The notes under the pieces were generated by a model. The model was not told the DNA's origin and made no database searches. It saw only the letters and a list, made by a program, of their open reading frames with translations. DNA of 64,000 nucleotides from Congeria kusceri. Taxonomy: Eukaryota; Mollusca; Bivalvia; Myida; Dreissenidae. A program made the translations under genes and the position numbers. The stretch is taken from NCBI GenBank assembly GCA_027627225.1, contig CM051034.1, positions 16,414,980 through 16,478,979 of the forward strand, read 5' to 3'. Positions 1-64,000 of this stretch are shown here, one piece after another; the first letter of the stretch is position 1; every line of letters begins with the position of its first letter.

Positions 1-594
1 CATCTCTAGATGCGGAAACAAAATGGTCTTCGGAGAAAACAGTTTTCATGTTAGAAGCCCCTGAGACCTTGACCTTTGACCTGTTGACCTCAAAATTGAT
101 AGGCGTCTTCCTTTTCTCCCGAATAACCAGCATACCAACTTTGATGATCGTAGGTCAAAGCGTATTCTACATATCATGCGGAAACGAAATGGTCTACAGA
201 GGAAACAGTTTTTATGTTACAAGCCTCTGTCACCTTGACCTTTGACCTGTTGACCTCAAAATTGATAGGCGTCTTCCTTTCCTCCAAAGTAACCAGCATA
301 CCAACTTAAATGATCGTAGGTCAAGCGTTCTCTAGATATCGTGCGGAAACGAATTTCATGTTACAAGCTCCTGTGACCTTGACCTTTGATCTGCTGACCT
401 CAAAATCAATAGGCGTCTTTCTTTCCTCCCAAGTCACCAGCATACCAACTAAAATGATCGTAGGTCAAAGAGTTCTATAAATATCGTGCGGAAACGAAAT
501 GGTTTACGGACAGACCGACCGACCATCCGACCGACCGACCGACGGACAGGTGCAAAGCAATATACCCCCACTTCTTCGAAGGGGGCATAATTAA
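1..594. repeat. Pearl/BIV160-type element with tandem cores and GACC tail
   Basis: Three diverged copies of a core that includes 'accttgacctttgacc' and 'accagcataccaact' lie at about 65, 231 and 375, so the spacing is 166 and 144 bp; the short one lacks about 22 bp. The cores run into a (GACC)n microsatellite at about 509-550, then end in 'tatacccccac' ... 'gggggcata', which can pair as a hairpin. The same tail closes the copy at 57,902-58,112. Core repeats, tetranucleotide tail and terminal arm are the known structure of bivalve pearl elements. The first unit is cut by the window edge. The ORFs here are repeat read-through. Confidence 0.8.
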
Positions 595-1060
595 TTGCTA
601 ATATAGGAGAGTTAGCGTAGCAAAACCTTGCTCGGTACGTGTGCATAACGTTTTGCACGTGATACGTTGGCGGAGCCTGGTAAGCAACTCATCAAACATT
701 TCTGGTGGGACCCTAAAGAAGTTCAGGAACGATGCAGGATCTTCCTGTCTCAACCCAGGGGTGAGGCGGTTGTAGTGACCGAACTATTCTCTGCGGACTT
801 CACCGAGCCATGGTGTAACCAGCATCTTCTTTGCCTTGCCCTCCTCTTTCTTCTTCGTATCAGACGCAAAGCTAGTTGATGGTCATTTTCCTGCTGCTGC
901 TGCTGCTGCTACAGCTGCTGCTGCTGCTGCTGGACAAGAATCATGTGTTGTACCAGCAGTAGGTTATCCATTTCTTCTTTGACAATAACAAGTATACACT
1001 AAGTCCTGATGACTTTGAGAGACACTGATGTAAACTAAAAGTTGGGTTTTATAATGAAAT
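595..1060. other. Unassigned stretch with CTG microsatellite and short open frame
   Basis: A 70-codon open frame at 667-879 (+, TTG start) has balanced composition and contains 'KQLIKHFWWDPKEVQERC', but I recognise no family and see no convincing splice sites. It is followed by an interrupted (CTG)n run at 891-932. A relic exon is possible. The stretch is otherwise featureless. Confidence 0.25.
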
Positions 1061-1061
1061 C

Positions 1062-1640
1062 CGTGGTCGCCAAACGGACGCGCTAGGAACGCGGTGCAAA
1101 CGCCATGGTCGTAGAGGGAACCCCAAAGAAACGACATGAACGTTAAAAGAACGCATGGTGGACGTCGTAGGGTCGCAGACAAAAATAAGATTTTCGATAA
1201 CAAACGCACTGACACCGTAGTAAGGACGCCATGAACGCCGTGATAAGAACCCAATAGACGTACTAGAAACGGAATTGGGTCGCCGTAGGGTATCCGGGCG
1301 TCTATGAGCCAATTCTCTTCGTTTCCACGGCGACTCTAGTGCGTCTATACTACGTCCCTTTGACGTTCTTCGCGTTCCTACCGCGTTGCTTCTGCATATA
1401 TGGCGTCCTCAACGCGATCCTATGGCGTTCTAGCCAGGACGCCGTAAGAACGCCGAACCTCGGCGTTTATTTTGAACATGTCCAAAGTAGTCACCGTCGG
1501 TAGGCGACCTAAGGCGTCCTTGGGGTTCCCACGGCGTCTTCCTGCGATCTCACGACGAGCCCATGGCGATCCTACCGCGTTCGGGGGTCTCCGTAAGAAC
1601 GCAGAAAGAACGCCAGTCCTGTGTGACGGGGATATTATGG
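1062..1640. mobile_element. Foldback-like element built of ~10-11 bp degenerate repeats
   Basis: This GC-rich island is made of many variants of 'acgccgtagga' or 'agaacgc'. The left part (to about 1290) is mostly in one orientation, and the right part (from about 1310) is mostly in the complementary orientation ('ggcgtcct', 'cgcgttcct'), with one flip near 1433-1460. The right end finishes in 'cctgtgtgac', which resembles the 'gtcacacatag' end of the element at 25.8-26.9 kb. Long inverted arms of short tandem repeats are typical of foldback elements. No TSD was found and the left terminus is uncertain. The ORFs on both strands (964-1254, 1049-1312, 1420-1647, 1472-1792) are translations of the repeat. 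Confidence 0.55.
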
Positions 1641-3819
1641 AAATCATTTATAATGGGAATCTGAATAAGATGGAATTACCATATTACAATGATGTTTCAT
1701 CAAAGTTATTTCTTTCATACGTCAAGTATGGTTGGATTTTTCATTGGTATTGGTCATTGTTAATCAGTTCTGTGTTATGTGCATGGCGTTAGTGATAGTC
1801 ACATTTGGTAAAGACCATAAAGCCTTTGCTTCTTATCTAACCCGACAATAATGTAGGTACAGTATAGAATGACATTATTTCTTCTGTGTATTGTATATTT
1901 CAGATCTGAGATATGCACATTTATCTTTTTCGCCTTTAATTTCTTCTTTTGCTTCTTTTTTTCTTTTATTTTCTCTTTTCTCTCTGGGTTCTTTGCAGAT
2001 CCCTCAACTACTTCGAAAGTATCTTGGGATTGTCAAACAGCGCTGCAGGGTCGGTGCAATGTCATGGTGTTTATACCAAGATCGATGTGGTTTGCGCATG
2101 TATACAAGTACATTTTTGTAGGGTGTACACACACAGTGTAGTAGCAAAATATTAGTATGTAAAGATAACCGAGCCAACAATCAAAGTATTCGTAAGAAAC
2201 AAAACAAGATAAAGAACTGTATACCCTCCAAATAAATTTGAGTTATACAAGTATGTCGACTATTGTATTCAATCAAATCTCTTGTACAATATTCATTTGA
2301 TAAATTATAATAGTTCTTATTGCTAGCTGCGTATTGAATATATTGCGCAGTTATTGCACGGGCTACTGTTCTGTAAACATTTGCAGGATTGAAATGAAAC
2401 TTTATGAGAACCTTCAGTAAGAGTAGGTGAACACGGTATTGGGACGGACTCTCTTCTTGTAGTTATGTGCCTTCGCGTATTGCTGTTGATACGATATGCA
2501 TATATAGAGCACCACTCATATTCTGGCTAGTTCATAGCAACCATTGGCAGAAATTCAAAGAAATGTTATTACTTCATTACTTTATTGCTTCATTACCATT
2601 AAAAGATGAGCGTGGTGTTGGGATGTTCCGCTTTGGTGTATCATGGACCATTGAATATAGTTTAAACTGGTATTTAATGTATCATACGTTATTTTTGCTC
2701 AAGAAACGGAACTCGTTGATTCTTTGTTACATCTCAGTAATAGCCTTCTTACAGTAAACTGTCTTTAAATCAATTTGCACCATATGCATGTTGGTATGGT
2801 GTTTCTGTCGCATGCTTAAAATACATCAGTTACGTTGGTATTCTTAGTATTTTGTGTTCATGTACAGTATTTAAAACACAAAGATAAGTTTTGTACCTTT
2901 TATCTAACCAGAGAAATGTAATGATTGCAAATTCCTAAATATTCTGTGGTTGTAACAGAATATCCAAACCAGGCCAATCTCTGAAACAGAAAAAGGGGTC
3001 AAATTATTTTTTATAGACAGAATATCCTAAAATGATCTGATTTACATATATAAATTTAAAACACATTATTAGTGTCAAGAATGTATATTTTGCATGCAGA
3101 TGTTAAACAGTATACACATTAATATGTCAAAAACCTGTGTATTTTAAGACACCAGAACAATCATTAAAATTCCAAGTATTTGCTGAGCCATGTTTCATTA
3201 CATGTTGATACATGCAAGAAATAAACTTCACCAACGAGTGTTTGTGCTATGAACATATCAATCTCAAAATATGGTATTGTAATGTGAAAATTGTTGTAAA
3301 CTTTCGTATTTTTCATTTTTATAACATTAACTAAATTAATTTTATAAGCCAAATGATTGACTTAATATTTACTATAAAATATTTACTTAATATTTACTAT
3401 AAAAAAAAGGAACACGTCTATCAATAGATATCGTCTATGCCACAAAATAGACGTATCGTAGCACCCTATCATCCAGACGTTGTAATTATACGTTGTTGTA
3501 GTGGTAGACAAAAAAGATCTGGAAGCAAAATGCACATTGTATTATTGTGTACGTACCATTGCCATGCAAATATGAACTAACACGCCCAAATTTCTCGTGT
3601 CTGGAACATGCAGTGGATGCAATAAACAGAACCTACTTATGTTATGCTATCTGAACACCGCATCAGACAGTAATTTATAGACCTTTTCAGTTGTTTGCAA
3701 CTCACATTTACAATCTTCTACCCAGTTATTGTTAATGGAATAATTTACATTGATAGAGCTTCACAAACACTTCACAAGATGTACCACGTGATCTTTTGTG
3801 TAAAATATGTTAAAGCAGC
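1641..3819. other. Mostly featureless AT-rich DNA; one possible exon
   Basis: At 1960-1998 a long pyrimidine tract ends in 'ctttgcag', a good splice acceptor. It is followed by 41 open codons (1999-2121) beginning IPQLLRKYLGIVKQRC. The protein is unknown and no partner exon was found, so this is weak evidence of a gene. The open frames at 1869-2155 and 2467-2757 and the rest of the stretch show nothing recognisable. Confidence 0.2.
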
Positions 3820-4200
3820 AGTTCAGAAATATGTTGATAAAAATAAAACTTTGCAGAAATCGTTTCCAATGGCTATCTTACCGATCAAAATACAAAAAAA
3901 CTGCATCGAAATTGGTCAAATAATAACGTTTTGGTAACTTTTTATCGTAAAATTATCCGTATGCGGTAGCTGGTGGAGCCTCTGGAGTAAATCGACATGT
4001 ACATTAGTGTATATTCCGTTCGTACCAAGCGTTTTCGAACATAGGCATTATTAAATGCCTTTTGTAAATAAGAAACAGCTTTCAATCGAATAAACGTCAT
4101 TAACAGCATTAGAACTAATGCCAATTTAAGATGTATTGAATTATATTCTATGGACTGCGGCTACAACTGTTCAACACTTGATATGCAAATGCAATCACTG
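3820..4200. repeat. Diverged relative of the hAT-type element interior (59.9-60.3 kb)
   Basis: Blocks such as 'ttgcagaaatcg', 'atcttaccga', 'gaaattgg', 'aataataacg' and 'aaatgcctttygtaaataag' occur in the same order as inside the hAT element at 59,774-60,738. No terminal inverted repeats or TSD were located here, so this is an old fragment or a related element. The 60-codon ORF at 3942-4124 on the minus strand is part of this repeat. Confidence 0.5.
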
Positions 4201-4589
4201 CATACATTTAATCGCAATAAAACACTAAATGTATTTCCATATGATTGACATTTGTGAAAATGCCTTTTAGAATATAAAAATATTTTTCTTGACATAACTT
4301 TGAAACATTTGCATAATTACTTTATTAACGATTGCTGCGGTTTATCACTTTCATCTTGAATGATGGGCATGGATTCTGTTAAAAAAAGTAGACAAGTAAT
4401 AATTCACGATTGAAATTTATTCCTGTAATTTCTTGAGAAACTTATCTATTGACACTGGTTTTAAAAATAAGACGTTGCAACATGTGTTGCAATTGAAAAT
4501 ATAAGCTGAAACTAGACATAAGTCCAAACCATAGGACACAGGTTCCCACAACATTCCGCTGGTTATCACAAGACTCTATGCAATTACAA

Positions 4590-4800
4590 TATCTAGGTGC
4601 ACAAGTTCACAAACATAGAGTTTTATCACTCTAGCAGTTATACTTTTTGAGAAATACGCGACACAAGTCTAAAAATATATCAGACAAATCTGCACCAAAA
4701 CACCCAGGTGCATAAGTTAACATGCTGATAAATATGTTTATAAAGCTTCATCACTCTAGCAGTTATAATTTGTGAGTTACACGCAAAACATAACAACCCG
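4590..4800. repeat. Two diverged copies of a ~120-bp repeat
   Basis: 'aggtgcacaagtt' (about 4592) and 'aggtgcataagtt' (about 4709) each begin a segment containing 'catcactctagcagttat' and 'gag(aa)tacgc'. The spacing is about 117 bp. The motif 'agcttcatcactctagcagtt' recalls the 'agtttcattaaaatatctc' core of the pearl-type arrays at 57 kb, but homology is unproved. Confidence 0.5.
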
Positions 4801-5060
4801 AAACAGCAAAACTGAGTTGTTCGAACTGTATTTAATCAGTGAAAATGCACTTAAAGTGAAAAAAAGGACTGAGATATTAAAATTGAATCAATGCTAAATA
4901 ATCTTTCCCTTTTTGCGTTTTTATTCAATGTTTATGTTTCCAGAGAAGTTTTTCAACTTGACACTTCCAGGATTGTAAGAGGGGAGACTTTTTTTTTTTT
5001 CAACACACATCCAACATTTTTGGTGGAAACAATTAAACAATTAAAAACAAAAAAACAAAA

Positions 5061-5745
5061 ACTAGTTAATGGCCCTACAATATCAACATATCAACTGTTT
5101 AACGATTGAGAATGCTTCACTGGAACAAAAACGATTCAGAGGTATCTAGCGGTAACATGGTAGGGATAAGCTTAATTTACAAGAATAGATTATCAGTTTG
5201 AATTTTAGGCAACATTAGGTTTTATTTTCATGTAGATATAGTTTTGTTCTTTAAAAAAAATTGGAATTATGAATGGGTACACAAATGTTATCCTTTTACG
5301 CTAAGACTATTGAGCACACTTTCTGAGAAATATTTTTAGAACATCTGTAACTGATAGGCACTTCCGGAATAAAGATAGAACCAGCGGTGTATTGTTTAAT
5401 ATCGACCAAAAGAATCCATTTTAAACACGTAGCAGGATACAAAAATAATAAACCTTGACATAAGCGAAACTTCCGTTAAACAATACAAAAAACTATTAAA
5501 TGACCCTAGCTACAATATCAAAATATCAACAGTTAACGATTGAGAATGCTTCGCTGGCAAAAACGATTCAGATGTTATCTGGCGTTAACCTGCAATAAAT
5601 GAGCTTTTCTACGTGATAAGATTATCACTTTGAATCTCAGGCAACATTAAGTTTTTTTTCGGGTAGATACCGTTTTTTATGCCAGTTGTTTTCTTGATTA
5701 AAAATCAGACTTGTGAATGGATACACACTAATTTACTTTGAGAAG
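5061..5745. repeat. Diverged direct duplication, ~435-bp spacing
   Basis: The segment 5061-5290 recurs at about 5493-5740. Shared blocks in order include 'acgattgagaatgcttc', 'aaaacgattcaga', 'gataagattatca' or its variant, 'aggcaacatta' and 'gtgaatggatacaca' or its variant. The copies are substantially diverged, so the duplication is old. Confidence 0.65.
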
Positions 5746-6004
5746 AATAACTTACCTCGTTAATCTACCAATTGTTAATTTTTATACTGATTGTTCAAGT
5801 TTCTAAACTACAAATAATTATGTACTTACTTATGCGAACAATTATGTAGCCAAAACCACTTGCATACTTGTAACTTCCAACAATTTTGAAAAAAAAGATG
5901 TGTACACCATTCACTTCATGTCAACACAAACTTTTCGAGAGTGCCCTGAAGCGACTATATATTTCGACGCGACGGTATACGAGGACACAACATTTTTTAA
6001 GAGA

Positions 6005-9000
6005 GCAACCAATTTAATTATATCTCTAAATGGTAATTCAGCTAGAAATCAGTTACAATCCTGACAAAAATGTTTATACTTGGCACTCACACACTAACCC
6101 TCCAATATTTTGCAGACTTGATTATTTTTTAGTTACGTGCAATATAATAAATTTCATTACATATTGTAACATAGCACCAGGCTTCAAATCTGACCACTCA
6201 CTAGTATGCATACGACTTGAAATAGAAACAACGAAAAATGGCCAGGGCTACTTCAAAATAAATAATTCATACTTACTCGAACAAGAATACCAAACACAAA
6301 TTAAGTCATCAATAACAGAAATAGCTCAAATAAATATTGAGGCAATCCAAATACGCTGTGGGAAATTATAAAAGGAACCATTAAGGACGTAACAATTACA
6401 TACTCAAGTGTAACATAAAAAAATAAACAAAAACAAGAAATGATACTACAAACCAAAATATCACAACTAGAGCAAGATTAGTGAACCAGGTAATATATCT
6501 AAACAAAACGATTTAAAGTTGGCGCAAGAGAATTTAAACGATTTGATCGAACAAAATATAAAAGGTATACTACTTAGAACAAAAGCCCAATGGGTCGAAG
6601 GCTCAGAAAACAATTCAAAATATTTTTTCAAATCTTGAAAAGAAACGATCAGAAACGAAAACTATAAATCAACTTAAAACGAATGAAAATGAAATTTTAA
6701 AAGACCAAGTTTCAATATTAACAAATGTTAAATCATTCTATTAAAAATTATATAAGAAAAACAAAAATATAATTAATGATGAGGAAAACCATTTTTTCAA
6801 TAACATACATAATAAAATCATTTTGGAGCAAATTGAAAATGAAAATAGGTACTTATCAGAATACGAATGTGCTAACGCCTGAAAGGAAATGAAAAACAAT
6901 AAAAGACCTGGTTCAGATGGTATATCTGCAGATTTTTATAAAATATTCTGGAACAACATAAAACAATATGTAGAGTCGTCGCTCAACTATTCTCTTGACA
7001 ACAATAACTTAACAGAACTGCAAAAATAAATCATTATTACTTTAATACCGAAATCTGGAAAAGATACTTTGTTGATTGATAACTGGAAACCTATTTCACT
7101 TTTAAATGTTGATTATAAAATTGCGTCTAAAGCAATAGCTAATCGCATTAAACCACTTTTAGACACTATTATTAGTACAAACCAGACTGGATTTATAAAA
7201 GGGAGATATATTGGAGAAAACGTTAGAATTTTACAAGAAATAATTGAAAAGGCAAATGATACCAATGAACCTGGTCTTATATTCTTTTCTGACTTTAAAA
7301 AGGCTTTTGACAGCATTGATCATGATTTTATGTTCAAATGCCTCGACACCTTTCAGTTTAGTCAACACACAATAAATTGGGTACAGCTTTTTTTTTATTG
7401 TAATGCAATGTCATGTGTAACAAATAATGGCCAGTTTTCAGAATTTTTCAAATAACAAAAAGGTGTCAGACAAGGCTGTCCATTATCTCCTTACCTATTC
7501 ATTATATGCATAGAACTTTTGTCTGCAGAAATAGATTTAAATAAAAATATTACAGGAATAAATATGCATAATGTTCACGTTAAACAATCAATGTTCGCTG
7601 ATGATTCATCCTTTATGTTAGATGGCACACAAAAATCATTTGAAACTTTAATAAATGTATTCGAAAACTTTGCATCAATATCGGGTTTAACACTCACCAA
7701 AAGCAAATGTAAAATTTTAAAATTGGGTTCATTAAAATCAAGTCAAATTCAATACTGTAAACATAAGAAGTTCATTTGGAACTCCCAACATGCCACAGCT
7801 CTGGGAATCAACTTCAGTAATAAATCAGAGGAAATATTCGAACTTAACATACCCATTTAAATAAACGAAGTTAAAAGTTGTTTAAATAAATGGTAACGAT
7901 GGAAATTATTACCGATGGGAAAAATTACAGTTTTAAAATGTTTTGCATTTCCAAAACTAGTTTACCCTCTCACTGTTCTCCCGAATCCACCCGAGAACAT
8001 CATTGAACAAATTAAATCGATAAGTTTTAAATTTATCTGGGATGAAAAACCCGACAAGATTGCAAGAAAACGAATTATTCAAGATTACTCAGAGGGTGGT
8101 CTCAAAATGCTTGATATTGATCTTTTCATTGAATCACTCAAAGCAAGTTGGGTTAAACGCTTTATTTTTCAAACAGAATCTAAATTGATACAAATCTACA
8201 CCAACATGTTGGATAAACTCGATGGTGCATTAATATTTAAATCAAATTTAAAACCCACTGACATTAAAACCACAAATATAAAATCTGAGTTTCTGAAAAA
8301 TGTTATTCACGGATGGCTTTGCGCGTCCAGTAACGATGACCATATGCCAATCCAAAAACAACTTATTTGGAATAATACATTTATAATGCATAATAACAAA
8401 ACGCTATTTTTTTAAAACATGGTTTGAAAACGGAATACAAATGTTAGAACATATATTCAATTTCAGAACCTAACAATTTTACACTTTTCCAGAAATCGTT
8501 TACCTTCATAATTTAAACAAAGATGATTTTTTGAAATATAACGCTTTGATAAACAGCATTCCTATTAAATGGAAACAATTATTACAGCAAAGCCACATCG
8601 AGTATTCCGCTCCAGAATACATGTTCACCAACATCACAGAAAAGATAAAAACCAAAAGATTTTAAAGAAATAAATACATGGAAATTATTACTAAATTTTG
8701 CAGAAATTAATTCAAAATTAATTTTCACTCAACCTTTAAAATTATCTATTGATACTAAATTGAGAAGCTTTCAATACAGATATTTAATGCAAATTATTCC
8801 GAACAACACCTGTTTGCATAAATGCAAAATAAAGTCTTCAAGTTTGTGCGATTTTTGTTCAATGTATCATGATTCAAATATCCACATGTTTTGGGAATGG
8901 CAATACGTACAAATATTTTGGACATGCCTTCAAACATTTATACAGGACATGTTTGGCATGGGAGATACGCTAGATTTGAATTATGCTAACATATCATTTT

Positions 9001-9425
9001 GTAATATTCAAACTGTTACTAAAATGAATTCAGGCTGCATTAACTTTATAATTTTGTTTGCAAAATTGTATATATTTAAATGTAAAAATGAAAACAGTGT
9101 GCCACAAATAAATATGTTTAACAATGTCCTAAAAAAACTAATAAAATTAGAAGAAACAATTTCACACGTACAAAATAAGTATGAACATTTCCTGTCACGC
9201 TGGACTCATTTTTATTTCATTCTAATATTTTTTACGAACCCATCCATGTTAAACTTTTCTTCTCTTCATTATACAAGGGCATATTAATCAAAGACATTTT
9301 GTTCTTTGTTTTTCTTTATGTTGTATAGATAAACATTCCTTTGTAAAACACACTTTGTACTGTAAACTGATTTGATGTAATATGTGTATTGTGGTTTGAA
9401 AATAAATAAAATTGGAATGACAAAA
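6005..9425 (+). mobile_element. Decayed L1-like non-LTR retrotransposon (LINE), 5'-truncated
   Basis: The same strand holds, in order, the C-terminal part of an APE-type endonuclease, a reverse transcriptase and a C-terminal region with a degraded zinc-knuckle. The 3' end, near 9425, has AATAAA-like 'aaataaaattgg' but no long poly-A. The reading frame shifts at least twice: 6030-6371 is frame 0, 6870-8415 is frame 1 and 8760-9287 is frame 0. Several stops interrupt frame 1. No TSD was found. The element cannot be active. Confidence 0.9.
6030..9287 (+). pseudogene. LINE ORF2 remnant: AP-endonuclease C-terminus, reverse transcriptase, zinc-knuckle
   Basis: In an intact LINE this protein nicks the target DNA and reverse-transcribes the element RNA. 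Visible motifs: 'RLDYFLV' and 'SDHSLV' (end of the endonuclease, 6030-6371); 'NNKRPGSDGISADFY' near 6900; 'WKPISLLNVDYK'; RT motif A in 'DFKKAFDSIDHD' (about 7290-7325); motif B in 'KGVRQGCPLSPYLF' (about 7460-7500); motif C 'FADD' (about 7594-7605). The L1-type tail 'YSEGGLKM' is near 8100, and 'LCDFC...H' near 8850 lacks the last zinc cysteine (EW in place of EC). In-frame stops lie at 6880 (TGA), 7027, 7453, 7858 and 7894 (TAA). Most sit where Gln or Trp is expected, which fits transition decay. Placement in the L1/Tx1-like group is from motif recognition only. Confidence 0.9.
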
Positions 9426-10311
9426 AAGAAATCAGTTATGTATTATAGAAACACTAGGCTGAGCAAACCACATTTTATGCTGCAAACCACCCTTAAGAGC
9501 CTAAAAAAAATAACTGAGCAACGCACAAGCTTAAGTATCATGCCAGAAGCATTATCTGTAAAAAAAATAAATAGGATCTCATCTTCAGTTAAGATGTTTT
9601 TCTTCACACATCACAGTCTTATTCTTCACATTTTATGTGAAGTTTGTGATCGCATCAAGTTTTTTTTTATATGTAATGAAATCATATTTCACGCATCCTC
9701 ACGCATTCCCAGTTTTTGGCCAATTACATTCTTCTTACTTAAAAATTTGACAAATGAGACCCTATCCTTCACTGGTGTGTGAAAAATATGATTTGTGACA
9801 AATATGATCCTACAAAGCCCCTTAGTAGAATCTTGATTATATTACTTAAAATGAGGTAATTCCTTCTGTGGTAATTTATTTTTAAACTATATTTAGTATC
9901 TTGAAAATAATAGAAAACGAGCTTTTGGTTTTAAAGACATTGGGTTTCACACTCCTGGTTTCCCGTGCAAGGAATGTTTATCCCATGCATGATTTTTGCA
10001 TGGAGAAATCCCGTTATTGTGGTCAGTAGAGTGTTTCAAGTTTGAGGGTCGTCTCATAAATCTACACTAGTATCCAAAATTGAACAAAAAGATTGGTACA
10101 GCAAATGGAGAAACAATAGGTAATTATAAACAAATTGGCGTGGTTTTTCCATACAAATTTACTTATTGGTGGACACAATCTTACCAAGTGATTTTTAGTT
10201 CGTAAATTGTTGAATTTTCTATACATTGTAAAATTCTAATAATGTTCAACATGGTTCATAGACGGCCCTTAAAATGACTTGATGACAGTCAATATTACCG
10301 TTAGAAGTACA
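9426..10311. other. No recognisable feature
   Basis: AT-rich sequence. The 132-codon open frame at 9384-9782 (+) overlaps the LINE 3' end, has low-complexity composition and matches nothing I know. No repeats or RNA genes were seen. Confidence 0.5.
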
Positions 10312-10316
10312 GTTAT

Positions 10317-12229
10317 CACTGGGTAAGACGTGGCCAATTATCGAGCCAAAGTAGAGCAGCAATATAGAAAACAGCTCCAACAACGGTGTGTAAAACACCG
10401 ATTTCAATTATTCTGTTTACAATTTTATGTTTGTATGTGCTGACCTAGACTGCCAACTTAATTACAAAGACCTTCATATACTTACTTTAACCGATATAAT
10501 AGATGAACAGTGAATAATCAGTAAATAAACGTGATCTGCTCGCTGACAAAATGCAGCTCCTCGTTTGTTTCTTTCAATTATTGTTGAGTTTAAAAATGTT
10601 TAGAAAAATGTGAATCGGGCGATTGTTTACGAATACTATAAAGAAAATTTTCTGAAATTTTCAGCTACTTTTGTTGCGTATTAAGGAAGTTCTACTTCTT
10701 AAACAATGCCAACTCGTGTACTGAGTATTTCATGCTCGTGTACGGAGTATTGCATTGTATCAATATTCAGTGTACTGGGTATTGCGCACAGAGCCATTAC
10801 CGTTTTTGATGATTTATACCATACATACCTTTCATAAAATAAAATAGTAATTAAAAAAAAGCTTTACCGATACATACAATATTTTATTGAATAATAATAG
10901 CAGAATCGATTAATAAAATACAAATATGTACTTCAATATCGTGTGATGGTGCACAGCAAAATCCATATTGAACGAGGCGACAAACATGATATTGCATGTA
11001 GCTAAAAAGTCCGTAGAAATACTTGTTTTAGTATATGACTTATAAAATAAACGAAAGCTGATTAAATTGTTACTAAAACACAATTTTATGTTTCAATAAT
11101 TATATTAAAACAAAAAGGCAAGTAAATCAAGTAAATTAAATGCTTATCTTAACTCACGATTACGTTTCTTCTCGAGGCGGCGGTGCAGGGCTGTTTTATC
11201 ACAATCAACTTTTTTATTATTCAAATTCACCATCGCTTAAGAAAAGGCAAATGAGAATAACATTCAACGATGTCGATTATCTGTGCATTTAATCAAACAC
11301 AAATAAAATCAATAAAAATTATCCACTTAACATAACATCACAAATCTAATCGGAGCTAATGTTTTGACAGCTACGAATGACCAATCGTGGCGGATCGCAC
11401 GACAGTGGGAACCTAGCATGAACAGAGTACTTATCGTGCAAGCTTGATCGTATTCCGGGTTTTAGCGAGCAATGAAATGTTTTGTCGATAAACCCCTTAC
11501 TGAGTACATGAACATATGTACGTCACAGCATTTATCGGCTTATGCAAACTGTTAAAACAACATACCAATATACTAAAGACAGGCAAAAGTAACACAATTA
11601 GCCATAACACTATAACATTTAAAGCAATTCGAACGACAAATGACGTACTCGTACAGCAAACTCTAACTTTGTCAAACTAAGGTGTAATAACAACCAAAGA
11701 AGAGGAAAACCATACACCGGCTGACTTACACCGATGAGGCATCACAGTATATTAGTAAACAATACTCAGAACAGTAGACTGCAATACCCCGTACACGAGC
11801 AACTGAATAAATCAATCCCCAGTACACCTGTCACAATAATATTGCAAGTTCATATCTCAGACATTTATTAATCAAAATTACTGGAACTTTTAACATGTGT
11901 TTATTATAGCATATGTAAACAATCGCTCGATTCGCTTTTCCTATTAATTTTTAAAATATTAATTAACTGACTGAAATGAGCGAGGACCGGCAATTTTTCA
12001 GCGAGCATTTGTTTTTTAAACGATGATTATGTACTGTTCATTTACAACATGATCATAGCAATTACACGGATGTCTTCCAAATTTATTTGGCAGTCTACAT
12101 AAGCACCTGCTTATAGCATATTATCAACAAATTATTTTAAATCGGCATAAAACTTACCGTTTGTGTAGTGAACCTGCTCTATTTTGGCTCGATAATTGGC
12201 CAATATCCGGTGTCACGTCTTACCCAGTG
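10317..12229. mobile_element. 1.9-kb non-autonomous DNA transposon, long TIRs, 5-bp TSD
   Basis: Both ends begin CACTGGGTAAGACGTG when read inward, flanked by the direct repeat GTTAT at 10,312-10,316 and 12,230-12,234. The inverted repeats extend imperfectly for roughly 450-490 bp per side: 'ccaattatcgagcc', 'tagagcag', 'tagactgccaa', 'gcgattgtttac' and 'ctcgtgtacggrgtattgc' recur in mirror order. The right arm carries about 12 extra bases after the first 16. No transposase ORF is present, so the element depends on a factor made elsewhere. The superfamily is open: CAC-ends plus a 5-bp TSD would suit a Transib/RAG-like element, while CACTG ends also occur in EnSpm. Confidence 0.8.
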
Positions 12230-12405
12230 GTTATTCATACGACAAAAGGTTTGATCCCGTATTTTAGAAATGTTAAATGAAAGAATGGCAAGCTAATTAG
12301 CCTGGTTCATTTAGCTTGACAATAAGCATTAATCACGTCTACAGGTAGTTGGGTTAATTGGCTGTCAGGTATAATAACCAAACACCTGTTTGTACTTTTG
12401 ACTAT

Positions 12406-12834
12406 AGGTCTAATTACCCCAAAACGGAAGTCACATCCTCGGGGTTACATATTATCTGTCACTCGAAACAGCTTAAAAACTTGTTTTATAATATTTAGAA
12501 TGCCAATGAAGATTGTTTTCATTTCTGATATTATATATTTTATCTTCTATGTCTATTAAAACTCAAAGTTGTGCTTAATTCTGAGTTAAAATAATGTTTT
12601 CCAAGATGTACATAAGTACATTTTCTTCTGTCGAAATTCTTGTCTCGCAACGCCTTTATATGTGGTATTTTCAATTTTTCCCCCAATAAATCCTTATACC
12701 AGTGTGATAGGACTTCGTGTTCTTTCTCGAAATAGATCAGATTTATGAAAAATGTGGTTTTTATTCAAATTTGAAAGGTTGGGTTCTCTTAAAGGTCTAA
12801 TTACCCCAAAACGGAAGTCACATCCTCGTGGTTA
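12406..12834. repeat. Pair of 42-bp direct repeats, one mismatch
   Basis: 12,406-12,447 and 12,793-12,834 are identical apart from one base near the end and begin 'aggtctaattaccccaaaa'. The spacing is 387 bp. The intervening AT-rich DNA shows no LTR, ORF or other repeat. Such high identity in an otherwise diverged region implies a recent duplication, a gene-conversion tract or an insertion with unusual end duplication. Confidence 0.75.
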
Positions 12835-14365
12835 GTAAGATCATAAACACAAAGGGTTTTGTGTATAATACATTTTATTTTTAAAATCCAGTTTAAATGA
12901 TGTGTTGCAATATCTATTCAAATGTATATATGTAAGAAATAAGAAAAAAACCTGTTTTTTGCTCTACTTTGTCTTAGTGGTTCCTAGCTTTAGAACTTTT
13001 GGCCCATGTATTAATGCACAAAATGGCAGCCTCCATATACTTACAACCCGCATGAATCTAATATTTAAATTATATATATATATATATATATATTAAGTAT
13101 ATGATATACTGATTTCAGTTTCTTTCGAAAACATAGAAATAAAGCGTCCAATTTTGCTTAAAGCACCTTTTGTAAATAATATAACCAATTAGGAAATTAG
13201 AAAACATCGTACATGATAATGTGCTTATAACGGATAACATTAAGCTAATAAACAAATAATTAAAAATATCATATATTAATATGTGAATATATGTATTCCA
13301 TTCGCAACAGCCATGACCAATGGATCGGCATTGCTAAACACCTGCCTTGATAAAATAATTATATATACAATATGCTATTTGCTTTGGCAACACACGATTT
13401 AAGCCGTATCATGTGCTATTGATAACATATCTCCTATATCTAAATCACCTTCGTATTTTATCATCCTGTTTCCAAAGTTTTTATATATTCTCTAATTGTT
13501 CACTGTCAGTTCATATAGTACACTTCAGTATGCGCTTCGATATAAGGCTATCAACTTTCAGAGCATTTCAAACATATAGAGGTAAATAGTAAGTTCTCTG
13601 GAAAAAAACAGTCAGATAAAAGTGTATTAGTACTCCCTATATTTAATTGTTATGAGTATTGACCTCTTAAAAATGAAATGCACGGCTATAAAAATAAGGT
13701 CCGTTTTAAAGTTTAGAGATATAGAAATATTGAAATTACAATATAAATACCCATTTATTTACCAGGATTTTTGGAGAAACTTATTTTCAGATTAAATATG
13801 CATTGTTATTTATGTGGCGTTAAATTGAACAGATCTTCCGTTTTCAAAACAATTCCATCATGGAACATGTTTAGTAACATCACGAAATCACTCAATTCAT
13901 TAGAAATCTATTGTAACTATCAAGTAATAGGTTTACTGTTAAAACAAATGATCATATGTCGTAAATCTCAATTAAAACGCCAGACGTTGTTGTTGCAAGC
14001 TACCCACGGTGGAGATTTATTTATGATGGATCAATTGCTGCCAACATTTTGCAGAACACCATTTTTTATTTTGGCATGCACCTTTCATCCGATGAAAACT
14101 ACTCTTTATGATGACATTCCCGTATTCCATCCCCTAACAACGTGATATTTGTTTAAAGCTCTTAAGAAAATTGCGAAACGATCACTGCAAGAGATTACCG
14201 GTATTATGCAGTTTTTCAAAAGTCACAACCGATAAACAAATAATGATTTCCTAAAAGCAAATACATTTATTAAAATGTATGGAGATCTTGTGGAATTAGA
14301 TGTGACAGAACGATGTATTGATTACACGGCGATAGCGTTGCATAAACACACAGGCACACACTTGA
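12835..14365. other. AT-rich DNA with TA microsatellite; no gene recognised
   Basis: A (TA)n run lies at about 13,069-13,092. The open frame at 13,771-14,145 (124 codons, TTG start) has no recognisable domain. About 14,225-14,275 ('gataaacaaataatgatttcc', 'aaaagcaaatacattta') matches the repeat at 27.8-28.05 kb. Confidence 0.4.
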
Positions 14366-14500
14366 CAATATTGACGCAACAACCATCAGCAAGTATATCA
14401 CTGTGGTGGCAACCACCGCAATGGTCACAATATTGAACGTGTAACAATATTGACGCAACAACCATCAGCAAGTATTTCACTATGGTGGCCACAAAAGAAT
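14366..14500. repeat. 79-bp tandem duplication
   Basis: 'caatattgacgcaacaacc' with about 30 further bases occurs at 14,366 and again at 14,445 with few changes. The two ORFs on the minus strand (14,270-14,461 and 14,322-14,588) owe their similarity to this duplication. Confidence 0.8.
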
Positions 14501-14903
14501 ATTGAACTTTAAAGTCACCAACAATCCCTTCACTGGCAACCATTTTGATAAAATTTGTTAACAGTAAACGATAATATTGCCACAGCATTTCGCCAAATTG
14601 ATGCCATAAACGCCAGTGTTTGAATTAATGTGTTCGTGCTTTGCATGAACATTTACTAGTTACATGTAGATGAATGCCTCGTTTTTTTAATGTGTTACCA
14701 ACTAAGCGGATGTTTATATGAACATACTTACCTTCTTAGTTATTTTCTGACGATGTTGAGCACCACTGTATTCACCAAATCTCCCCGGTTTTAATGAAAG
14801 GATGCCTTGTTTTTAGTAAGGCTTAGTTGTTTTTTTTAATTTCCTCGACGGCCTGCTATGCACATGTATGATTTCCGAAATTATCCTAGTACAGTTTTGA
14901 TAA

Positions 14904-15023
14904 CTACAACACATGTGTTCTGCACTCTTACACGAGTGGATCACACTCAACATTTCAGGAAATCTACAACACATGCGTTCTGCACTTTTACACGAGTGGA
15001 TCACACTTAACATTTCAGGAAAT
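14904..15023. repeat. 60-bp tandem duplication
   Basis: Two head-to-tail 60-bp units begin at 14,904 and 14,964 and contain 'tacacgagtggatcacac'. They differ at a few bases. The minus-strand ORF at 14,813-15,055 translates the repeat. Confidence 0.85.
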
Positions 15024-15126
15024 TGCGCAAGTGAATGTGCTAACCAAGTGATCAAAGCATTTCACTGATTAATTATCGACAACTAACACTAATCTCTGTT
15101 TTAAGAATTTAATGACACTAGCATTT

Positions 15127-16731
15127 GCTAGCATGCTCATGAGATCCGATGTGGTTGTAATACTATTACATTATGTATGCGATTTGGATTGTATCCATTT
15201 GCTAGCATGCTCCTGAGATCCGATGTGTTTGTAATACCATTACATTATGTATGCGATTTTTGGATTGTATTCATTAGCTAGCATGCTCATGAGATCCGAT
15301 ATGTAATACCATTACGTTATGTATGCGATTTGGATTGTATCCATTAGCTAGCATGCTCCTGAGATCCGATGTGTAATACCATTACATTATGTATGCGATT
15401 TTTGGATTGTATTCATTAGCTAGCATGCTCCTGAGATCCGATGTGTAATACCATTACATTATGTGTGCGATTTGGATTGTATCCATTTGCTAGCATGCTC
15501 ATGAGATCCGATGTGTTTGTAATACCATTTCATTATGTATGCGATTTGGATTGTATTCATTAGCTAGCATGCTCATGAGATCCGATATGTAATACCATTA
15601 CATTATGTATGCGATTTGGATAGTATTCATTAGCTAGCATGCTCATGAGATCCAATATGTAATACCATTACATTATGTATGCGATTTGGATTGTATCCAT
15701 TTGCTAGCATGCTCATGAGATCCAATATGTAATACCATTATGTATGTAATTCCATTATGCATGTAATACCATTACATTATGTATGCGATTTGGATTGTAT
15801 CCATTAGCTAGCATGCTCATGAGATCCGATATGTAATACCATTACATTATGTATGCGATTTGGATAGTATTCATTAGCTAGCATGCTCCTGAAATCCGAT
15901 ATGTAATACCATTATGTATGTAATTCCATTATGTACGTAATACCATTACATTATGTATGCGATTTGGATTGTATCCATTAGCTAGCATGCTCCTGAGATC
16001 CGATGTGTTTGTAATACCATTACACTATGTATGCGATTTGGATTGTATTCATGTGCTAGCTTGCTCTTGAGATCCGATATGTAATACCATTACATTATGT
16101 GTGCGATTTGGATAGTATTCATTAGCTAGCATGCTCTTGAGATCCGATATGTAATACCATTATGTATGTAATTCCATTATGTATGTAATACCATTACACT
16201 ATGTATGCGATTTGGATTGTATCCATTAGCTAGCATGCTCATGAGATCCGATGTGTTTGTAATACTATTACAATATGTATGCGATTTGGATTGTATTCAT
16301 TTGCTAGCATGCTCATGAGATCCGATATGTAATACCATTACATTATGTATGCGATTTGGATAGTATTCATTAGCTAGCATGCTCCTGAGATCCGATATGT
16401 AATACCATTATGTATGTAATTCCATTATGTATGTAATACCATTACATTATGTATGCGATTTGGATTGTATTAATTAGCTAGCTTGCTCTTGAGATCCGAT
16501 ATGTAATACCATTACATTATGTATGCGATTTGGATTGTATTCATTAGCTAGCTTGCTCTTGAGATCCGATATGTAATACCATTACATTATGTGTGCGATT
16601 TGGATTGTATTCATTAGCTAGCTTGCTCTTGAGATCCGATATGTAATACCATTACATTATGTATGCGATTTGGATTGTATTCATTAGCTAGCATGCTAGT
16701 GAGATCCGATATGTAATACCATTACATGTTT
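15127..16731. repeat. 70-bp satellite, 21 units, with 248-bp higher-order repeat
   Basis: Each unit starts 'gctagcatgctcatgagatc' (start points 15,127, 15,201, 15,277 ... 16,687) and holds 'taccattacattatgtatgc' and 'gatttggattgtat'. Unit lengths are 70, 72, 74 or 76 bp; 104-bp variants carry a local duplication of 'gtaattccattatgtat'. From 15,981 the order 74-70-104 repeats twice (15,981-16,228 and 16,229-16,476), a 248-bp higher-order unit. 'gctagc' and 'gcatgc' are palindromic. The last four units are almost identical, which points to ongoing homogenisation. Confidence 0.95.
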
Positions 16732-17212
16732 GTTTTGAAATTAAATTAGTTAAGAATGGCTTTTGATTCGGAAGTAATAATATAACAGTACTTGCTGTAG
16801 ATACCTTACAAAAGATTTAAAAAGCAAATTGCTGTATAAACAGACAATCGTTATAATAAAATATTATACCTTCATAAATATATTTCTTCTTCGCGTAGAT
16901 AAAAGTCAACGGTCCGTTAAGAAGGTTAATTTAAAATTGCCATTGCAACGGGTTGACGAAAGAGTGCAGTGCCCGGGGCCAGCGGGCACTATTTCGTGTG
17001 GGTGCCCGCTCAGCTTTTGTTGTGTGTAACTACAGTACTGAGTAATAAATTTCACTACATTAACATATTTTGGAAGCTGTCGTACATGTCTTTGGAAAAA
17101 AGTGTTGTATAGTTCAGCACAGAATAAAGAAATGTTGAGTGCATTGTGTTAGCTTATGATATATTATCATTTTATCCTAAAACTGCTATACTAAACATGT
17201 GCGATATAGGCC
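16732..17212. other. Unassigned; small GC-rich hairpin
   Basis: At about 16,978-17,011 'agcgggca' and 'tgcccgct' can pair around a 14-nt loop in otherwise AT-rich DNA. The 66-codon frame at 16,829-17,029 overlapping it is not recognised. Nothing else was seen. Confidence 0.3.
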
Positions 17213-17438
17213 AAAACAATTAATTGTGTGTTTCGGGGAACGGTCTGAAAAAAGTTAGATGGGGTCGGGATTGATTTTTTTTAACAATTTTTTAAAGACA
17301 CATTTCGGTCAAAAACATTGCAAAAATATAGAATCTGACGAATACAGATTTCATGGAAAACAATCGTCGCTTAAAACTTCAGGGTTGCGGGGGTTTCGTT
17401 AGGTAGGGTCGGGTTGCCCGAAACACATAATTGTTTTT
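17213..17438. mobile_element. MITE, ~226 bp
   Basis: The left end 'aaaacaattaattgtgtgtt' + 'tcggg' and the inverted right end 'aaaaacaattatgtgtttcg' + 'gg' form imperfect TIRs of about 22-25 bp. The interior is 'gggtcggga...gggtcgggtt'. No coding capacity and no clear TSD. Confidence 0.65.
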
Positions 17439-17440
17439 CT

Positions 17441-17580
17441 TTTGGATTAACATAAGAAATAGCACAGACCACTTCGGACCTCCTCGCATTCGGCTTCAGT
17501 CCGTTCAACGTATTTGGGCAGACTGGTCTGTCACTTTAATGCCAGGAGGCCTCAGTGGTCTGTACTATTTCTTAATCAAA
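17441..17580. mobile_element. Hairpin MITE, ~140 bp
   Basis: 'agaaatagcacagaccact' (from about 17,454) is mirrored by 'agtggtctgtactatttct' (about 17,553-17,572). The pairing continues outward (gattaa/ttaatc) and inward (tcct/agga). The arms are about 30 bp with two or three mismatches. It directly abuts the preceding MITE. Confidence 0.7.
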
Positions 17581-18355
17581 ACTTTTTACTTAACCACTAT
17601 GTTATAATGCTATGCACTGCTTCTTGTAAGTTTCTTAAACAATATATGTATGTCAGTTATTAAAGTACAGTATTTCATTCACATCGGGTAAGAAAAATAC
17701 ATACACGCCCATTAAATAGAGCAAAGATATGAAACTGATGAACAAGTGACACTAATAACACCTGATTCAATTATTGGTATGTTTGCAAAACCTGTATAAA
17801 TTATGTGTTTAGTGAAAGACCTACGTAACGTTACATTGCTAATTGGGTCATTAGTCATTAACTAGTATTGTAGGTGAATATAGTGTATACGTTAAGAGTT
17901 CACTCTGGTAAGAAATAGCTAAGTAATATATGGTAGATGAATTAAGTGATGTATTAGTTTGAAATTTGAGAAGGCATAGGCAGTTTAAGAAACAGAAATG
18001 ATGGTGATCGATATATTTCGAAATCATATATTATAAAATAAATTATTTTCTACTAATACAATAATTATGAAAGGCACGATTAATCTTGAGTGTATTTGCA
18101 ACACCTAGCACATAGGTACTTATATCTTGCACGTAAGTCAACTGAACTGTGTTGGTACATTTAAGGCGACAATTTGCCTAAATTAATACAGAATACAACG
18201 CGACAAACAAGAAAATGACGAACACAAAAGTGATGCATTTAAAAATGATTATTTCCAAAACGGACAAAGCTAAGCTTTGTGGTCTTAAATAGCTTGTTGA
18301 AAGGCGCGCCGAAACTCACTCTTTGCTTAAAGTCAATTTATATAAACACAAATGT
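17581..18355. other. No recognisable feature
   Basis: AT-rich sequence with no ORF above 60 codons, no repeats of note and no RNA gene seen. Confidence 0.5.
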
Positions 18356-18567
18356 AACATTACGGCATTGCCAAACCGCGAAATGTGTTTCTTGAGCAGC
18401 GCTTGGCGGATTGTATGTAATACTTATGATTTGGCTACTAATTGCTCAGAAATTGCTTTTCACATGTTGGCTTCGGGTGAATAACAAAACCCAAATCTAA
18501 TTATTCAGAAACGGAGAACTGGCAAATTGATAATGCCTTCGTGGTAAGCATCATGCTAGTCTTACAA

Positions 18568-18622
18568 ACATTCCATGACAGTTACATTTAACGGTTTGTT
18601 AAATGTAACTGTCATGGAATGT
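18568..18622. repeat. Perfect 25-bp inverted repeat, 5-nt loop
   Basis: The arms 18,568-18,592 and 18,598-18,622 are exactly complementary (core 'catgacagttacattt') and separated by 'ggttt'. The related site in copy Y (about 28,760-28,800) has only the left arm, so the palindrome formed here by a local inverted duplication. A transcribed hairpin is possible, but nothing else supports a microRNA. Confidence 0.9.
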
Positions 18623-19142
18623 ATGTTGTTAGATATCGCTTGATGATCAGAAACACAGTGTTCGGAAACACGTGGTGCCTAGATACACGAATTCGTACAA
18701 GATCTGTATGTATATCTTATTCTAGAATATACAAAATGGCATGTTTTCTGTCGGCGTTATTGACACAACATCAATAAATAAAATGTTTGTAGAATAGAAG
18801 AGCAGAAAATATGACGCATACATTATATGTTGTTGTATGACTACATTGACTGTACTGGACATACACTTTTTACAGACACAAAGTATGTTGAAGCAAAAAC
18901 AATTTGTGTTTGTATCATTGACATTATGTAGCATAATTAAATTCCACATGTTTGTCCGAACGGTTAAATAATATGTATTTCAATATGTTGAATGTTATTA
19001 AAACTGTCGTTCAAAACAGCAGTTTCACCTCAATGATGAGGCAACCATGCAATAGGCATAAAACTCCAGTATCACTAACTTCAGTGAAACAACTATTAAA
19101 ACAAATCAGCTACCTATGTAACACATCGTAGCAGACATATAG

Positions 19143-19535
19143 GAAACATTACAATAAAGTGCATACAACAAACATTACTGTGAACAGAACATACAGCAAA
19201 GATTACACTGAAAAGAAGTACATACAGCAAACATTACACTGAAAAGAAGTACATTCAACAAGCACTGCACTGAAAAGAAATACATACAGCAAACACTACA
19301 CTGGAAAGAACTAGATTTGACAAACACTACACTGAAAAGAACTACATTCAACAAAAACTACACTGAAAAGAACTACATTGAACAAACATTGCACTGAAAA
19401 GAAGTACATTCAACAAACATTGCACTGAAAAGAAGTACATTCAACAAACACTACACTGAAAAGAAGTACATACAGCAAACACTGCACTAAAAGCATACAA
19501 AAACACTACACTGAAGTACATACAGTAAACACTAA
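19143..19535. repeat. 31-bp minisatellite, ~12 units
   Basis: 'cactgaaaagaagtacat' recurs with an exact 31-bp step (for example at 19,208, 19,239, 19,270, 19,301, 19,332, 19,363, 19,394, 19,425, 19,456 and 19,487), then decays. The single match in copy Y ('cagacactacactgaagta', about 28,903) is the likely ancestral unit, so the array expanded after the duplication. Confidence 0.9.
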
Positions 19536-21011
19536 ACACATACTGATTTAATCTGATGTTACTGTATTGTAGAGGTCAATGACACATTTATGGTTGGAAC
19601 TGTCGTATAGACACACACTCTTGGATCAGAATGAAAAAACAATGGAAGCAACGTATCTGGTCATATCGGAAATGACTTTACTAATTTCCAAGTCGAAATG
19701 CTGAGTTGTTTTCTCTAAAGATAGCCCTTGTGATTTGTAACAGCGATAATTTGATTTAGGTCTCGGTCCAACGCCCAATGGAATCAAGATGTATTGATTA
19801 TTTTTAATAAATCACAACTATTCTGGTGCCAACCATTGGCGCATTAAGAGGGGGGGGGATGGCGGAAGAGACCTACGCCCCCTCCTCTAAAATCGTCCAA
19901 CTTTCGGTTTTTAAAACTACTCCAAATATATTAAAACATGTGTATTTTGTTGCCATTGATATTTTCTTCAACTAATTTATTGTCATAACCAAAACAATTC
20001 TTCAGTATTTTCGTTAGTGTTGCTTTCTGTATATATTGCACCTTTCCGATATCTAATCTAACTTTTAAGAAGGATCAAAAGTTGGTAGCTTTTTTGAGAG
20101 ATGTATAATACAGGTATTTCCGTCCCTTCTAACTCATAATCCTGTACCCGCGCCTGCCAACTGAAGCGTTAGCATAGTATGCTTCATGCTTCACGCTGCT
20201 GTATTCATAGACGCGCAGCTTGCGAGCGTTGGTAGTCTAGTGATTGGGTAGGCTATGTTGCAAATTACACAACAATTTGTAACGACAATACTAGCGGAAT
20301 TTATGGGAATATATAAAACGGTGAATCTGGATAAAAATGCTACAATTTTTGTCGCTCCCTTCGCTCGCTCACTTTTTAAAAAGATACACATCAACTTCAG
20401 TAAAACATACCCGGCCTAGCCCGCCCCCTAAGATTTCTTACGTACACCGTAGGACCGGCGCCAAAGTTCATCGAAAACGATAAATATATATATATAAATA
20501 AATAAATAAATACATATAAATAAATAAACATTCTTCAGGCTTCAATTCCTGGCGATTTCATATTTTTTCCTGCACCATATGTCAGCGAAATTGAAACTAC
20601 GTCGCAATCATACGTGTATCTTTCACAATATTTCGTGTAAAAATACGTTCGTCTGTCTGTCCATTAGTTCAGTTCGATGAAAGAAACACAGTGCATATCA
20701 CATTTCAAGACAATTGATGAGCATGACTATGAACGTGTGATTTATTAAATGACAATCACTTCGAAAAGAGACCATTATGAATAATGCAAATATTCTCGAT
20801 GCGCGTTTGTTTGAATGTAATCATGTTAATACATGTTCAAAGATGTTTCTGATATATATTACATAATGTCAAATACGTATTAAGTGGACAGGCACATCAA
20901 ACAAGGGCAATTTACTGCCAAAACAGGTGCATGACGTACAGATTAACCAACATGTCTTTCGAACATAATACGATGAAGTATGCATTTATTCAGTGAAACA
21001 AAGTGCATTCA

Positions 21012-21015
<4 letters not shown>

Positions 21016-21053
<38 letters not shown>
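21016..21053. repeat. (GAT)n microsatellite
   Basis: About 12 uninterrupted GAT triplets. A short AT-rich simple repeat, (AAATA/TAAA)n, also lies at about 20,480-20,530. Confidence 0.95.
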
Positions 21054-21741
21054 GTTTTGTCATATATCTTTGATACGGATCTGTAGTTGATCACTGCAGG
21101 CCCACAGACAACATAAAGGTTATAACTGCACGATCAAATGTTACGCCTCCCATAACCCAAAAACCTTGAGCCGCCCCTGGATCTGTTTGATCTACTTGTT
21201 TGAAATTGTTTGAGACGATACTCGTGATTGCATCATGTATACCTGTACATCCTATATAAGATCGATAAATTTGATAGTACTTTAACTGGTTCTGAAAATT
21301 CCAATGCCAAATACAAAAAATGTGAAATGCACAACTTAGTCAATATAATATACCAATGATCGATGTCGTGTTTGAAGTATGAAATTGAATTAATCTAGCA
21401 CAAACCATATGACATTACTTAAGTTTAATTTGGATTCTTATCGCATCAGTTGTATGAGCAACGAGACACGTGATAATTATTAAGAAATTACAGACAAATG
21501 AAAGTGCTACAAAATAAGAAGAAATTACCACCTCCAAAGCCCCCCAAAACTGGCATGTCTGGTAGTCGAAGATGAAAGCAGTACACTAAACAACCTCACT
21601 GGAAAGGTTAAAATGTTCAATATTTTAAGTACTTTAGTACGTAAAGCTTTCAAACCGGTTTCCAATTTCATGATCGTTATCGAGTCACATCAATTAGGAA
21701 GGCATATTTTATCATGCTTTGCCGCCAGTAGAATTTGCAGT

Positions 21742-21851
21742 CAACTTTGGTGAAAACGTGCGATTTGTTGATGTGGTAAACTTTGGTGAAAACGTACGAT
21801 TTGTTGATGTGGTCAACTTTGGTGGAAACGTACGATTTGTTGATGTGGTCA
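21742..21851 (+). repeat. 36-bp minisatellite, 3 units, open in one frame
   Basis: Three copies of a 36-bp unit (containing 'cgatttgttgatgtggt', from 21,745, 21,781 and 21,817) are nearly identical. Read from 21,743 on + they encode a 12-residue repeat, FGENVRFVDVVN, inside a stop-to-stop frame of about 63 codons with no ATG. The unit length is a multiple of three, but there is no other sign of coding. Confidence 0.7.
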
Positions 21852-22617
21852 ATAACCTACATGTATACTCGGGTAAACACTCGAGTTAAGTTGAATTTTT
21901 TTTCGGCAATTGTGTTGTATAAAACTTCTTTAGGCATCTTTTGTGGTTGCTAATGCTTTCTGAATCTCGAAAACGGTTTACATCGCTTCGACAAGAATGA
22001 AAATATAAACAGAACTCTATGTTGATAAATATGTTACATGGTGGAATATTTTTGTAATGAAATTGCGAAAATGATAAATCGTCGTACTGTCATGGATAAC
22101 ATAAGTTTGTTTATGTTTTAAACTTTCACAGAGAACACATTTATTTACTCTATACTCAATTCCGGGTTGGGTAACTTAAAAAGCATATAGAGATTATTGT
22201 AAGTTACTTTACATTTAAACAATTCAAGCATGTCATTCCTCTGAAACATTGTTAGCATTAACACGTATCTGTAGAAAGGTGTACAGAGTGTGCACATGCT
22301 GTATTGGGAGTCATAGTTTAATGAGTGTGTGCTATCTTGTCCAACAGATGTGAATATCGAATTTGTGTACCAGAAGACAAAATTTGTATGTCTCATATTG
22401 ATAAAATCCGGATCTTATCACATTCGCATATCCCTATGTACGGTAACTTAATCACTTTCTCAATAGAGGGAAATTACTGCAATCGAGATAATGTCGTAGA
22501 CCTATGTGAAGGAAATGCATCGCTAATATGAAATAAGCACAAACAATATTAATACATAAAAATTCAGATTGCGTTATTTTTTATTATTGTTATAATAATA
22601 ATAATGCTTATATAAAT

Positions 22618-22645
22618 GCTGTTACTACAACTGCTACTACTGCTG

Positions 22646-22734
<89 letters not shown>

Positions 22735-22735
22735 G

Positions 22736-22784
<49 letters not shown>

Positions 22785-22855
22785 AACTACTTATTATTAT
22801 TATTATTGTTGTAGTTGTTGTTGTCGTCGATTATGATGGTGATGATGATGATGTT
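22618..22855. repeat. Long (ACT)n microsatellite with compound ATT/GTT/GAT tail
   Basis: An almost pure CTA/ACT triplet tract at about 22,640-22,785 is followed by ATT, GTT and GAT runs. The 130-codon ORF at 22,616-23,008 is a polyleucine translation of this tract. Confidence 0.95.
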
Positions 22856-23599
22856 TTGTTGTTGATGCTGATGTTATTTTCCGTTTTATATTATCTACGT
22901 TTGTATTGCCTATGTATCTCTGGTCTTAATCAAATTACCCCCAGGAATCTCCTACTGTTGATGCATTTAGTGTTTCATAATATTTTACATGTTTACATAA
23001 TTGTTTAACCACCACTAGCATTCGGTAAAAATATCATAAGTATTAATAATATGATAAACTATACAATATAAGAAACTGCAGCCATTTTAGTAGTATATAC
23101 TGTTAATAACAACTACAAGTAAACGTTGACTATAACAAATGACCAATTGCCAATGACAGTCGACACACGCACATACCGATCTAATAGAGACATGCATGTT
23201 TGATGAACTCTTATATACCATGTTGAATCTGTTTTTTGATGACAACCAAAAACAACCGAAAAACAAACGTACACATTATAATAAGATTTTACCATTGATA
23301 ATGCAAAAATGTCATTTCGAGATTTCATGTTTCACATACCGATTATATAGATTAAGGATAATCAATATGTTTAGCCTCAATATACTTCGTTTATATTTAA
23401 AGCGGATCCATAATATTAATACAGATATACCATAAGCCAACAATGTATGTCCATGTATAGCCAGAGCGGGTATAACTCCAGTTCAAACTATCAACTGGGC
23501 GGTTGTGAATAAATGACACAAATCTTACAGCAAATGAAATGAATACTGATGCAAAATTGTCCAGTGTGTTTAGGTGGAACAAGACATGTCTTTTAAAAA

Positions 23600-25785
23600 G
23601 ACAATCGGCGTTGAAATTAATATTGAAATGTCATTTAAAAATTACCTAAACAGACGGCCAAGATGATATGGTTACGTGACTTCTCAGCTTCCAGACGTTT
23701 TGGTCCCCACCAATATTAGGAGACTAATTATTGGACCCCAGATTTTTCGGACACTATAAGAAAAACTTCTCGGACCCAAAAGTTAATTTGAGATAAATTT
23801 ATTAATTTAAAAAATAAATAAAATTATCATTAATATCTATGCCGTGAATAAACCAATCATACAGCTCCATGTTTCCACCAGTGATATTTGAATAACCAAA
23901 ATAAATTAGGTTATCATAATTGTTATCTGAATTTGTCAAGCCAATTTAACAAATTAACAATGTAAGAACATAATTTCGAGAATGAATTAAAATTATTATG
24001 TATCCGATGAGTATATTGTTATTTATAGTACCGGTAATATACCATTCATGTTAGTTATCTAATATAATAACGATTTGAAGTCAAATAAGCATTTATACTG
24101 TGTATCCCAATAAAAAGCAATAGTCAGGGAACATCAGCGATTTTTGAAATGATAAGACTTTATTTTTGATAACGCAAACATAAAAATTCATTAGACTATG
24201 ACAATTTTAAATTATATCAGTAGAAATATGATATATCAAGGGTTCCTGTGTATAATTAGTATTGCAAATTGTGTATTCGTGCTACGCGAATAACAATTCG
24301 ACGTATTCGGAATCTTCATTCATAACATTTTATCTATAGAAAATGTAGCATCTTTATACAGATTAAATAACATCTACTGGAGAAGTTGATAGAAAGATGC
24401 AATTATAAATAATTGTTAATAAATCGTAACCACAATTTCAATTCAAATTAACAGCAATTTATAAATATAATTTCCCAATTTATTGAAATTTTTAGGTTTA
24501 TGATACTCTGAACGCTATTATTGACGCATGTACGAGTATATTAACACAGCTATACAACTGTTGCTAGCTTCGCGCGCTATTTTTAGAATGACACTACTGT
24601 TTCTGGAATGTGATGAGCTCACTAGAATCAATGGGCTACATGGAACGGCAACTCTGTGAATGAGATTTATGAATGGCAACATTCCACAATTGCTATTTAT
24701 AGAGCGTACTGCTTATATAAATGTAGGCTAAACAAAATAGTTATTTCGTTACGTGAATGAATATAGCATTCTGTTTATGGCATACAATGAGAAAATATGT
24801 CGAGGATATGTTTATAACTTCATTTTAACCGCTTATGTAAACAATTATGTAAATTTGTAATCCCCAAAAGTATGCAACAGTTATTGGTATCCGTTAAACC
24901 ATTGTTTGAGGTTTGCATTCCCTAAAATTAGAACATTTGCCCAATTCTATTGGCATTCAATTTTCCCGCTAAATAATTATCGCAAGAAATGTAGGTCAAA
25001 AGTGATCTTAGACAGCTACGCCGAATAAAAATATACTTCACTCAGTAACAGAGTAGGTCAAAACTCTTTATCATGTCTATTGGAACGTTTATGTAAATAA
25101 TAACAATTAAATCATACAATTGATGATGAAACCGAATCTGGTATTATATAATGTGTGCTTGAATCAAGTGATTGATTACAATACAATTAGTAAAACATAG
25201 TGAAAATAAAATCATTTGATCAAAGGAAATGTGAGCTTGTATGTAAATCTATATTCAGGTCTATTCGTGTAACAAATGACCACTTGTAACAATCGGCATT
25301 TATTTTACAATACATTTGGGTCATTACGGAAAATTTATTTCGTTATCATGTCATGATGTAGAACTGTCAGTGAATCAACAAGCGCCGTTTATGTAGTAGA
25401 AATCCTGCAAATTAAACTAATTTGTGCATAGGAACCAATAGGAACCAAAAGATAAAATACACTTTGCACAATACTAGAATGCAATTAACTGCTGTCGACG
25501 ATCCTTCAGTAACAACATGTCTTAGAGAGTCTTGAATCCAAATACAGGTGAAGTTGAGACGCATAAAGACACTAATGTATACATTAGGAGAAAGATAATT
25601 TTAAGCCATCGTATGCCAGACCCAAAGTGGTTATTTGGCTAGAAAACTTGACGGTTTTATACAATCACTGGAGGTAGAGAAAATGCCAAAATAAGCTGCC
25701 AATGATATTTACCATGCCAGAACCGCTCATGTGGGTGATGGATTGGACATGTCAACCTCAGATCAGAGTGTGGCTCATGAAGCCT
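23600..25785. other. AT-rich DNA with no recognised feature
   Basis: No ORF above background, no tandem repeat and no clear TIR pair were seen. About 23,690-23,785 has a short run of 'cggaccc', 'ttggtcccc' and 'ttggacccc' variants that may be a degraded repeat. Confidence 0.5.
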
Positions 25786-26868
25786 TGGTCACACATAGGT
25801 CGCCGACCGATTACCGACTACCGACAACTAAAATTTGCGACGACCAACGACAACCTCTGGCGACCGAAATCCAGAAAAAAGAAATGGAATTTTAGTCAGA
25901 GATTGATCAAAAACTGCTCCTCGACCGGTCGTACGAAAAGTCGGCGATCTTCTTCCGACTATCAACAACCATCACAGACTGGCTGGCGACTAGTTGGCGA
26001 TTGGTTGGTAACTAGTTGGCGATTGGTTGGCGACTAGTTGGCGACTGGTTGTCGATGCTCGGTGGGCGGAATTATTATTATTCGATATTTAAATCAGTTG
26101 TATGATTTTTGTCATTTTTCATAAAAACGTTTGCCTATATATATGACATTGGGATATATTTCGATCTATGTCTTGTGAAAATTTAAGAAACTGAATGTAT
26201 TCGTGTTGTTTTGTTGCTTATTTAATTCAATTATAATTTTTATATAATTATTCTCTACTATGCCCGGCAGCACATTTTAATGTTAAAGTAACCTATCAAG
26301 AACACTTTCCATATCCGGCAATATCCTCTTGTCCCTGCCCCTCCCCTTATTTGAAAAGGCATGCTAACATTTTTAAATTATAACATTTACGTTTCTTGTC
26401 ACGTTTAAAATACTGATTTTTAAATTGTGCGTTCATTTTTAAAAGTGTTTTGGAGACGAAGGAAACACGGCGAGCGGTCGTAAGATGGTCTGCGACTAAT
26501 CGCCAACCAGTCGGTTATCAGTCGGCGATCAATCGCTGACCAGTCGGCGATCAATAATTGGTCTGCGACAAGTCACACTTGGTCTGCGACTAGTCAGCGA
26601 TCGTCCCACACCAGTCTGCGATTGATCGCCGACTAAATAAAAACCAACGAAAACCTTCTCACGACCTGTTTGGTCGGCAAACGGTCTTCGATGCAACTTC
26701 GAAGACCATCTGCGACCAAATTGGGTCTGAAGACCAGTCGGCGACCATTGACAACCAGCCGCCGACCTCCAACAACCTGTTAACGACCTTTTAAAGACCG
26801 TCAGCAACCACTGGTCGTTGATGGTCGTTAGTTGGTCTTTAGTTGGTCGCAGGCTATGTGCGACCAGC
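25784..26868. mobile_element. Foldback-like element, ~1.1 kb, inverted arms of degenerate short repeats
   Basis: The left end 'ttggtcacacataggtcgcc' and the right end, inverted, 'ctggtcgcacatagcctgcg' match. The left arm (to about 26,060) and the right arm (from about 26,460) consist of many variants of 'cgaccgacta', 'ggcgattggtt' and 'tcggcgatca', with arms of about 260-400 bp. A non-repetitive AT-rich spacer of about 400 bp lies between. No transposase is encoded. A weak candidate TSD is 'agcctt' / 'agcgtt'. The ORFs at 25,702-26,037 (+) and 26,529-26,807 (-) are repeat translations. Confidence 0.75.
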
Positions 26869-27674
26869 GTTTTACACGAACGTCACAATGAAATATGATG
26901 TGTCTTTATTAATTAATAATGAAAAAGTAAAATATATATCGGATATTTACAGAATTGTTCAACCATACAATATTAACATTCCATGTTCAGTAATAGCAAT
27001 AAGAGCTCATGAAAATAGAAATGACAAGCTATTTAGTCTTATTCCGTTATCATGCCAATAAGCATCACATAGTTATAATCGCGTTATTTGTGGTAAATAT
27101 AATACTATGTGTGCGTAAAGGAAATGTATATTTCTAGTGAAATAGGCTTTAGGAGAAGGTTAGGCGGAACGAAGTGGACATGTGGTTAAGTTAAGGGGCT
27201 CCCATCTGGGATTTCCATCATCAAAAGTTTGAATTTCTATAAATGTTAAATTAACTCTTGATTTGTAATTATCCACCAATATACTATGTGAAACTCATAA
27301 TCAAATAACATGTGTCTTGTTTCAAAAAGCAATGATGGTTTCTGTCAAAAATTGTATCGTTGTATGTCACGCCCTCTTCATTTAAACAAGTATTTCCACA
27401 CCCTCCTTCTTTATCTAGAACACTTTTTATCCTTCAACAGGTTTCGTATCACGCTGAGGCCATTCCATAATAAAACTATCAAGTAAAAGGTTGTTCCATT
27501 AGAACCGCTGACCCTATGCCGTAACACTTAATTTAAGTCAGACATCCAACCGCTCCACTGATATATTGTGTTTAATGGTGTATCGCACTTAATAATATTG
27601 TGCAAACATGTTCCATAAAAAAATATGTTTGATTTTCTTCGGCAATACAGTTTGTGGAAATGATGACTGTCGAT
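26869..27674. other. No recognised feature
   Basis: The 72-codon frame at 26,843-27,061 begins inside the foldback arm and has no recognisable domain. The remainder is AT-rich unique DNA. Confidence 0.4.
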
Positions 27675-28050
27675 TTTTTAAATGTTAAGTAGTATATTCA
27701 AGTGCTAACAACAAAAGTAAATATTACAACAATTAATAAAATTTTCTTGTTTCCTCGCCGTGGGACCGTGCATACAATTATGTACAGCTATAAAAAACAG
27801 TGCGGCACGATATACCAATAATAATTTCCTTTAAGCAAATACATTAATTCAAATTTATTTAAATTGCAAGTAGTATACTGTTATACAAGTGCTTAGAACA
27901 AAAAAGTAAAACCTGTATTTTAATAGCAATACAAATATTAATACAATTCCCATGTTTACCCGCCGTGTGTCTGTAATTTTATAACAAGTAGAGCTGTTTA
28001 TATAGTGCGGTACGATAAACAAACAATAATTTCTTGAAAGCAAATACAGC
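27675..28050. repeat. Diverged ~187-bp tandem duplication
   Basis: 27,675-27,848 and 27,862-28,048 share 'aagtagtata', 'caagtgct', 'aataataatttc', 'aagcaaatac' and 'gtgcggyacgata' in the same order. A third relative lies near 14.23-14.28 kb, so the unit is dispersed. Confidence 0.65.
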
Positions 28051-28530
28051 ACATCGCATGAGGGAGGATGCAATGCGCAAACCGGTTGCTGCCTTCATGT
28101 CCTGCCAAGATGACGATCATGAGTCTATTGAGAATGATGATTAATTAATTATAGCAGCCATCAGAAAACGGCGACATCCACAAACGATCTCTGAAGTAAT
28201 ATTTAAATAACCGTCTCAGTGGGCAAGTAAATATTGCAATGGCACAAATATTATAGACAAAGAAACGCAACAATTTAACCAAGAACGTAAACGTTGCTAC
28301 CAAACTTTAATATTCGTCTGATCCGTGATCACTCTGAGGTATATGTACACAGCTATGCATCTTTTGTTACACCAGCAGCAGAGAGGTTTATCAGCGCCAT
28401 TTATTTGGACAAGTACAACACTGTATACAACACGGAAAGCACAAATGTGATAGCAAACACACACATAATACATGTAATTTAGCCCACCTCCTTAAAGCGG
28501 TTTGAATGATAAATTAATCAATTCCAATGT
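28051..28530. other. Unassigned stretch
   Basis: The small frame at 28,294-28,482 is not recognised, and no repeats or RNA genes were seen. Confidence 0.35.
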
Positions 28531-30580
28531 AAATACCGAATGGCAATGCAAAATCACGGAACATGTGTTTCTCATAGAAAACCTTGCGATTGCATAGTTT
28601 TTGGTTTAGTTGCTTCTTGCTAACTAATTGCTTTACAAATGCTGGAACAACTATTTATAACTGGATAACAAATAACAAACCAAATTATTCAGAAACTGCG
28701 AACTGGCAAGGGTGGATTATGTTTTCGTCTTATGCTAAAGGATTTCCTTACATACGTGACATGACAATTACATTTAACCAGAATAAAACGGTTGTTAGAC
28801 ATTGCTGAATGATAGACAAACAGTAATTCCTGAAACTAATTGTGGGCATCTAGATAAATGTAAACTTTATCTGCATCAGATGTAAAAGAACACACGTCAT
28901 AGCAGACACTACACTGAAGTAATTAATCATGCACGTACCGATTAAATATGTGGTCGTCGGATTGAAATTGAAAACCTCCCACTCGGCCCAGAATTAATAA
29001 AAACAATCATTTTTAATTACTTTTGTAACCGGCTGGAGGTGCTTCGGTAAAGCTATCAATTGTTATGGCGTTAATTTGAATTGTGCTCGGACCAACGCCC
29101 AGAGGAATCACGATACTTTATAATAAATTACTATTCTGGTGCCAAATGAAGCGTTAGCATTGCTATGCTTCAGGCCAACGTTGATTCATTTATAGACGCG
29201 CCTCTTGTGAGGGTTGGTTGTCTAGTAATTGCGAGGGCATGCTGTAAATTAATAAAAAATCAACATGGCAGTTAAGTTGTTTGAGGTTGCAAATGAGATG
29301 ATGATCGTTTTTTATGAATTGTACAGTAATAGAAGACCGAATATATCGATGATGTTTTTTTTTATTCTAACAATTAAGATATAAATCGAACACTTTAACT
29401 TTTCTTGTAAGTGGATGGTTATAATATATGTATTCGGAATGCTATTTGTGAAACATATACCCAGAGAAATAACACATATTGGTAATATATACTGGTTCTG
29501 AAGAAACAAATACTTTATACGCATATGCAGACAAGTGTATCTCCGACGTTTCCACTATAATTTATAAATGAATGTGATGCTTGGACTAGCATCAAATCTC
29601 GGAAACTTTGTTTACTGTACTTAACGTTCTTTTCGAAAGTAGTCCTGTCAATCACATGCATGATAATTGAGACATTGGATATTCTAATATTATCCAGAGA
29701 GGAAATAAAACAATAAACACTTACTTTTAACAGGAAATGCCTACAGATAGAACCAAAATGCGCATGCACAGTGTTTTAACTGGTTCTACATCGTAAAACA
29801 GAAACACAGCACACATTTTGTATTATGTTCTTAGCCGTTAAGTTTTGAAGTACTGCTTCTAATAGTTGCCTGCATGTCGGAAGGTGTAGCCTTTGCAAAT
29901 AGTATTACTCACTTTATTACATGACACATTTGAGTAGCACATTTTGTAGCTTAAAGCTTCTCTTATTGGCGAACAAATCAGAAACCCGTCTTATTAAACA
30001 TCGTAGGGCATATTTACAATACGATACAATATTATCGAAGAAGCATAAATGCAAAGCACCAACATCTATGATTACTTTATTTCAGTAATTCAATTCATGT
30101 CCTTGGTATCTTTCACATGTCCTTTATTTCCGGAACATACTGATGATAAATGTCTATTTTTTTAAACTACACAATTCAGTCGTAACTTAAACTTGTCGTA
30201 AGATCTTTGATAAGAAGGTCCCAGAATCCCACCACGTTTGCATAGCCCTATGAACGGTAATGTACTCACATTCTAACTTTGAGGGAAATTATTGCAATCG
30301 AGATTAATGTCGCATACTGGTAAAGTAAATGTGTATCCTACGTGCAAAAAAATAATCATTACAATTATTCCACATAACGAAATCAATGCGATCCAAAGAT
30401 TTACGATAAGCCATAATTAATGTGTCAATGTATTTGCAATTATGTTAAACGGATCCACACAATGAATATGGATGAAAGATAAGCCATACTTCAGCTCCAG
30501 TGGATTTGAATTCATATTCATAGCGTGTAGCTTCACTTCAAACTATAAACGAGGGAGTTGTAAATTAATGTCATTAATGA
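28531..30580. repeat. Diverged dispersed block, copy Y (partner 18.4-23.6 kb)
   Basis: This block shares the ordered anchors listed for copy X, starting with 'aaaccttgcg...acttgctaactaattgct' like sequence near 28,580-28,630 and ending near 'tcacttcaaactat' at about 30,530. It lacks the microsatellites and minisatellites of copy X and probably shows the older structure. No coding gene is seen. Confidence 0.6.
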
Positions 30581-31495
30581 ATTGCACGTGTTGTATGTAA
30601 CGTCACTTTAAAATTGCTTCGGCTAAATATTGCTATTAAATAAGAAGCAACCAAATTGCTCAACGTTATTTGAATAACAGTTATTTACAGATTAAATTAT
30701 ATGCCCTATTAGACCTATCACCGCCACCTCTGTACGTAAATCATGAAACCTAAAGGTATACATAATTCGATAAAACATTGATAGTGACTCAGTATCATGA
30801 AAGTTGTACTGTTCGCAATTGAAGTTTCTTTCTTAGACTATGATATGGCATCAGATATATCACTATTGTTCCACATTGGAAATACGCAGACAGTACGGAG
30901 TATTTTATTAAGGTCGAAAAAACGAACCACATCATAAAAGTAATTTTAGACATATAACAATTAAATGTCTAATATTTTAAAAATATTTATATAATATTAT
31001 TATAGGTATACGCAATTTCTCTGTAATATATGCTATTAAATTGACATATTTTAGGACAGGTATATTACTTTTTTGTTCCATAACACCAACACGATAACAA
31101 GCTTAACATTCGCCTGATTCGGTTAATGTAAATGGATATGATACACAAAATTGGTAAATTGCAATATTATATTCAGCTTATTTTGTCGTATGTATAACAG
31201 TGGATGCCCTATGTAAGCACGAAAGTTCAAATGGGCATCATAGAATAATGCACATCTTGTTAACAGTGACAAATATTGTTTTGTACTCCTGCATAAAACA
31301 CGTGCACATTCGTATATAATAAGTAAAAACTTGAACAATGTTATCAGTAGATATTATTATTCGAGGTATCCGGGTAATTCCACAAATTATGGCCATTTTA
31401 TTTGAAATTTCAGAAGAAAACGTAAGTATTTATTTTTTCCAACATATGTTTTAAACAACAAATTAGGCCTATATAGGTAACATGACAATTGTCAG
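30581..31495. other. No recognised feature
   Basis: AT-rich. The minus-strand ORF at 31,123-31,338 has no recognisable content. Confidence 0.45.
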
Positions 31496-31499
31496 CAGC

Positions 31500-32461
31500 G
31501 CTCAATAGGCGATCAATGTGACCAAAATGATGTGAATTTGACCCCTAAATCTGCCCAAATTGTCATTACCGCAACGGCGAAAAACTTACAGATATTAGCT
31601 GTATTTGCACGAAAGTGTCATTTTTAATTGCGCATCATGTTAACACATAGTAATGTTCTACTGCATGTCAAAATATGCAATATTAAAACACAAATAATTT
31701 GTAAGTTAGTGTTTTTTTTTTTTTTTTGTTTTAAAAATATTTGACATATTTTATGAATAAATGCTAAAAAGATCTATTATGATTTATAACTGCTTTTAAA
31801 ATACTTTTGCATTTCTAAAGTAGTTGATTTTGAATAACATAATTTTAAGAATGTATTGTATATATTCTATATAGTTTACAAATATTTTAGATAAAGTATG
31901 TCATTGCGGTAATGACAACTCGTTTTGGTAATGACATGCCATTGCGGAAATGACATCGGCTATGAAATACTGTCAAATAGCACGGATATATTTACTTTCA
32001 GTCAATTATTAACTCATTTTGTTGAAGGAAAACATTCATTTAATGAATTGAGCCTTAAATCAAGCATGTTTTATTTATGCAAATTTTATCAGCGTTGCGG
32101 AGATGACCGTTCCGGTAATGACACTTTATCAAAAAATTCACTTGAAAATGCAAGAAATATTGTTTTACGTGCATTAAAAACTTTCACATGCGATAGAACC
32201 ATACATGAAGGTGAATTGATTCAATGAACAATAACTATGTAGCCACAGTTGTATTTATCAGCACATACGGTAATGACAATTAGAAAGTATACGCAGTACA
32301 AATGACATTTTTTGCTAAATGACACTTTAGCAAAAAATTCACTTGAAAATGCAAGAAATATTGTTTCACGTGCATTAAAAGCCTTTCACATGCGATAGAA
32401 CCATAAATGAAAGTGAATTGCTTCAATGAACAATAACTATGTAGCCACAGTTGTATTTATC
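31500..32461. repeat. 'ggtaatgaca' repeat that is the target of the giant transposon (left part)
   Basis: The motif 'ggtaatgaca' or 'gcgg(t/a)aatgaca' recurs from about 31,560 (as 'tgtcattaccgc') through 31,905, 31,927, 32,113 and 32,270. Two ~201-bp tandem units start at 32,117 and 32,318 ('aatgacacttta', 'attcacttgaaaatgcaag', 'actatgtagccacagttg'). Unit 2 is cut after TTTATC at 32,461 by the transposon and resumes at 61,540. Unit 1 keeps the uninterrupted site at 32,254-32,259. The 100-codon ORF at 31,925-32,227 lies in unit 1 and is not preserved in unit 2. Confidence 0.8.
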
Positions 32462-32627
32462 TATGGAAGGGTATATCCGCCAGTAAATGCTTCTAAATGA
32501 CAATTGCATATTGCCAAATTACAATTGCATGCTGCTAAATTACAATTGCATGTTGCTAAATGACAATTGCCTATTGCATTATCATATTCGTAATGGAACG
32601 ACATATCTATCCGCCAGTTAATGACAT
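32462..32627 (+). repeat. Left terminal inverted repeat with four 21-bp subterminal units
   Basis: The terminal 24 bp match the right end with one mismatch. Four exact-step 21-bp units (32,493, 32,514, 32,535 and 32,556) contain 'aaatgacaattgcat', matching the four units in the right arm. A further internal copy of the end motif, 'tatccgccagttaatgaca', lies at 32,609-32,627. Repeated subterminal motifs of this kind usually bind the transposase. Confidence 0.85.
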
Positions 32628-32885
32628 GGGCATGTTATTGACATGCATATGCGTTCTGCTACGTGATAACTGCATGCTTATTGATGCCAAGTTCTTGCTG
32701 CTTGCATGTAATTGACAAGTGCTTTCAGCCTTTTTGTTTGCTTACTGCAATATTGAAATGTTTATTCATACTATTCCTTGCTGCATTACTATGCGCATTT
32801 GACTTTGTTGTTGCTGATTGTCAGAAGCGATTAACTAACTAGTGGATCTTTCTACCATGTGAACGCATTATAACATTCCAGGGAA

Positions 32886-32926
32886 CCAATAAGAATTTGA
32901 CTTTCTAGCGCAAATTCCTATATACG
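32886..32926 (+). promoter_or_regulatory. Candidate core promoter of the integrase gene (CCAAT and TATA-like)
   Basis: CCAAT at 32,886-32,890 and TATATA at 32,919-32,924 lie about 30 bp apart and 105-145 bp before the proposed first coding ATG at 33,029. Position just inside the left end and spacing are sensible for a transposon promoter. In AT-rich DNA a TATA match alone is weak. Confidence 0.35.
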
Positions 32927-33039
32927 GGAGACAACTCGGAACAGATAAATCAGGGTTCGGTATTTTCCGTGGGCTAAACGGTGAGAGGGTCAAAACTTAC
33001 CCATTTACTTCCGTACTTTTGGGGGGAAATGACGTCGAG

Positions 33040-34428
33040 GTAAGTGATGTTTTTATTTTCAACAAACGGACAAATCGTTCGTTTTACGATAAAAAAAACG
33101 AACACTACTGGCTGACAAATGTACCGGGTGTGTGATGTTGGACAGGTTTAATTTTAACAGAAAAGGAGTATAATTATCGATGTTATTCCAGTGAATTTGA
33201 TCCCAACTAAAAAGTAATGTTTATTAGTCTAACTTCGTTGAATATCTTATTATGTAGACTAGGGCCCTTGTAAGGCTTCATCACCTCAGAAAAAATCGTT
33301 TTTATCATGCCAGTTTCTCTTAAATATAATTTTACCCCATGATTTTTCGTTGTCCTGTTTGAAATGTTTCCCAGAATTCATAAAAATAACACTTTTTTCC
33401 CCAAAATGAGGACAAAGAGTACCATATTGTACCAAAGAGTTAAAGAAATCCTTGCCTACATTTTAAGTGTCAACCTGTTTTAGATTTGGTCAGTTTGTAC
33501 CCTTATGATCACACATGCAGTTTGCTCAATTGGTTCCTGAGAGTTGGCTGATTCATAATTTAAATTTTAATGTTGTGTCTTGATTATGGTGTAGTGTTGG
33601 TGGGTAATGTACACATGATCGTTGTTTATCAGCCAGTGAAAACTTTATAATTCTGATGCGAGGCTTTTGAACCACTCAGGCTAGCACTCTCATGTTTAAT
33701 TTCTTTGAATCTGAACTCACAATAATGGTTGTTTATTGGCCTGTAATCAACAATAAATCAAAAATGTTTCTTAATATGGAATTCTTAGCACAACATGCAC
33801 CGACCTACCTGGATCAGCAAATAGCCAGCCTCATTGAAGTGATACATATCTCAGTTCGGCGGCCGGCTTTGGAGGCCCAGGTCAAACTATGGTGGTGTGG
33901 GAGGGGCAGAACACTTAATTTTTGAATCTGAGACAAGTATCCCTGTCAACAAGTGTGCCATATACTGATTTTTAGCTCGGCTTTTCGTAGAATACCCACC
34001 TTTGATCATTGACAGTATTTGCCGTTTATTGATATATAGAAACATAACAGTAACAGTAACAATTGATTCAAATATGAAAATTTGGTATTTTTAGAAAATT
34101 TGACCGTTGAACTTGTGTGACCTTGACTTCATTCAAAATGTGTGGGACTATATTATGTGTAATCATCTATCAATGAAAATCAATGCAATAATTGAATGTA
34201 AGAAATGAGTAAATTTTACTTTAAACTTTCTGACATTTACTTCATAAGGTCAACATGTAAGTGTAGATAGGTCTATTTATCCTAAATGAGTTATGTAACT
34301 AGAAATTAAGAACTTTTGTGACATAGACTTTATGGAAGATGTATGGGACTAAATAAAATTTAAATTAAAAGTGATCATATAAATTGCCATTGTTGCTTCA
34401 TAGCTTAGCTATATAATTTTCTTTTCAG
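33040..34428 (+). other. Integrase intron 1
   Basis: The intron runs from donor 'gag|gtaagtgat' to acceptor 'ttttcttttcag'. It contains a 77-codon frame (33,692-33,925; 'TYLDQQIASLIEVIHISVRR') that reads like protein but is unknown to me; it may be part of a nested element or a lost exon. A tandem (caguaaca)-like stretch lies near 34,046. Confidence 0.55.
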
Positions 34429-35105
34429 TGAGGAGGAGCAAGTACTGCAAATAAAGGATCTGTGTCATCGCAGGTTATTTTTTGTATATAGCCAATTGCT
34501 TAGAAAACGACAGGACTATGGATTTAGTGCCTCAGGTAGAAGAGATTTTAACTAATTTGTTGCAACTATCCAGTTTTGTATCGCTGGATGACAGCATGAT
34601 TTTAATTGAAGAAGCATTGCACACTTTACATAATAATCATGAAAATCCTGAACAATATACAGACAACCCCTTCCTAGAGGTGAATTCTACAAGAGAAAAA
34701 AGTATGAAATACCTAGGGAAACGCTCGAGATGTTGCTCTATAGTGGGATGAAGGTGAAACAGATTGCAGAAATGATTAATGTTAGGAAACGCACAGTTGA
34801 ACGGAGAATGCATTAACATCAACTGACCATTAATCAAATATATAGTCAAATATCCGATGAAGAACTTATGAATTGTCAAAATTATGTCATGAGTACCCTA
34901 ATGTTGGATACATTCAAAGCCTTTTGCAGACAAATGGATTTCGAATTCAGAAGTACAAAGTTAGAAAATGTGTTAATGATTGTGACCCTTTTGGTGTTAT
35001 GTTTAGAAGAGTATTTTTGTCAACCTCAAGAGTGTGTGGAAGAACTTAAAGCGTATCCGGTCCACAGGCACTATGGCATATTGATGGAAACCATAAGCTC
35101 ATTAG

Positions 35106-36126
35106 GTATGTTTCCTGACTGCATACTGTAGTAAAGCCAGGGACTAGTCAGGCCAACCTTTAACAGGTAAGTAGGTAGACCATTTTGTTTTGGAAAAATG
35201 AATGATTCATTTAGCATCAAAATATAGTGTATAACACAGACATTGCTTTAATAAAATAATCAAGTATCGGTTGATAAATGAGAGCATGACCATATAAATG
35301 AGAGCTTGCTTGCAATCATTTTAATTAGACAATGGATTCTAACAAACAGTCTGTTTGATATAAAACATGTTTAGAATTGAAATATAAAAAAAACAGTTCT
35401 ATTCTAGGAAGAAAAAAAAAATTTTGAGAAGGGACCATTTTGTCGGGTAGGTAGGCAATGGCAAACAAAGATAGTTTTAATTTTGGCCACATCCATGTTT
35501 TGTTTTAGTTAATTGTTATCCTCCTCCAAAGGCAAAGTGATCTGATTTGGCATTGTTGGGCAGTTTATCCACAACCTTTTTGTCATACCGTCAGTTTATC
35601 ATGCTTATTATCCATATCTTGGTACTTAATAGTCAGGATCTGTTGAAACTTGGTAGCAATGACTAAATGGATTTGTCTCTCAAAAGCTATATCATGGTAC
35701 ATGTACATGCACCGGTTGGTCAGATTCTGTTGTAACTCTGTGTGACTATATGCATTATTGGGCAAATAATGAACACCAACTGACATAACAATCAAAATCG
35801 AAACGCCCACATTATGGTGGTTTAGTGTTTATGGATGATCTTTTATATAAAATATTTTATAAATAAGCAGTTTTTAAACAATGATTTTAAATATGTTTCA
35901 TTCATTTTAGATAAAAGTATATGGTACTTTATAAGATTGTTTTTATTTATGTCACAATGTCTGTTGCAAGATTATATTTAATTTTAATTTTTTTTTCCCA
36001 AAACTTAGTATGCAGATTTCCTATAAGGAATGTTTTTCTTTCTAAAAAGTGTTCGTTTGCATTTCAGTTATTTCTTTAAATTAAAATTCTAGGACTGCCT
36101 TTCAAAATTAATTTGTTACATTTAAG
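35106..36126 (+). other. Integrase intron 2
   Basis: The intron runs from donor 'attag|gtatgt' to acceptor 'catttaag'. Joining the flanking exons restores the conserved LIR-WRLVIHGG stretch in frame, which confirms the splice sites. The interior has two direct 'accattttgt' + 'taggtagg' motifs (about 35,173 and 35,436), possibly a small nested repeat. Confidence 0.75.
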
Positions 36127-37489
36127 GTGGAGGTTGGTAATCCACGGAGGAATAGATGGGTATTCCAGATTACCCGTCTTCTTGAAAGTAAACAATAACA
36201 ATCGTGCCGACACTGTTCTTCGTTCAGACAAAGGTGGAGAAAATATCAAAGTTGCAGAATGTATACTGCAGCATCAAACAAGAGTATCCAGACCTTTTAT
36301 TGCTGGAAGATCTGTTCACAATCAGAGGTATAATCATGGGTCTCAATCTACTGATTTTGAGGTTATAATATAATGTCACTGGCCAATGCCGAAATCTGTG
36401 TTGAGCAGAATAATGTCACTTTTCTAATTAGAAATAGGAAGGTTCAAGTTTGCGTGCAAGTACCGGTTCATATCTTTGTAACTACTATAGATATATAACT
36501 GAAGCTTTTCAAAGTGGAATGAATAAGCGAGCGGGCTGTCCTGATAATATGATTGTTAATTAGTTTTATTTTCTTGTGTTTGGCATGATCAAAATAGTTT
36601 AGTATACAAGTTCAAATATATGTCCAACTGTACAATCTGATTAAAACTGATGTAATAGGTCAATGTGTCAATAGATAACAATTAGGGACCGTAAACTTAG
36701 GGAGGTTGGTCATGACAAATAGATAGCACAACTTTAGGGTTTAAAAATGCATAAATATTTGCAAATTATTTCATACATAATTATACGTAATACGTAATTT
36801 TTCCAGAGCAGCCATGTGATTGATCAAGTTTAAATTATTCACATTTATTTACAAAGATTCATTTTGTTAAAAATGATCCACTTTCTAAAGTGTTTAGGGC
36901 ATAAGTGATTTGATAGTGAAAGCTCTTTTTAATCACAATTATTATGAATGTTTTGCGATTATGGAGGGAGATATGGAATGGCTGTACAAGTCTATACTAC
37001 TCATTGTTCTACAAAATGGAAGAGGAGGGCATTTGGATATTTCCAGCGACCTACACACAATGCTGCTTGTTTGGTATTTTTACCCAGAATACAATCCCAC
37101 TTGGATAGGTTTGCAGGGGCTCTAAGGAGGAGACCACTAAGGACTGAAAACAACAGTACACCTCTCCAGTTATGGATATCTGGACCAAGAATTCATTTAT
37201 CTGTTTATGAACTGGTACTTTCAACAACATTTGTATACATAACTAATTGTACAAGAATAGTTCAACAAATTCTGTCTAAAGGTATAACCAATACATTATA
37301 TTTAAATTTTTTGTATATATTATGACATTTAACTTGATGTTACAATTACTATTTCGGTTGGTTTCAAATTGATTTTCTTATTGGAATCCAAACTAATAGC
37401 AGTTATGCCTTCACTGTGATTGTTAAGGTTGTTTGCGGGGGTGGGGGGGGGGGCAGGGGGCTGTATACAGGAGTGAGCTAGTCAGTCTT

Positions 37490-38600
37490 TTTTTCGTGCT
37501 TTCGGAATGATAACTAGAGAACGGCTTGATAAATATATTCAAATAGTTTTTTGGTACACATTTGTAACATCATAATGTACTGGTCAAGTTCGAACTTCGT
37601 TATAATCAACAAAATTTTCACTGAGCTTTTGCCCAGTGTGCGACCAAAATTCCTACAAACATTGTTTCTGGATGATAAGTCAAGAAAGGCTTGAGATATT
37701 CAAATAATGTGTGATGCACATGTGTAAAATCACAAAATACAACTTAAGTTCGATTTTCGTTACAAACAACTAAACTTTGACATACTTATTGCCCATTTCC
37801 GACTTTAATTCCCTGAAAATGATTCCCAGGGCCCATACTTATAAAGATTCTTTAGCCATTCTTAACTTAAGTTGAACATAAGTCAAAATTACAATTTGTG
37901 TTTAAAACACTATGCTTTCAAACATTTGCATGACTAATGCTAGATATTAATACACTTTGAATTATATTGTAAAGTATGTGTCAAAATCTTCCAGAAATGC
38001 ATTACTTTGTCAGAAAATCCAATAATTAAATTTGAGAATTGTAAGAATTTTCTTAACTTTCGACCAAGATTATTTATAAACACCAGCCCTGATGATAACT
38101 CAAGAACATCTTAATTTAAATTAAATTAAATAACTTTAGTACACACGTATAACATCATAAGATGCAGTGTAAGGTTGACTTTTATATAAAAAAAAACACT
38201 AAGTTTTGACCGAGTTATTGTCATATTGTTTTACTTAAATTCCATATAAACATCGACATATTCAAATATTTTTTGGTGCACATGTGTAACATCATACAAT
38301 ACAAGTTCCACTTTGGTTACAAACGACTCAGTTTTGACTGAGTAATGCCCCCTTTTTTACTAAATTCCTTAAAAACAGTTTCCTTACAATAACTCAAGAA
38401 AGACTGCACAGTTTCAAATAATTTCATGTACACATGTGTAACATCATGAACTACTGGTCAAGTTCCACTTTCAAGTTACAAACCACACAATGTTGAATAG
38501 ACATAGGACCCCCGTTAATATTATTTTTTCCCTATACACTGTTGCAGAATGATAACTCACGAAAGACGTGAAGGATTAAAATAATTTTTTACTTATTTAT
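37490..38600 (+). repeat. BIV160/pearl-type core array in integrase intron 4
   Basis: About six diverged units contain 'gataactcaagaaagrcttg', 'attcaaataat', 'acacatgtgtaacatca' and 'aagttcgaytttcgttac'. Recognisable starts are near 37,508, 37,675, 38,094, 38,391 and 38,552. The same core is present in reverse at about 48,105-48,240 and 51,145-51,215. The G-run at 37,437-37,468 borders it. The array may have displaced coding sequence between exons 4 and 5. Confidence 0.75.
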
Positions 38601-39142
38601 TTCTGATACCTTTAACTACTTTATACCTTATTTTTCAGCATCAACATTTCTGTAACGATAATTTAAATTTATGAACAAAGACAATTATAAAAATAGTAAA
38701 GAGACTGCCATTAAACAAGTTTTTTGCATGACACAGGCAAAATAATTACTCTTTGAAAAAAAGGATTACTTTCAGTATAATATGGATGCTTATGGTATTG
38801 ACTTCGAGCAGGATCAAGTATTGGTTCAACCAGAGACAGTGGTGGTTCCCGAAGGCATGCCTAATCCTGAAGAAGTGATGCAACAAATTCAACATATTCT
38901 TTATAAAGAATCTGATTGCTTTGGTGCCGACATATATAGGGAAGCTTTGGAGCATATGTATACAGTGAATCTTAATCTGTGACTGCTGTTCATTGAAAGT
39001 AAACTTGCATTAAAACATTTCTTGCTGTATTTTGAAATTATTTGGTGGAAATGTTCACAATCATAAGAGGATATCTATGTGGTGTATTTTAATGCCGCCA
39101 TAGAACAGCATATTAAATTCGATTTGATCGCCCTCCTGTTGG

Positions 39143-40440
39143 TTTTTTGAGCTCACATGAGCACGAAGTGCTCGGTGAGCTGTTGGTATAGGGGACCTCT
39201 GCGGCGTTGTCCGTATGCCGTTAACAATTTGGACCGTTATCGCGATAAAGACTACATTTTTTATTCAATCTTAACCTAATTTGCACAGTTTGTGTATGAC
39301 CATAAAATCTCGGATGGGATTGTTATTGGGTCAGATCACACCAGTAACACCAGAGTTATTGCCCCTTTTTATGCAAAAAAGTGCAAAAAAAAACCTTTTC
39401 CAACGTATAGACTTTATTTTTCATCCAATCTTAACCAAACTTTCACAGTTTGTGTATGACCATCAGATCTCAGCCAAAAATGGGCCAGACCATTTTTTCA
39501 AGCACCAGAGTTATTGCCCTTTGTTTACTAAAAAATATACAAAAATATACATTATTCAAGATAGAGACTTCATTTTCCATCCAATCTTCACCAATCTTGC
39601 ACAGATGGTCTATTATCTATTATCATTAGATTACAGTTGAAGTCGAATATAAGCAAGATCGGACCAGAGTTATTGCCCTTTGTTTGTGAAATAAATAAGC
39701 AAAAATGGACGTTATTCAGGATAGAGACTTCATTTTTCATCTTCACCAATTGTATACAGGTTGTCTATGAACGTATGACTACAGTTGAAGTCGAATAAAA
39801 GCATGATTGGGCCAGAAAAACCAGAGTTACTGCCCCTTGTGTTTAGAAAAAAACATCAACAAGTTATGAATGATTGGCTTGTACACTCTATTTGTGATTC
39901 AATGTTGACCAAACTTGCTCAGTTTGCGCATGACCATAAAAATTGATTGGTAAAATTTGATTTGCTACAGTTGCAAAACTTGCATGCAGTTATTTGTACT
40001 TGCAACATTGATGGTGTAGAGCCTGCATTAACATCATTTATCATCATTGGACAGAAAATTATGAAAGAAAAAGCAAAACTTTACCTTATAGAACAGCCAT
40101 CGCAATTATCGCATTGCAACTAGTTATCCAAACCTGTTTGCGAAAAAGACATGAAAATCTACTGTTTCTGCATTTTTCAGAATTGGCAATGCCTAAGTGA
40201 AAAAGAGTCAGGAAATAATATCAAGAAAATTAATTCGAGAACCATCAGCAAACAAACGCACATCCACTACCCAACTCATACAGTTAGCCCATTGCACTAA
40301 CCGATGTTTTAAATCAAAATTGATCCTATCCCCCTCTGCTTATTGTTCAGATACCTTAATTTTCAAACCTGTCACAACAGTATGGTCTTCATCTGTACCA
40401 GTTCTTAGGTGAGCGCTTTAGGCCATCATGGCCCTCTTGT
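39143..40440 (+). mobile_element. Helentron/pearl-like element A with five ~160-bp cores
   Basis: The 5' end is a strong hairpin, 'agctcacatgagcac' / 'gtgctcggtgagct', followed by 'ttggtataggggacc'. Then come five ~160-bp cores marked by 'cacagtttgtgtatgacca' variants (39,287, 39,446, 39,601, 39,757 and 39,920). The 3' end has 'ggtgagcg' and the hairpin 'ggccatcatggcc' before 'ctcttgttt'. Reverse copies lie at about 44,030-44,872 and 49,386-49,741. Subterminal hairpins, internal tandem cores and T-rich boundary suit a non-autonomous Helentron (HINE). No helicase gene is present. Confidence 0.75.
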
Positions 40441-41104
40441 TTTATTTTAGCTGACCTTGAATTCTATCCAAGTTATTTGCTTGAAACTTAAAATACTTCT
40501 GTACTATCAGTTACTCCACCGGGGAAAGCAACATCAATAACTCTTGTTTTTGACAAAATTATGCTTTTTTTGTAGAGTCCGCATGCTGTAAGCTCGACTT
40601 ACTTTGTCTGAACTCCTGATAATGCAAAAATGCGCCTTACAAAAACGGGCATATTGTTTGTAGTGGTATGTGGGCCCTTCTGCTTTTATTTACTTTGTAC
40701 GGTGACAAGCCACAAGTAAGGGACTGCGGTCATTTCCTGTGAAAACACTCTGTAATTCACCTTTTAAAAAAAGGCACCGACAGTAAGTTAAATGAACTGT
40801 GGTTCTTACAGAGTTATTGCATATTTTCTTGCACAGACAAACAGACATTCATGGAGTGTTTAGTAAATTTATAACCATTTATTTAAGCAGGACTGAATTG
40901 AAAGCCTTAGGCTTATATATAATGAGATACTCCGTTTCTGGAACCTATCCATTACACCATCGTGACACTTTATTTACTTTAGGGTGGACACACAAAACTC
41001 CAAACATAAAGGGAACCTCCTTCGTTTAACTGTCTAGAAGGCCAAACGTAATGTTCAAGCTGTTTAGAGTTCATTGGGTCAAATAGAGACTAAATTGGAG
41101 TTTT
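40441..41104. other. No recognised gene between the convergent genes
   Basis: AT-rich spacer. The 76-codon frame at 40,799-41,029 has no recognisable domain. Confidence 0.4.
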
Positions 41105-41446
41105 CTTAGGCGTAAAAAAAATGTTAGTTTCAGGTTACCCGACCTTCCCTAAAAAAAAGGTCTTACCATTTTGTTGAGGTTGTAATATATATGTTTGACG
41201 TTATTAATTTTTTTAAAAATAAATAAATGTTTTTTTGGTTAAAATTAGTGTTCGTTTCTATAGTATCCACTTTAATACAATGGTTAATGCTATAACTGAT
41301 ATGTTTTGAATATTATTTCAGGTTTTGAATCTTCAAGTTGACAATTTCCTTAATAATAAAAAAAAATATTAAAAAAATCCCAACCTACCTACCCTAATTT
41401 TTGGGCCATGTATTTCTGAAACAAACATCATTTTGTTACGCCTTAG
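41105..41446. mobile_element. MITE, ~342 bp, nested in the giant transposon
   Basis: The left end 'cttaggcgtaaaaaaaatg' and the inverted right end 'ctaaggcgtaacaaaatg' form TIRs that continue into 'gtttcag'. Near the ends 'acccgaccttccct' and, inverted, 'agggtaggtaggtt' correspond. No ORF. No unambiguous TSD; a TA-type site is possible. Confidence 0.6.
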
Positions 41447-42840
41447 CCAAAGTAGGTAAATGATTCAACCAGTGGCAGAGAATTGAATCAAAGCAAATTA
41501 TATTTGGCCTCTTAACAGATAGCACGATGCATGGATTCTAAACAAAACAAATCAATTGGATACAGTTTGTTCGACTGCTTCAATACAATACACATTTTTG
41601 TTAATGTTTATAATAACATAGGGAATATAAATACACATGAAATACAGAACAAGTTAGTGCTTTATCTGCAACACAATCAATATTCAACTTTAAAAATATT
41701 ACATACATGTAAAAAAAATACCATTTAATTATTGTGCTTGCGAGTAGAATGTGACTCACGGGAACGAAATAAAAATGTAACTATGAATAAAAAATTGGGT
41801 CAAAGAAGTTATTTGTAAAATAAGTCTACTGTTTGGAGAAGGTTTTTGATTCCAAAGTGAACTTTTCTTGAGATTGTAATAATTACTTTGAAGTATTGGG
41901 ACACTTAACATGAAGGCCCCCATTCACAAAGCAAAAAAGTACCCTTTTTTCACAAATTTTAATAAAAAATTCACCATTGCTAAATTTGATTTTTTGTATG
42001 CTTTAGTTTTATTTCATGCAAAGGTTTTCTTCTAGACCGATTATGATGTTTGTATTAAAAGGCAGATAATATATTCAAGTTCAATCAAATTGTACAGTAT
42101 AAACTTGAATGAATCAAGTCATACAAAAATAGCTTGACATGTTGTTTTAGCAAAATATCGTGCAATGGCGTTAATTTTCACAATTCAAAATGACTGAAAA
42201 AATCAATGATTTATTTGTTTTCGTAATAATATACCAATAACAGTAACTGTAATTTTTATTTTTGGTTTCTGAAACAAATTAAAAACATTCTGTATACCCA
42301 TATACGGCCAAACTTTGTCAACATTGTTTACCATGTTTTTTAACAAATCAAAATTATTTGAAACAAAGCCTGTGGGATAGTGTAAACAGTACATTAGATA
42401 CAAAATGGCTTTGAACATTTTAAGCTTACAACATAGTTTTACATTCTTTATATGAGGCATCTACAAATGAAGTTTCATCTATTGCTTCTCGAGTTATTGA
42501 GCGGAAACCCCAGTTAAAAGCCGCCCACCCGACCAACGACATACCCCAATCTAGTAACACAAAGTTTTATTAGAAAACACTTGGTTCACAATCTATATTC
42601 AATTTATAACTATAACATAAAGAAAACAGTTTGTGAAGAGATTATATGTTTTTACAGAGGTAGGCAACTCTGCAAGAACAAAAATCTTACAATGTTTTAG
42701 GATTAAATTCTTTGGCAACATTCAAATGTTATGTATTAGAGCAAATATCTTAGACAACACTAAAATGTATTTGCTAAGTTATTTGAAAGGCACTTGATGC
42801 CAGAAGAAAGTATGCTCAAGAAAATATTTTGACCTTTGAT
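41447..42840. other. AT-rich spacer, no recognised feature
   Basis: The minus-strand ORF at 42,203-42,460 and the plus ORF at 41,531-41,728 resemble nothing known. No RNA genes or strong repeats were seen. Confidence 0.4.
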
Positions 42841-43330
42841 CCTGAATTGTGACCTTTAACTTTCACAGAGGAGCATGGGTATTGTACGGGGACACATGCT
42901 GTGGTCATGCTGAATAATAATATGTAAGTTATATATGGGCCCAAAAAGAAAATCTTTTACTTTGAATTGATACGTTGAGCATTGATATTGCACAAGACAC
43001 TTGGACTGGTCATGGTAAATAATAATCTTATACATTGAAATCCCTCCATGCATTTGAAAAATATGAAGCATACTTGTAAATGAAAATCCTTGACCTAGAA
43101 CTGTGACTTGACTGACAAGCATGCGTATTGCACCTGACACATCAAGTTATATCTAAATCCTTCCAGGCATTCACAACTTAAAGAGCGGAAACAAAGTCTG
43201 GATGGATGGAAGAAGCAACTACACCAAACACACCCACGGATGATGCTACTACTATATGAATTCCAGTGGTGGCATACACAGAATTTGGTTAAGGGTAACA
43301 ATAGGAGTATATCTATGAAACTCCTTCCAC
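42830..43330. repeat. Degraded 'tgacctttgac' core repeats
   Basis: Two or three diverged units share 'gtgacctttaac'/'gtgacttgac', 'agcatg(g)gtattg' and 'cacatgctgtggtcatg'-like blocks (about 42,850, 42,970 and 43,090). They are bivalve dispersed repeats and lie just past the 3' end of the HECT gene. Confidence 0.55.
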
Positions 43331-43398
43331 AGTAATGTATACCTGTCCTTAACACCACAGTTATGGTGGCTATAATAAATCAAGTCCATCATGAACAG

Positions 43399-43658
43399 TT
43401 ATTCTCGCCCAAAACCATAGGACCCAACAATGATATTTTTCATCAGTTCTTCGAAAGAAGGATAACTATTGATCTCTGATAACTTGCTAAAATTAATGGA
43501 TGGAGCACAAGTGTTAATAGTGGTCAGCTGATCATTTTTGTGGTCAAATGTGATTATTCCCTCTGTTATGTTGCTTGGAAAAGCTGGACATCCAATAAGT
43601 GCTTGCATCAGGTTTCCCATGTTAAGCATCACATCAGCTGATGTACCAGTGTCCACAT
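43399..43658 (-). pseudogene. HECT C-lobe exon with catalytic cysteine
   Basis: The last exon holds 'FPSNITEGIITFDH', then INTCAPSI with the HECT active-site Cys, and ends in GSYGFGRE and a stop, close to the usual HECT C-terminus. The frame is open throughout. Exon 8 ends in phase 1, so this exon should begin two bases before GTG-GAC. The dinucleotide there (43,660-43,659) reads TG rather than AG, so the splice acceptor is mutated. Confidence 0.85.
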
Positions 43659-44029
43659 CAATGAGACAGTAATAAAATATAAATATATATATCTATAACT
43701 AATGGTAAAACAGAATTGTGGACTGTCATATATTTTTGCACTGTAAATATTTAAAAAAAACATTATATTACCGTTATCAAATAAGCTAAGGCAAGTTTTG
43801 CTAATGTGTTTTTCCCAATATTCTTTTCTGACCTATTTTCATTAAGTCATTTACAATTCTGGAAAATGCAGAAACTATAGATTTTGATGTCTTTTTGCAC
43901 ATAGTTTTGGAGAATGAGTTTAACATGATTATTGTGATGGCTGTACTGTTAGGTCAAGTTATTCCTTTCTTGATATTTATGTTTTATTTTTCTGTTCAAT
44001 GATTGCATGTACAGTCTGGTGTTTCGGGC

Positions 44030-44872
44030 CTGGTTCTGTTTATATTTGACTTCCGATGAATTTTTATGGTCACAAACAAACTGTGCAAGATAAGTGAAGA
44101 ATGGATGAAAATGAAGTCACTTTCCTGAATAAAAATGTCCATTTTTGTATTTTGTCCCAACAAATGGCAATAACTCTGGTATTTCTCGCCTGCTATTGCT
44201 TAAATTTGACTTGATGTATAATCTTATTGTCATAGACTAACTGTGAAAGAATGGTGAATATTGAAGGAAAAATGAAGTCTCCATCCTGAATAATGTCCAT
44301 TTTTGCATTTGTTTTTATAAATAAAGGGCAATAACTCCGGTATTTCTGGTCCAATCTTATTCATATTTGCCTTCACCTGTAATCATATGTTCATAGACAA
44401 ACTGTGCAAAACTGATGAAGACTGGATAAAAAACTAAGTTCTAGCCTGAATAATAACCATTTTTGTAATTTTATTCACAAACAAAGGACAATAACTCCAG
44501 TATGTGTAACACAATTTTGCCAATTTTTGGCTTCTTCTGAGATATGATGGTTTTACACAAACTTTGGAAGTTTGGTGAAGGTTCGATGGAAAATGAAGTC
44601 TATACGTTGCAAAAAGGCATATTTGCAATTTGTTGCATGAAAAAGGAGCAATAACTCAAGTTTTACTGGTGTGATCTGGCCTAATAACAAGCCCAACCGA
44701 GATGTTATGGTCATACACAAACTGTGCAAGTTTGGTTAAGATTGAATAAAAAATCTAGTCTTAGTCGCGTTATCGCGATAACGGTCCAAATTGTTGACAG
44801 CAGACGGACGCCGCCGGAGAGCTCCCCTATACCAATAGCTCACTGAGCACTAAGTGCTCAGGTGAGATAAAA
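44030..44872 (-). mobile_element. Helentron/pearl-like element B, inverted relative to A
   Basis: Read on the minus strand it starts with the hairpin 'ctcacctgagcacttagtgc' region, then 'ttggtataggggagc', 'caacaatttggaccgttatc' and about five ~160-bp cores ('gcacagtttgtgtatgacca' and variants at about 44,720, 44,558, 44,399, 44,238 and 44,080). It lacks the 3' hairpin end, so it is truncated. It lies in the last intron of the HECT gene. Confidence 0.75.
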
Positions 44873-45049
44873 AAAAAAGTTACTTTCAGAACTGCATGTA
44901 CACTTACAGTTTTATAAGAAGTGCACATTAGCTCTATACATTATCCTTTATTTACATCTAATACAAGGGTCTATCAGAATTAGGTCTGTTGGCAACATTT
45001 TGAGCCCATGGTCAAGAATGCTACAAATAACCAATACAGAATATCTGGT

Positions 45050-45485
45050 GCGGACAAGCAGTATCATAATTAACATTTGACCAGTAAGTGTGATCTTGAC
45101 CTTTGGAGCTATGGACACAGGTCTTGCGCCAAACTCATCATCTCCATATGACAAACATGTGGCTTTTTTTTAAGTTCCTTGATGATTGATGAAGTAACAG
45201 TCTGGACAATTTTGTCTGTATTTGACCTTTGACCTGTAACGGTGATCTCTGAGGTAGGGACACAAGTCTTACGTGTGACACGCCATCTCCACAACGTAAA
45301 CATGTGTGGCAATTTATTTTAAAACAAAACCTGATGAATGATGAAGTTACAGTCTGGACAAGCTAGAGACAATGGTCTTGCATGTGAGTTGCACATGGTG
45401 AACATTAGTGGCAGGTTTTATCCCGATCAATGATGAAGTTACAGTTCAGGCAGATGGACGGACGCACGCTCCCAAACGGAACAGC
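45050..45485. repeat. Pearl-type array, ~2.5 units of ~170 bp with GGAC tail
   Basis: 'tgatgaagttacagtctgga' occurs at about 45,340 with variants at 45,187 and 45,430. The flanking 'atttgacctttgacctgtaa', 'gggacacaagtctt' and 'catctcca...aacatgtg' blocks repeat. It ends at 'ggcagatggacggacgcacg'. The minus-strand ORFs at 44,948-45,312 are repeat translations. Confidence 0.7.
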
Positions 45486-45705
45486 CATTGTGACAACGAA
45501 GTCCAGCTGACCATAAGCAGGCTTGACAATAACGCATGTTGTTTTTCTCAAGAATTTTAACTACAGCTTACTTAATGCTTAAGTAACAAACATATTGTAA
45601 CATTTCACGGTTTTGTGCTATTGGTGTAATAATACCATATTTGCATATTACACAAACAATATTGTTTCATATGTATCACTCAGTCACTGTTAAAAGTGAA
45701 CTTAC

Positions 45706-45887
45706 GTTCAATTTTCTTCAGGAACTGGTGGAAGTTGAAAATAACAACTTCTTCCTCCCCTTTTTCTGCGTGATCCTGAGAAAAAACAGGCTCGAAGAAC
45801 TCTTTGACCATAAGGATTTCAACAGGAATGTGCATCCCTGTTCAGGGTATTTCTGGAACATCCCTAGCAAGTTATGAAGTTTTAGAC
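45706..45887 (-). pseudogene. HECT domain middle exon, frameshifted
   Basis: The exon starts after 'attaaag' and reads 'GLKLHNLLGMFQKYP', then shifts frame near 45,810 and continues 'VKEFFEPVFSQDH' and 'IFNFHQFLKKIE' to donor GTAAGT. This is the HECT hinge and C-lobe entry. The plus-strand ORF at 45,641-45,877 is its antisense shadow. Confidence 0.75.
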
Positions 45888-46447
45888 CTTTAATGGATTT
45901 CATGCAATGTTTAATGTTAATGCAAAGTTATATTAAAATAATGTATCCATAACTATCTTGCCATGTGCATAACAAATGTATCAAGTTAAGAAATTATCTT
46001 TATCTATTTATCATGTTCAGACAAAAAAAGACATGTTTATACAGATAATATTTATTTCTTTTTAAACCTGAACTCAGTCATTGTTTGTAAATATATTTTA
46101 TAGTTTAAAAAATACATTTAAATATCAATGGTTTTCTACATTTTTTATGCACATCACAAGTAGGCATGTAAGATAATGTCAAACTAAATCTGCTTGTTTT
46201 GCAATTTTGTTTTAGCCATAACTTTTTTACTGTTTATGTAATTACTCCAAATTTTTAATACAGTAACATTATAACTTTGTTTCAAACCAAGCTGAAGCAA
46301 ACTCAATAAAATTGTATTTCTATTTCAATTAAATATAAACAGCACAGTACTGTTGGAGACAATCCTATAATTATATGAAGAAATATCACATTACAGGAAG
46401 AAATATCACACATATGCAAACATTAGACATAACATAGTTAAACAAAC

Positions 46448-46610
46448 CTTCCATGAACTGTAGTAAACTTGGAATAAATCGGTTGAACAAGTAATAATTT
46501 TTAATGGCGGAAACAGCATCCTTTCTGTTTTCTGTGGTGACAAGTTTCCTGAAACCACAGGCTTCGAGGAGATCGCCATATATCTCAACCAAATCGCAAT
46601 CAGCACAATC
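46448..46610 (-). pseudogene. HECT domain exon (N-lobe to hinge)
   Basis: Reads 'LVEIYGDLLEACGF', then 'SLLQFMEG' to donor GTTTGT. Joining to the next exon restores MEG-LKLHN across a phase-1 intron. No clear AG was found for the upstream border, so the 5' limit is approximate. Confidence 0.7.
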
Positions 46611-47227
46611 AGAAGTATGTGAATTTAAACGTCAAATTAATCATAAAACTGCTGACTGGTTAATATTAATGTGACAATAGGACAAATATGGCATTTTATC
46701 GATCACCTGGTTTAATGTGAAAAGCCATGTTACAAGAGCTGTTAGAAGTGCTTTCGATTATTCAACGTATTTCAGTTTTTACATATAATGTGCATTGCGT
46801 CGCCAACATTATATGAACATAAAATTTGAATCCCCTCAATAATTTGAGTAATGTGCACAAGCTTAAAATATTATGTCAAAATCAAAGTAACATTTGTTTG
46901 GCGCCTATTTTATCACCACTTGTCATTGAGATAGGTCAATATTAATCTTTGGGGTTAATTATTATGTATTTTAACTAATAAGCATTCCTAAATTTTACAA
47001 CAGCAATTGAAAACCGTTAATAAAACTAGATGTGTCCCAGACACAGATGCCGACCACGACAAGTTTTTGGACACAGACATTGACTTTTTTGTACCTTCAG
47101 ACTGAGAGACAAGGGACAATGCTCAATGCCTACCACTTTGTGGGGGGCACAGCTGTGTCATCTGGCCAAGAATTACAAGCAAAGTAACTGAAGTTGAATG
47201 CTTTTACATGACAGGTAATTATCTCTT

Positions 47228-47650
47228 CTATTGCTGAAACAGCATCCTCTCTTCTAATCTTATCAACGGGTATATTGGACAGTTCTCCATTTTTCTCGCT
47301 GACAATAACTCTACAACATGTTCCAAAAGGTTTCTAGGACCAGGATGGCCACTCAAAATACCCATAACTACCATTTGTCCCAATAAAAAGTAGTGCCTTT
47401 TGTCGAGAAGCTGGGCATCAAAACTAAAAACTCTGTGTTCGAAGACGGGTGATTTCTCATACAGAATAGTAAGGAAATATCTAGTCAGTCCTCCAACATC
47501 TAGACCTTCTTCACCTATGAAGGTGACACGGAGCTTCCTGTTCCATTCCTCATCTGGTGCCTGCTCTGTCTCCTCTATGGCTTGCTGCACAAGCATCCTT
47601 CGAACCACAGATATGTCCCAAACTTTCTTCTCATCTAGAATCTTGGATGA
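47228..47650 (-). pseudogene. HECT N-lobe exon
   Basis: The acceptor 'ttttaaaattttcag' opens a frame running SSKILDEKKVWDIS, then LRVTFIGEEGLDVGGLTR, 'SFDAQLLDKRHYFLLGQ' and ILSGHPGPRNLLEHV. These are hallmark N-lobe segments (GEEGxDxGGLTR; GQMVVMxxLSGHPGP). Near 47,265 a frameshift leads to a stop at 47,228. The other frame there continues 'DKIRREDAVSAIEEI'. The plus ORF at 47,400-47,654 is antisense. Confidence 0.85.
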
Positions 47651-48039
47651 CTGAAAATTTTAAAAAGACCTGCAAGAAATAACAGCAAGCACATTTATTA
47701 TTTACTATCTGAAGTATTTTTGCAGAAGACCACCATAGAAAACAAATCTGAAAAATATTTGCAAAATCCAACCAGTAACCAAAAGAATATATTTAGGCAT
47801 TTAAGGAAGAAGGTCCCATCCATCCCTGGGGGTAAAGTTATTCAATTTATTACCTATATTGAAAAGTATTTTGGTATAGGACCACCTAAGAAACATGTTA
47901 TTGTATATTTATTTCAAAATCCAACCAGTTGGTTCTGACAAAAAGTTTTTACTATCACCATTAAAACAAAAAGGCCCCGCCCCATGGCAGATATATTTGC
48001 AACAAAATCAAGGTTATTAAATAAATCTGAATTAACTAG

Positions 48040-48362
48040 AATTGTCACATGAGTGACGGATATACCCCCACAATATAGCCTTGTCACAAAACTGGGAATT
48101 TTAAGTCGAAAAGGGGACATAACTCTGTCGAAATTTAGTGGTTTGTAACCAATATCGAACTTGACCTGTATTCTATGATGTTACACATGTGTACCAAAAA
48201 TTATTTGAATATGTCAAGCCTTTCTAGAGTTATCATCCGGAAACCAAACACCAACAGACCGACAGACCGACAGACAAACGGACGGACAGACCGACAGACC
48301 GACGGACCGACAAGCTCACTCCTATATACCCCCCTAAACTTCGTTAGTGGGGGTATAATAAT
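48040..48362. mobile_element. Pearl-type element with hairpin ends and GACC tail
   Basis: It starts with 'gtcacatgagtgac' (palindrome) and 'atataccccca', carries one core in reverse of the 37.5-kb array, then (GACAGACC/GACGGACC)n at about 48,258-48,311. It ends in 'tataccccccta' ... 'tagtgggggtata'. The complete short form is useful for defining the family ends. Confidence 0.75.
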
Positions 48363-48939
48363 TATTTTAAGTATTTTCGTAGAGGACCACCCAAGGAACA
48401 TTCCTGTGAAATTATCTCAAAATCCAACAAAAGGTTACATAAAATATTGTCAAAGATTTCAACCTAGCCAAACGAGGAAAAAGGCCACTTTTTATACATA
48501 TCAATCAAAATAAACATTGATCGAAAGTTAATTTTTAAAGTAAGCTGTAAACGGCCGACGCCAATAATGGGACAAATGACAACTGACCACAAGTGAGCTA
48601 ACTTAAGGTTGCTGTATGGTGACTAGAATAACCCCAGCCCAAACAATGACACTTCTGCATGGCAATGTGTACTACAAAAGGCCATATTTATGACATTATT
48701 TGTAGGGTAAATAAGACATGTGTCCAAAGGAGTTGCTTAGAGTCTTTTTTAAGTTATGCAAAAGTTGACAACATAAAAATCTGACAAAAGGAAGAACAGA
48801 CGTGACAAACACACATACCGACAAGGGCAAATCTATATGCCCCCAACCTGAACATCCTGCTCTTGAAAGAAAAGTAAGGTCGATGGACAGACAATCTGCT
48901 TTACATGAAACAAACATTTATAACAATGTTAGAACTTAC

Positions 48940-49071
48940 TCAAATGCATCTTTATGTGAAGTTTTCACTGATTGGCATACTTCATCTGACTGGCAACACA
49001 AATCCGCATGGGTTGGCAGCAGCTCCATCGAAACCAACTTTCCACACACGGGGCACACATCAAACTCTTTC
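48940..49071 (-). pseudogene. UBZ4-like zinc-finger exon (second finger)
   Basis: Acceptor 'gttttttcag' and donor 'GA|GTAAGT' bracket 132 bp. It reads KEFDVCPVCGKL ... HADLC, a C-x2-C-x11-H-x3-C pattern as in Rad18-type UBZ4 ubiquitin-binding fingers. The frame is open, entering with one base and leaving with two. Confidence 0.75.
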
Positions 49072-49385
49072 CTGAAAAAACTGACCATTAAAATTTGTAA
49101 TAAGAATCTTAAGCATTTGATTAAATATAACATTTCATGCATTTTCAAATTATTGTACAAAGTCAATACATTACCGTAATACATATTCAAAACCGACGTG
49201 AAAAATGTAAGTTTACTACATAAAAGAAGCAACAAGAGCCGTGTCAGGACAGCGCACTAGACTATTCATTTATCTAAGCAAGTTTCATATTGATTAGGCA
49301 AAAAATGACTTCCAGAGTGTAAAAAGCTTTTTCTTCAATTTGTCCTAGTGACCTAGGTTTGACCCACATGACACAGGTGAGCAAA

Positions 49386-49742
49386 CAAGAGGACCATAAT
49401 GGCTCTATATAGCTTATATGAGTATCCGCAGGCCAATTTCTGCATGTTTTTCCAATAACTCCAGTGTTTCAGGTTGGATCTAGTGCAAGAGCTGGTGCAA
49501 GAGTTTATGGTCATACACAAATTAATTATTTTGCAACAAAGATAAAATCTGTTTGAAAAATAAATGTTCTATCCGCATGGTAATTTCTGCACTTGTCATG
49601 AAAAGGAACATTTATGTTCAAATTATGGTCAAGTGGTTTCTAACAAAAAGATTTACAAAGTTTTATATAGTCTATATAATCATAAAATTCTGCATACAAA
49701 GCACCAATAGCACACCAAGCACTTCATGCTCAGGTGAGCTAA
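49386..49742 (-). mobile_element. Helentron/pearl-like element C, ~357 bp
   Basis: On the minus strand it starts 'tagctcacctgagcatgaag' and ends with 'gagccattatggtcctcttg', so it has both the 5' palindromic end and the 3' hairpin end of element A but essentially one core. It is an internally short, near-complete copy inside a HECT-gene intron. Confidence 0.7.
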
Positions 49743-50139
49743 AAAAAATGTCAATTTTGAAAGGGGGTCACCCAACAACTATTACTGTAAAATGACTTTG
49801 AAGTTTGTATTTTTTAAAACTTTAAACAACAACAATTACATTAACTATAAGTAACTCAACATTTTTACGGATCAATGTCTTGGTCTGCTGAATGGGTACC
49901 CTCCTTCTATAATGTAGCAACAAAACAATTACAGCTAAAAGTATCACTGAAGTTGATTAATACCCTGCAACCAAGACAATAAGGCCACATGCACCCTATA
50001 CACCTTATACATTTCACGGCCCCATTCACAATGAACTGATAAAACCACTGGTGTCTGACGGCTGATTAACAAGTTTTGCAGTTTTCATGCACAGACAGAT
50101 GAAAATATTACATTATAAGCAATTTCACCCAAAGTTCTG

Positions 50140-50760
50140 AAGTTCTCACTTAACCGCTTTCTTAATATATATATTCTGTAAGTGACCTTACATGACCCCA
50201 CATACATATGTTAAATTTTAATTGAATATCTGTACTAGTTACAGAAACATATGTACTTCCATGAAACTTTTACCTGAACATTTCTAAGTACAAAAAAAGG
50301 GGCTTAAATCTGCTAAAATACACTGGTCACAATTATCGGCATAGGCCAGTGACCTTATCAATCGAATATCTGCAGTAGATTATAGAAAACTGGAGTCGTT
50401 GCACGCAAACTTTGATCAGAATTTTACATGTACAAAAATGGGTATAATTCTGCTCAATTGCAGGTCAGAGTTATGGGCCTTGGTCATTGACATCAAATAA
50501 TGACTCCGAAGACATGTGTGAAGTTTCAATTGAATAGCTGCAGTAGATTTAGAATCATGGAGTTGTTGCACGCAAACTTTAATCTGCATTTACTAAGTAC
50601 AAAAACGGGCATACCGGTAATTCAGAGTTATGGTCCTTGGTCAGTGACCTTCCCTAATGACCCGAAGGCATGTGAGACGTTTCAATTGGATATGTTTAGA
50701 AGTTACAGAGATATGGAGTGCTTGCACGCAAACATTAACCAGAGCATTATGCCGACGCCA
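50140..50760. repeat. Diverged ~150-160-bp pearl-type cores
   Basis: 'gtgtgaagtttcaattgaat', 'ctgcagtagatt(t/a)', 'gagttgttgcacgcaaactt' and 'gggcat' recur at about 50,210, 50,360, 50,510 and 50,670. The end, 'gccgacgccaccgcagatg', resembles typical tails of this repeat. The ORFs at 50,500-50,772 and 50,641-50,862 are repeat translations. Confidence 0.65.
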
Positions 50761-50911
50761 CCGCAGATGTAAAGCTCGGACTATTTGGTGAATAGTCGTA
50801 TTAGGCAAGCTTTTAACTACAAACATATATTTAAAGGAAGATCTTAACATTGATTTTTTCACATTGGAAAAGTATTATGAAATAAAAGCAATTTGGAAAA
50901 AATATACATAC

Positions 50912-50992
50912 ACAAGTAAAACCACATATTGGTGAAACTGAAGATACTTTTCTCCGCTTGGGTCCATCCTCAGCTGCAGAATCCACATTATC
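50912..50992 (-). pseudogene. Exon with NLS-like motif
   Basis: 81 bp (27 codons, phase 0) between 'acattccag' and 'tgt|gtatgt' reads DNVDSAAEDGPKRRKVSS. PKRRKV is a classical-type nuclear localisation signal in an acidic linker, which suggests nuclear action. Confidence 0.6.
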
Positions 50993-52102
50993 CTGGAATG
51001 TTATTTCTGTATTAAAATATGGGAAGAACAGAATTGTCACTGCTCTCTGAATCGTGCTTGCCTATTATATTGCCTAATAATTATATGCAAATAAGCAAAG
51101 TATATTACTGAAGTTTAACTAGTAAATAATGAGTTGGGGGCAACATTTAGTGGTTTGTAACCAAAGACTAACTTGATATACATATTTTACAAAAGTATGA
51201 TGTTACACAGACTGACACGCTGACTTCTATGATTGATACATTAAAAAAGCTGCAATGTGTAGAACGGCATAAACATTTTTCAAGAGCACTAGTATGTAAG
51301 TGGCATTGTAGATTTTCACTAGGGAGGGCAAACACTTCACCTTGTAGACGACCGAAAAGCAACAGCAGCTTTGCCAATGCAGGGCTTTTTTAAAGCTGAT
51401 TTCATAGCCATTATTGGGTCATATTCCCAATGGCAAAAAGTATCTTTTTTCCCAAATCCATTCCTAAAATGCCCAATTGATGGTTTGACTTTCAGGTGAT
51501 TGTAAATAAGAGGTTTTACATGTATAATTAGACTGATGAAGTTGTAATAACCATTTTACTGTTTTGTTTGTGTTCAGAATATGCTATTTTATGTAGTTTT
51601 AACAAAAGATTCTTCTAATTTTATTAACCAAACGTTTTTCCCAATTTTCGGTGAATTGACGCTAAAATTCCCAAATTCACGGGTATAGGTTAATATTCCC
51701 AAAATGGTGAAACAAAAGCCCTGCAATGTATTTACAAGATTTATTGAACATTATTAAAACTGCATTGACTGATAGGGTGGATCATTTGAGAAACTGTAAT
51801 GTTACGTTGTGATGTTATGACGTTACAATGTGCACTGTCCATGGTATATGAATATGACATATGATTACAAACATGTAACTTAATAGTATATGAATATTTT
51901 AAGTTTAAAACCATTGTCTACAATTTACAATGTATTGGGACGACCCTCGTATATTCATTCACCACAAGCTAAGTGCAATAATGTCCAGGCTATTCCTTGT
52001 ACGTTTTATTGAAACCGCAAGAGGTTTCATAAAAGAAGTCCTTAGAAAATAAGGAAGCACAACAGCAACCTGAAAAACAAATTATTTCAAACATGTACTT
52101 AC

Positions 52103-52198
52103 TATACCATGGCAAACCTCTACATGCTCCCTAAGCACACTAATTGGAACCACATCCCCACATGTCAAACATTCTTGGCAGGGCTCACTTAGCTCAGT
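52103..52198 (-). pseudogene. UBZ4-like zinc-finger exon (first finger)
   Basis: 96 bp (32 codons, phase 0) between 'gaatacctttcag' and donor GTAAGT. It contains CLTCGDVVPISVLREHVEVC, exactly C-x2-C-x11-H-x3-C, the spacing seen in the other finger. Intact. Confidence 0.75.
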
Positions 52199-52709
52199 CT
52201 GAAAGGTATTCAATAGCTCTTCAGCTTTGACCTCTAGCTGAGCTGAAACATTATTTCTTTGAATTTGCTTTAATAATGTTTTCTATACATGTATCCTAAT
52301 CCTAAATGTGAATATATATATGATTTATATATTATATATGCCCTGATGAGCTTTGTCGAAACGTGTTGGCTATTTTGTGATATATATTTATAATCCCAGT
52401 AACGTGGTATATATATACTAAGCCTAAATTAAATCTGACTAACTGACAGTAACCAATACCAAGACATGAATCCGGAAAACACATTTCCTATATAAAATGG
52501 ACATTTAACTTTAACAAAGAGCCATAACTGTGCAATTCCTGGACTAGCACACACGGAATGTGTTACTCACATCCACACTTGAGTGATCAATGATGGTGAT
52601 GACATACCAATATGTTCCATCCAAAAAACAGTAGCCTCCAGAGTGCTAACATGACAAATGCTGAATCAACGGACAAGTGATCAAAGACTACCGGGTACAA
52701 ATAACTAAC

Positions 52710-53020
52710 CCTCAGTTTCCCTGTGTCGAGATCCTTTTGGATGGGTCTTACATAACACATTGCTTGTCCTAAATTGCTGTCATTGCAAGGTAATCAGATG
52801 TGTACCCACCCACGGGCAACACTATGTTTTCAAGTACAATTCTGCTCCCAGGTGGCGTCCTCATTCGCTCATAGCCTCCACAGTCCCGTAGTTTCGGATA
52901 CGCTTCTTCTAAAGTTTTCTTAAAATCATTCTTATTTCCGCTTTTCACCAATGTAATTATTTTTTCACCCAGTCCAGCTTTGTGTAACCTATACTTTTCC
53001 TCACGGTTTGGGACATTCTC
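52710..53020 (-). pseudogene. Conserved N-terminal domain exon, 1-bp deletion
   Basis: Acceptor 'ttctggttcag'; reads 'HKAGLGEKIITL', 'AYPKLRDCGGYERMR' and 'DYLAMTAI', then after a one-base loss near 52,783 'GQAMCYVRPIQKDLD' to donor GTTAGT. The exon is 311 bp, one short of the 312 that would keep phase 0 at both ends. The function of this region is unknown to me; it is the usual N-terminal part of G2E3-like HECT proteins. Confidence 0.75.
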
Positions 53021-53824
53021 CTGAACCAGAACTTAGAGATGTCACTAAACGTAATTGAACTCTCTTCAAATATGCCTAAATAAGGAAATAATGTAACATG
53101 CATCGATTTTGCCAAACACATTTACCAGTAATTATTTTTTTTTATACTTCGGTCCAATTCAAAGGCCATAATAAATGCCAGGACTACCCTGAATTAACTA
53201 TAATCACCAAAGCATGTTCATGTAATGGATAGTAAGATACAGTGTTGGGCATGTTATAAGTTGTACAGGAAAGTAACACATACATACAACATGTATAATA
53301 AATTAAACAATAAATAATTATAATTGTGTGCATCACAAAGTCATGGAAATTAATGTCCTTGTAAAACAAGTACAAAGTTAGTAACATATTGACTGTATAA
53401 AATTACTACTATATTTTCAACTATTTTATTTTTTATACAAGTAATATTTGTATTATATCAAAGTGATTTTAAGGTTGAAATTCTACGATAAATCGAGTGG
53501 TGGCAAAAAGGTAAGTATTCTGGATTTACATCATCGCTGTATTTGACCATTTTGTGGACAATAATACTAATAGCAATTAATGTTTGAACATAGAGGTGTA
53601 CCAAGCATTGATTTTGTTTGCATTTTGTTTTCTCTGAAACCAATTAAAACACTTAAAAAAACCCACAAAATTTCATTTGTTTTTCATTCCCAATAAAGTT
53701 AAGAAGCTTTGAAAGCTTTAAAGAAGCGATACCTCTAAAACTTGTGTTTACCATTTGCCTTTTCTAGCAGATAATGGTAATGAGGTGCACAGAGAAAAAC
53801 ATTTTTGCATTTAATGTTACCTAC

Positions 53825-54021
53825 TTGATTACACTTTGGAATGATAGAAAACTTGTGAGTCCAGTAGCACACTGTAGTAGCCTCTGTATGCGTCCGTACT
53901 CCACGCCTTGGGACTGTCTTTCTGTAGGGCACACAAATGGCCCTGGCAGCATTAGCAGTGTTTATATATGTAGTCGTTGGTGCTGACGAGTTGCATGGGG
54001 CACTAGCGGTTGTTACTGGTA
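53825..54021 (-). pseudogene. N-terminal exon with WTHKF motif
   Basis: Acceptor 'cacatttaccag'; reads 'VTTASAPCNSSAPTTT', then VPYRKTVPRRGVRT and YWTHKFSIIPKCNQ to donor GTAGGT, joining in phase 0 to the next exon. Ala/Ser/Thr-rich and basic, probably disordered. Any earlier exon, start codon and promoter were not found in 54.0-61.4 kb. Confidence 0.6.
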
Positions 54022-54539
54022 CTGGTAAATGTGAAATTTAACAGGTCAGCAACCTACACAAATAATTCATTAAATGCGTATGAAATAAGACAGACTAGAA
54101 CAGGGGAGATACTACCCGCCCATTTACCTTTTGTGCATAATCTGACTAACTTCAGGTAAATTGGTACCTAGATATTGCTTCAACCCACAAACTACCTAAA
54201 TATGAAAGGAAGTAAATGTACACACACTTCAGAACGTGTGGGGGTATGAAACTCTATGTAGGGTATTTCCCATTAAAGTGATACAATTGCCATCAAACCA
54301 TACATTAACTAGAAATGTGTACACTGACACGGATGCCCCCACCTATGCAGCCATTTCTACATGGCGCCGCTTTTCTGTATGCAATAGCAGCATACAAATT
54401 ATTTTGCAAAAAGAGATTTGTCGTTTTATATTTTACTTTCTGCTAATGTATTCTCTTATACTGGGAAGTAATTTGGATATCAAAAAATAGTTATTGTATG
54501 ATCAAATTACTCTTGCAAAATGCCTTTTATCATTTTTGA

Positions 54540-54784
54540 ATTTTGCTTTGCACACTCATGCATCAAGGGAAGTAATTCACTAACTTCACAAGTCAGGTTG
54601 TGCATGCAACACTTCATCTGGTGATTGTGATCATTTCTGCCAATTTATCTGAAAATCCCTGCATGAATGACAATATTATGCTCTGGAAAATTATTTGACC
54701 TTTGACCTTGATTAATGACCTTGACCTTTCAGCCACAGACATGCCATCTCATAATGATTACCACTTCTGCCAAGTTATTTGAAA
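54540..54784. repeat. Pearl-type repeat, left part, split by LINE insertion
   Basis: 'atttgacctttgaccttg', 'ccacagacatgccatctca' and 'cacttctgccaagttatttg' match the repeats at 56.5-58.2 kb. The repeat is interrupted at 54,784 and resumes at 56,492. Confidence 0.75.
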
Positions 54785-56491
54785 CCAGCAAACCTTTGAT
54801 ATGCTTGGCCTAACATTTCATATTGATCTTAAAAAGATGTTGGAACTTAATTTTACGGAGAAATTATCAAAAGTTAAAACAGTATTAAAAAACTGGTCAA
54901 GAAGGATACTAACGCCTATTGGCCGAATACAAGTGATAAAAACAATAGCTCTGCCAATACTCAATCATCTGTTTGCTTCGCTTCCAAATCCGTCAAACAC
55001 AATATTAACTGAGTTAAATGACCTATTTTTCAACTTTGTTTGGAATGGTAGATCAAAAGTTAAAAAAAATGTTATCACAAAGGAATATGCTGAGGGAGGT
55101 CTAAATATGATAAATCTATGCTCTTTCATAAGCTCCTTAAAATGTTCTTGGATTCGTAGAATTGTCACCGGAAATGGTAAATGGATTAGTGTTGCACAAA
55201 CAATGATAGACTTTGATAAATTATATAACTGTGGTCTACATTATCCTGAGAACTTAATCAATAGAATACAAAACAATTTTTGGAAAGACACATTAAAATC
55301 CTTTGTTGAGTTCTGCAAAGCGGAACAATTAAATACAAAATACATACTACAAAATCCAATTTTTTATAATCCGAATATTATGATTGGTAATAAAAGTATA
55401 TTTTTCAAATCTTGGTTTGAAAAAGGTGTTCACTTTATTGGGGATTTGGTCAGCAACAAAGAATTACTTACATTTTATAGCTATGAAGACTTCTGTAAAT
55501 TGTATAATTTCAATCCAAACTACTTGCTTTATATAGGTATTGTTAATACTTTAACAAAATATTTAAAAACCTGTAGCTCGTTTGAATCTATTTTTTGTAA
55601 ACCGTTTGTTCCAATATCGTTACAGTCTATTTTAAAAAACACAAAAGGAACTCGGCCTATGTATGATGTATTAAAAAAGAATAAAATCTTACCAGTCTGT
55701 ATATCGAAATGGTCGACCACCTTTAACGATATCAATATAGAAGACTGGAAACATATTTTTGAAATGCCTTTTTGTATTACCAAAGATTCAAATTTACAGT
55801 GGTTACAATATAGAATTATACACAGAATTCTAGGTACCAATTCGTTCTTATTTAAAATCCATTACACAAATTCGGCCAACTGCTCTTTTTGTCAAAATAT
55901 ATGCGAAACAATTGAGCATATCTTTTGGGAATGTAATCATGTTCAAAGATTAATAACAGAACTATTTGGCCAATTTGAAAGTATCGCAGATCTTATTAAC
56001 CCGTCTTCTTTTATTTTGGGTCATAAAAATCAAAATGACCCTTTGAACTTAATTTTTCTTTTCACTAAAATGTTCATTTATAATTGTAAAATGAACAAAA
56101 CCATCCCTACATCAAATACGGCAAAGGCATATTTTGCTCTACACTATAATGTACTAAATGAAATAAATTACTTTAATACTTCAAGTGATAATAACAAATG
56201 GGGCATATTTTTACCTCTTTTTTGTTAGAACAAAAATACTGTGCTATTAGGTGACTGTTAATAATAAAGTTGTTGTTTGTAAAATAAAATGTTTATACAT
56301 ATATAGGTATTGGTTTTCGTGGAGCACTTGGTAGCATTACACATTATAAACGACATATGTATATACATGCATCTAATGTACTTTTGTACGGTGTGGAGGG
56401 GGATGCCCTCGACCCCCACACACCTATTGACGAGGAAAATAAAATATACGGAACAAACAAACAAACAAACAAAAAAAAAAAAAAAAAAAAA
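54785..56491 (+). mobile_element. 5'-truncated L1-like LINE with 13-bp TSD and poly-A
   Basis: It is flanked by 'aagttatttgaaa' at 54,772-54,784 and 56,492-56,504. Between them lie the C-terminal third of LINE ORF2, a 3' UTR with a GC hairpin (about 56,390-56,420: 'gtgtggaggggg' / 'cgacccccacac'), 'aataaaatatacgg', and a tail of (acaa)n plus about 20 A. This is a textbook target-primed insertion, truncated just after the RT core. The intact frame, perfect TSD and poly-A mark it as young and later than the giant transposon. Confidence 0.93.
54801..56228 (+). CDS. LINE ORF2 C-terminal fragment, open 475 codons
   Basis: The frame continues upstream to the insertion point, so the ATG at 54,801 is internal and not a natural start. 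It begins after the RT catalytic motifs with 'LGLTFHIDL', then 'KNWSRRILTPIGRIQVIK', 'FFNFVWNGRSKVKKN' and 'EYAEGGLNMINL'. It ends with the zinc-knuckle CSFCQNICETIEHIFWEC (C-x2-C-x8-H-x4-C) near 55,880-55,935. It is related to the dead copy at 6.0-9.4 kb but diverged. Without endonuclease and RT it cannot move itself. The minus-strand ORFs at 54,965 and 55,529 are shadows. Confidence 0.9.
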   Translation: MLGLTFHIDLKKMLELNFTEKLSKVKTVLKNWSRRILTPIGRIQVIKTIALPILNHLFASLPNPSNTILTELNDLFFNFVWNGRSKVKKNVITKEYAEGGLNMINLCSFISSLKCSWIRRIVTGNGKWISVAQTMIDFDKLYNCGLHYPENLINRIQNNFWKDTLKSFVEFCKAEQLNTKYILQNPIFYNPNIMIGNKSIFFKSWFEKGVHFIGDLVSNKELLTFYSYEDFCKLYNFNPNYLLYIGIVNTLTKYLKTCSSFESIFCKPFVPISLQSILKNTKGTRPMYDVLKKNKILPVCISKWSTTFNDINIEDWKHIFEMPFCITKDSNLQWLQYRIIHRILGTNSFLFKIHYTNSANCSFCQNICETIEHIFWECNHVQRLITELFGQFESIADLINPSSFILGHKNQNDPLNLIFLFTKMFIYNCKMNKTIPTSNTAKAYFALHYNVLNEINYFNTSSDNNKWGIFLPLFC

Positions 56492-56504
56492 AAGTTATTT
56501 GAAA

Positions 56505-57200
56505 TTGTTTCATGCCGCACACAATTATGCTCCAGAAATAATCCATGGACTTAATTCTTATGCTTGAGCTTTGACCTTAACGTGTGACCTTGACCGTGGA
56601 CCTAGTTTTTGCTGGCTACACATCGTCTTAAAATGGTTATCACTTCTGCCAAGTTATTTGAAAATCCTTCGATGCTGGACAGAGTTATTACCTGGACAAG
56701 AATCTTAACATATATACATATAGTTGACATTAAAGTGTGACCTTGACAGTGGACTTTTAACTTATGCTAAGTTGCTTGAAAATCCTTCCCTGCTGTAGAA
56801 CATTATGCTTCGGACAGGGTCTATGGCTTAAATTGTTATATTTGACCTTTGATCTTTTAGTGTGACCCTGACATTATACAAAGGGACCTGGTTCTTGCGC
56901 GCAACACACCGACACACCATGCTAAGCACTTCGGCCAAGTTAGTTTAAAATCCTTCCCTGCTGGACAAAATTATGCTTCAGACAGTATCTATGGCTTAAA
57001 TTCTTATATTTGACCACTGAGCTTTAAGTGTGACCATGACCCTGGACCTTGGGACCTGGTTCTTGCACGCGACACACCATCTCACCATGCTCAACACTTG
57101 TGCCAAGTTATTTGAAATTCCTTCCAATGGTAGACAAAACAAGATATGTTTGTAAAACATGTATGCCCCCCGACTTGCAGCCAAGTTGTGAATATATGCA
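56505..57200. repeat. Pearl-type cores, right part
   Basis: Repeated blocks are 'tgctggacaaaattatgctt', 'gacagtatctatggctt(a)', 'atatttgacc', 'gtgtgaccttgac', 'gggacctggttcttgc' and 'cacaccatctcaccatgct'. The starts near 56,505, 56,660, 56,790 and 56,950 give units of about 130-160 bp. Confidence 0.75.
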
Positions 57201-57901
57201 ATTGTTAAGAATTGTTTTAAATATGCCATCCCAAGCGAGGTCTCGATATATGGTATCTATGTATGAAGTTTCATTAAAATATCTCGATGCGTTCTTAAGT
57301 TATTGAGCGGAAACCGTTTTTCTATTTTTAGCAACGGTGACCTTGACCCCATCAACGCCATATGCAATCCCAAGCGATAACTTGATATAAGGTATATATG
57401 TATGAGGTTTAATTAAAATATCTTGATGCGTTCTCAAGTTATTGTGCTGAAACTGTTTTTCTATTTTTAGTAACGGCGACTTCGACCTTGACACCACCCG
57501 CCCAATAAGCAATCCCAAGTGAGGTATCAATATAAGGTATCTATGTATGAAGTTTCATTAAAATATCTCGAGGCGTTCTCAAGTTATTGAGCGGATACCG
57601 TTTTTCTATTTTTAGGAACGGTGACGTTGACCTTGACCCAACCCACCCCATTTGCGATCGCGAGCGAGGTCTCAATATAAAGTATCAATGTATGAAGTTT
57701 CATTAAAATATCTCGATGAGTTCTCAAGTTATTGAGCTGAAACCGTTTGTTTCTTTTAGTAACGGTGACCTTGACCTTGACCCCACCCACCCCATATGCA
57801 ATCCGAAGCGAGGTCTCGATATAAGGTATCTATGTATAAAGTTTCATTAAAATATCTCTATGCGTTCTCAAGTTAGCAAAAACAGTTTTTCTATTTTTAG
57901 C
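57200..57901. repeat. Five-unit tandem array, 139-145 bp
   Basis: 'atgaagtttcattaaaatat' recurs at 57,263, 57,402, 57,547, 57,692 and 57,836 (steps 139, 145, 145 and 144). Each unit also has 'tcaagttattgagcggaaac' and 'aacggtgaccttgacc'. The minus ORFs at 57,300-57,530 and 57,584-57,790 are repeat translations. Confidence 0.9.
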
Positions 57902-58112
57902 ATCGGTGACCTTGACCTTTGACCTGTTGACTTCAAAATTTACAGGGATCTTCCTTACCTCCCAAGTAACCAGCATACAAACGTTCATGATCGTAGGTCA
58001 AAGCGTCCTCTAGATATCGTGAGGAAACGAAATGGTCTACGGACAGACCGACCGACCGACTGACAATAGCAAAGCAATGTACCCCCACTTCTTTGAAGGG
58101 GGGCATAATTAT
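57902..58112. mobile_element. Pearl-type unit with GACC tail, sister of 1-594
   Basis: It matches the first 594 bp of the window: 'accttgacctttgacctg', 'accagcataca', 'gatcgtaggtcaaagcg', 'aaacgaaatggtctacggac', (GACC)n, then 'tacccccacttct' / 'gggggcata'. Confidence 0.85.
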
Positions 58113-58402
58113 GCTCTGGACAGGGTCTTTGGCTGAAATTCTTATATTTGACCTTTGACCTTTAAGTGTGACCTTGACCTTGGACATAGGGACCTGGTTC
58201 ATGCGCGCGACACACCGTCTCATTATGCTTACCATTACCATTATTTGAAAATCCTCAAATGCTGGACAAAGTTATTGTCCGGACAAGAATCCAAACATAC
58301 GTACATACGACACACGTACATACGTACGTACCCACGGACATGGTAAACTCTATATGCCCCCCCCCCCACCACCACCACCACCATTGATGGTGGGGGCATA
58401 TA
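58113..58402. repeat. Pearl-type unit with GTAC-rich tail and C/G hairpin end
   Basis: The core 'tttgacctttgacctttaag' leads through (acgtac)n at about 58,300-58,330 to 'tatatgcccccc' ... 'ggtgggggcatata', a strong terminal hairpin around a CCA triplet run. Confidence 0.8.
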
Positions 58403-59765
58403 ACAAATCATTAAATGAGCAGAAGACCATTTGAATACAATCATGACGGTTCAATTTTAACATGACTGACCATAACGGCCAACTTGACAGACTTAAATGA
58501 GTTGTTGTTTATGAGTGTTGTGGCCCAAATAGTATTCGAACGAATAAAAAAAATGAAAATGTATGCGCAACAATCACCAGTTACCACTATGTTTAATATT
58601 AAAATCAATCACAATGAAGTTTGTTTAAATTTACTGAACCACTGGGACTCGGCTGTCATGATCTGATCTATCACCCGCATTCTAATTACGACATTTGTAA
58701 AACCCCGACATGTTTAAAGTTCAGGCCTATATTTTACAACTGTCTAAGCTCAGCAAGCTCGTTTTTTGGACCTTGCATCTAGTATGATTACTTTGGATTT
58801 TTTCATCCTGGTGTTAAAAACAAAATGACTTATGAATGTTGCTAACTAACAAGTTTTCAACTTTTCATCAATGTGTTTTAACAATGATAGAAGCTCTTCA
58901 TAAAGTCAATAATTATCCGGCCCAAAACCAGGTCACTACAGCCGCACTTTACACATGTAATAATTTTTGTTCAATGTTTTCCTGAGCGTAAACGTGTGTC
59001 TGCAATTATTTACTAAGGATAGGTTTTTTTTTATAAAAACAGTTTGCAAACTAGTAGAAAAGGGTGTGTAGTACCAAACAAACAAAAACGACAATTTATG
59101 CTTTCTTTGTCACATCATTGTCACTGACTGTGGAAATTGATATGGTTATTGAACAAACAAGTTTCTGCTGACAATTACCCGGCACTTCCTATTAAATAAC
59201 GACAATGAACACAATTATATCGGATTGCAATACTTTTATACAGTAACATGCATTTATACATTACAAAATAAACATATGAAGGTTGTGGAATAATGTTTTT
59301 ACATGAACAAGTGACATTTGCTTGCAGACAAGTAGATCTTTGGAATGAACTTGTCCGTGGACAAGCGAATAATTTTGATATTTCCACACCTCTGATGAAT
59401 AGAGTATTATACAAACTAGATTTCATTTTGTTCATAGAATAGAAAGTTCTGGAGATGTATTCATACAGTGGCTATAAGTGAGGGTTGAGTAAAATTGCAA
59501 CAAATAAAATTAAACTTAATACTAGATCGAAGCTTTGCAAATGGCGGTCTGTACATAAATGTAATGAATTAATACGCAAGTATAAATCCAAATTAAATGC
59601 ACATTGCGGGTAAATTTCGGCACATTTAAAAGCAGTTTTCTACTGTTCCCACTCACGGGTCAGAATATCTGATCCTTTCCAAAAGCAAAATATAACTAAT
59701 TATTCCCAATTCTTACACAAAACCCAAATCCTAGTTAAAATAGCGAGAATATCAACTAAAATAAA
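58403..59765. other. No recognised feature inside the giant transposon's right arm
   Basis: AT-rich. The frames at 58,484-58,666 (+) and 59,175-59,435 (-) are not recognised. A first exon or promoter of the HECT gene could lie here, but none is visible. Confidence 0.4.
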
Positions 59766-59773
59766 GTTATTAA

Positions 59774-60738
59774 TAGGGGTGTAACGATATATATGTCTCA
59801 TATCGCGATATATTGCAATATTTGGAAATATATCGCGATATATACCGAGATATTCTGCCTAATTTAAATGCACAGTTTCTCTTCCGATATTTGTAAAATT
59901 ACGTAGTTTTGTTACAGTCTATTTGAATAGTCCAGAAAAATACAAATAGCATCAAACATTGCAGAAATCGCTTCTAGTGATCATCTTACCGACAAAAAAA
60001 CAACAACAAGAAAAACAACACTGAAATTGGCGTAATAATAACGGTTTGGTAAATTATATCGTCTATGCCTTCTGAGTAAGTCAGCATGTAATTTATTGTA
60101 TATAATATAGACAATTATGTTCTCATCAGGCGTATTTGAAGACAGAAATGATAAAATGCCTTTCGTAAATAAGTGACTGTTTTAGACGAATAGAAGTCAT
60201 AATTGTCATAAAACTATAATTATTGGCGAATATATGTTTTGAACTGGATGCCATGGCCTGCGGATTTAAACTGTTCGTTCAGTGTTTGAACTTTAATTCA
60301 CGAATACATGGTAATGTTATATATCTAGCAAACAAGGCAAGAAAAAAACATTCAGCACTCCGGCAGCCATTTGCATGTCAAATATTAAAAAAAGAAATAA
60401 GCTAAAAAGTTAGAATTTTAAAGACATCTCAATTAAATGCAATTGTTTTTTTTAAAGTAGCAACCGCAAATTTGTTTCAATATTTTTTTTTCATATTCTC
60501 ATGTACGTGTTTTGTATGTTTTATTCGTGTATTAAATAGATCTATATTGTATTAACTGTCCGAAACTCGGTTTATTTTTCAATAATGAACTGATAATTCA
60601 TCCAGATTTTAACAGTACAAACGCTCAAGTCGTACAAAACAACATTGGTGCAGATTACACTCTCCAAAATGAACAAATCTTTGATATATTACCGCGAGAT
60701 GTGATACCGCGATATACCGGTATATTGTTACACCCCTA
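59774..60738. mobile_element. Non-autonomous hAT-type transposon, 965 bp, 8-bp TSD
   Basis: Both ends read TAGGGGTGTAAC(G/A)ATATA inward, flanked by GTTATTAA at 59,766-59,773 and 60,739-60,746. The subterminal regions are rich in 'atatcgcgatata' and 'accgcgatatacc'. 'AGGGGTGTAAC' ends with an 8-bp TSD are characteristic of hAT elements. The 60-codon ORF at 60,223-60,405 is not a transposase. Nested in the giant transposon, hence younger. Confidence 0.9.
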
Positions 60739-60746
60739 GTTATTAA

Positions 60747-61415
60747 AAACAAGTCAAATCAATATTTAACAAAGATATCCCATGGGAGATAATAAGTCAT
60801 ATCAAAACTATTAACTATCCGAATCGCATACCTCGACCGAAATGTGCAGTGTAGTACCAGTAGTGAAAACTGTTCACTATATGATACTTGATTAGGGTAT
60901 AACAATACAGCACGAGTTTTACTCAATTAGCCATCTAAAATGCATTACCTGCTTAATATAGCAGAGGATTACTTGTAGTAGTACTAGTGATCTTGGTTGA
61001 ACTTCAGGCACGGTTGGCGCGCGTCGTACAAATTTGCCTTGTATTTTTTGGCTGAATCACCGTTCATATTACGGACACTGCCGTAAATTCTGGTTCCCGG
61101 TTACATATGAATGACATATTACAAATTGTCAAGTCGCATTTGAATAACTTCTTGTTGCTAAGTGCTTGCTGGTTTTGCCTTGCCAAACTTTCAATCGTGT
61201 AATGCCTAACTATCATTAGACGAATTCTATGTTTAATCAAATTCACATAGTAAAATGTACAAAGCAATATGAACTTGTTCGCAAAAACACTTAGCGATGA
61301 CACAGAGAGGATGCATTTGTCATTTACACGCAAGAATATGTGATTTAATTTCATTAACCGATAGAAAGCAGCACTAGAACGCATGGAAGTTGCAGTTAGT
61401 TAGTAACGAATTCCA
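60747..61415. other. Right arm of the giant transposon, unassigned
   Basis: The longest frame is 106 codons on minus (61,064-61,384; begins MRSSAAFYRLMKLNHIF), unknown, and it lies immediately inside the right terminal repeat. Its position would suit an element-encoded gene, but no domain is visible. Confidence 0.35.
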
Positions 61416-61539
61416 CAGTGCAATAAGCAATTATCATTTAGCAACATGTAATTGTCATTTAGCAACATGTAATTGTCATTTATCAACATGTAATTGTCAT
61501 TTAGAAGCATGATTGTACTGGCGGATAAACCCTTCCATA
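61416..61539 (-). repeat. Right terminal inverted repeat with four 21-bp subterminal units
   Basis: Units start at 61,421, 61,442, 61,463 and 61,484 with exact 21-bp step ('caacatgtaattgtcattta' type), the inverse of the left arm units. The outermost bases are 'ggcggataaacccttccata'. The number and spacing of units match the left arm. Confidence 0.85.
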
Positions 61540-61790
61540 TTTATCGGCACATACGGTAATGACAATTAGAAAGTATACGCACTACAAATGACAACTTTCC
61601 ATCGACTTGGGATAATAACTTAAGTGTAAGCTCTGCTACTATCCGGTTTAAAATATTCCCGCTTAAATTCCTGATGATGACGCAGTATTTTTGTGTCTGT
61701 ATACGTCATCATTTCTAGAATTTTTATTGTTAGTATGGGTTGTTGCGGTAATGACAAAATCACTGGTGTCGAGCCAAAAAATGTCATATG
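61540..61790. repeat. Target repeat, right part, after the giant transposon
   Basis: TTTATC (TSD) is followed by 'catacggtaatgacaattag' and 'aaagtatacgca', continuing unit 2 that was cut at 32,461. A further 'tgttgcggtaatgacaaaat' lies near 61,740, as in 31.5-31.95 kb. Confidence 0.8.
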
Positions 61791-62566
61791 ATAACAAATG
61801 AAGCATCATATAATTTAATCTTATATAAATATTTATTATTCAACTTTTTATGTTTTTATTACTTATTTTCTTATATAAGTTGGTAGCATGTGGACACGTC
61901 TTATGAGTGACAAGCAATTTGGGCATGTGTGCAATTCAAAGATCAGCGTTTTATTTCATTGACAAAAGGTTTATGTCACAACCTATTTTTTTATATTTCT
62001 TTCATCATATAGAATAGATACAACACATATTTTGGTTAGTTTGTGAGCAAGAAAGTCTTTAAAATATCATATTAACTTGAGTTAAACGCCTTTGGCCATT
62101 TTTTGTAGAATTACCCATCCGAGAATATTCAGTACTTCAGCTATTTTTTAAATTTACTTTATCATGCTGGACTGTTGAGAACCTTCGTAGATGTTTGCGT
62201 AGATGTATAACACTGTTTTTTACATACTTTTTAAAAATAATTTACGTTTATAATTTATGTTTAACATGTAACCGTTTGAAACATGCATATTACCTACTAA
62301 ATCGTTCTAAGAGTATGTAGCATTTTACAGTTGTTCTTCAAACTATGTTACTGTTCATACCAACAATCGATTCTACAGTGTAAACAGCAAAGAAGTGTTA
62401 TTAGTTACATTAATAAGTTTCGTTTCGTGAAAATAGTGTCGATGAAGAAACACATGTTAATTAGTCGTAATACCGTAATATCCGGTAATTAATAAAAATA
62501 AAAATATTTACTCTTGCTATTGTTTGACTGGTTAAAGAAGATCAAGATAAATTATAAGAACTTTTG
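61791..62566. other. No recognised feature
   Basis: AT-rich sequence without notable ORFs or repeats. Confidence 0.5.
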
Positions 62567-63150
62567 CTCTCATCGTGGTAGGTCATTATAGCATTGCTTT
62601 AAATATAAAACTTATCGTTAGTCTGGCCGTCTTGATAGTTATCTGTCGAATCTCGGAACATGAAACAGTTTCGCTTAATTTACGATACCGTCTTTGGTTC
62701 ACACAAAATCAGTGCTTTTTTAATGTACTTCTAATTTGGCATATAGGTTAACTTAGAAACAATATATATAATAACCATTGCTCTCACCACCGTGGTGTCA
62801 GATCAAATAATATGGCTGAAAATATAATTCTTGTCTATAGCCCGGCTGTACAGGTGTGTAGGCATCTGTCAAATCTCTGAACATGAAACAGTTTCGCCTA
62901 ATTTACAATACGTTCATTGCTCTGGTTCACAAGAAAATTTTCTTTGTTAAAATGTTCATCTATTTAGGCAAAGAGGTTTAACTGCGAAACGTATGAAAAT
63001 GCACGAGTCGTAGCTCTCACCGTGCTGGTAGGTCATTATGCGGGGTTAGAAATCTGATTTCCCGTCGTGTTGAAGGAATACTTGATGCTGATGGGTATTT
63101 GCAAAACATTTGAGCAGTTTCACATAATTAATTCTATTTTTCATGCTCGG
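62567..63150. repeat. Three diverged ~214-233-bp tandem units
   Basis: Unit starts 'ctctca(t/c)c' lie at 62,567, 62,781 and 63,014. Shared blocks are 'ggtaggtcattat', 'gaacatgaaacagtttcgc', 'taatttac' and 'tggttcaca'. No coding content. Confidence 0.7.
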
Positions 63151-63444
63151 GCTGCCGCGATACGAAGATTTATGTCTGCTTGAACGGTGCATATTTTGTT
63201 CTCGATAAAAATGTAGGAAATGGTGGTCGAAGAAATGTATTGAAATGTGAAATGAACCACTTCATCTGCGTACAGAGGCATGTAGTGAATATTCTAACAT
63301 GATGGGCGCAGAGTTTTCTATAGACAAAAAACAAAATTCACCGTTGTTAAACTACCAATAAACACACAGAAAAAATAGTTCCGAAACTGTGAAATAAAGT
63401 TCGCATTTAAATTGCATAAAATGTTGCCAGGTTATAATATAATC

Positions 63445-63544
63445 GAAATAATGTTCGCATTATCGTCGTTCATCGGCTAATAAAAACCGAGTTGTCGTTC
63501 TTTGTGCATTAGCCAATAAACAACGATAATGCGAAAATTATTTC
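63445..63544. mobile_element. 100-bp hairpin (MITE-like)
   Basis: 'gaaataatgttcgcattatc' and the inverted right arm 'gaaataattttcgcattatc' continue with 'gtcgtt...ggctaat' against 'gttgtt...ggctaat'. The arms are about 37-40 bp with few mismatches and a short spacer. It could fold as a long stem. Confidence 0.7.
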
Positions 63545-64000
63545 TTAAATATATTGTAAAACAGTAACCAAATTATTATCATCATCAGGTTCTATTAGCC
63601 GTCGGGTGTATGGAAACATGCAGTCATTCCTATCAACCTTTTAATTATACATTAATTCTGGGATCAAAGCAGGCTAATTACATTATAAATAATCTAATTA
63701 TTCCAGCTACATTGCTTTGGCGTTGAAAATCATTTAGTACTTAGTCTGTTAAATATTCGTTGCTTATAAGTTGTAGAATCAACACAATAATGGCGCAGTG
63801 CCTAAATCCGCCACATTTGGGAGGTATTTTTGCGATATTTAAAAAAAGTCGGTAACCAATCGATACCAGAATTAACATAAATCAAGTTAGCTTTAATGTA
63901 CATGAGCTGGCGTATTTTGGTTACATTTTGAGTACTTGGCATAGGAAAAATAATTACCGAAATTGAAATCCTAAAGGGTGTAAAAAAATGAGCGTGGGAG
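63545..64000. other. No recognised feature
   Basis: AT-rich unique sequence to the window edge. Confidence 0.5.

Follow-up and report, generated by a model that had tools for sequence, protein, structure and literature searches.

A decayed 29-kb, likely IS3EU transposon copy in Congeria kusceri, from a family carrying an integrase and a convergent predicted UBZ-like/HECT ubiquitin ligase

A stretch of 64,000 nucleotides from contig CM051034.1 of Congeria kusceri (the window, at its full length) contains an integrase gene and a HECT gene, members of two families that are annotated as separate multi-copy genes. This raises the question of whether both are parts of one mobile element and, if so, whether the HECT gene is chance cargo or serves the element that carries it. 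In this genome, the two families prove to be parts of one mobile element: the span from 32462 to 61539 (29,078 bp) is a decayed relic, very probably of a likely IS3EU family that carries an integrase together with a convergent predicted UBZ-like/HECT ligase likely serving the element.

The boundaries of the window copy are as follows:

32117..32312, + strand: tandem flank copy keeping the unfilled insertion site (alignment)
32456..32461, no strand: target-site duplication TTTATC, left (sequence)
32462..32591, + strand: left terminal inverted repeat, TATGG start, 21-bp units at 32493-32577 (end alignment)
54783..56225, + strand: LINE fragment nested in the element and foreign to it
61406..61539, - strand: right terminal inverted repeat, CCATA end, 21-bp units at 61429-61511 (end alignment)
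61540..61545, no strand: target-site duplication TTTATC, right (sequence)

The element starts at 32462 with TATGGAAGGG and terminates at 61539 with CCCTTCCATA, giving termini of the form TATGG...CCATA. Its inverted-repeat ends pair along ~130 bp, one alignment giving 85% over 105 nt, and 21-bp tandem units lie within both. The preliminary description had proposed inverted ends, perfect TTTATC direct repeats outside them and, between them, one DDE integrase gene and one HECT gene in convergent orientation, and the alignments bear out each of these points, the 6-bp duplication being exact and the integrase lying on +, the HECT gene on -. The flank also exists as a tandem duplicate, in which 32117-32312 corresponds to 32318-32461 continued directly by the sequence from 61546 onward, and because the junction is gapless, an unfilled insertion site is preserved inside the window. 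The surrounding region is rich in nested repeats.

Both genes of the window copy are broken by stops and frame changes, and were delineated by exon matches:

34596..35109, + strand: first integrase exon, from the HTH region to the first catalytic D; contains a frame change and stops (exon match)
36122..36328, + strand: second integrase exon, carrying the second catalytic D and an internal deletion (exon match)
36956..37211, + strand: third integrase exon, with frame changes and loss of the catalytic E (exon match)
38773..38979, + strand: integrase C-terminal exon (exon match)
43402..43662, - strand: HECT C-lobe exon, NTC motif (catalytic cysteine by motif; exon match)
45704..45894, - strand: HECT domain exon, broken (exon match)
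46443..46613, - strand: HECT domain exon (exon match)
47211..47668, - strand: exon of the HECT N-lobe, with a frame change and a single stop (exon match)
48939..49073, - strand: second UBZ-like C2HC motif exon (exon match; family profile)
50912..50992, - strand: linker exon of the HECT gene (exon match)
52112..52201, - strand: first UBZ-like C2HC motif exon (exon match)
52692..53020, - strand: exon of the HECT gene covering a conserved N-terminal region, with a frame change near 52784 (exon match)
53831..54001, - strand: HECT gene N-terminal exon (exon match)

The integrase matches span 34596-38979 and, when the pieces are joined with X at the breaks, score as rva_4 (PF24764) at E 1.4e-51; an internal deletion is present and the catalytic glutamate has been lost. 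The contexts of D, D and E are kept in the complete copy C8, whose aligned integrase exons are stop-free. Relative P0014 matches rva_4 at 1e-77, as well as rve and helix-turn-helix families, and no zinc-binding (HHCC) integrase family is among the 19 families reported for it, which agrees with a DDE transposase of integrase-like type that lacks HHCC. Fish integrases are among the matches listed in the protein search, and a viral-contig scan with the integrase query gave no match.

The second gene, with exon matches from 54001 down to 43402 and two C2HC motifs (52201-52112 and 49073-48939), is predicted to encode a UBZ-like/HECT ubiquitin ligase. Pfam scans of isolated or typed HECT pieces stayed below the cut-off, so a family profile and fold comparison were required, and these recovered the HECT fold, including the N- and C-lobes; the quality of the AlphaFold model is moderate, with a mean pLDDT of 56. 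The NTC motif is invariant in 13 of 13 relatives and is also present in the window and C8, and its putative catalytic cysteine was assigned by motif rather than by residue-by-residue structural matching to known catalytic cysteines. Motifs resembling the C-x2-C...H-x3-C pattern of the ubiquitin-binding UBZ4 (RAD18-type) finger occur twice in the window. The HECT-family profile matches the RAD18 UBZ (5vf0) at E 0.0011, and Pfam zf_UBZ in relative P0001 reaches 20.2 bits, below the cut-off of 25.6. The fingers are not universal, as the exon search did not find the zinc-finger exons in C8. A protein search from an alignment, with 7,995 candidates scored, listed 15 proteins, of which 12 were named, all of them bivalve, and 3 unnamed. 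Bivalve proteins named G2E3-like in databases are close in sequence, the HECT protein being 54-71% identical to those of Mya arenaria over 59-99% of its length. Vertebrate G2E3 has PHD fingers, and PHD/RING fingers precede its HECT domain. The present protein differs from G2E3 proper in its UBZ-like fingers and in the location of its gene within a transposon, and no PHD or RING family was detected up to E 0.1 in five HECT relatives (P0001, P0002, P0007, P0010, and P0011).

If the gene pair belongs to the element, other pairs of such ends should enclose both genes, as had been anticipated, and copies that do so were indeed recovered from the same 1.55-Gb genome. In the first family, C8 (18,867 bp) and C5 (20,757 bp) are complete, with the same ends and both genes inside, and each has its own exact 6-bp duplication, differing from TTTATC; the complete copies measured are 19-29 kb long. 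A younger family occupies 30 places at 95-100% identity, and its copies C5 and C14 have both ends (TATGGAAC..TTCCATA), both genes, and, in each case, an exact 6-bp duplication of their own, the catalytic half of the HECT gene being weakly seen in this lineage through weak but colinear exon matches. In three of the five young copies (C7, C9, and C13), the duplication was not found, being either absent or untestable; in C13, 21-bp units make up an inverted repeat of ~1 kb, and its right end deviates from the TAYGG..CCRTA form. Other copies are less regular: the ends of C2 were not found at the predicted places, and C4 keeps only its left ~8 kb within the 30 kb examined. In C8, two of the exon matches from the genome search hold a single stop each and the N-terminal match holds three, unlike the exon alignments of that copy, which are stop-free. 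A glutaredoxin match (E 0.001) and a SAM match (E 0.0094, with no solved structure found) in one young-lineage HECT-gene exon were both below the cut-off, and the former was given no weight.

A convergent integrase lies within 25 kb of 31 of the 40 HECT loci genome-wide, against ~0.03 expected, and the remaining nine have none in the scored lists; the two genes thus do not consistently lie apart, and neither of the contrary outcomes named beforehand was seen. A HECT partner was detected at 31 of 102 integrase places, which means that the pairing, put forward earlier as the reason for the high copy numbers of both families, accounts for the HECT copy number better than for that of the integrase. 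Measured against one query, the paired integrases have identities of 80% and 45-49%, with the convergent order constant, and dN/dS is near 0.23 for both genes when diverged copies are compared. The two genes had been described as cargo of one mobile element; both do lie inside complete copies, but "cargo" is too weak a word for a HECT gene that recurs with divergent integrases and shows purifying selection.

The alternative that survives best, though it is unlikely, is that an IS3EU transposon acquired a G2E3-like HECT gene from its host and carries it along without benefit. Transposons do capture genes, and some fungal IS3EU elements carry other genes, according to the available text of PMC12730594. 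No HECT partner was detected at 71 of the 102 integrase places, and shortened copies are common. The genome-wide end search, which used the left end only, gave 41 matches from the best 40 of 606 candidates, and nine of the 20 other left-end copies examined (three with a common flank, leaving 18 sites) end within 10 kb; exact duplications were seen in three of nine short copies, one of them AAAAAA. Within the first ~10 kb, integrase matches occur in three of the same 20 copies and HECT matches in none; the HECT gene of a full-length copy would fall beyond this distance. However, a useless passenger would not be expected to recur in the same convergent order with such divergent integrases, to show constraint equal to that of the transposase, or to be kept in a young lineage of many near-identical copies. 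The ligase therefore looks like a retained component rather than chance cargo and, because complete copies at other places in this genome contain the pair as well, it likely helps the element to move or survive.

Polinton/Maverick elements are large, as is the window copy, and their genes include DNA polymerase B, a packaging ATPase, a protease, and a capsid gene. Like the present family, they have a DDE integrase and 6-bp duplications, as described in the accessible portion of PMC10045372, and it might be supposed that the element is one of them, or another virus-like giant, in which only the integrase and the ligase are still recognisable. However, when the complete C8 copy was scanned against Pfam in all six frames (E 0.01), only integrase core and helix-turn-helix/sigma-type families came up and none of the polymerase, ATPase, protease, or capsid families; the HECT exons were overlooked as well, so these scans have a limited reach and diverged or split genes could escape them. 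Given these scans and the TA..TA ends, which are as in IS3EU, this reading was rejected as highly improbable. Least probable of all is that a multi-copy HECT gene landed by chance in or beside an old transposon, as the many nested repeats and the decay of the window copy might suggest, since it is contradicted by the count of pairs in one orientation and excluded by further independent complete copies that have the same layout and other duplications.

An IS3EU transposon with a ligase of its own is, accordingly, the reading pursued here. The preliminary description linked a DDE integrase, short terminal inverted repeats, and a 6-bp duplication with IS3-like eukaryotic elements; IS3EU is the better name. 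IS3EU is a Repbase superfamily with TAYGG..CCRTA termini, 6-bp duplications, and an integrase-like DDE transposase without HHCC (PMC10045372 and PMC12730594, as far as their available texts go). Termini of this form and 6-bp duplications occur in the window, in C8 and C5 of the first family, and in C5 and C14 of the young one. The element is likely a DNA transposon of IS3EU type because its ends, duplication length, and integrase fit, the assignment being made by described features. GingerRoot, compared by description only, also has 6-bp duplications, mostly TA..TA termini, and an integrase-related transposase, whereas an accessory ligase is not mentioned for it in the part of PMC10045372 at hand. 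Fungal IS3EU families carrying TET/JBP genes also have an alpha-kinase gene that runs opposite to the transposase gene (PMC12730594, available text); the second gene here is instead a HECT ubiquitin ligase. The words "ubiquitin" and "HECT" are absent from PMC12730594, and no report of a HECT gene in IS3EU was found in the literature searched, a body that excluded Repbase Reports. Ubiquitin-related domains are known from other transposable elements, namely, the OTU protease of Helentrons and the ubiquitination-linked domains of Burro (review PMC6431247, in the text available), but these are other element classes with other domains, and the word "HECT" does not occur in that review.

With regard to mechanism, the integrase would bind the ~130-bp ends, with the 21-bp tandem units as probable sites, excise the element, and join it to cuts staggered by 6 bp. 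The predicted ligase might then ubiquitinate a host protein or the transposition complex via its HECT cysteine, and RAD18-like UBZ fingers, where present, could direct it to damaged DNA or to chromatin that is already ubiquitinated. We favour the view that this putative enzyme, acting on a presumed host substrate, would render the chromatin or repair of the host permissive to transposition, rather than the view that it turns over the transposase.

The present family is a specific example of a DNA transposon in a eukaryote that keeps a predicted ubiquitin ligase under selection, and makes the use of the host ubiquitin system by a transposon testable. Alongside the fungal alpha-kinase and TET/JBP genes, it suggests by analogy that the IS3EU superfamily may repeatedly combine its transposase with a host-directed enzyme encoded in the opposite orientation. 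A broader proposal, to which we give slightly less than an even chance, is that there is a whole animal transposon class consisting of an integrase and its own HECT ligase, which would disarm or recruit chromatin or repair proteins for movement, and that the "integrase core" and "G2E3-like" genes of bivalves and fish are largely its two halves. HECT gene "expansions" in such genomes should be viewed with caution, as they may be transposon copies. The unclassified repeats of Cottus fish include a G2E3-like sequence (PMC5638112, available text), and in Mercenaria mercenaria, the best relatives of both proteins carry consecutive locus numbers.

According to the preliminary description, inverted ends and a 6-bp duplication bound an element of 29 kb that holds two genes in convergent orientation, and each of these parts is present in the sequence, as the borders, TTTATC and the exon matches attest. 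The element starts at 32462 with TATGGAAGGG and ends at 61539 with CCCTTCCATA, and TTTATC stands on either side. The terminal inverted repeats align over about 130 bp, and 21-bp tandem units occur within both ends. The flanking DNA is present in the window as a tandem duplicate, the second copy of which lacks the insertion, and the joined flanks align to this uninterrupted copy with no gap at the junction. The window thus contains a built-in unfilled site, which fixes the duplication length at six bases. The following features lie within the element:

34596-38979, plus strand, integrase exon matches in four blocks
54001 down to 43402, minus strand, exon matches of the HECT gene, encoding two C2HC motifs and a HECT domain
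54783-56225, nested LINE fragment, matching zf-RVT just below the cut-off

The integrase pieces, written with X at every break, hit rva_4 of Pfam, an integrase core family (E 1.4e-51). This integrase copy is dead because it has stops, frame changes and an internal deletion and has lost the catalytic glutamate; the HECT gene is likewise broken. A second LINE-type remnant in the window, at 7030-7455, matches a reverse transcriptase family. Arrays of ~160-bp units at 39143-39950 and 44053-44875, close to the 3' ends of the two genes, have opposite orientations with about 5 kb between them, and tandem arrays of 145-bp and 168-bp units occupy 56505-58307, close to the element's right-hand part.

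The best database relatives of the HECT gene and the integrase are Mercenaria mercenaria LOC128550670 (69% identity) and LOC128550671 (71% identity), respectively. Judging from their locus numbers, and because both are on equally long contigs, these are very probably neighbours in that species. When the genome was searched with the two Mercenaria proteins (the best 101 of 802 candidates scored for the integrase and the best 61 of 123 for HECT), contigs C8, C5 and C2 each proved to have close copies of the two genes. Other pairs of ends, flanked by a 6-bp duplication and enclosing both genes, had been suggested as a check on the element, and two were found:

C8:9363765-9382631, 18,867 bp, complete copy with both genes between its two ends, duplication ATTTTT
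C5:89976722-89997478, 20,757 bp, complete copy with both genes between its two ends, duplication TAAAAC

The ends of these two copies are nearly alike (127/129 and 147/149 bases identical). At C2, element ends are absent at the predicted positions; the expected end sites (52973780-52974030 and 52999770-53000090, about 26 kb apart, in fetched pieces L038 and L039) hold a perfect 244-base inverted repeat, perhaps another element surrounding, or having replaced, the ends. The aligned exons of the C8 copy contain no stops and preserve the contexts of D, D and E as well as the NTC motif. In the genome search, its longer matches do carry stops: two of them have one each and the N-terminal HECT match has three, which possibly lie in an intron. 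Zinc-finger exons were looked for in the C8 copy and not found.

A search of the 1.549-Gb genome with the left end only gave at least 41 matches (best 40 of 606 candidates scored). About the first 10 kb of 20 other left-end copies was fetched; three share one flank, giving 18 sites. Nine of the 20 finish inside 10 kb (1.8 to 8.8 kb), and three of these nine have exact 6-bp duplications, AAAAAA being one. Within this stretch, integrase matches occur in three of the 20 copies and HECT matches in none; in a full-length copy, too, the HECT gene would lie outside it. On C4, the 30 kb fetched contain an integrase-bearing copy reduced to about the left 8 kb of the element; together with the short left-end copies, it indicates that shortened copies are common.

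After the 61 listed HECT matches were merged into 40 loci, 31 of the 40 had a convergent integrase within 25 kb, compared with about 0.03 expected under random placement. All 26 pairs within this distance are convergent when contigs C459 and C741, which hold tandem elements, are excluded; with these included, there are 31 convergent pairs and six others, all six on the tandem contigs. Conversely, a HECT partner accompanies 31 of the 102 integrase places, which comprise the 101 listed matches plus the one in the window; at the other 71 the HECT gene may be missing or too distant for the HECT query used. Since the paired integrases share either 80% or 45-49% identity with the query, they probably belong to several lineages.

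What aligns between the window and C8 copies at E 1e-20 is mainly exons and about 0.5-0.6 kb at each end, plus some 190 bp past one exon block and one internal repeat. Between these copies, the integrase has a dN/dS of 0.229 over 388 codons and the HECT gene one of 0.236 over 494 codons. The HECT gene has therefore been constrained about as tightly as the transposase, even though the copy in the window is by now dead.

By its ends, duplication and integrase type, matched to the published description, the element fits IS3EU, with which it shares TATGG..CCATA ends, 6-bp duplications and an integrase without the zinc-binding N-domain (PMC10045372 and PMC12730594). A Polinton is disfavoured, as six-frame Pfam scans of the C8 copy revealed no polymerase, ATPase or capsid, within the limited reach of scans that also missed the HECT exons. 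It would move by cut-and-paste performed by the integrase, as is inferred from the family. The retained ligase might ubiquitinate at chromatin or repair sites to the element's advantage, a role suggested by the retention of the enzyme and by RAD18-like fingers in some copies. According to PMC12730594, TET/JBP-carrying fungal IS3EU families have an alpha-kinase gene oriented opposite to the transposase; thus, an additional, oppositely placed enzyme gene recurs among distant members. No report of HECT together with IS3EU and transposon was found in the literature; Repbase lay outside this search, so a record that is unpublished or confined to a catalogue may exist. The word 'HECT' is absent from a giant-transposon review (PMC6431247), and a fish study merely noted a G2E3-like sequence among unclassified repeats (PMC5638112).

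A second, younger family also carries both genes. Its integrases share 48-49% identity with the query and have HECT-gene matches at a distance of about 12 kb, and a 3.1-kb piece is found in at least 30 places at 95-100% identity, end to end or nearly so (best 40 of 15,400 candidates scored; the count takes in the query itself and eight places on C459 and C741). Sequence that stands ahead of the integrase in this search occurs 12-13 kb from two unpaired HECT loci, C156 and C741:15686, which probably have integrase partners among the candidates not scored. The inverted ends of the young lineage are about 1 kb long, consist of 21-bp units and begin with TATGGAAC. Two copies have exact duplications:

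C5:48149042-48170186, 21,145 bp, young copy, duplication CAAGAC
C14:41039908-41060983, 21,076 bp, young copy, duplication GACATG

A duplication was looked for in the C7 copy and none was found; the C9 copy has a truncated end and the C13 copy an altered right end. The C13 copy shows a clear HECT-gene exon for the N-terminal, UBZ-like and HECT-start regions (profile E 3.9e-21), and the remainder of the HECT domain gives weak colinear matches only, one with a TC motif. A weak SAM-like exon lies ahead of the young-lineage HECT gene (L035:8064-8411 of a fetched piece, minus strand); this N-terminal domain differs from that of the window family. The small contigs C459 and C741 carry tandem arrays of young-lineage elements spaced about 20 kb apart, and the direction of the C459 array switches midway.
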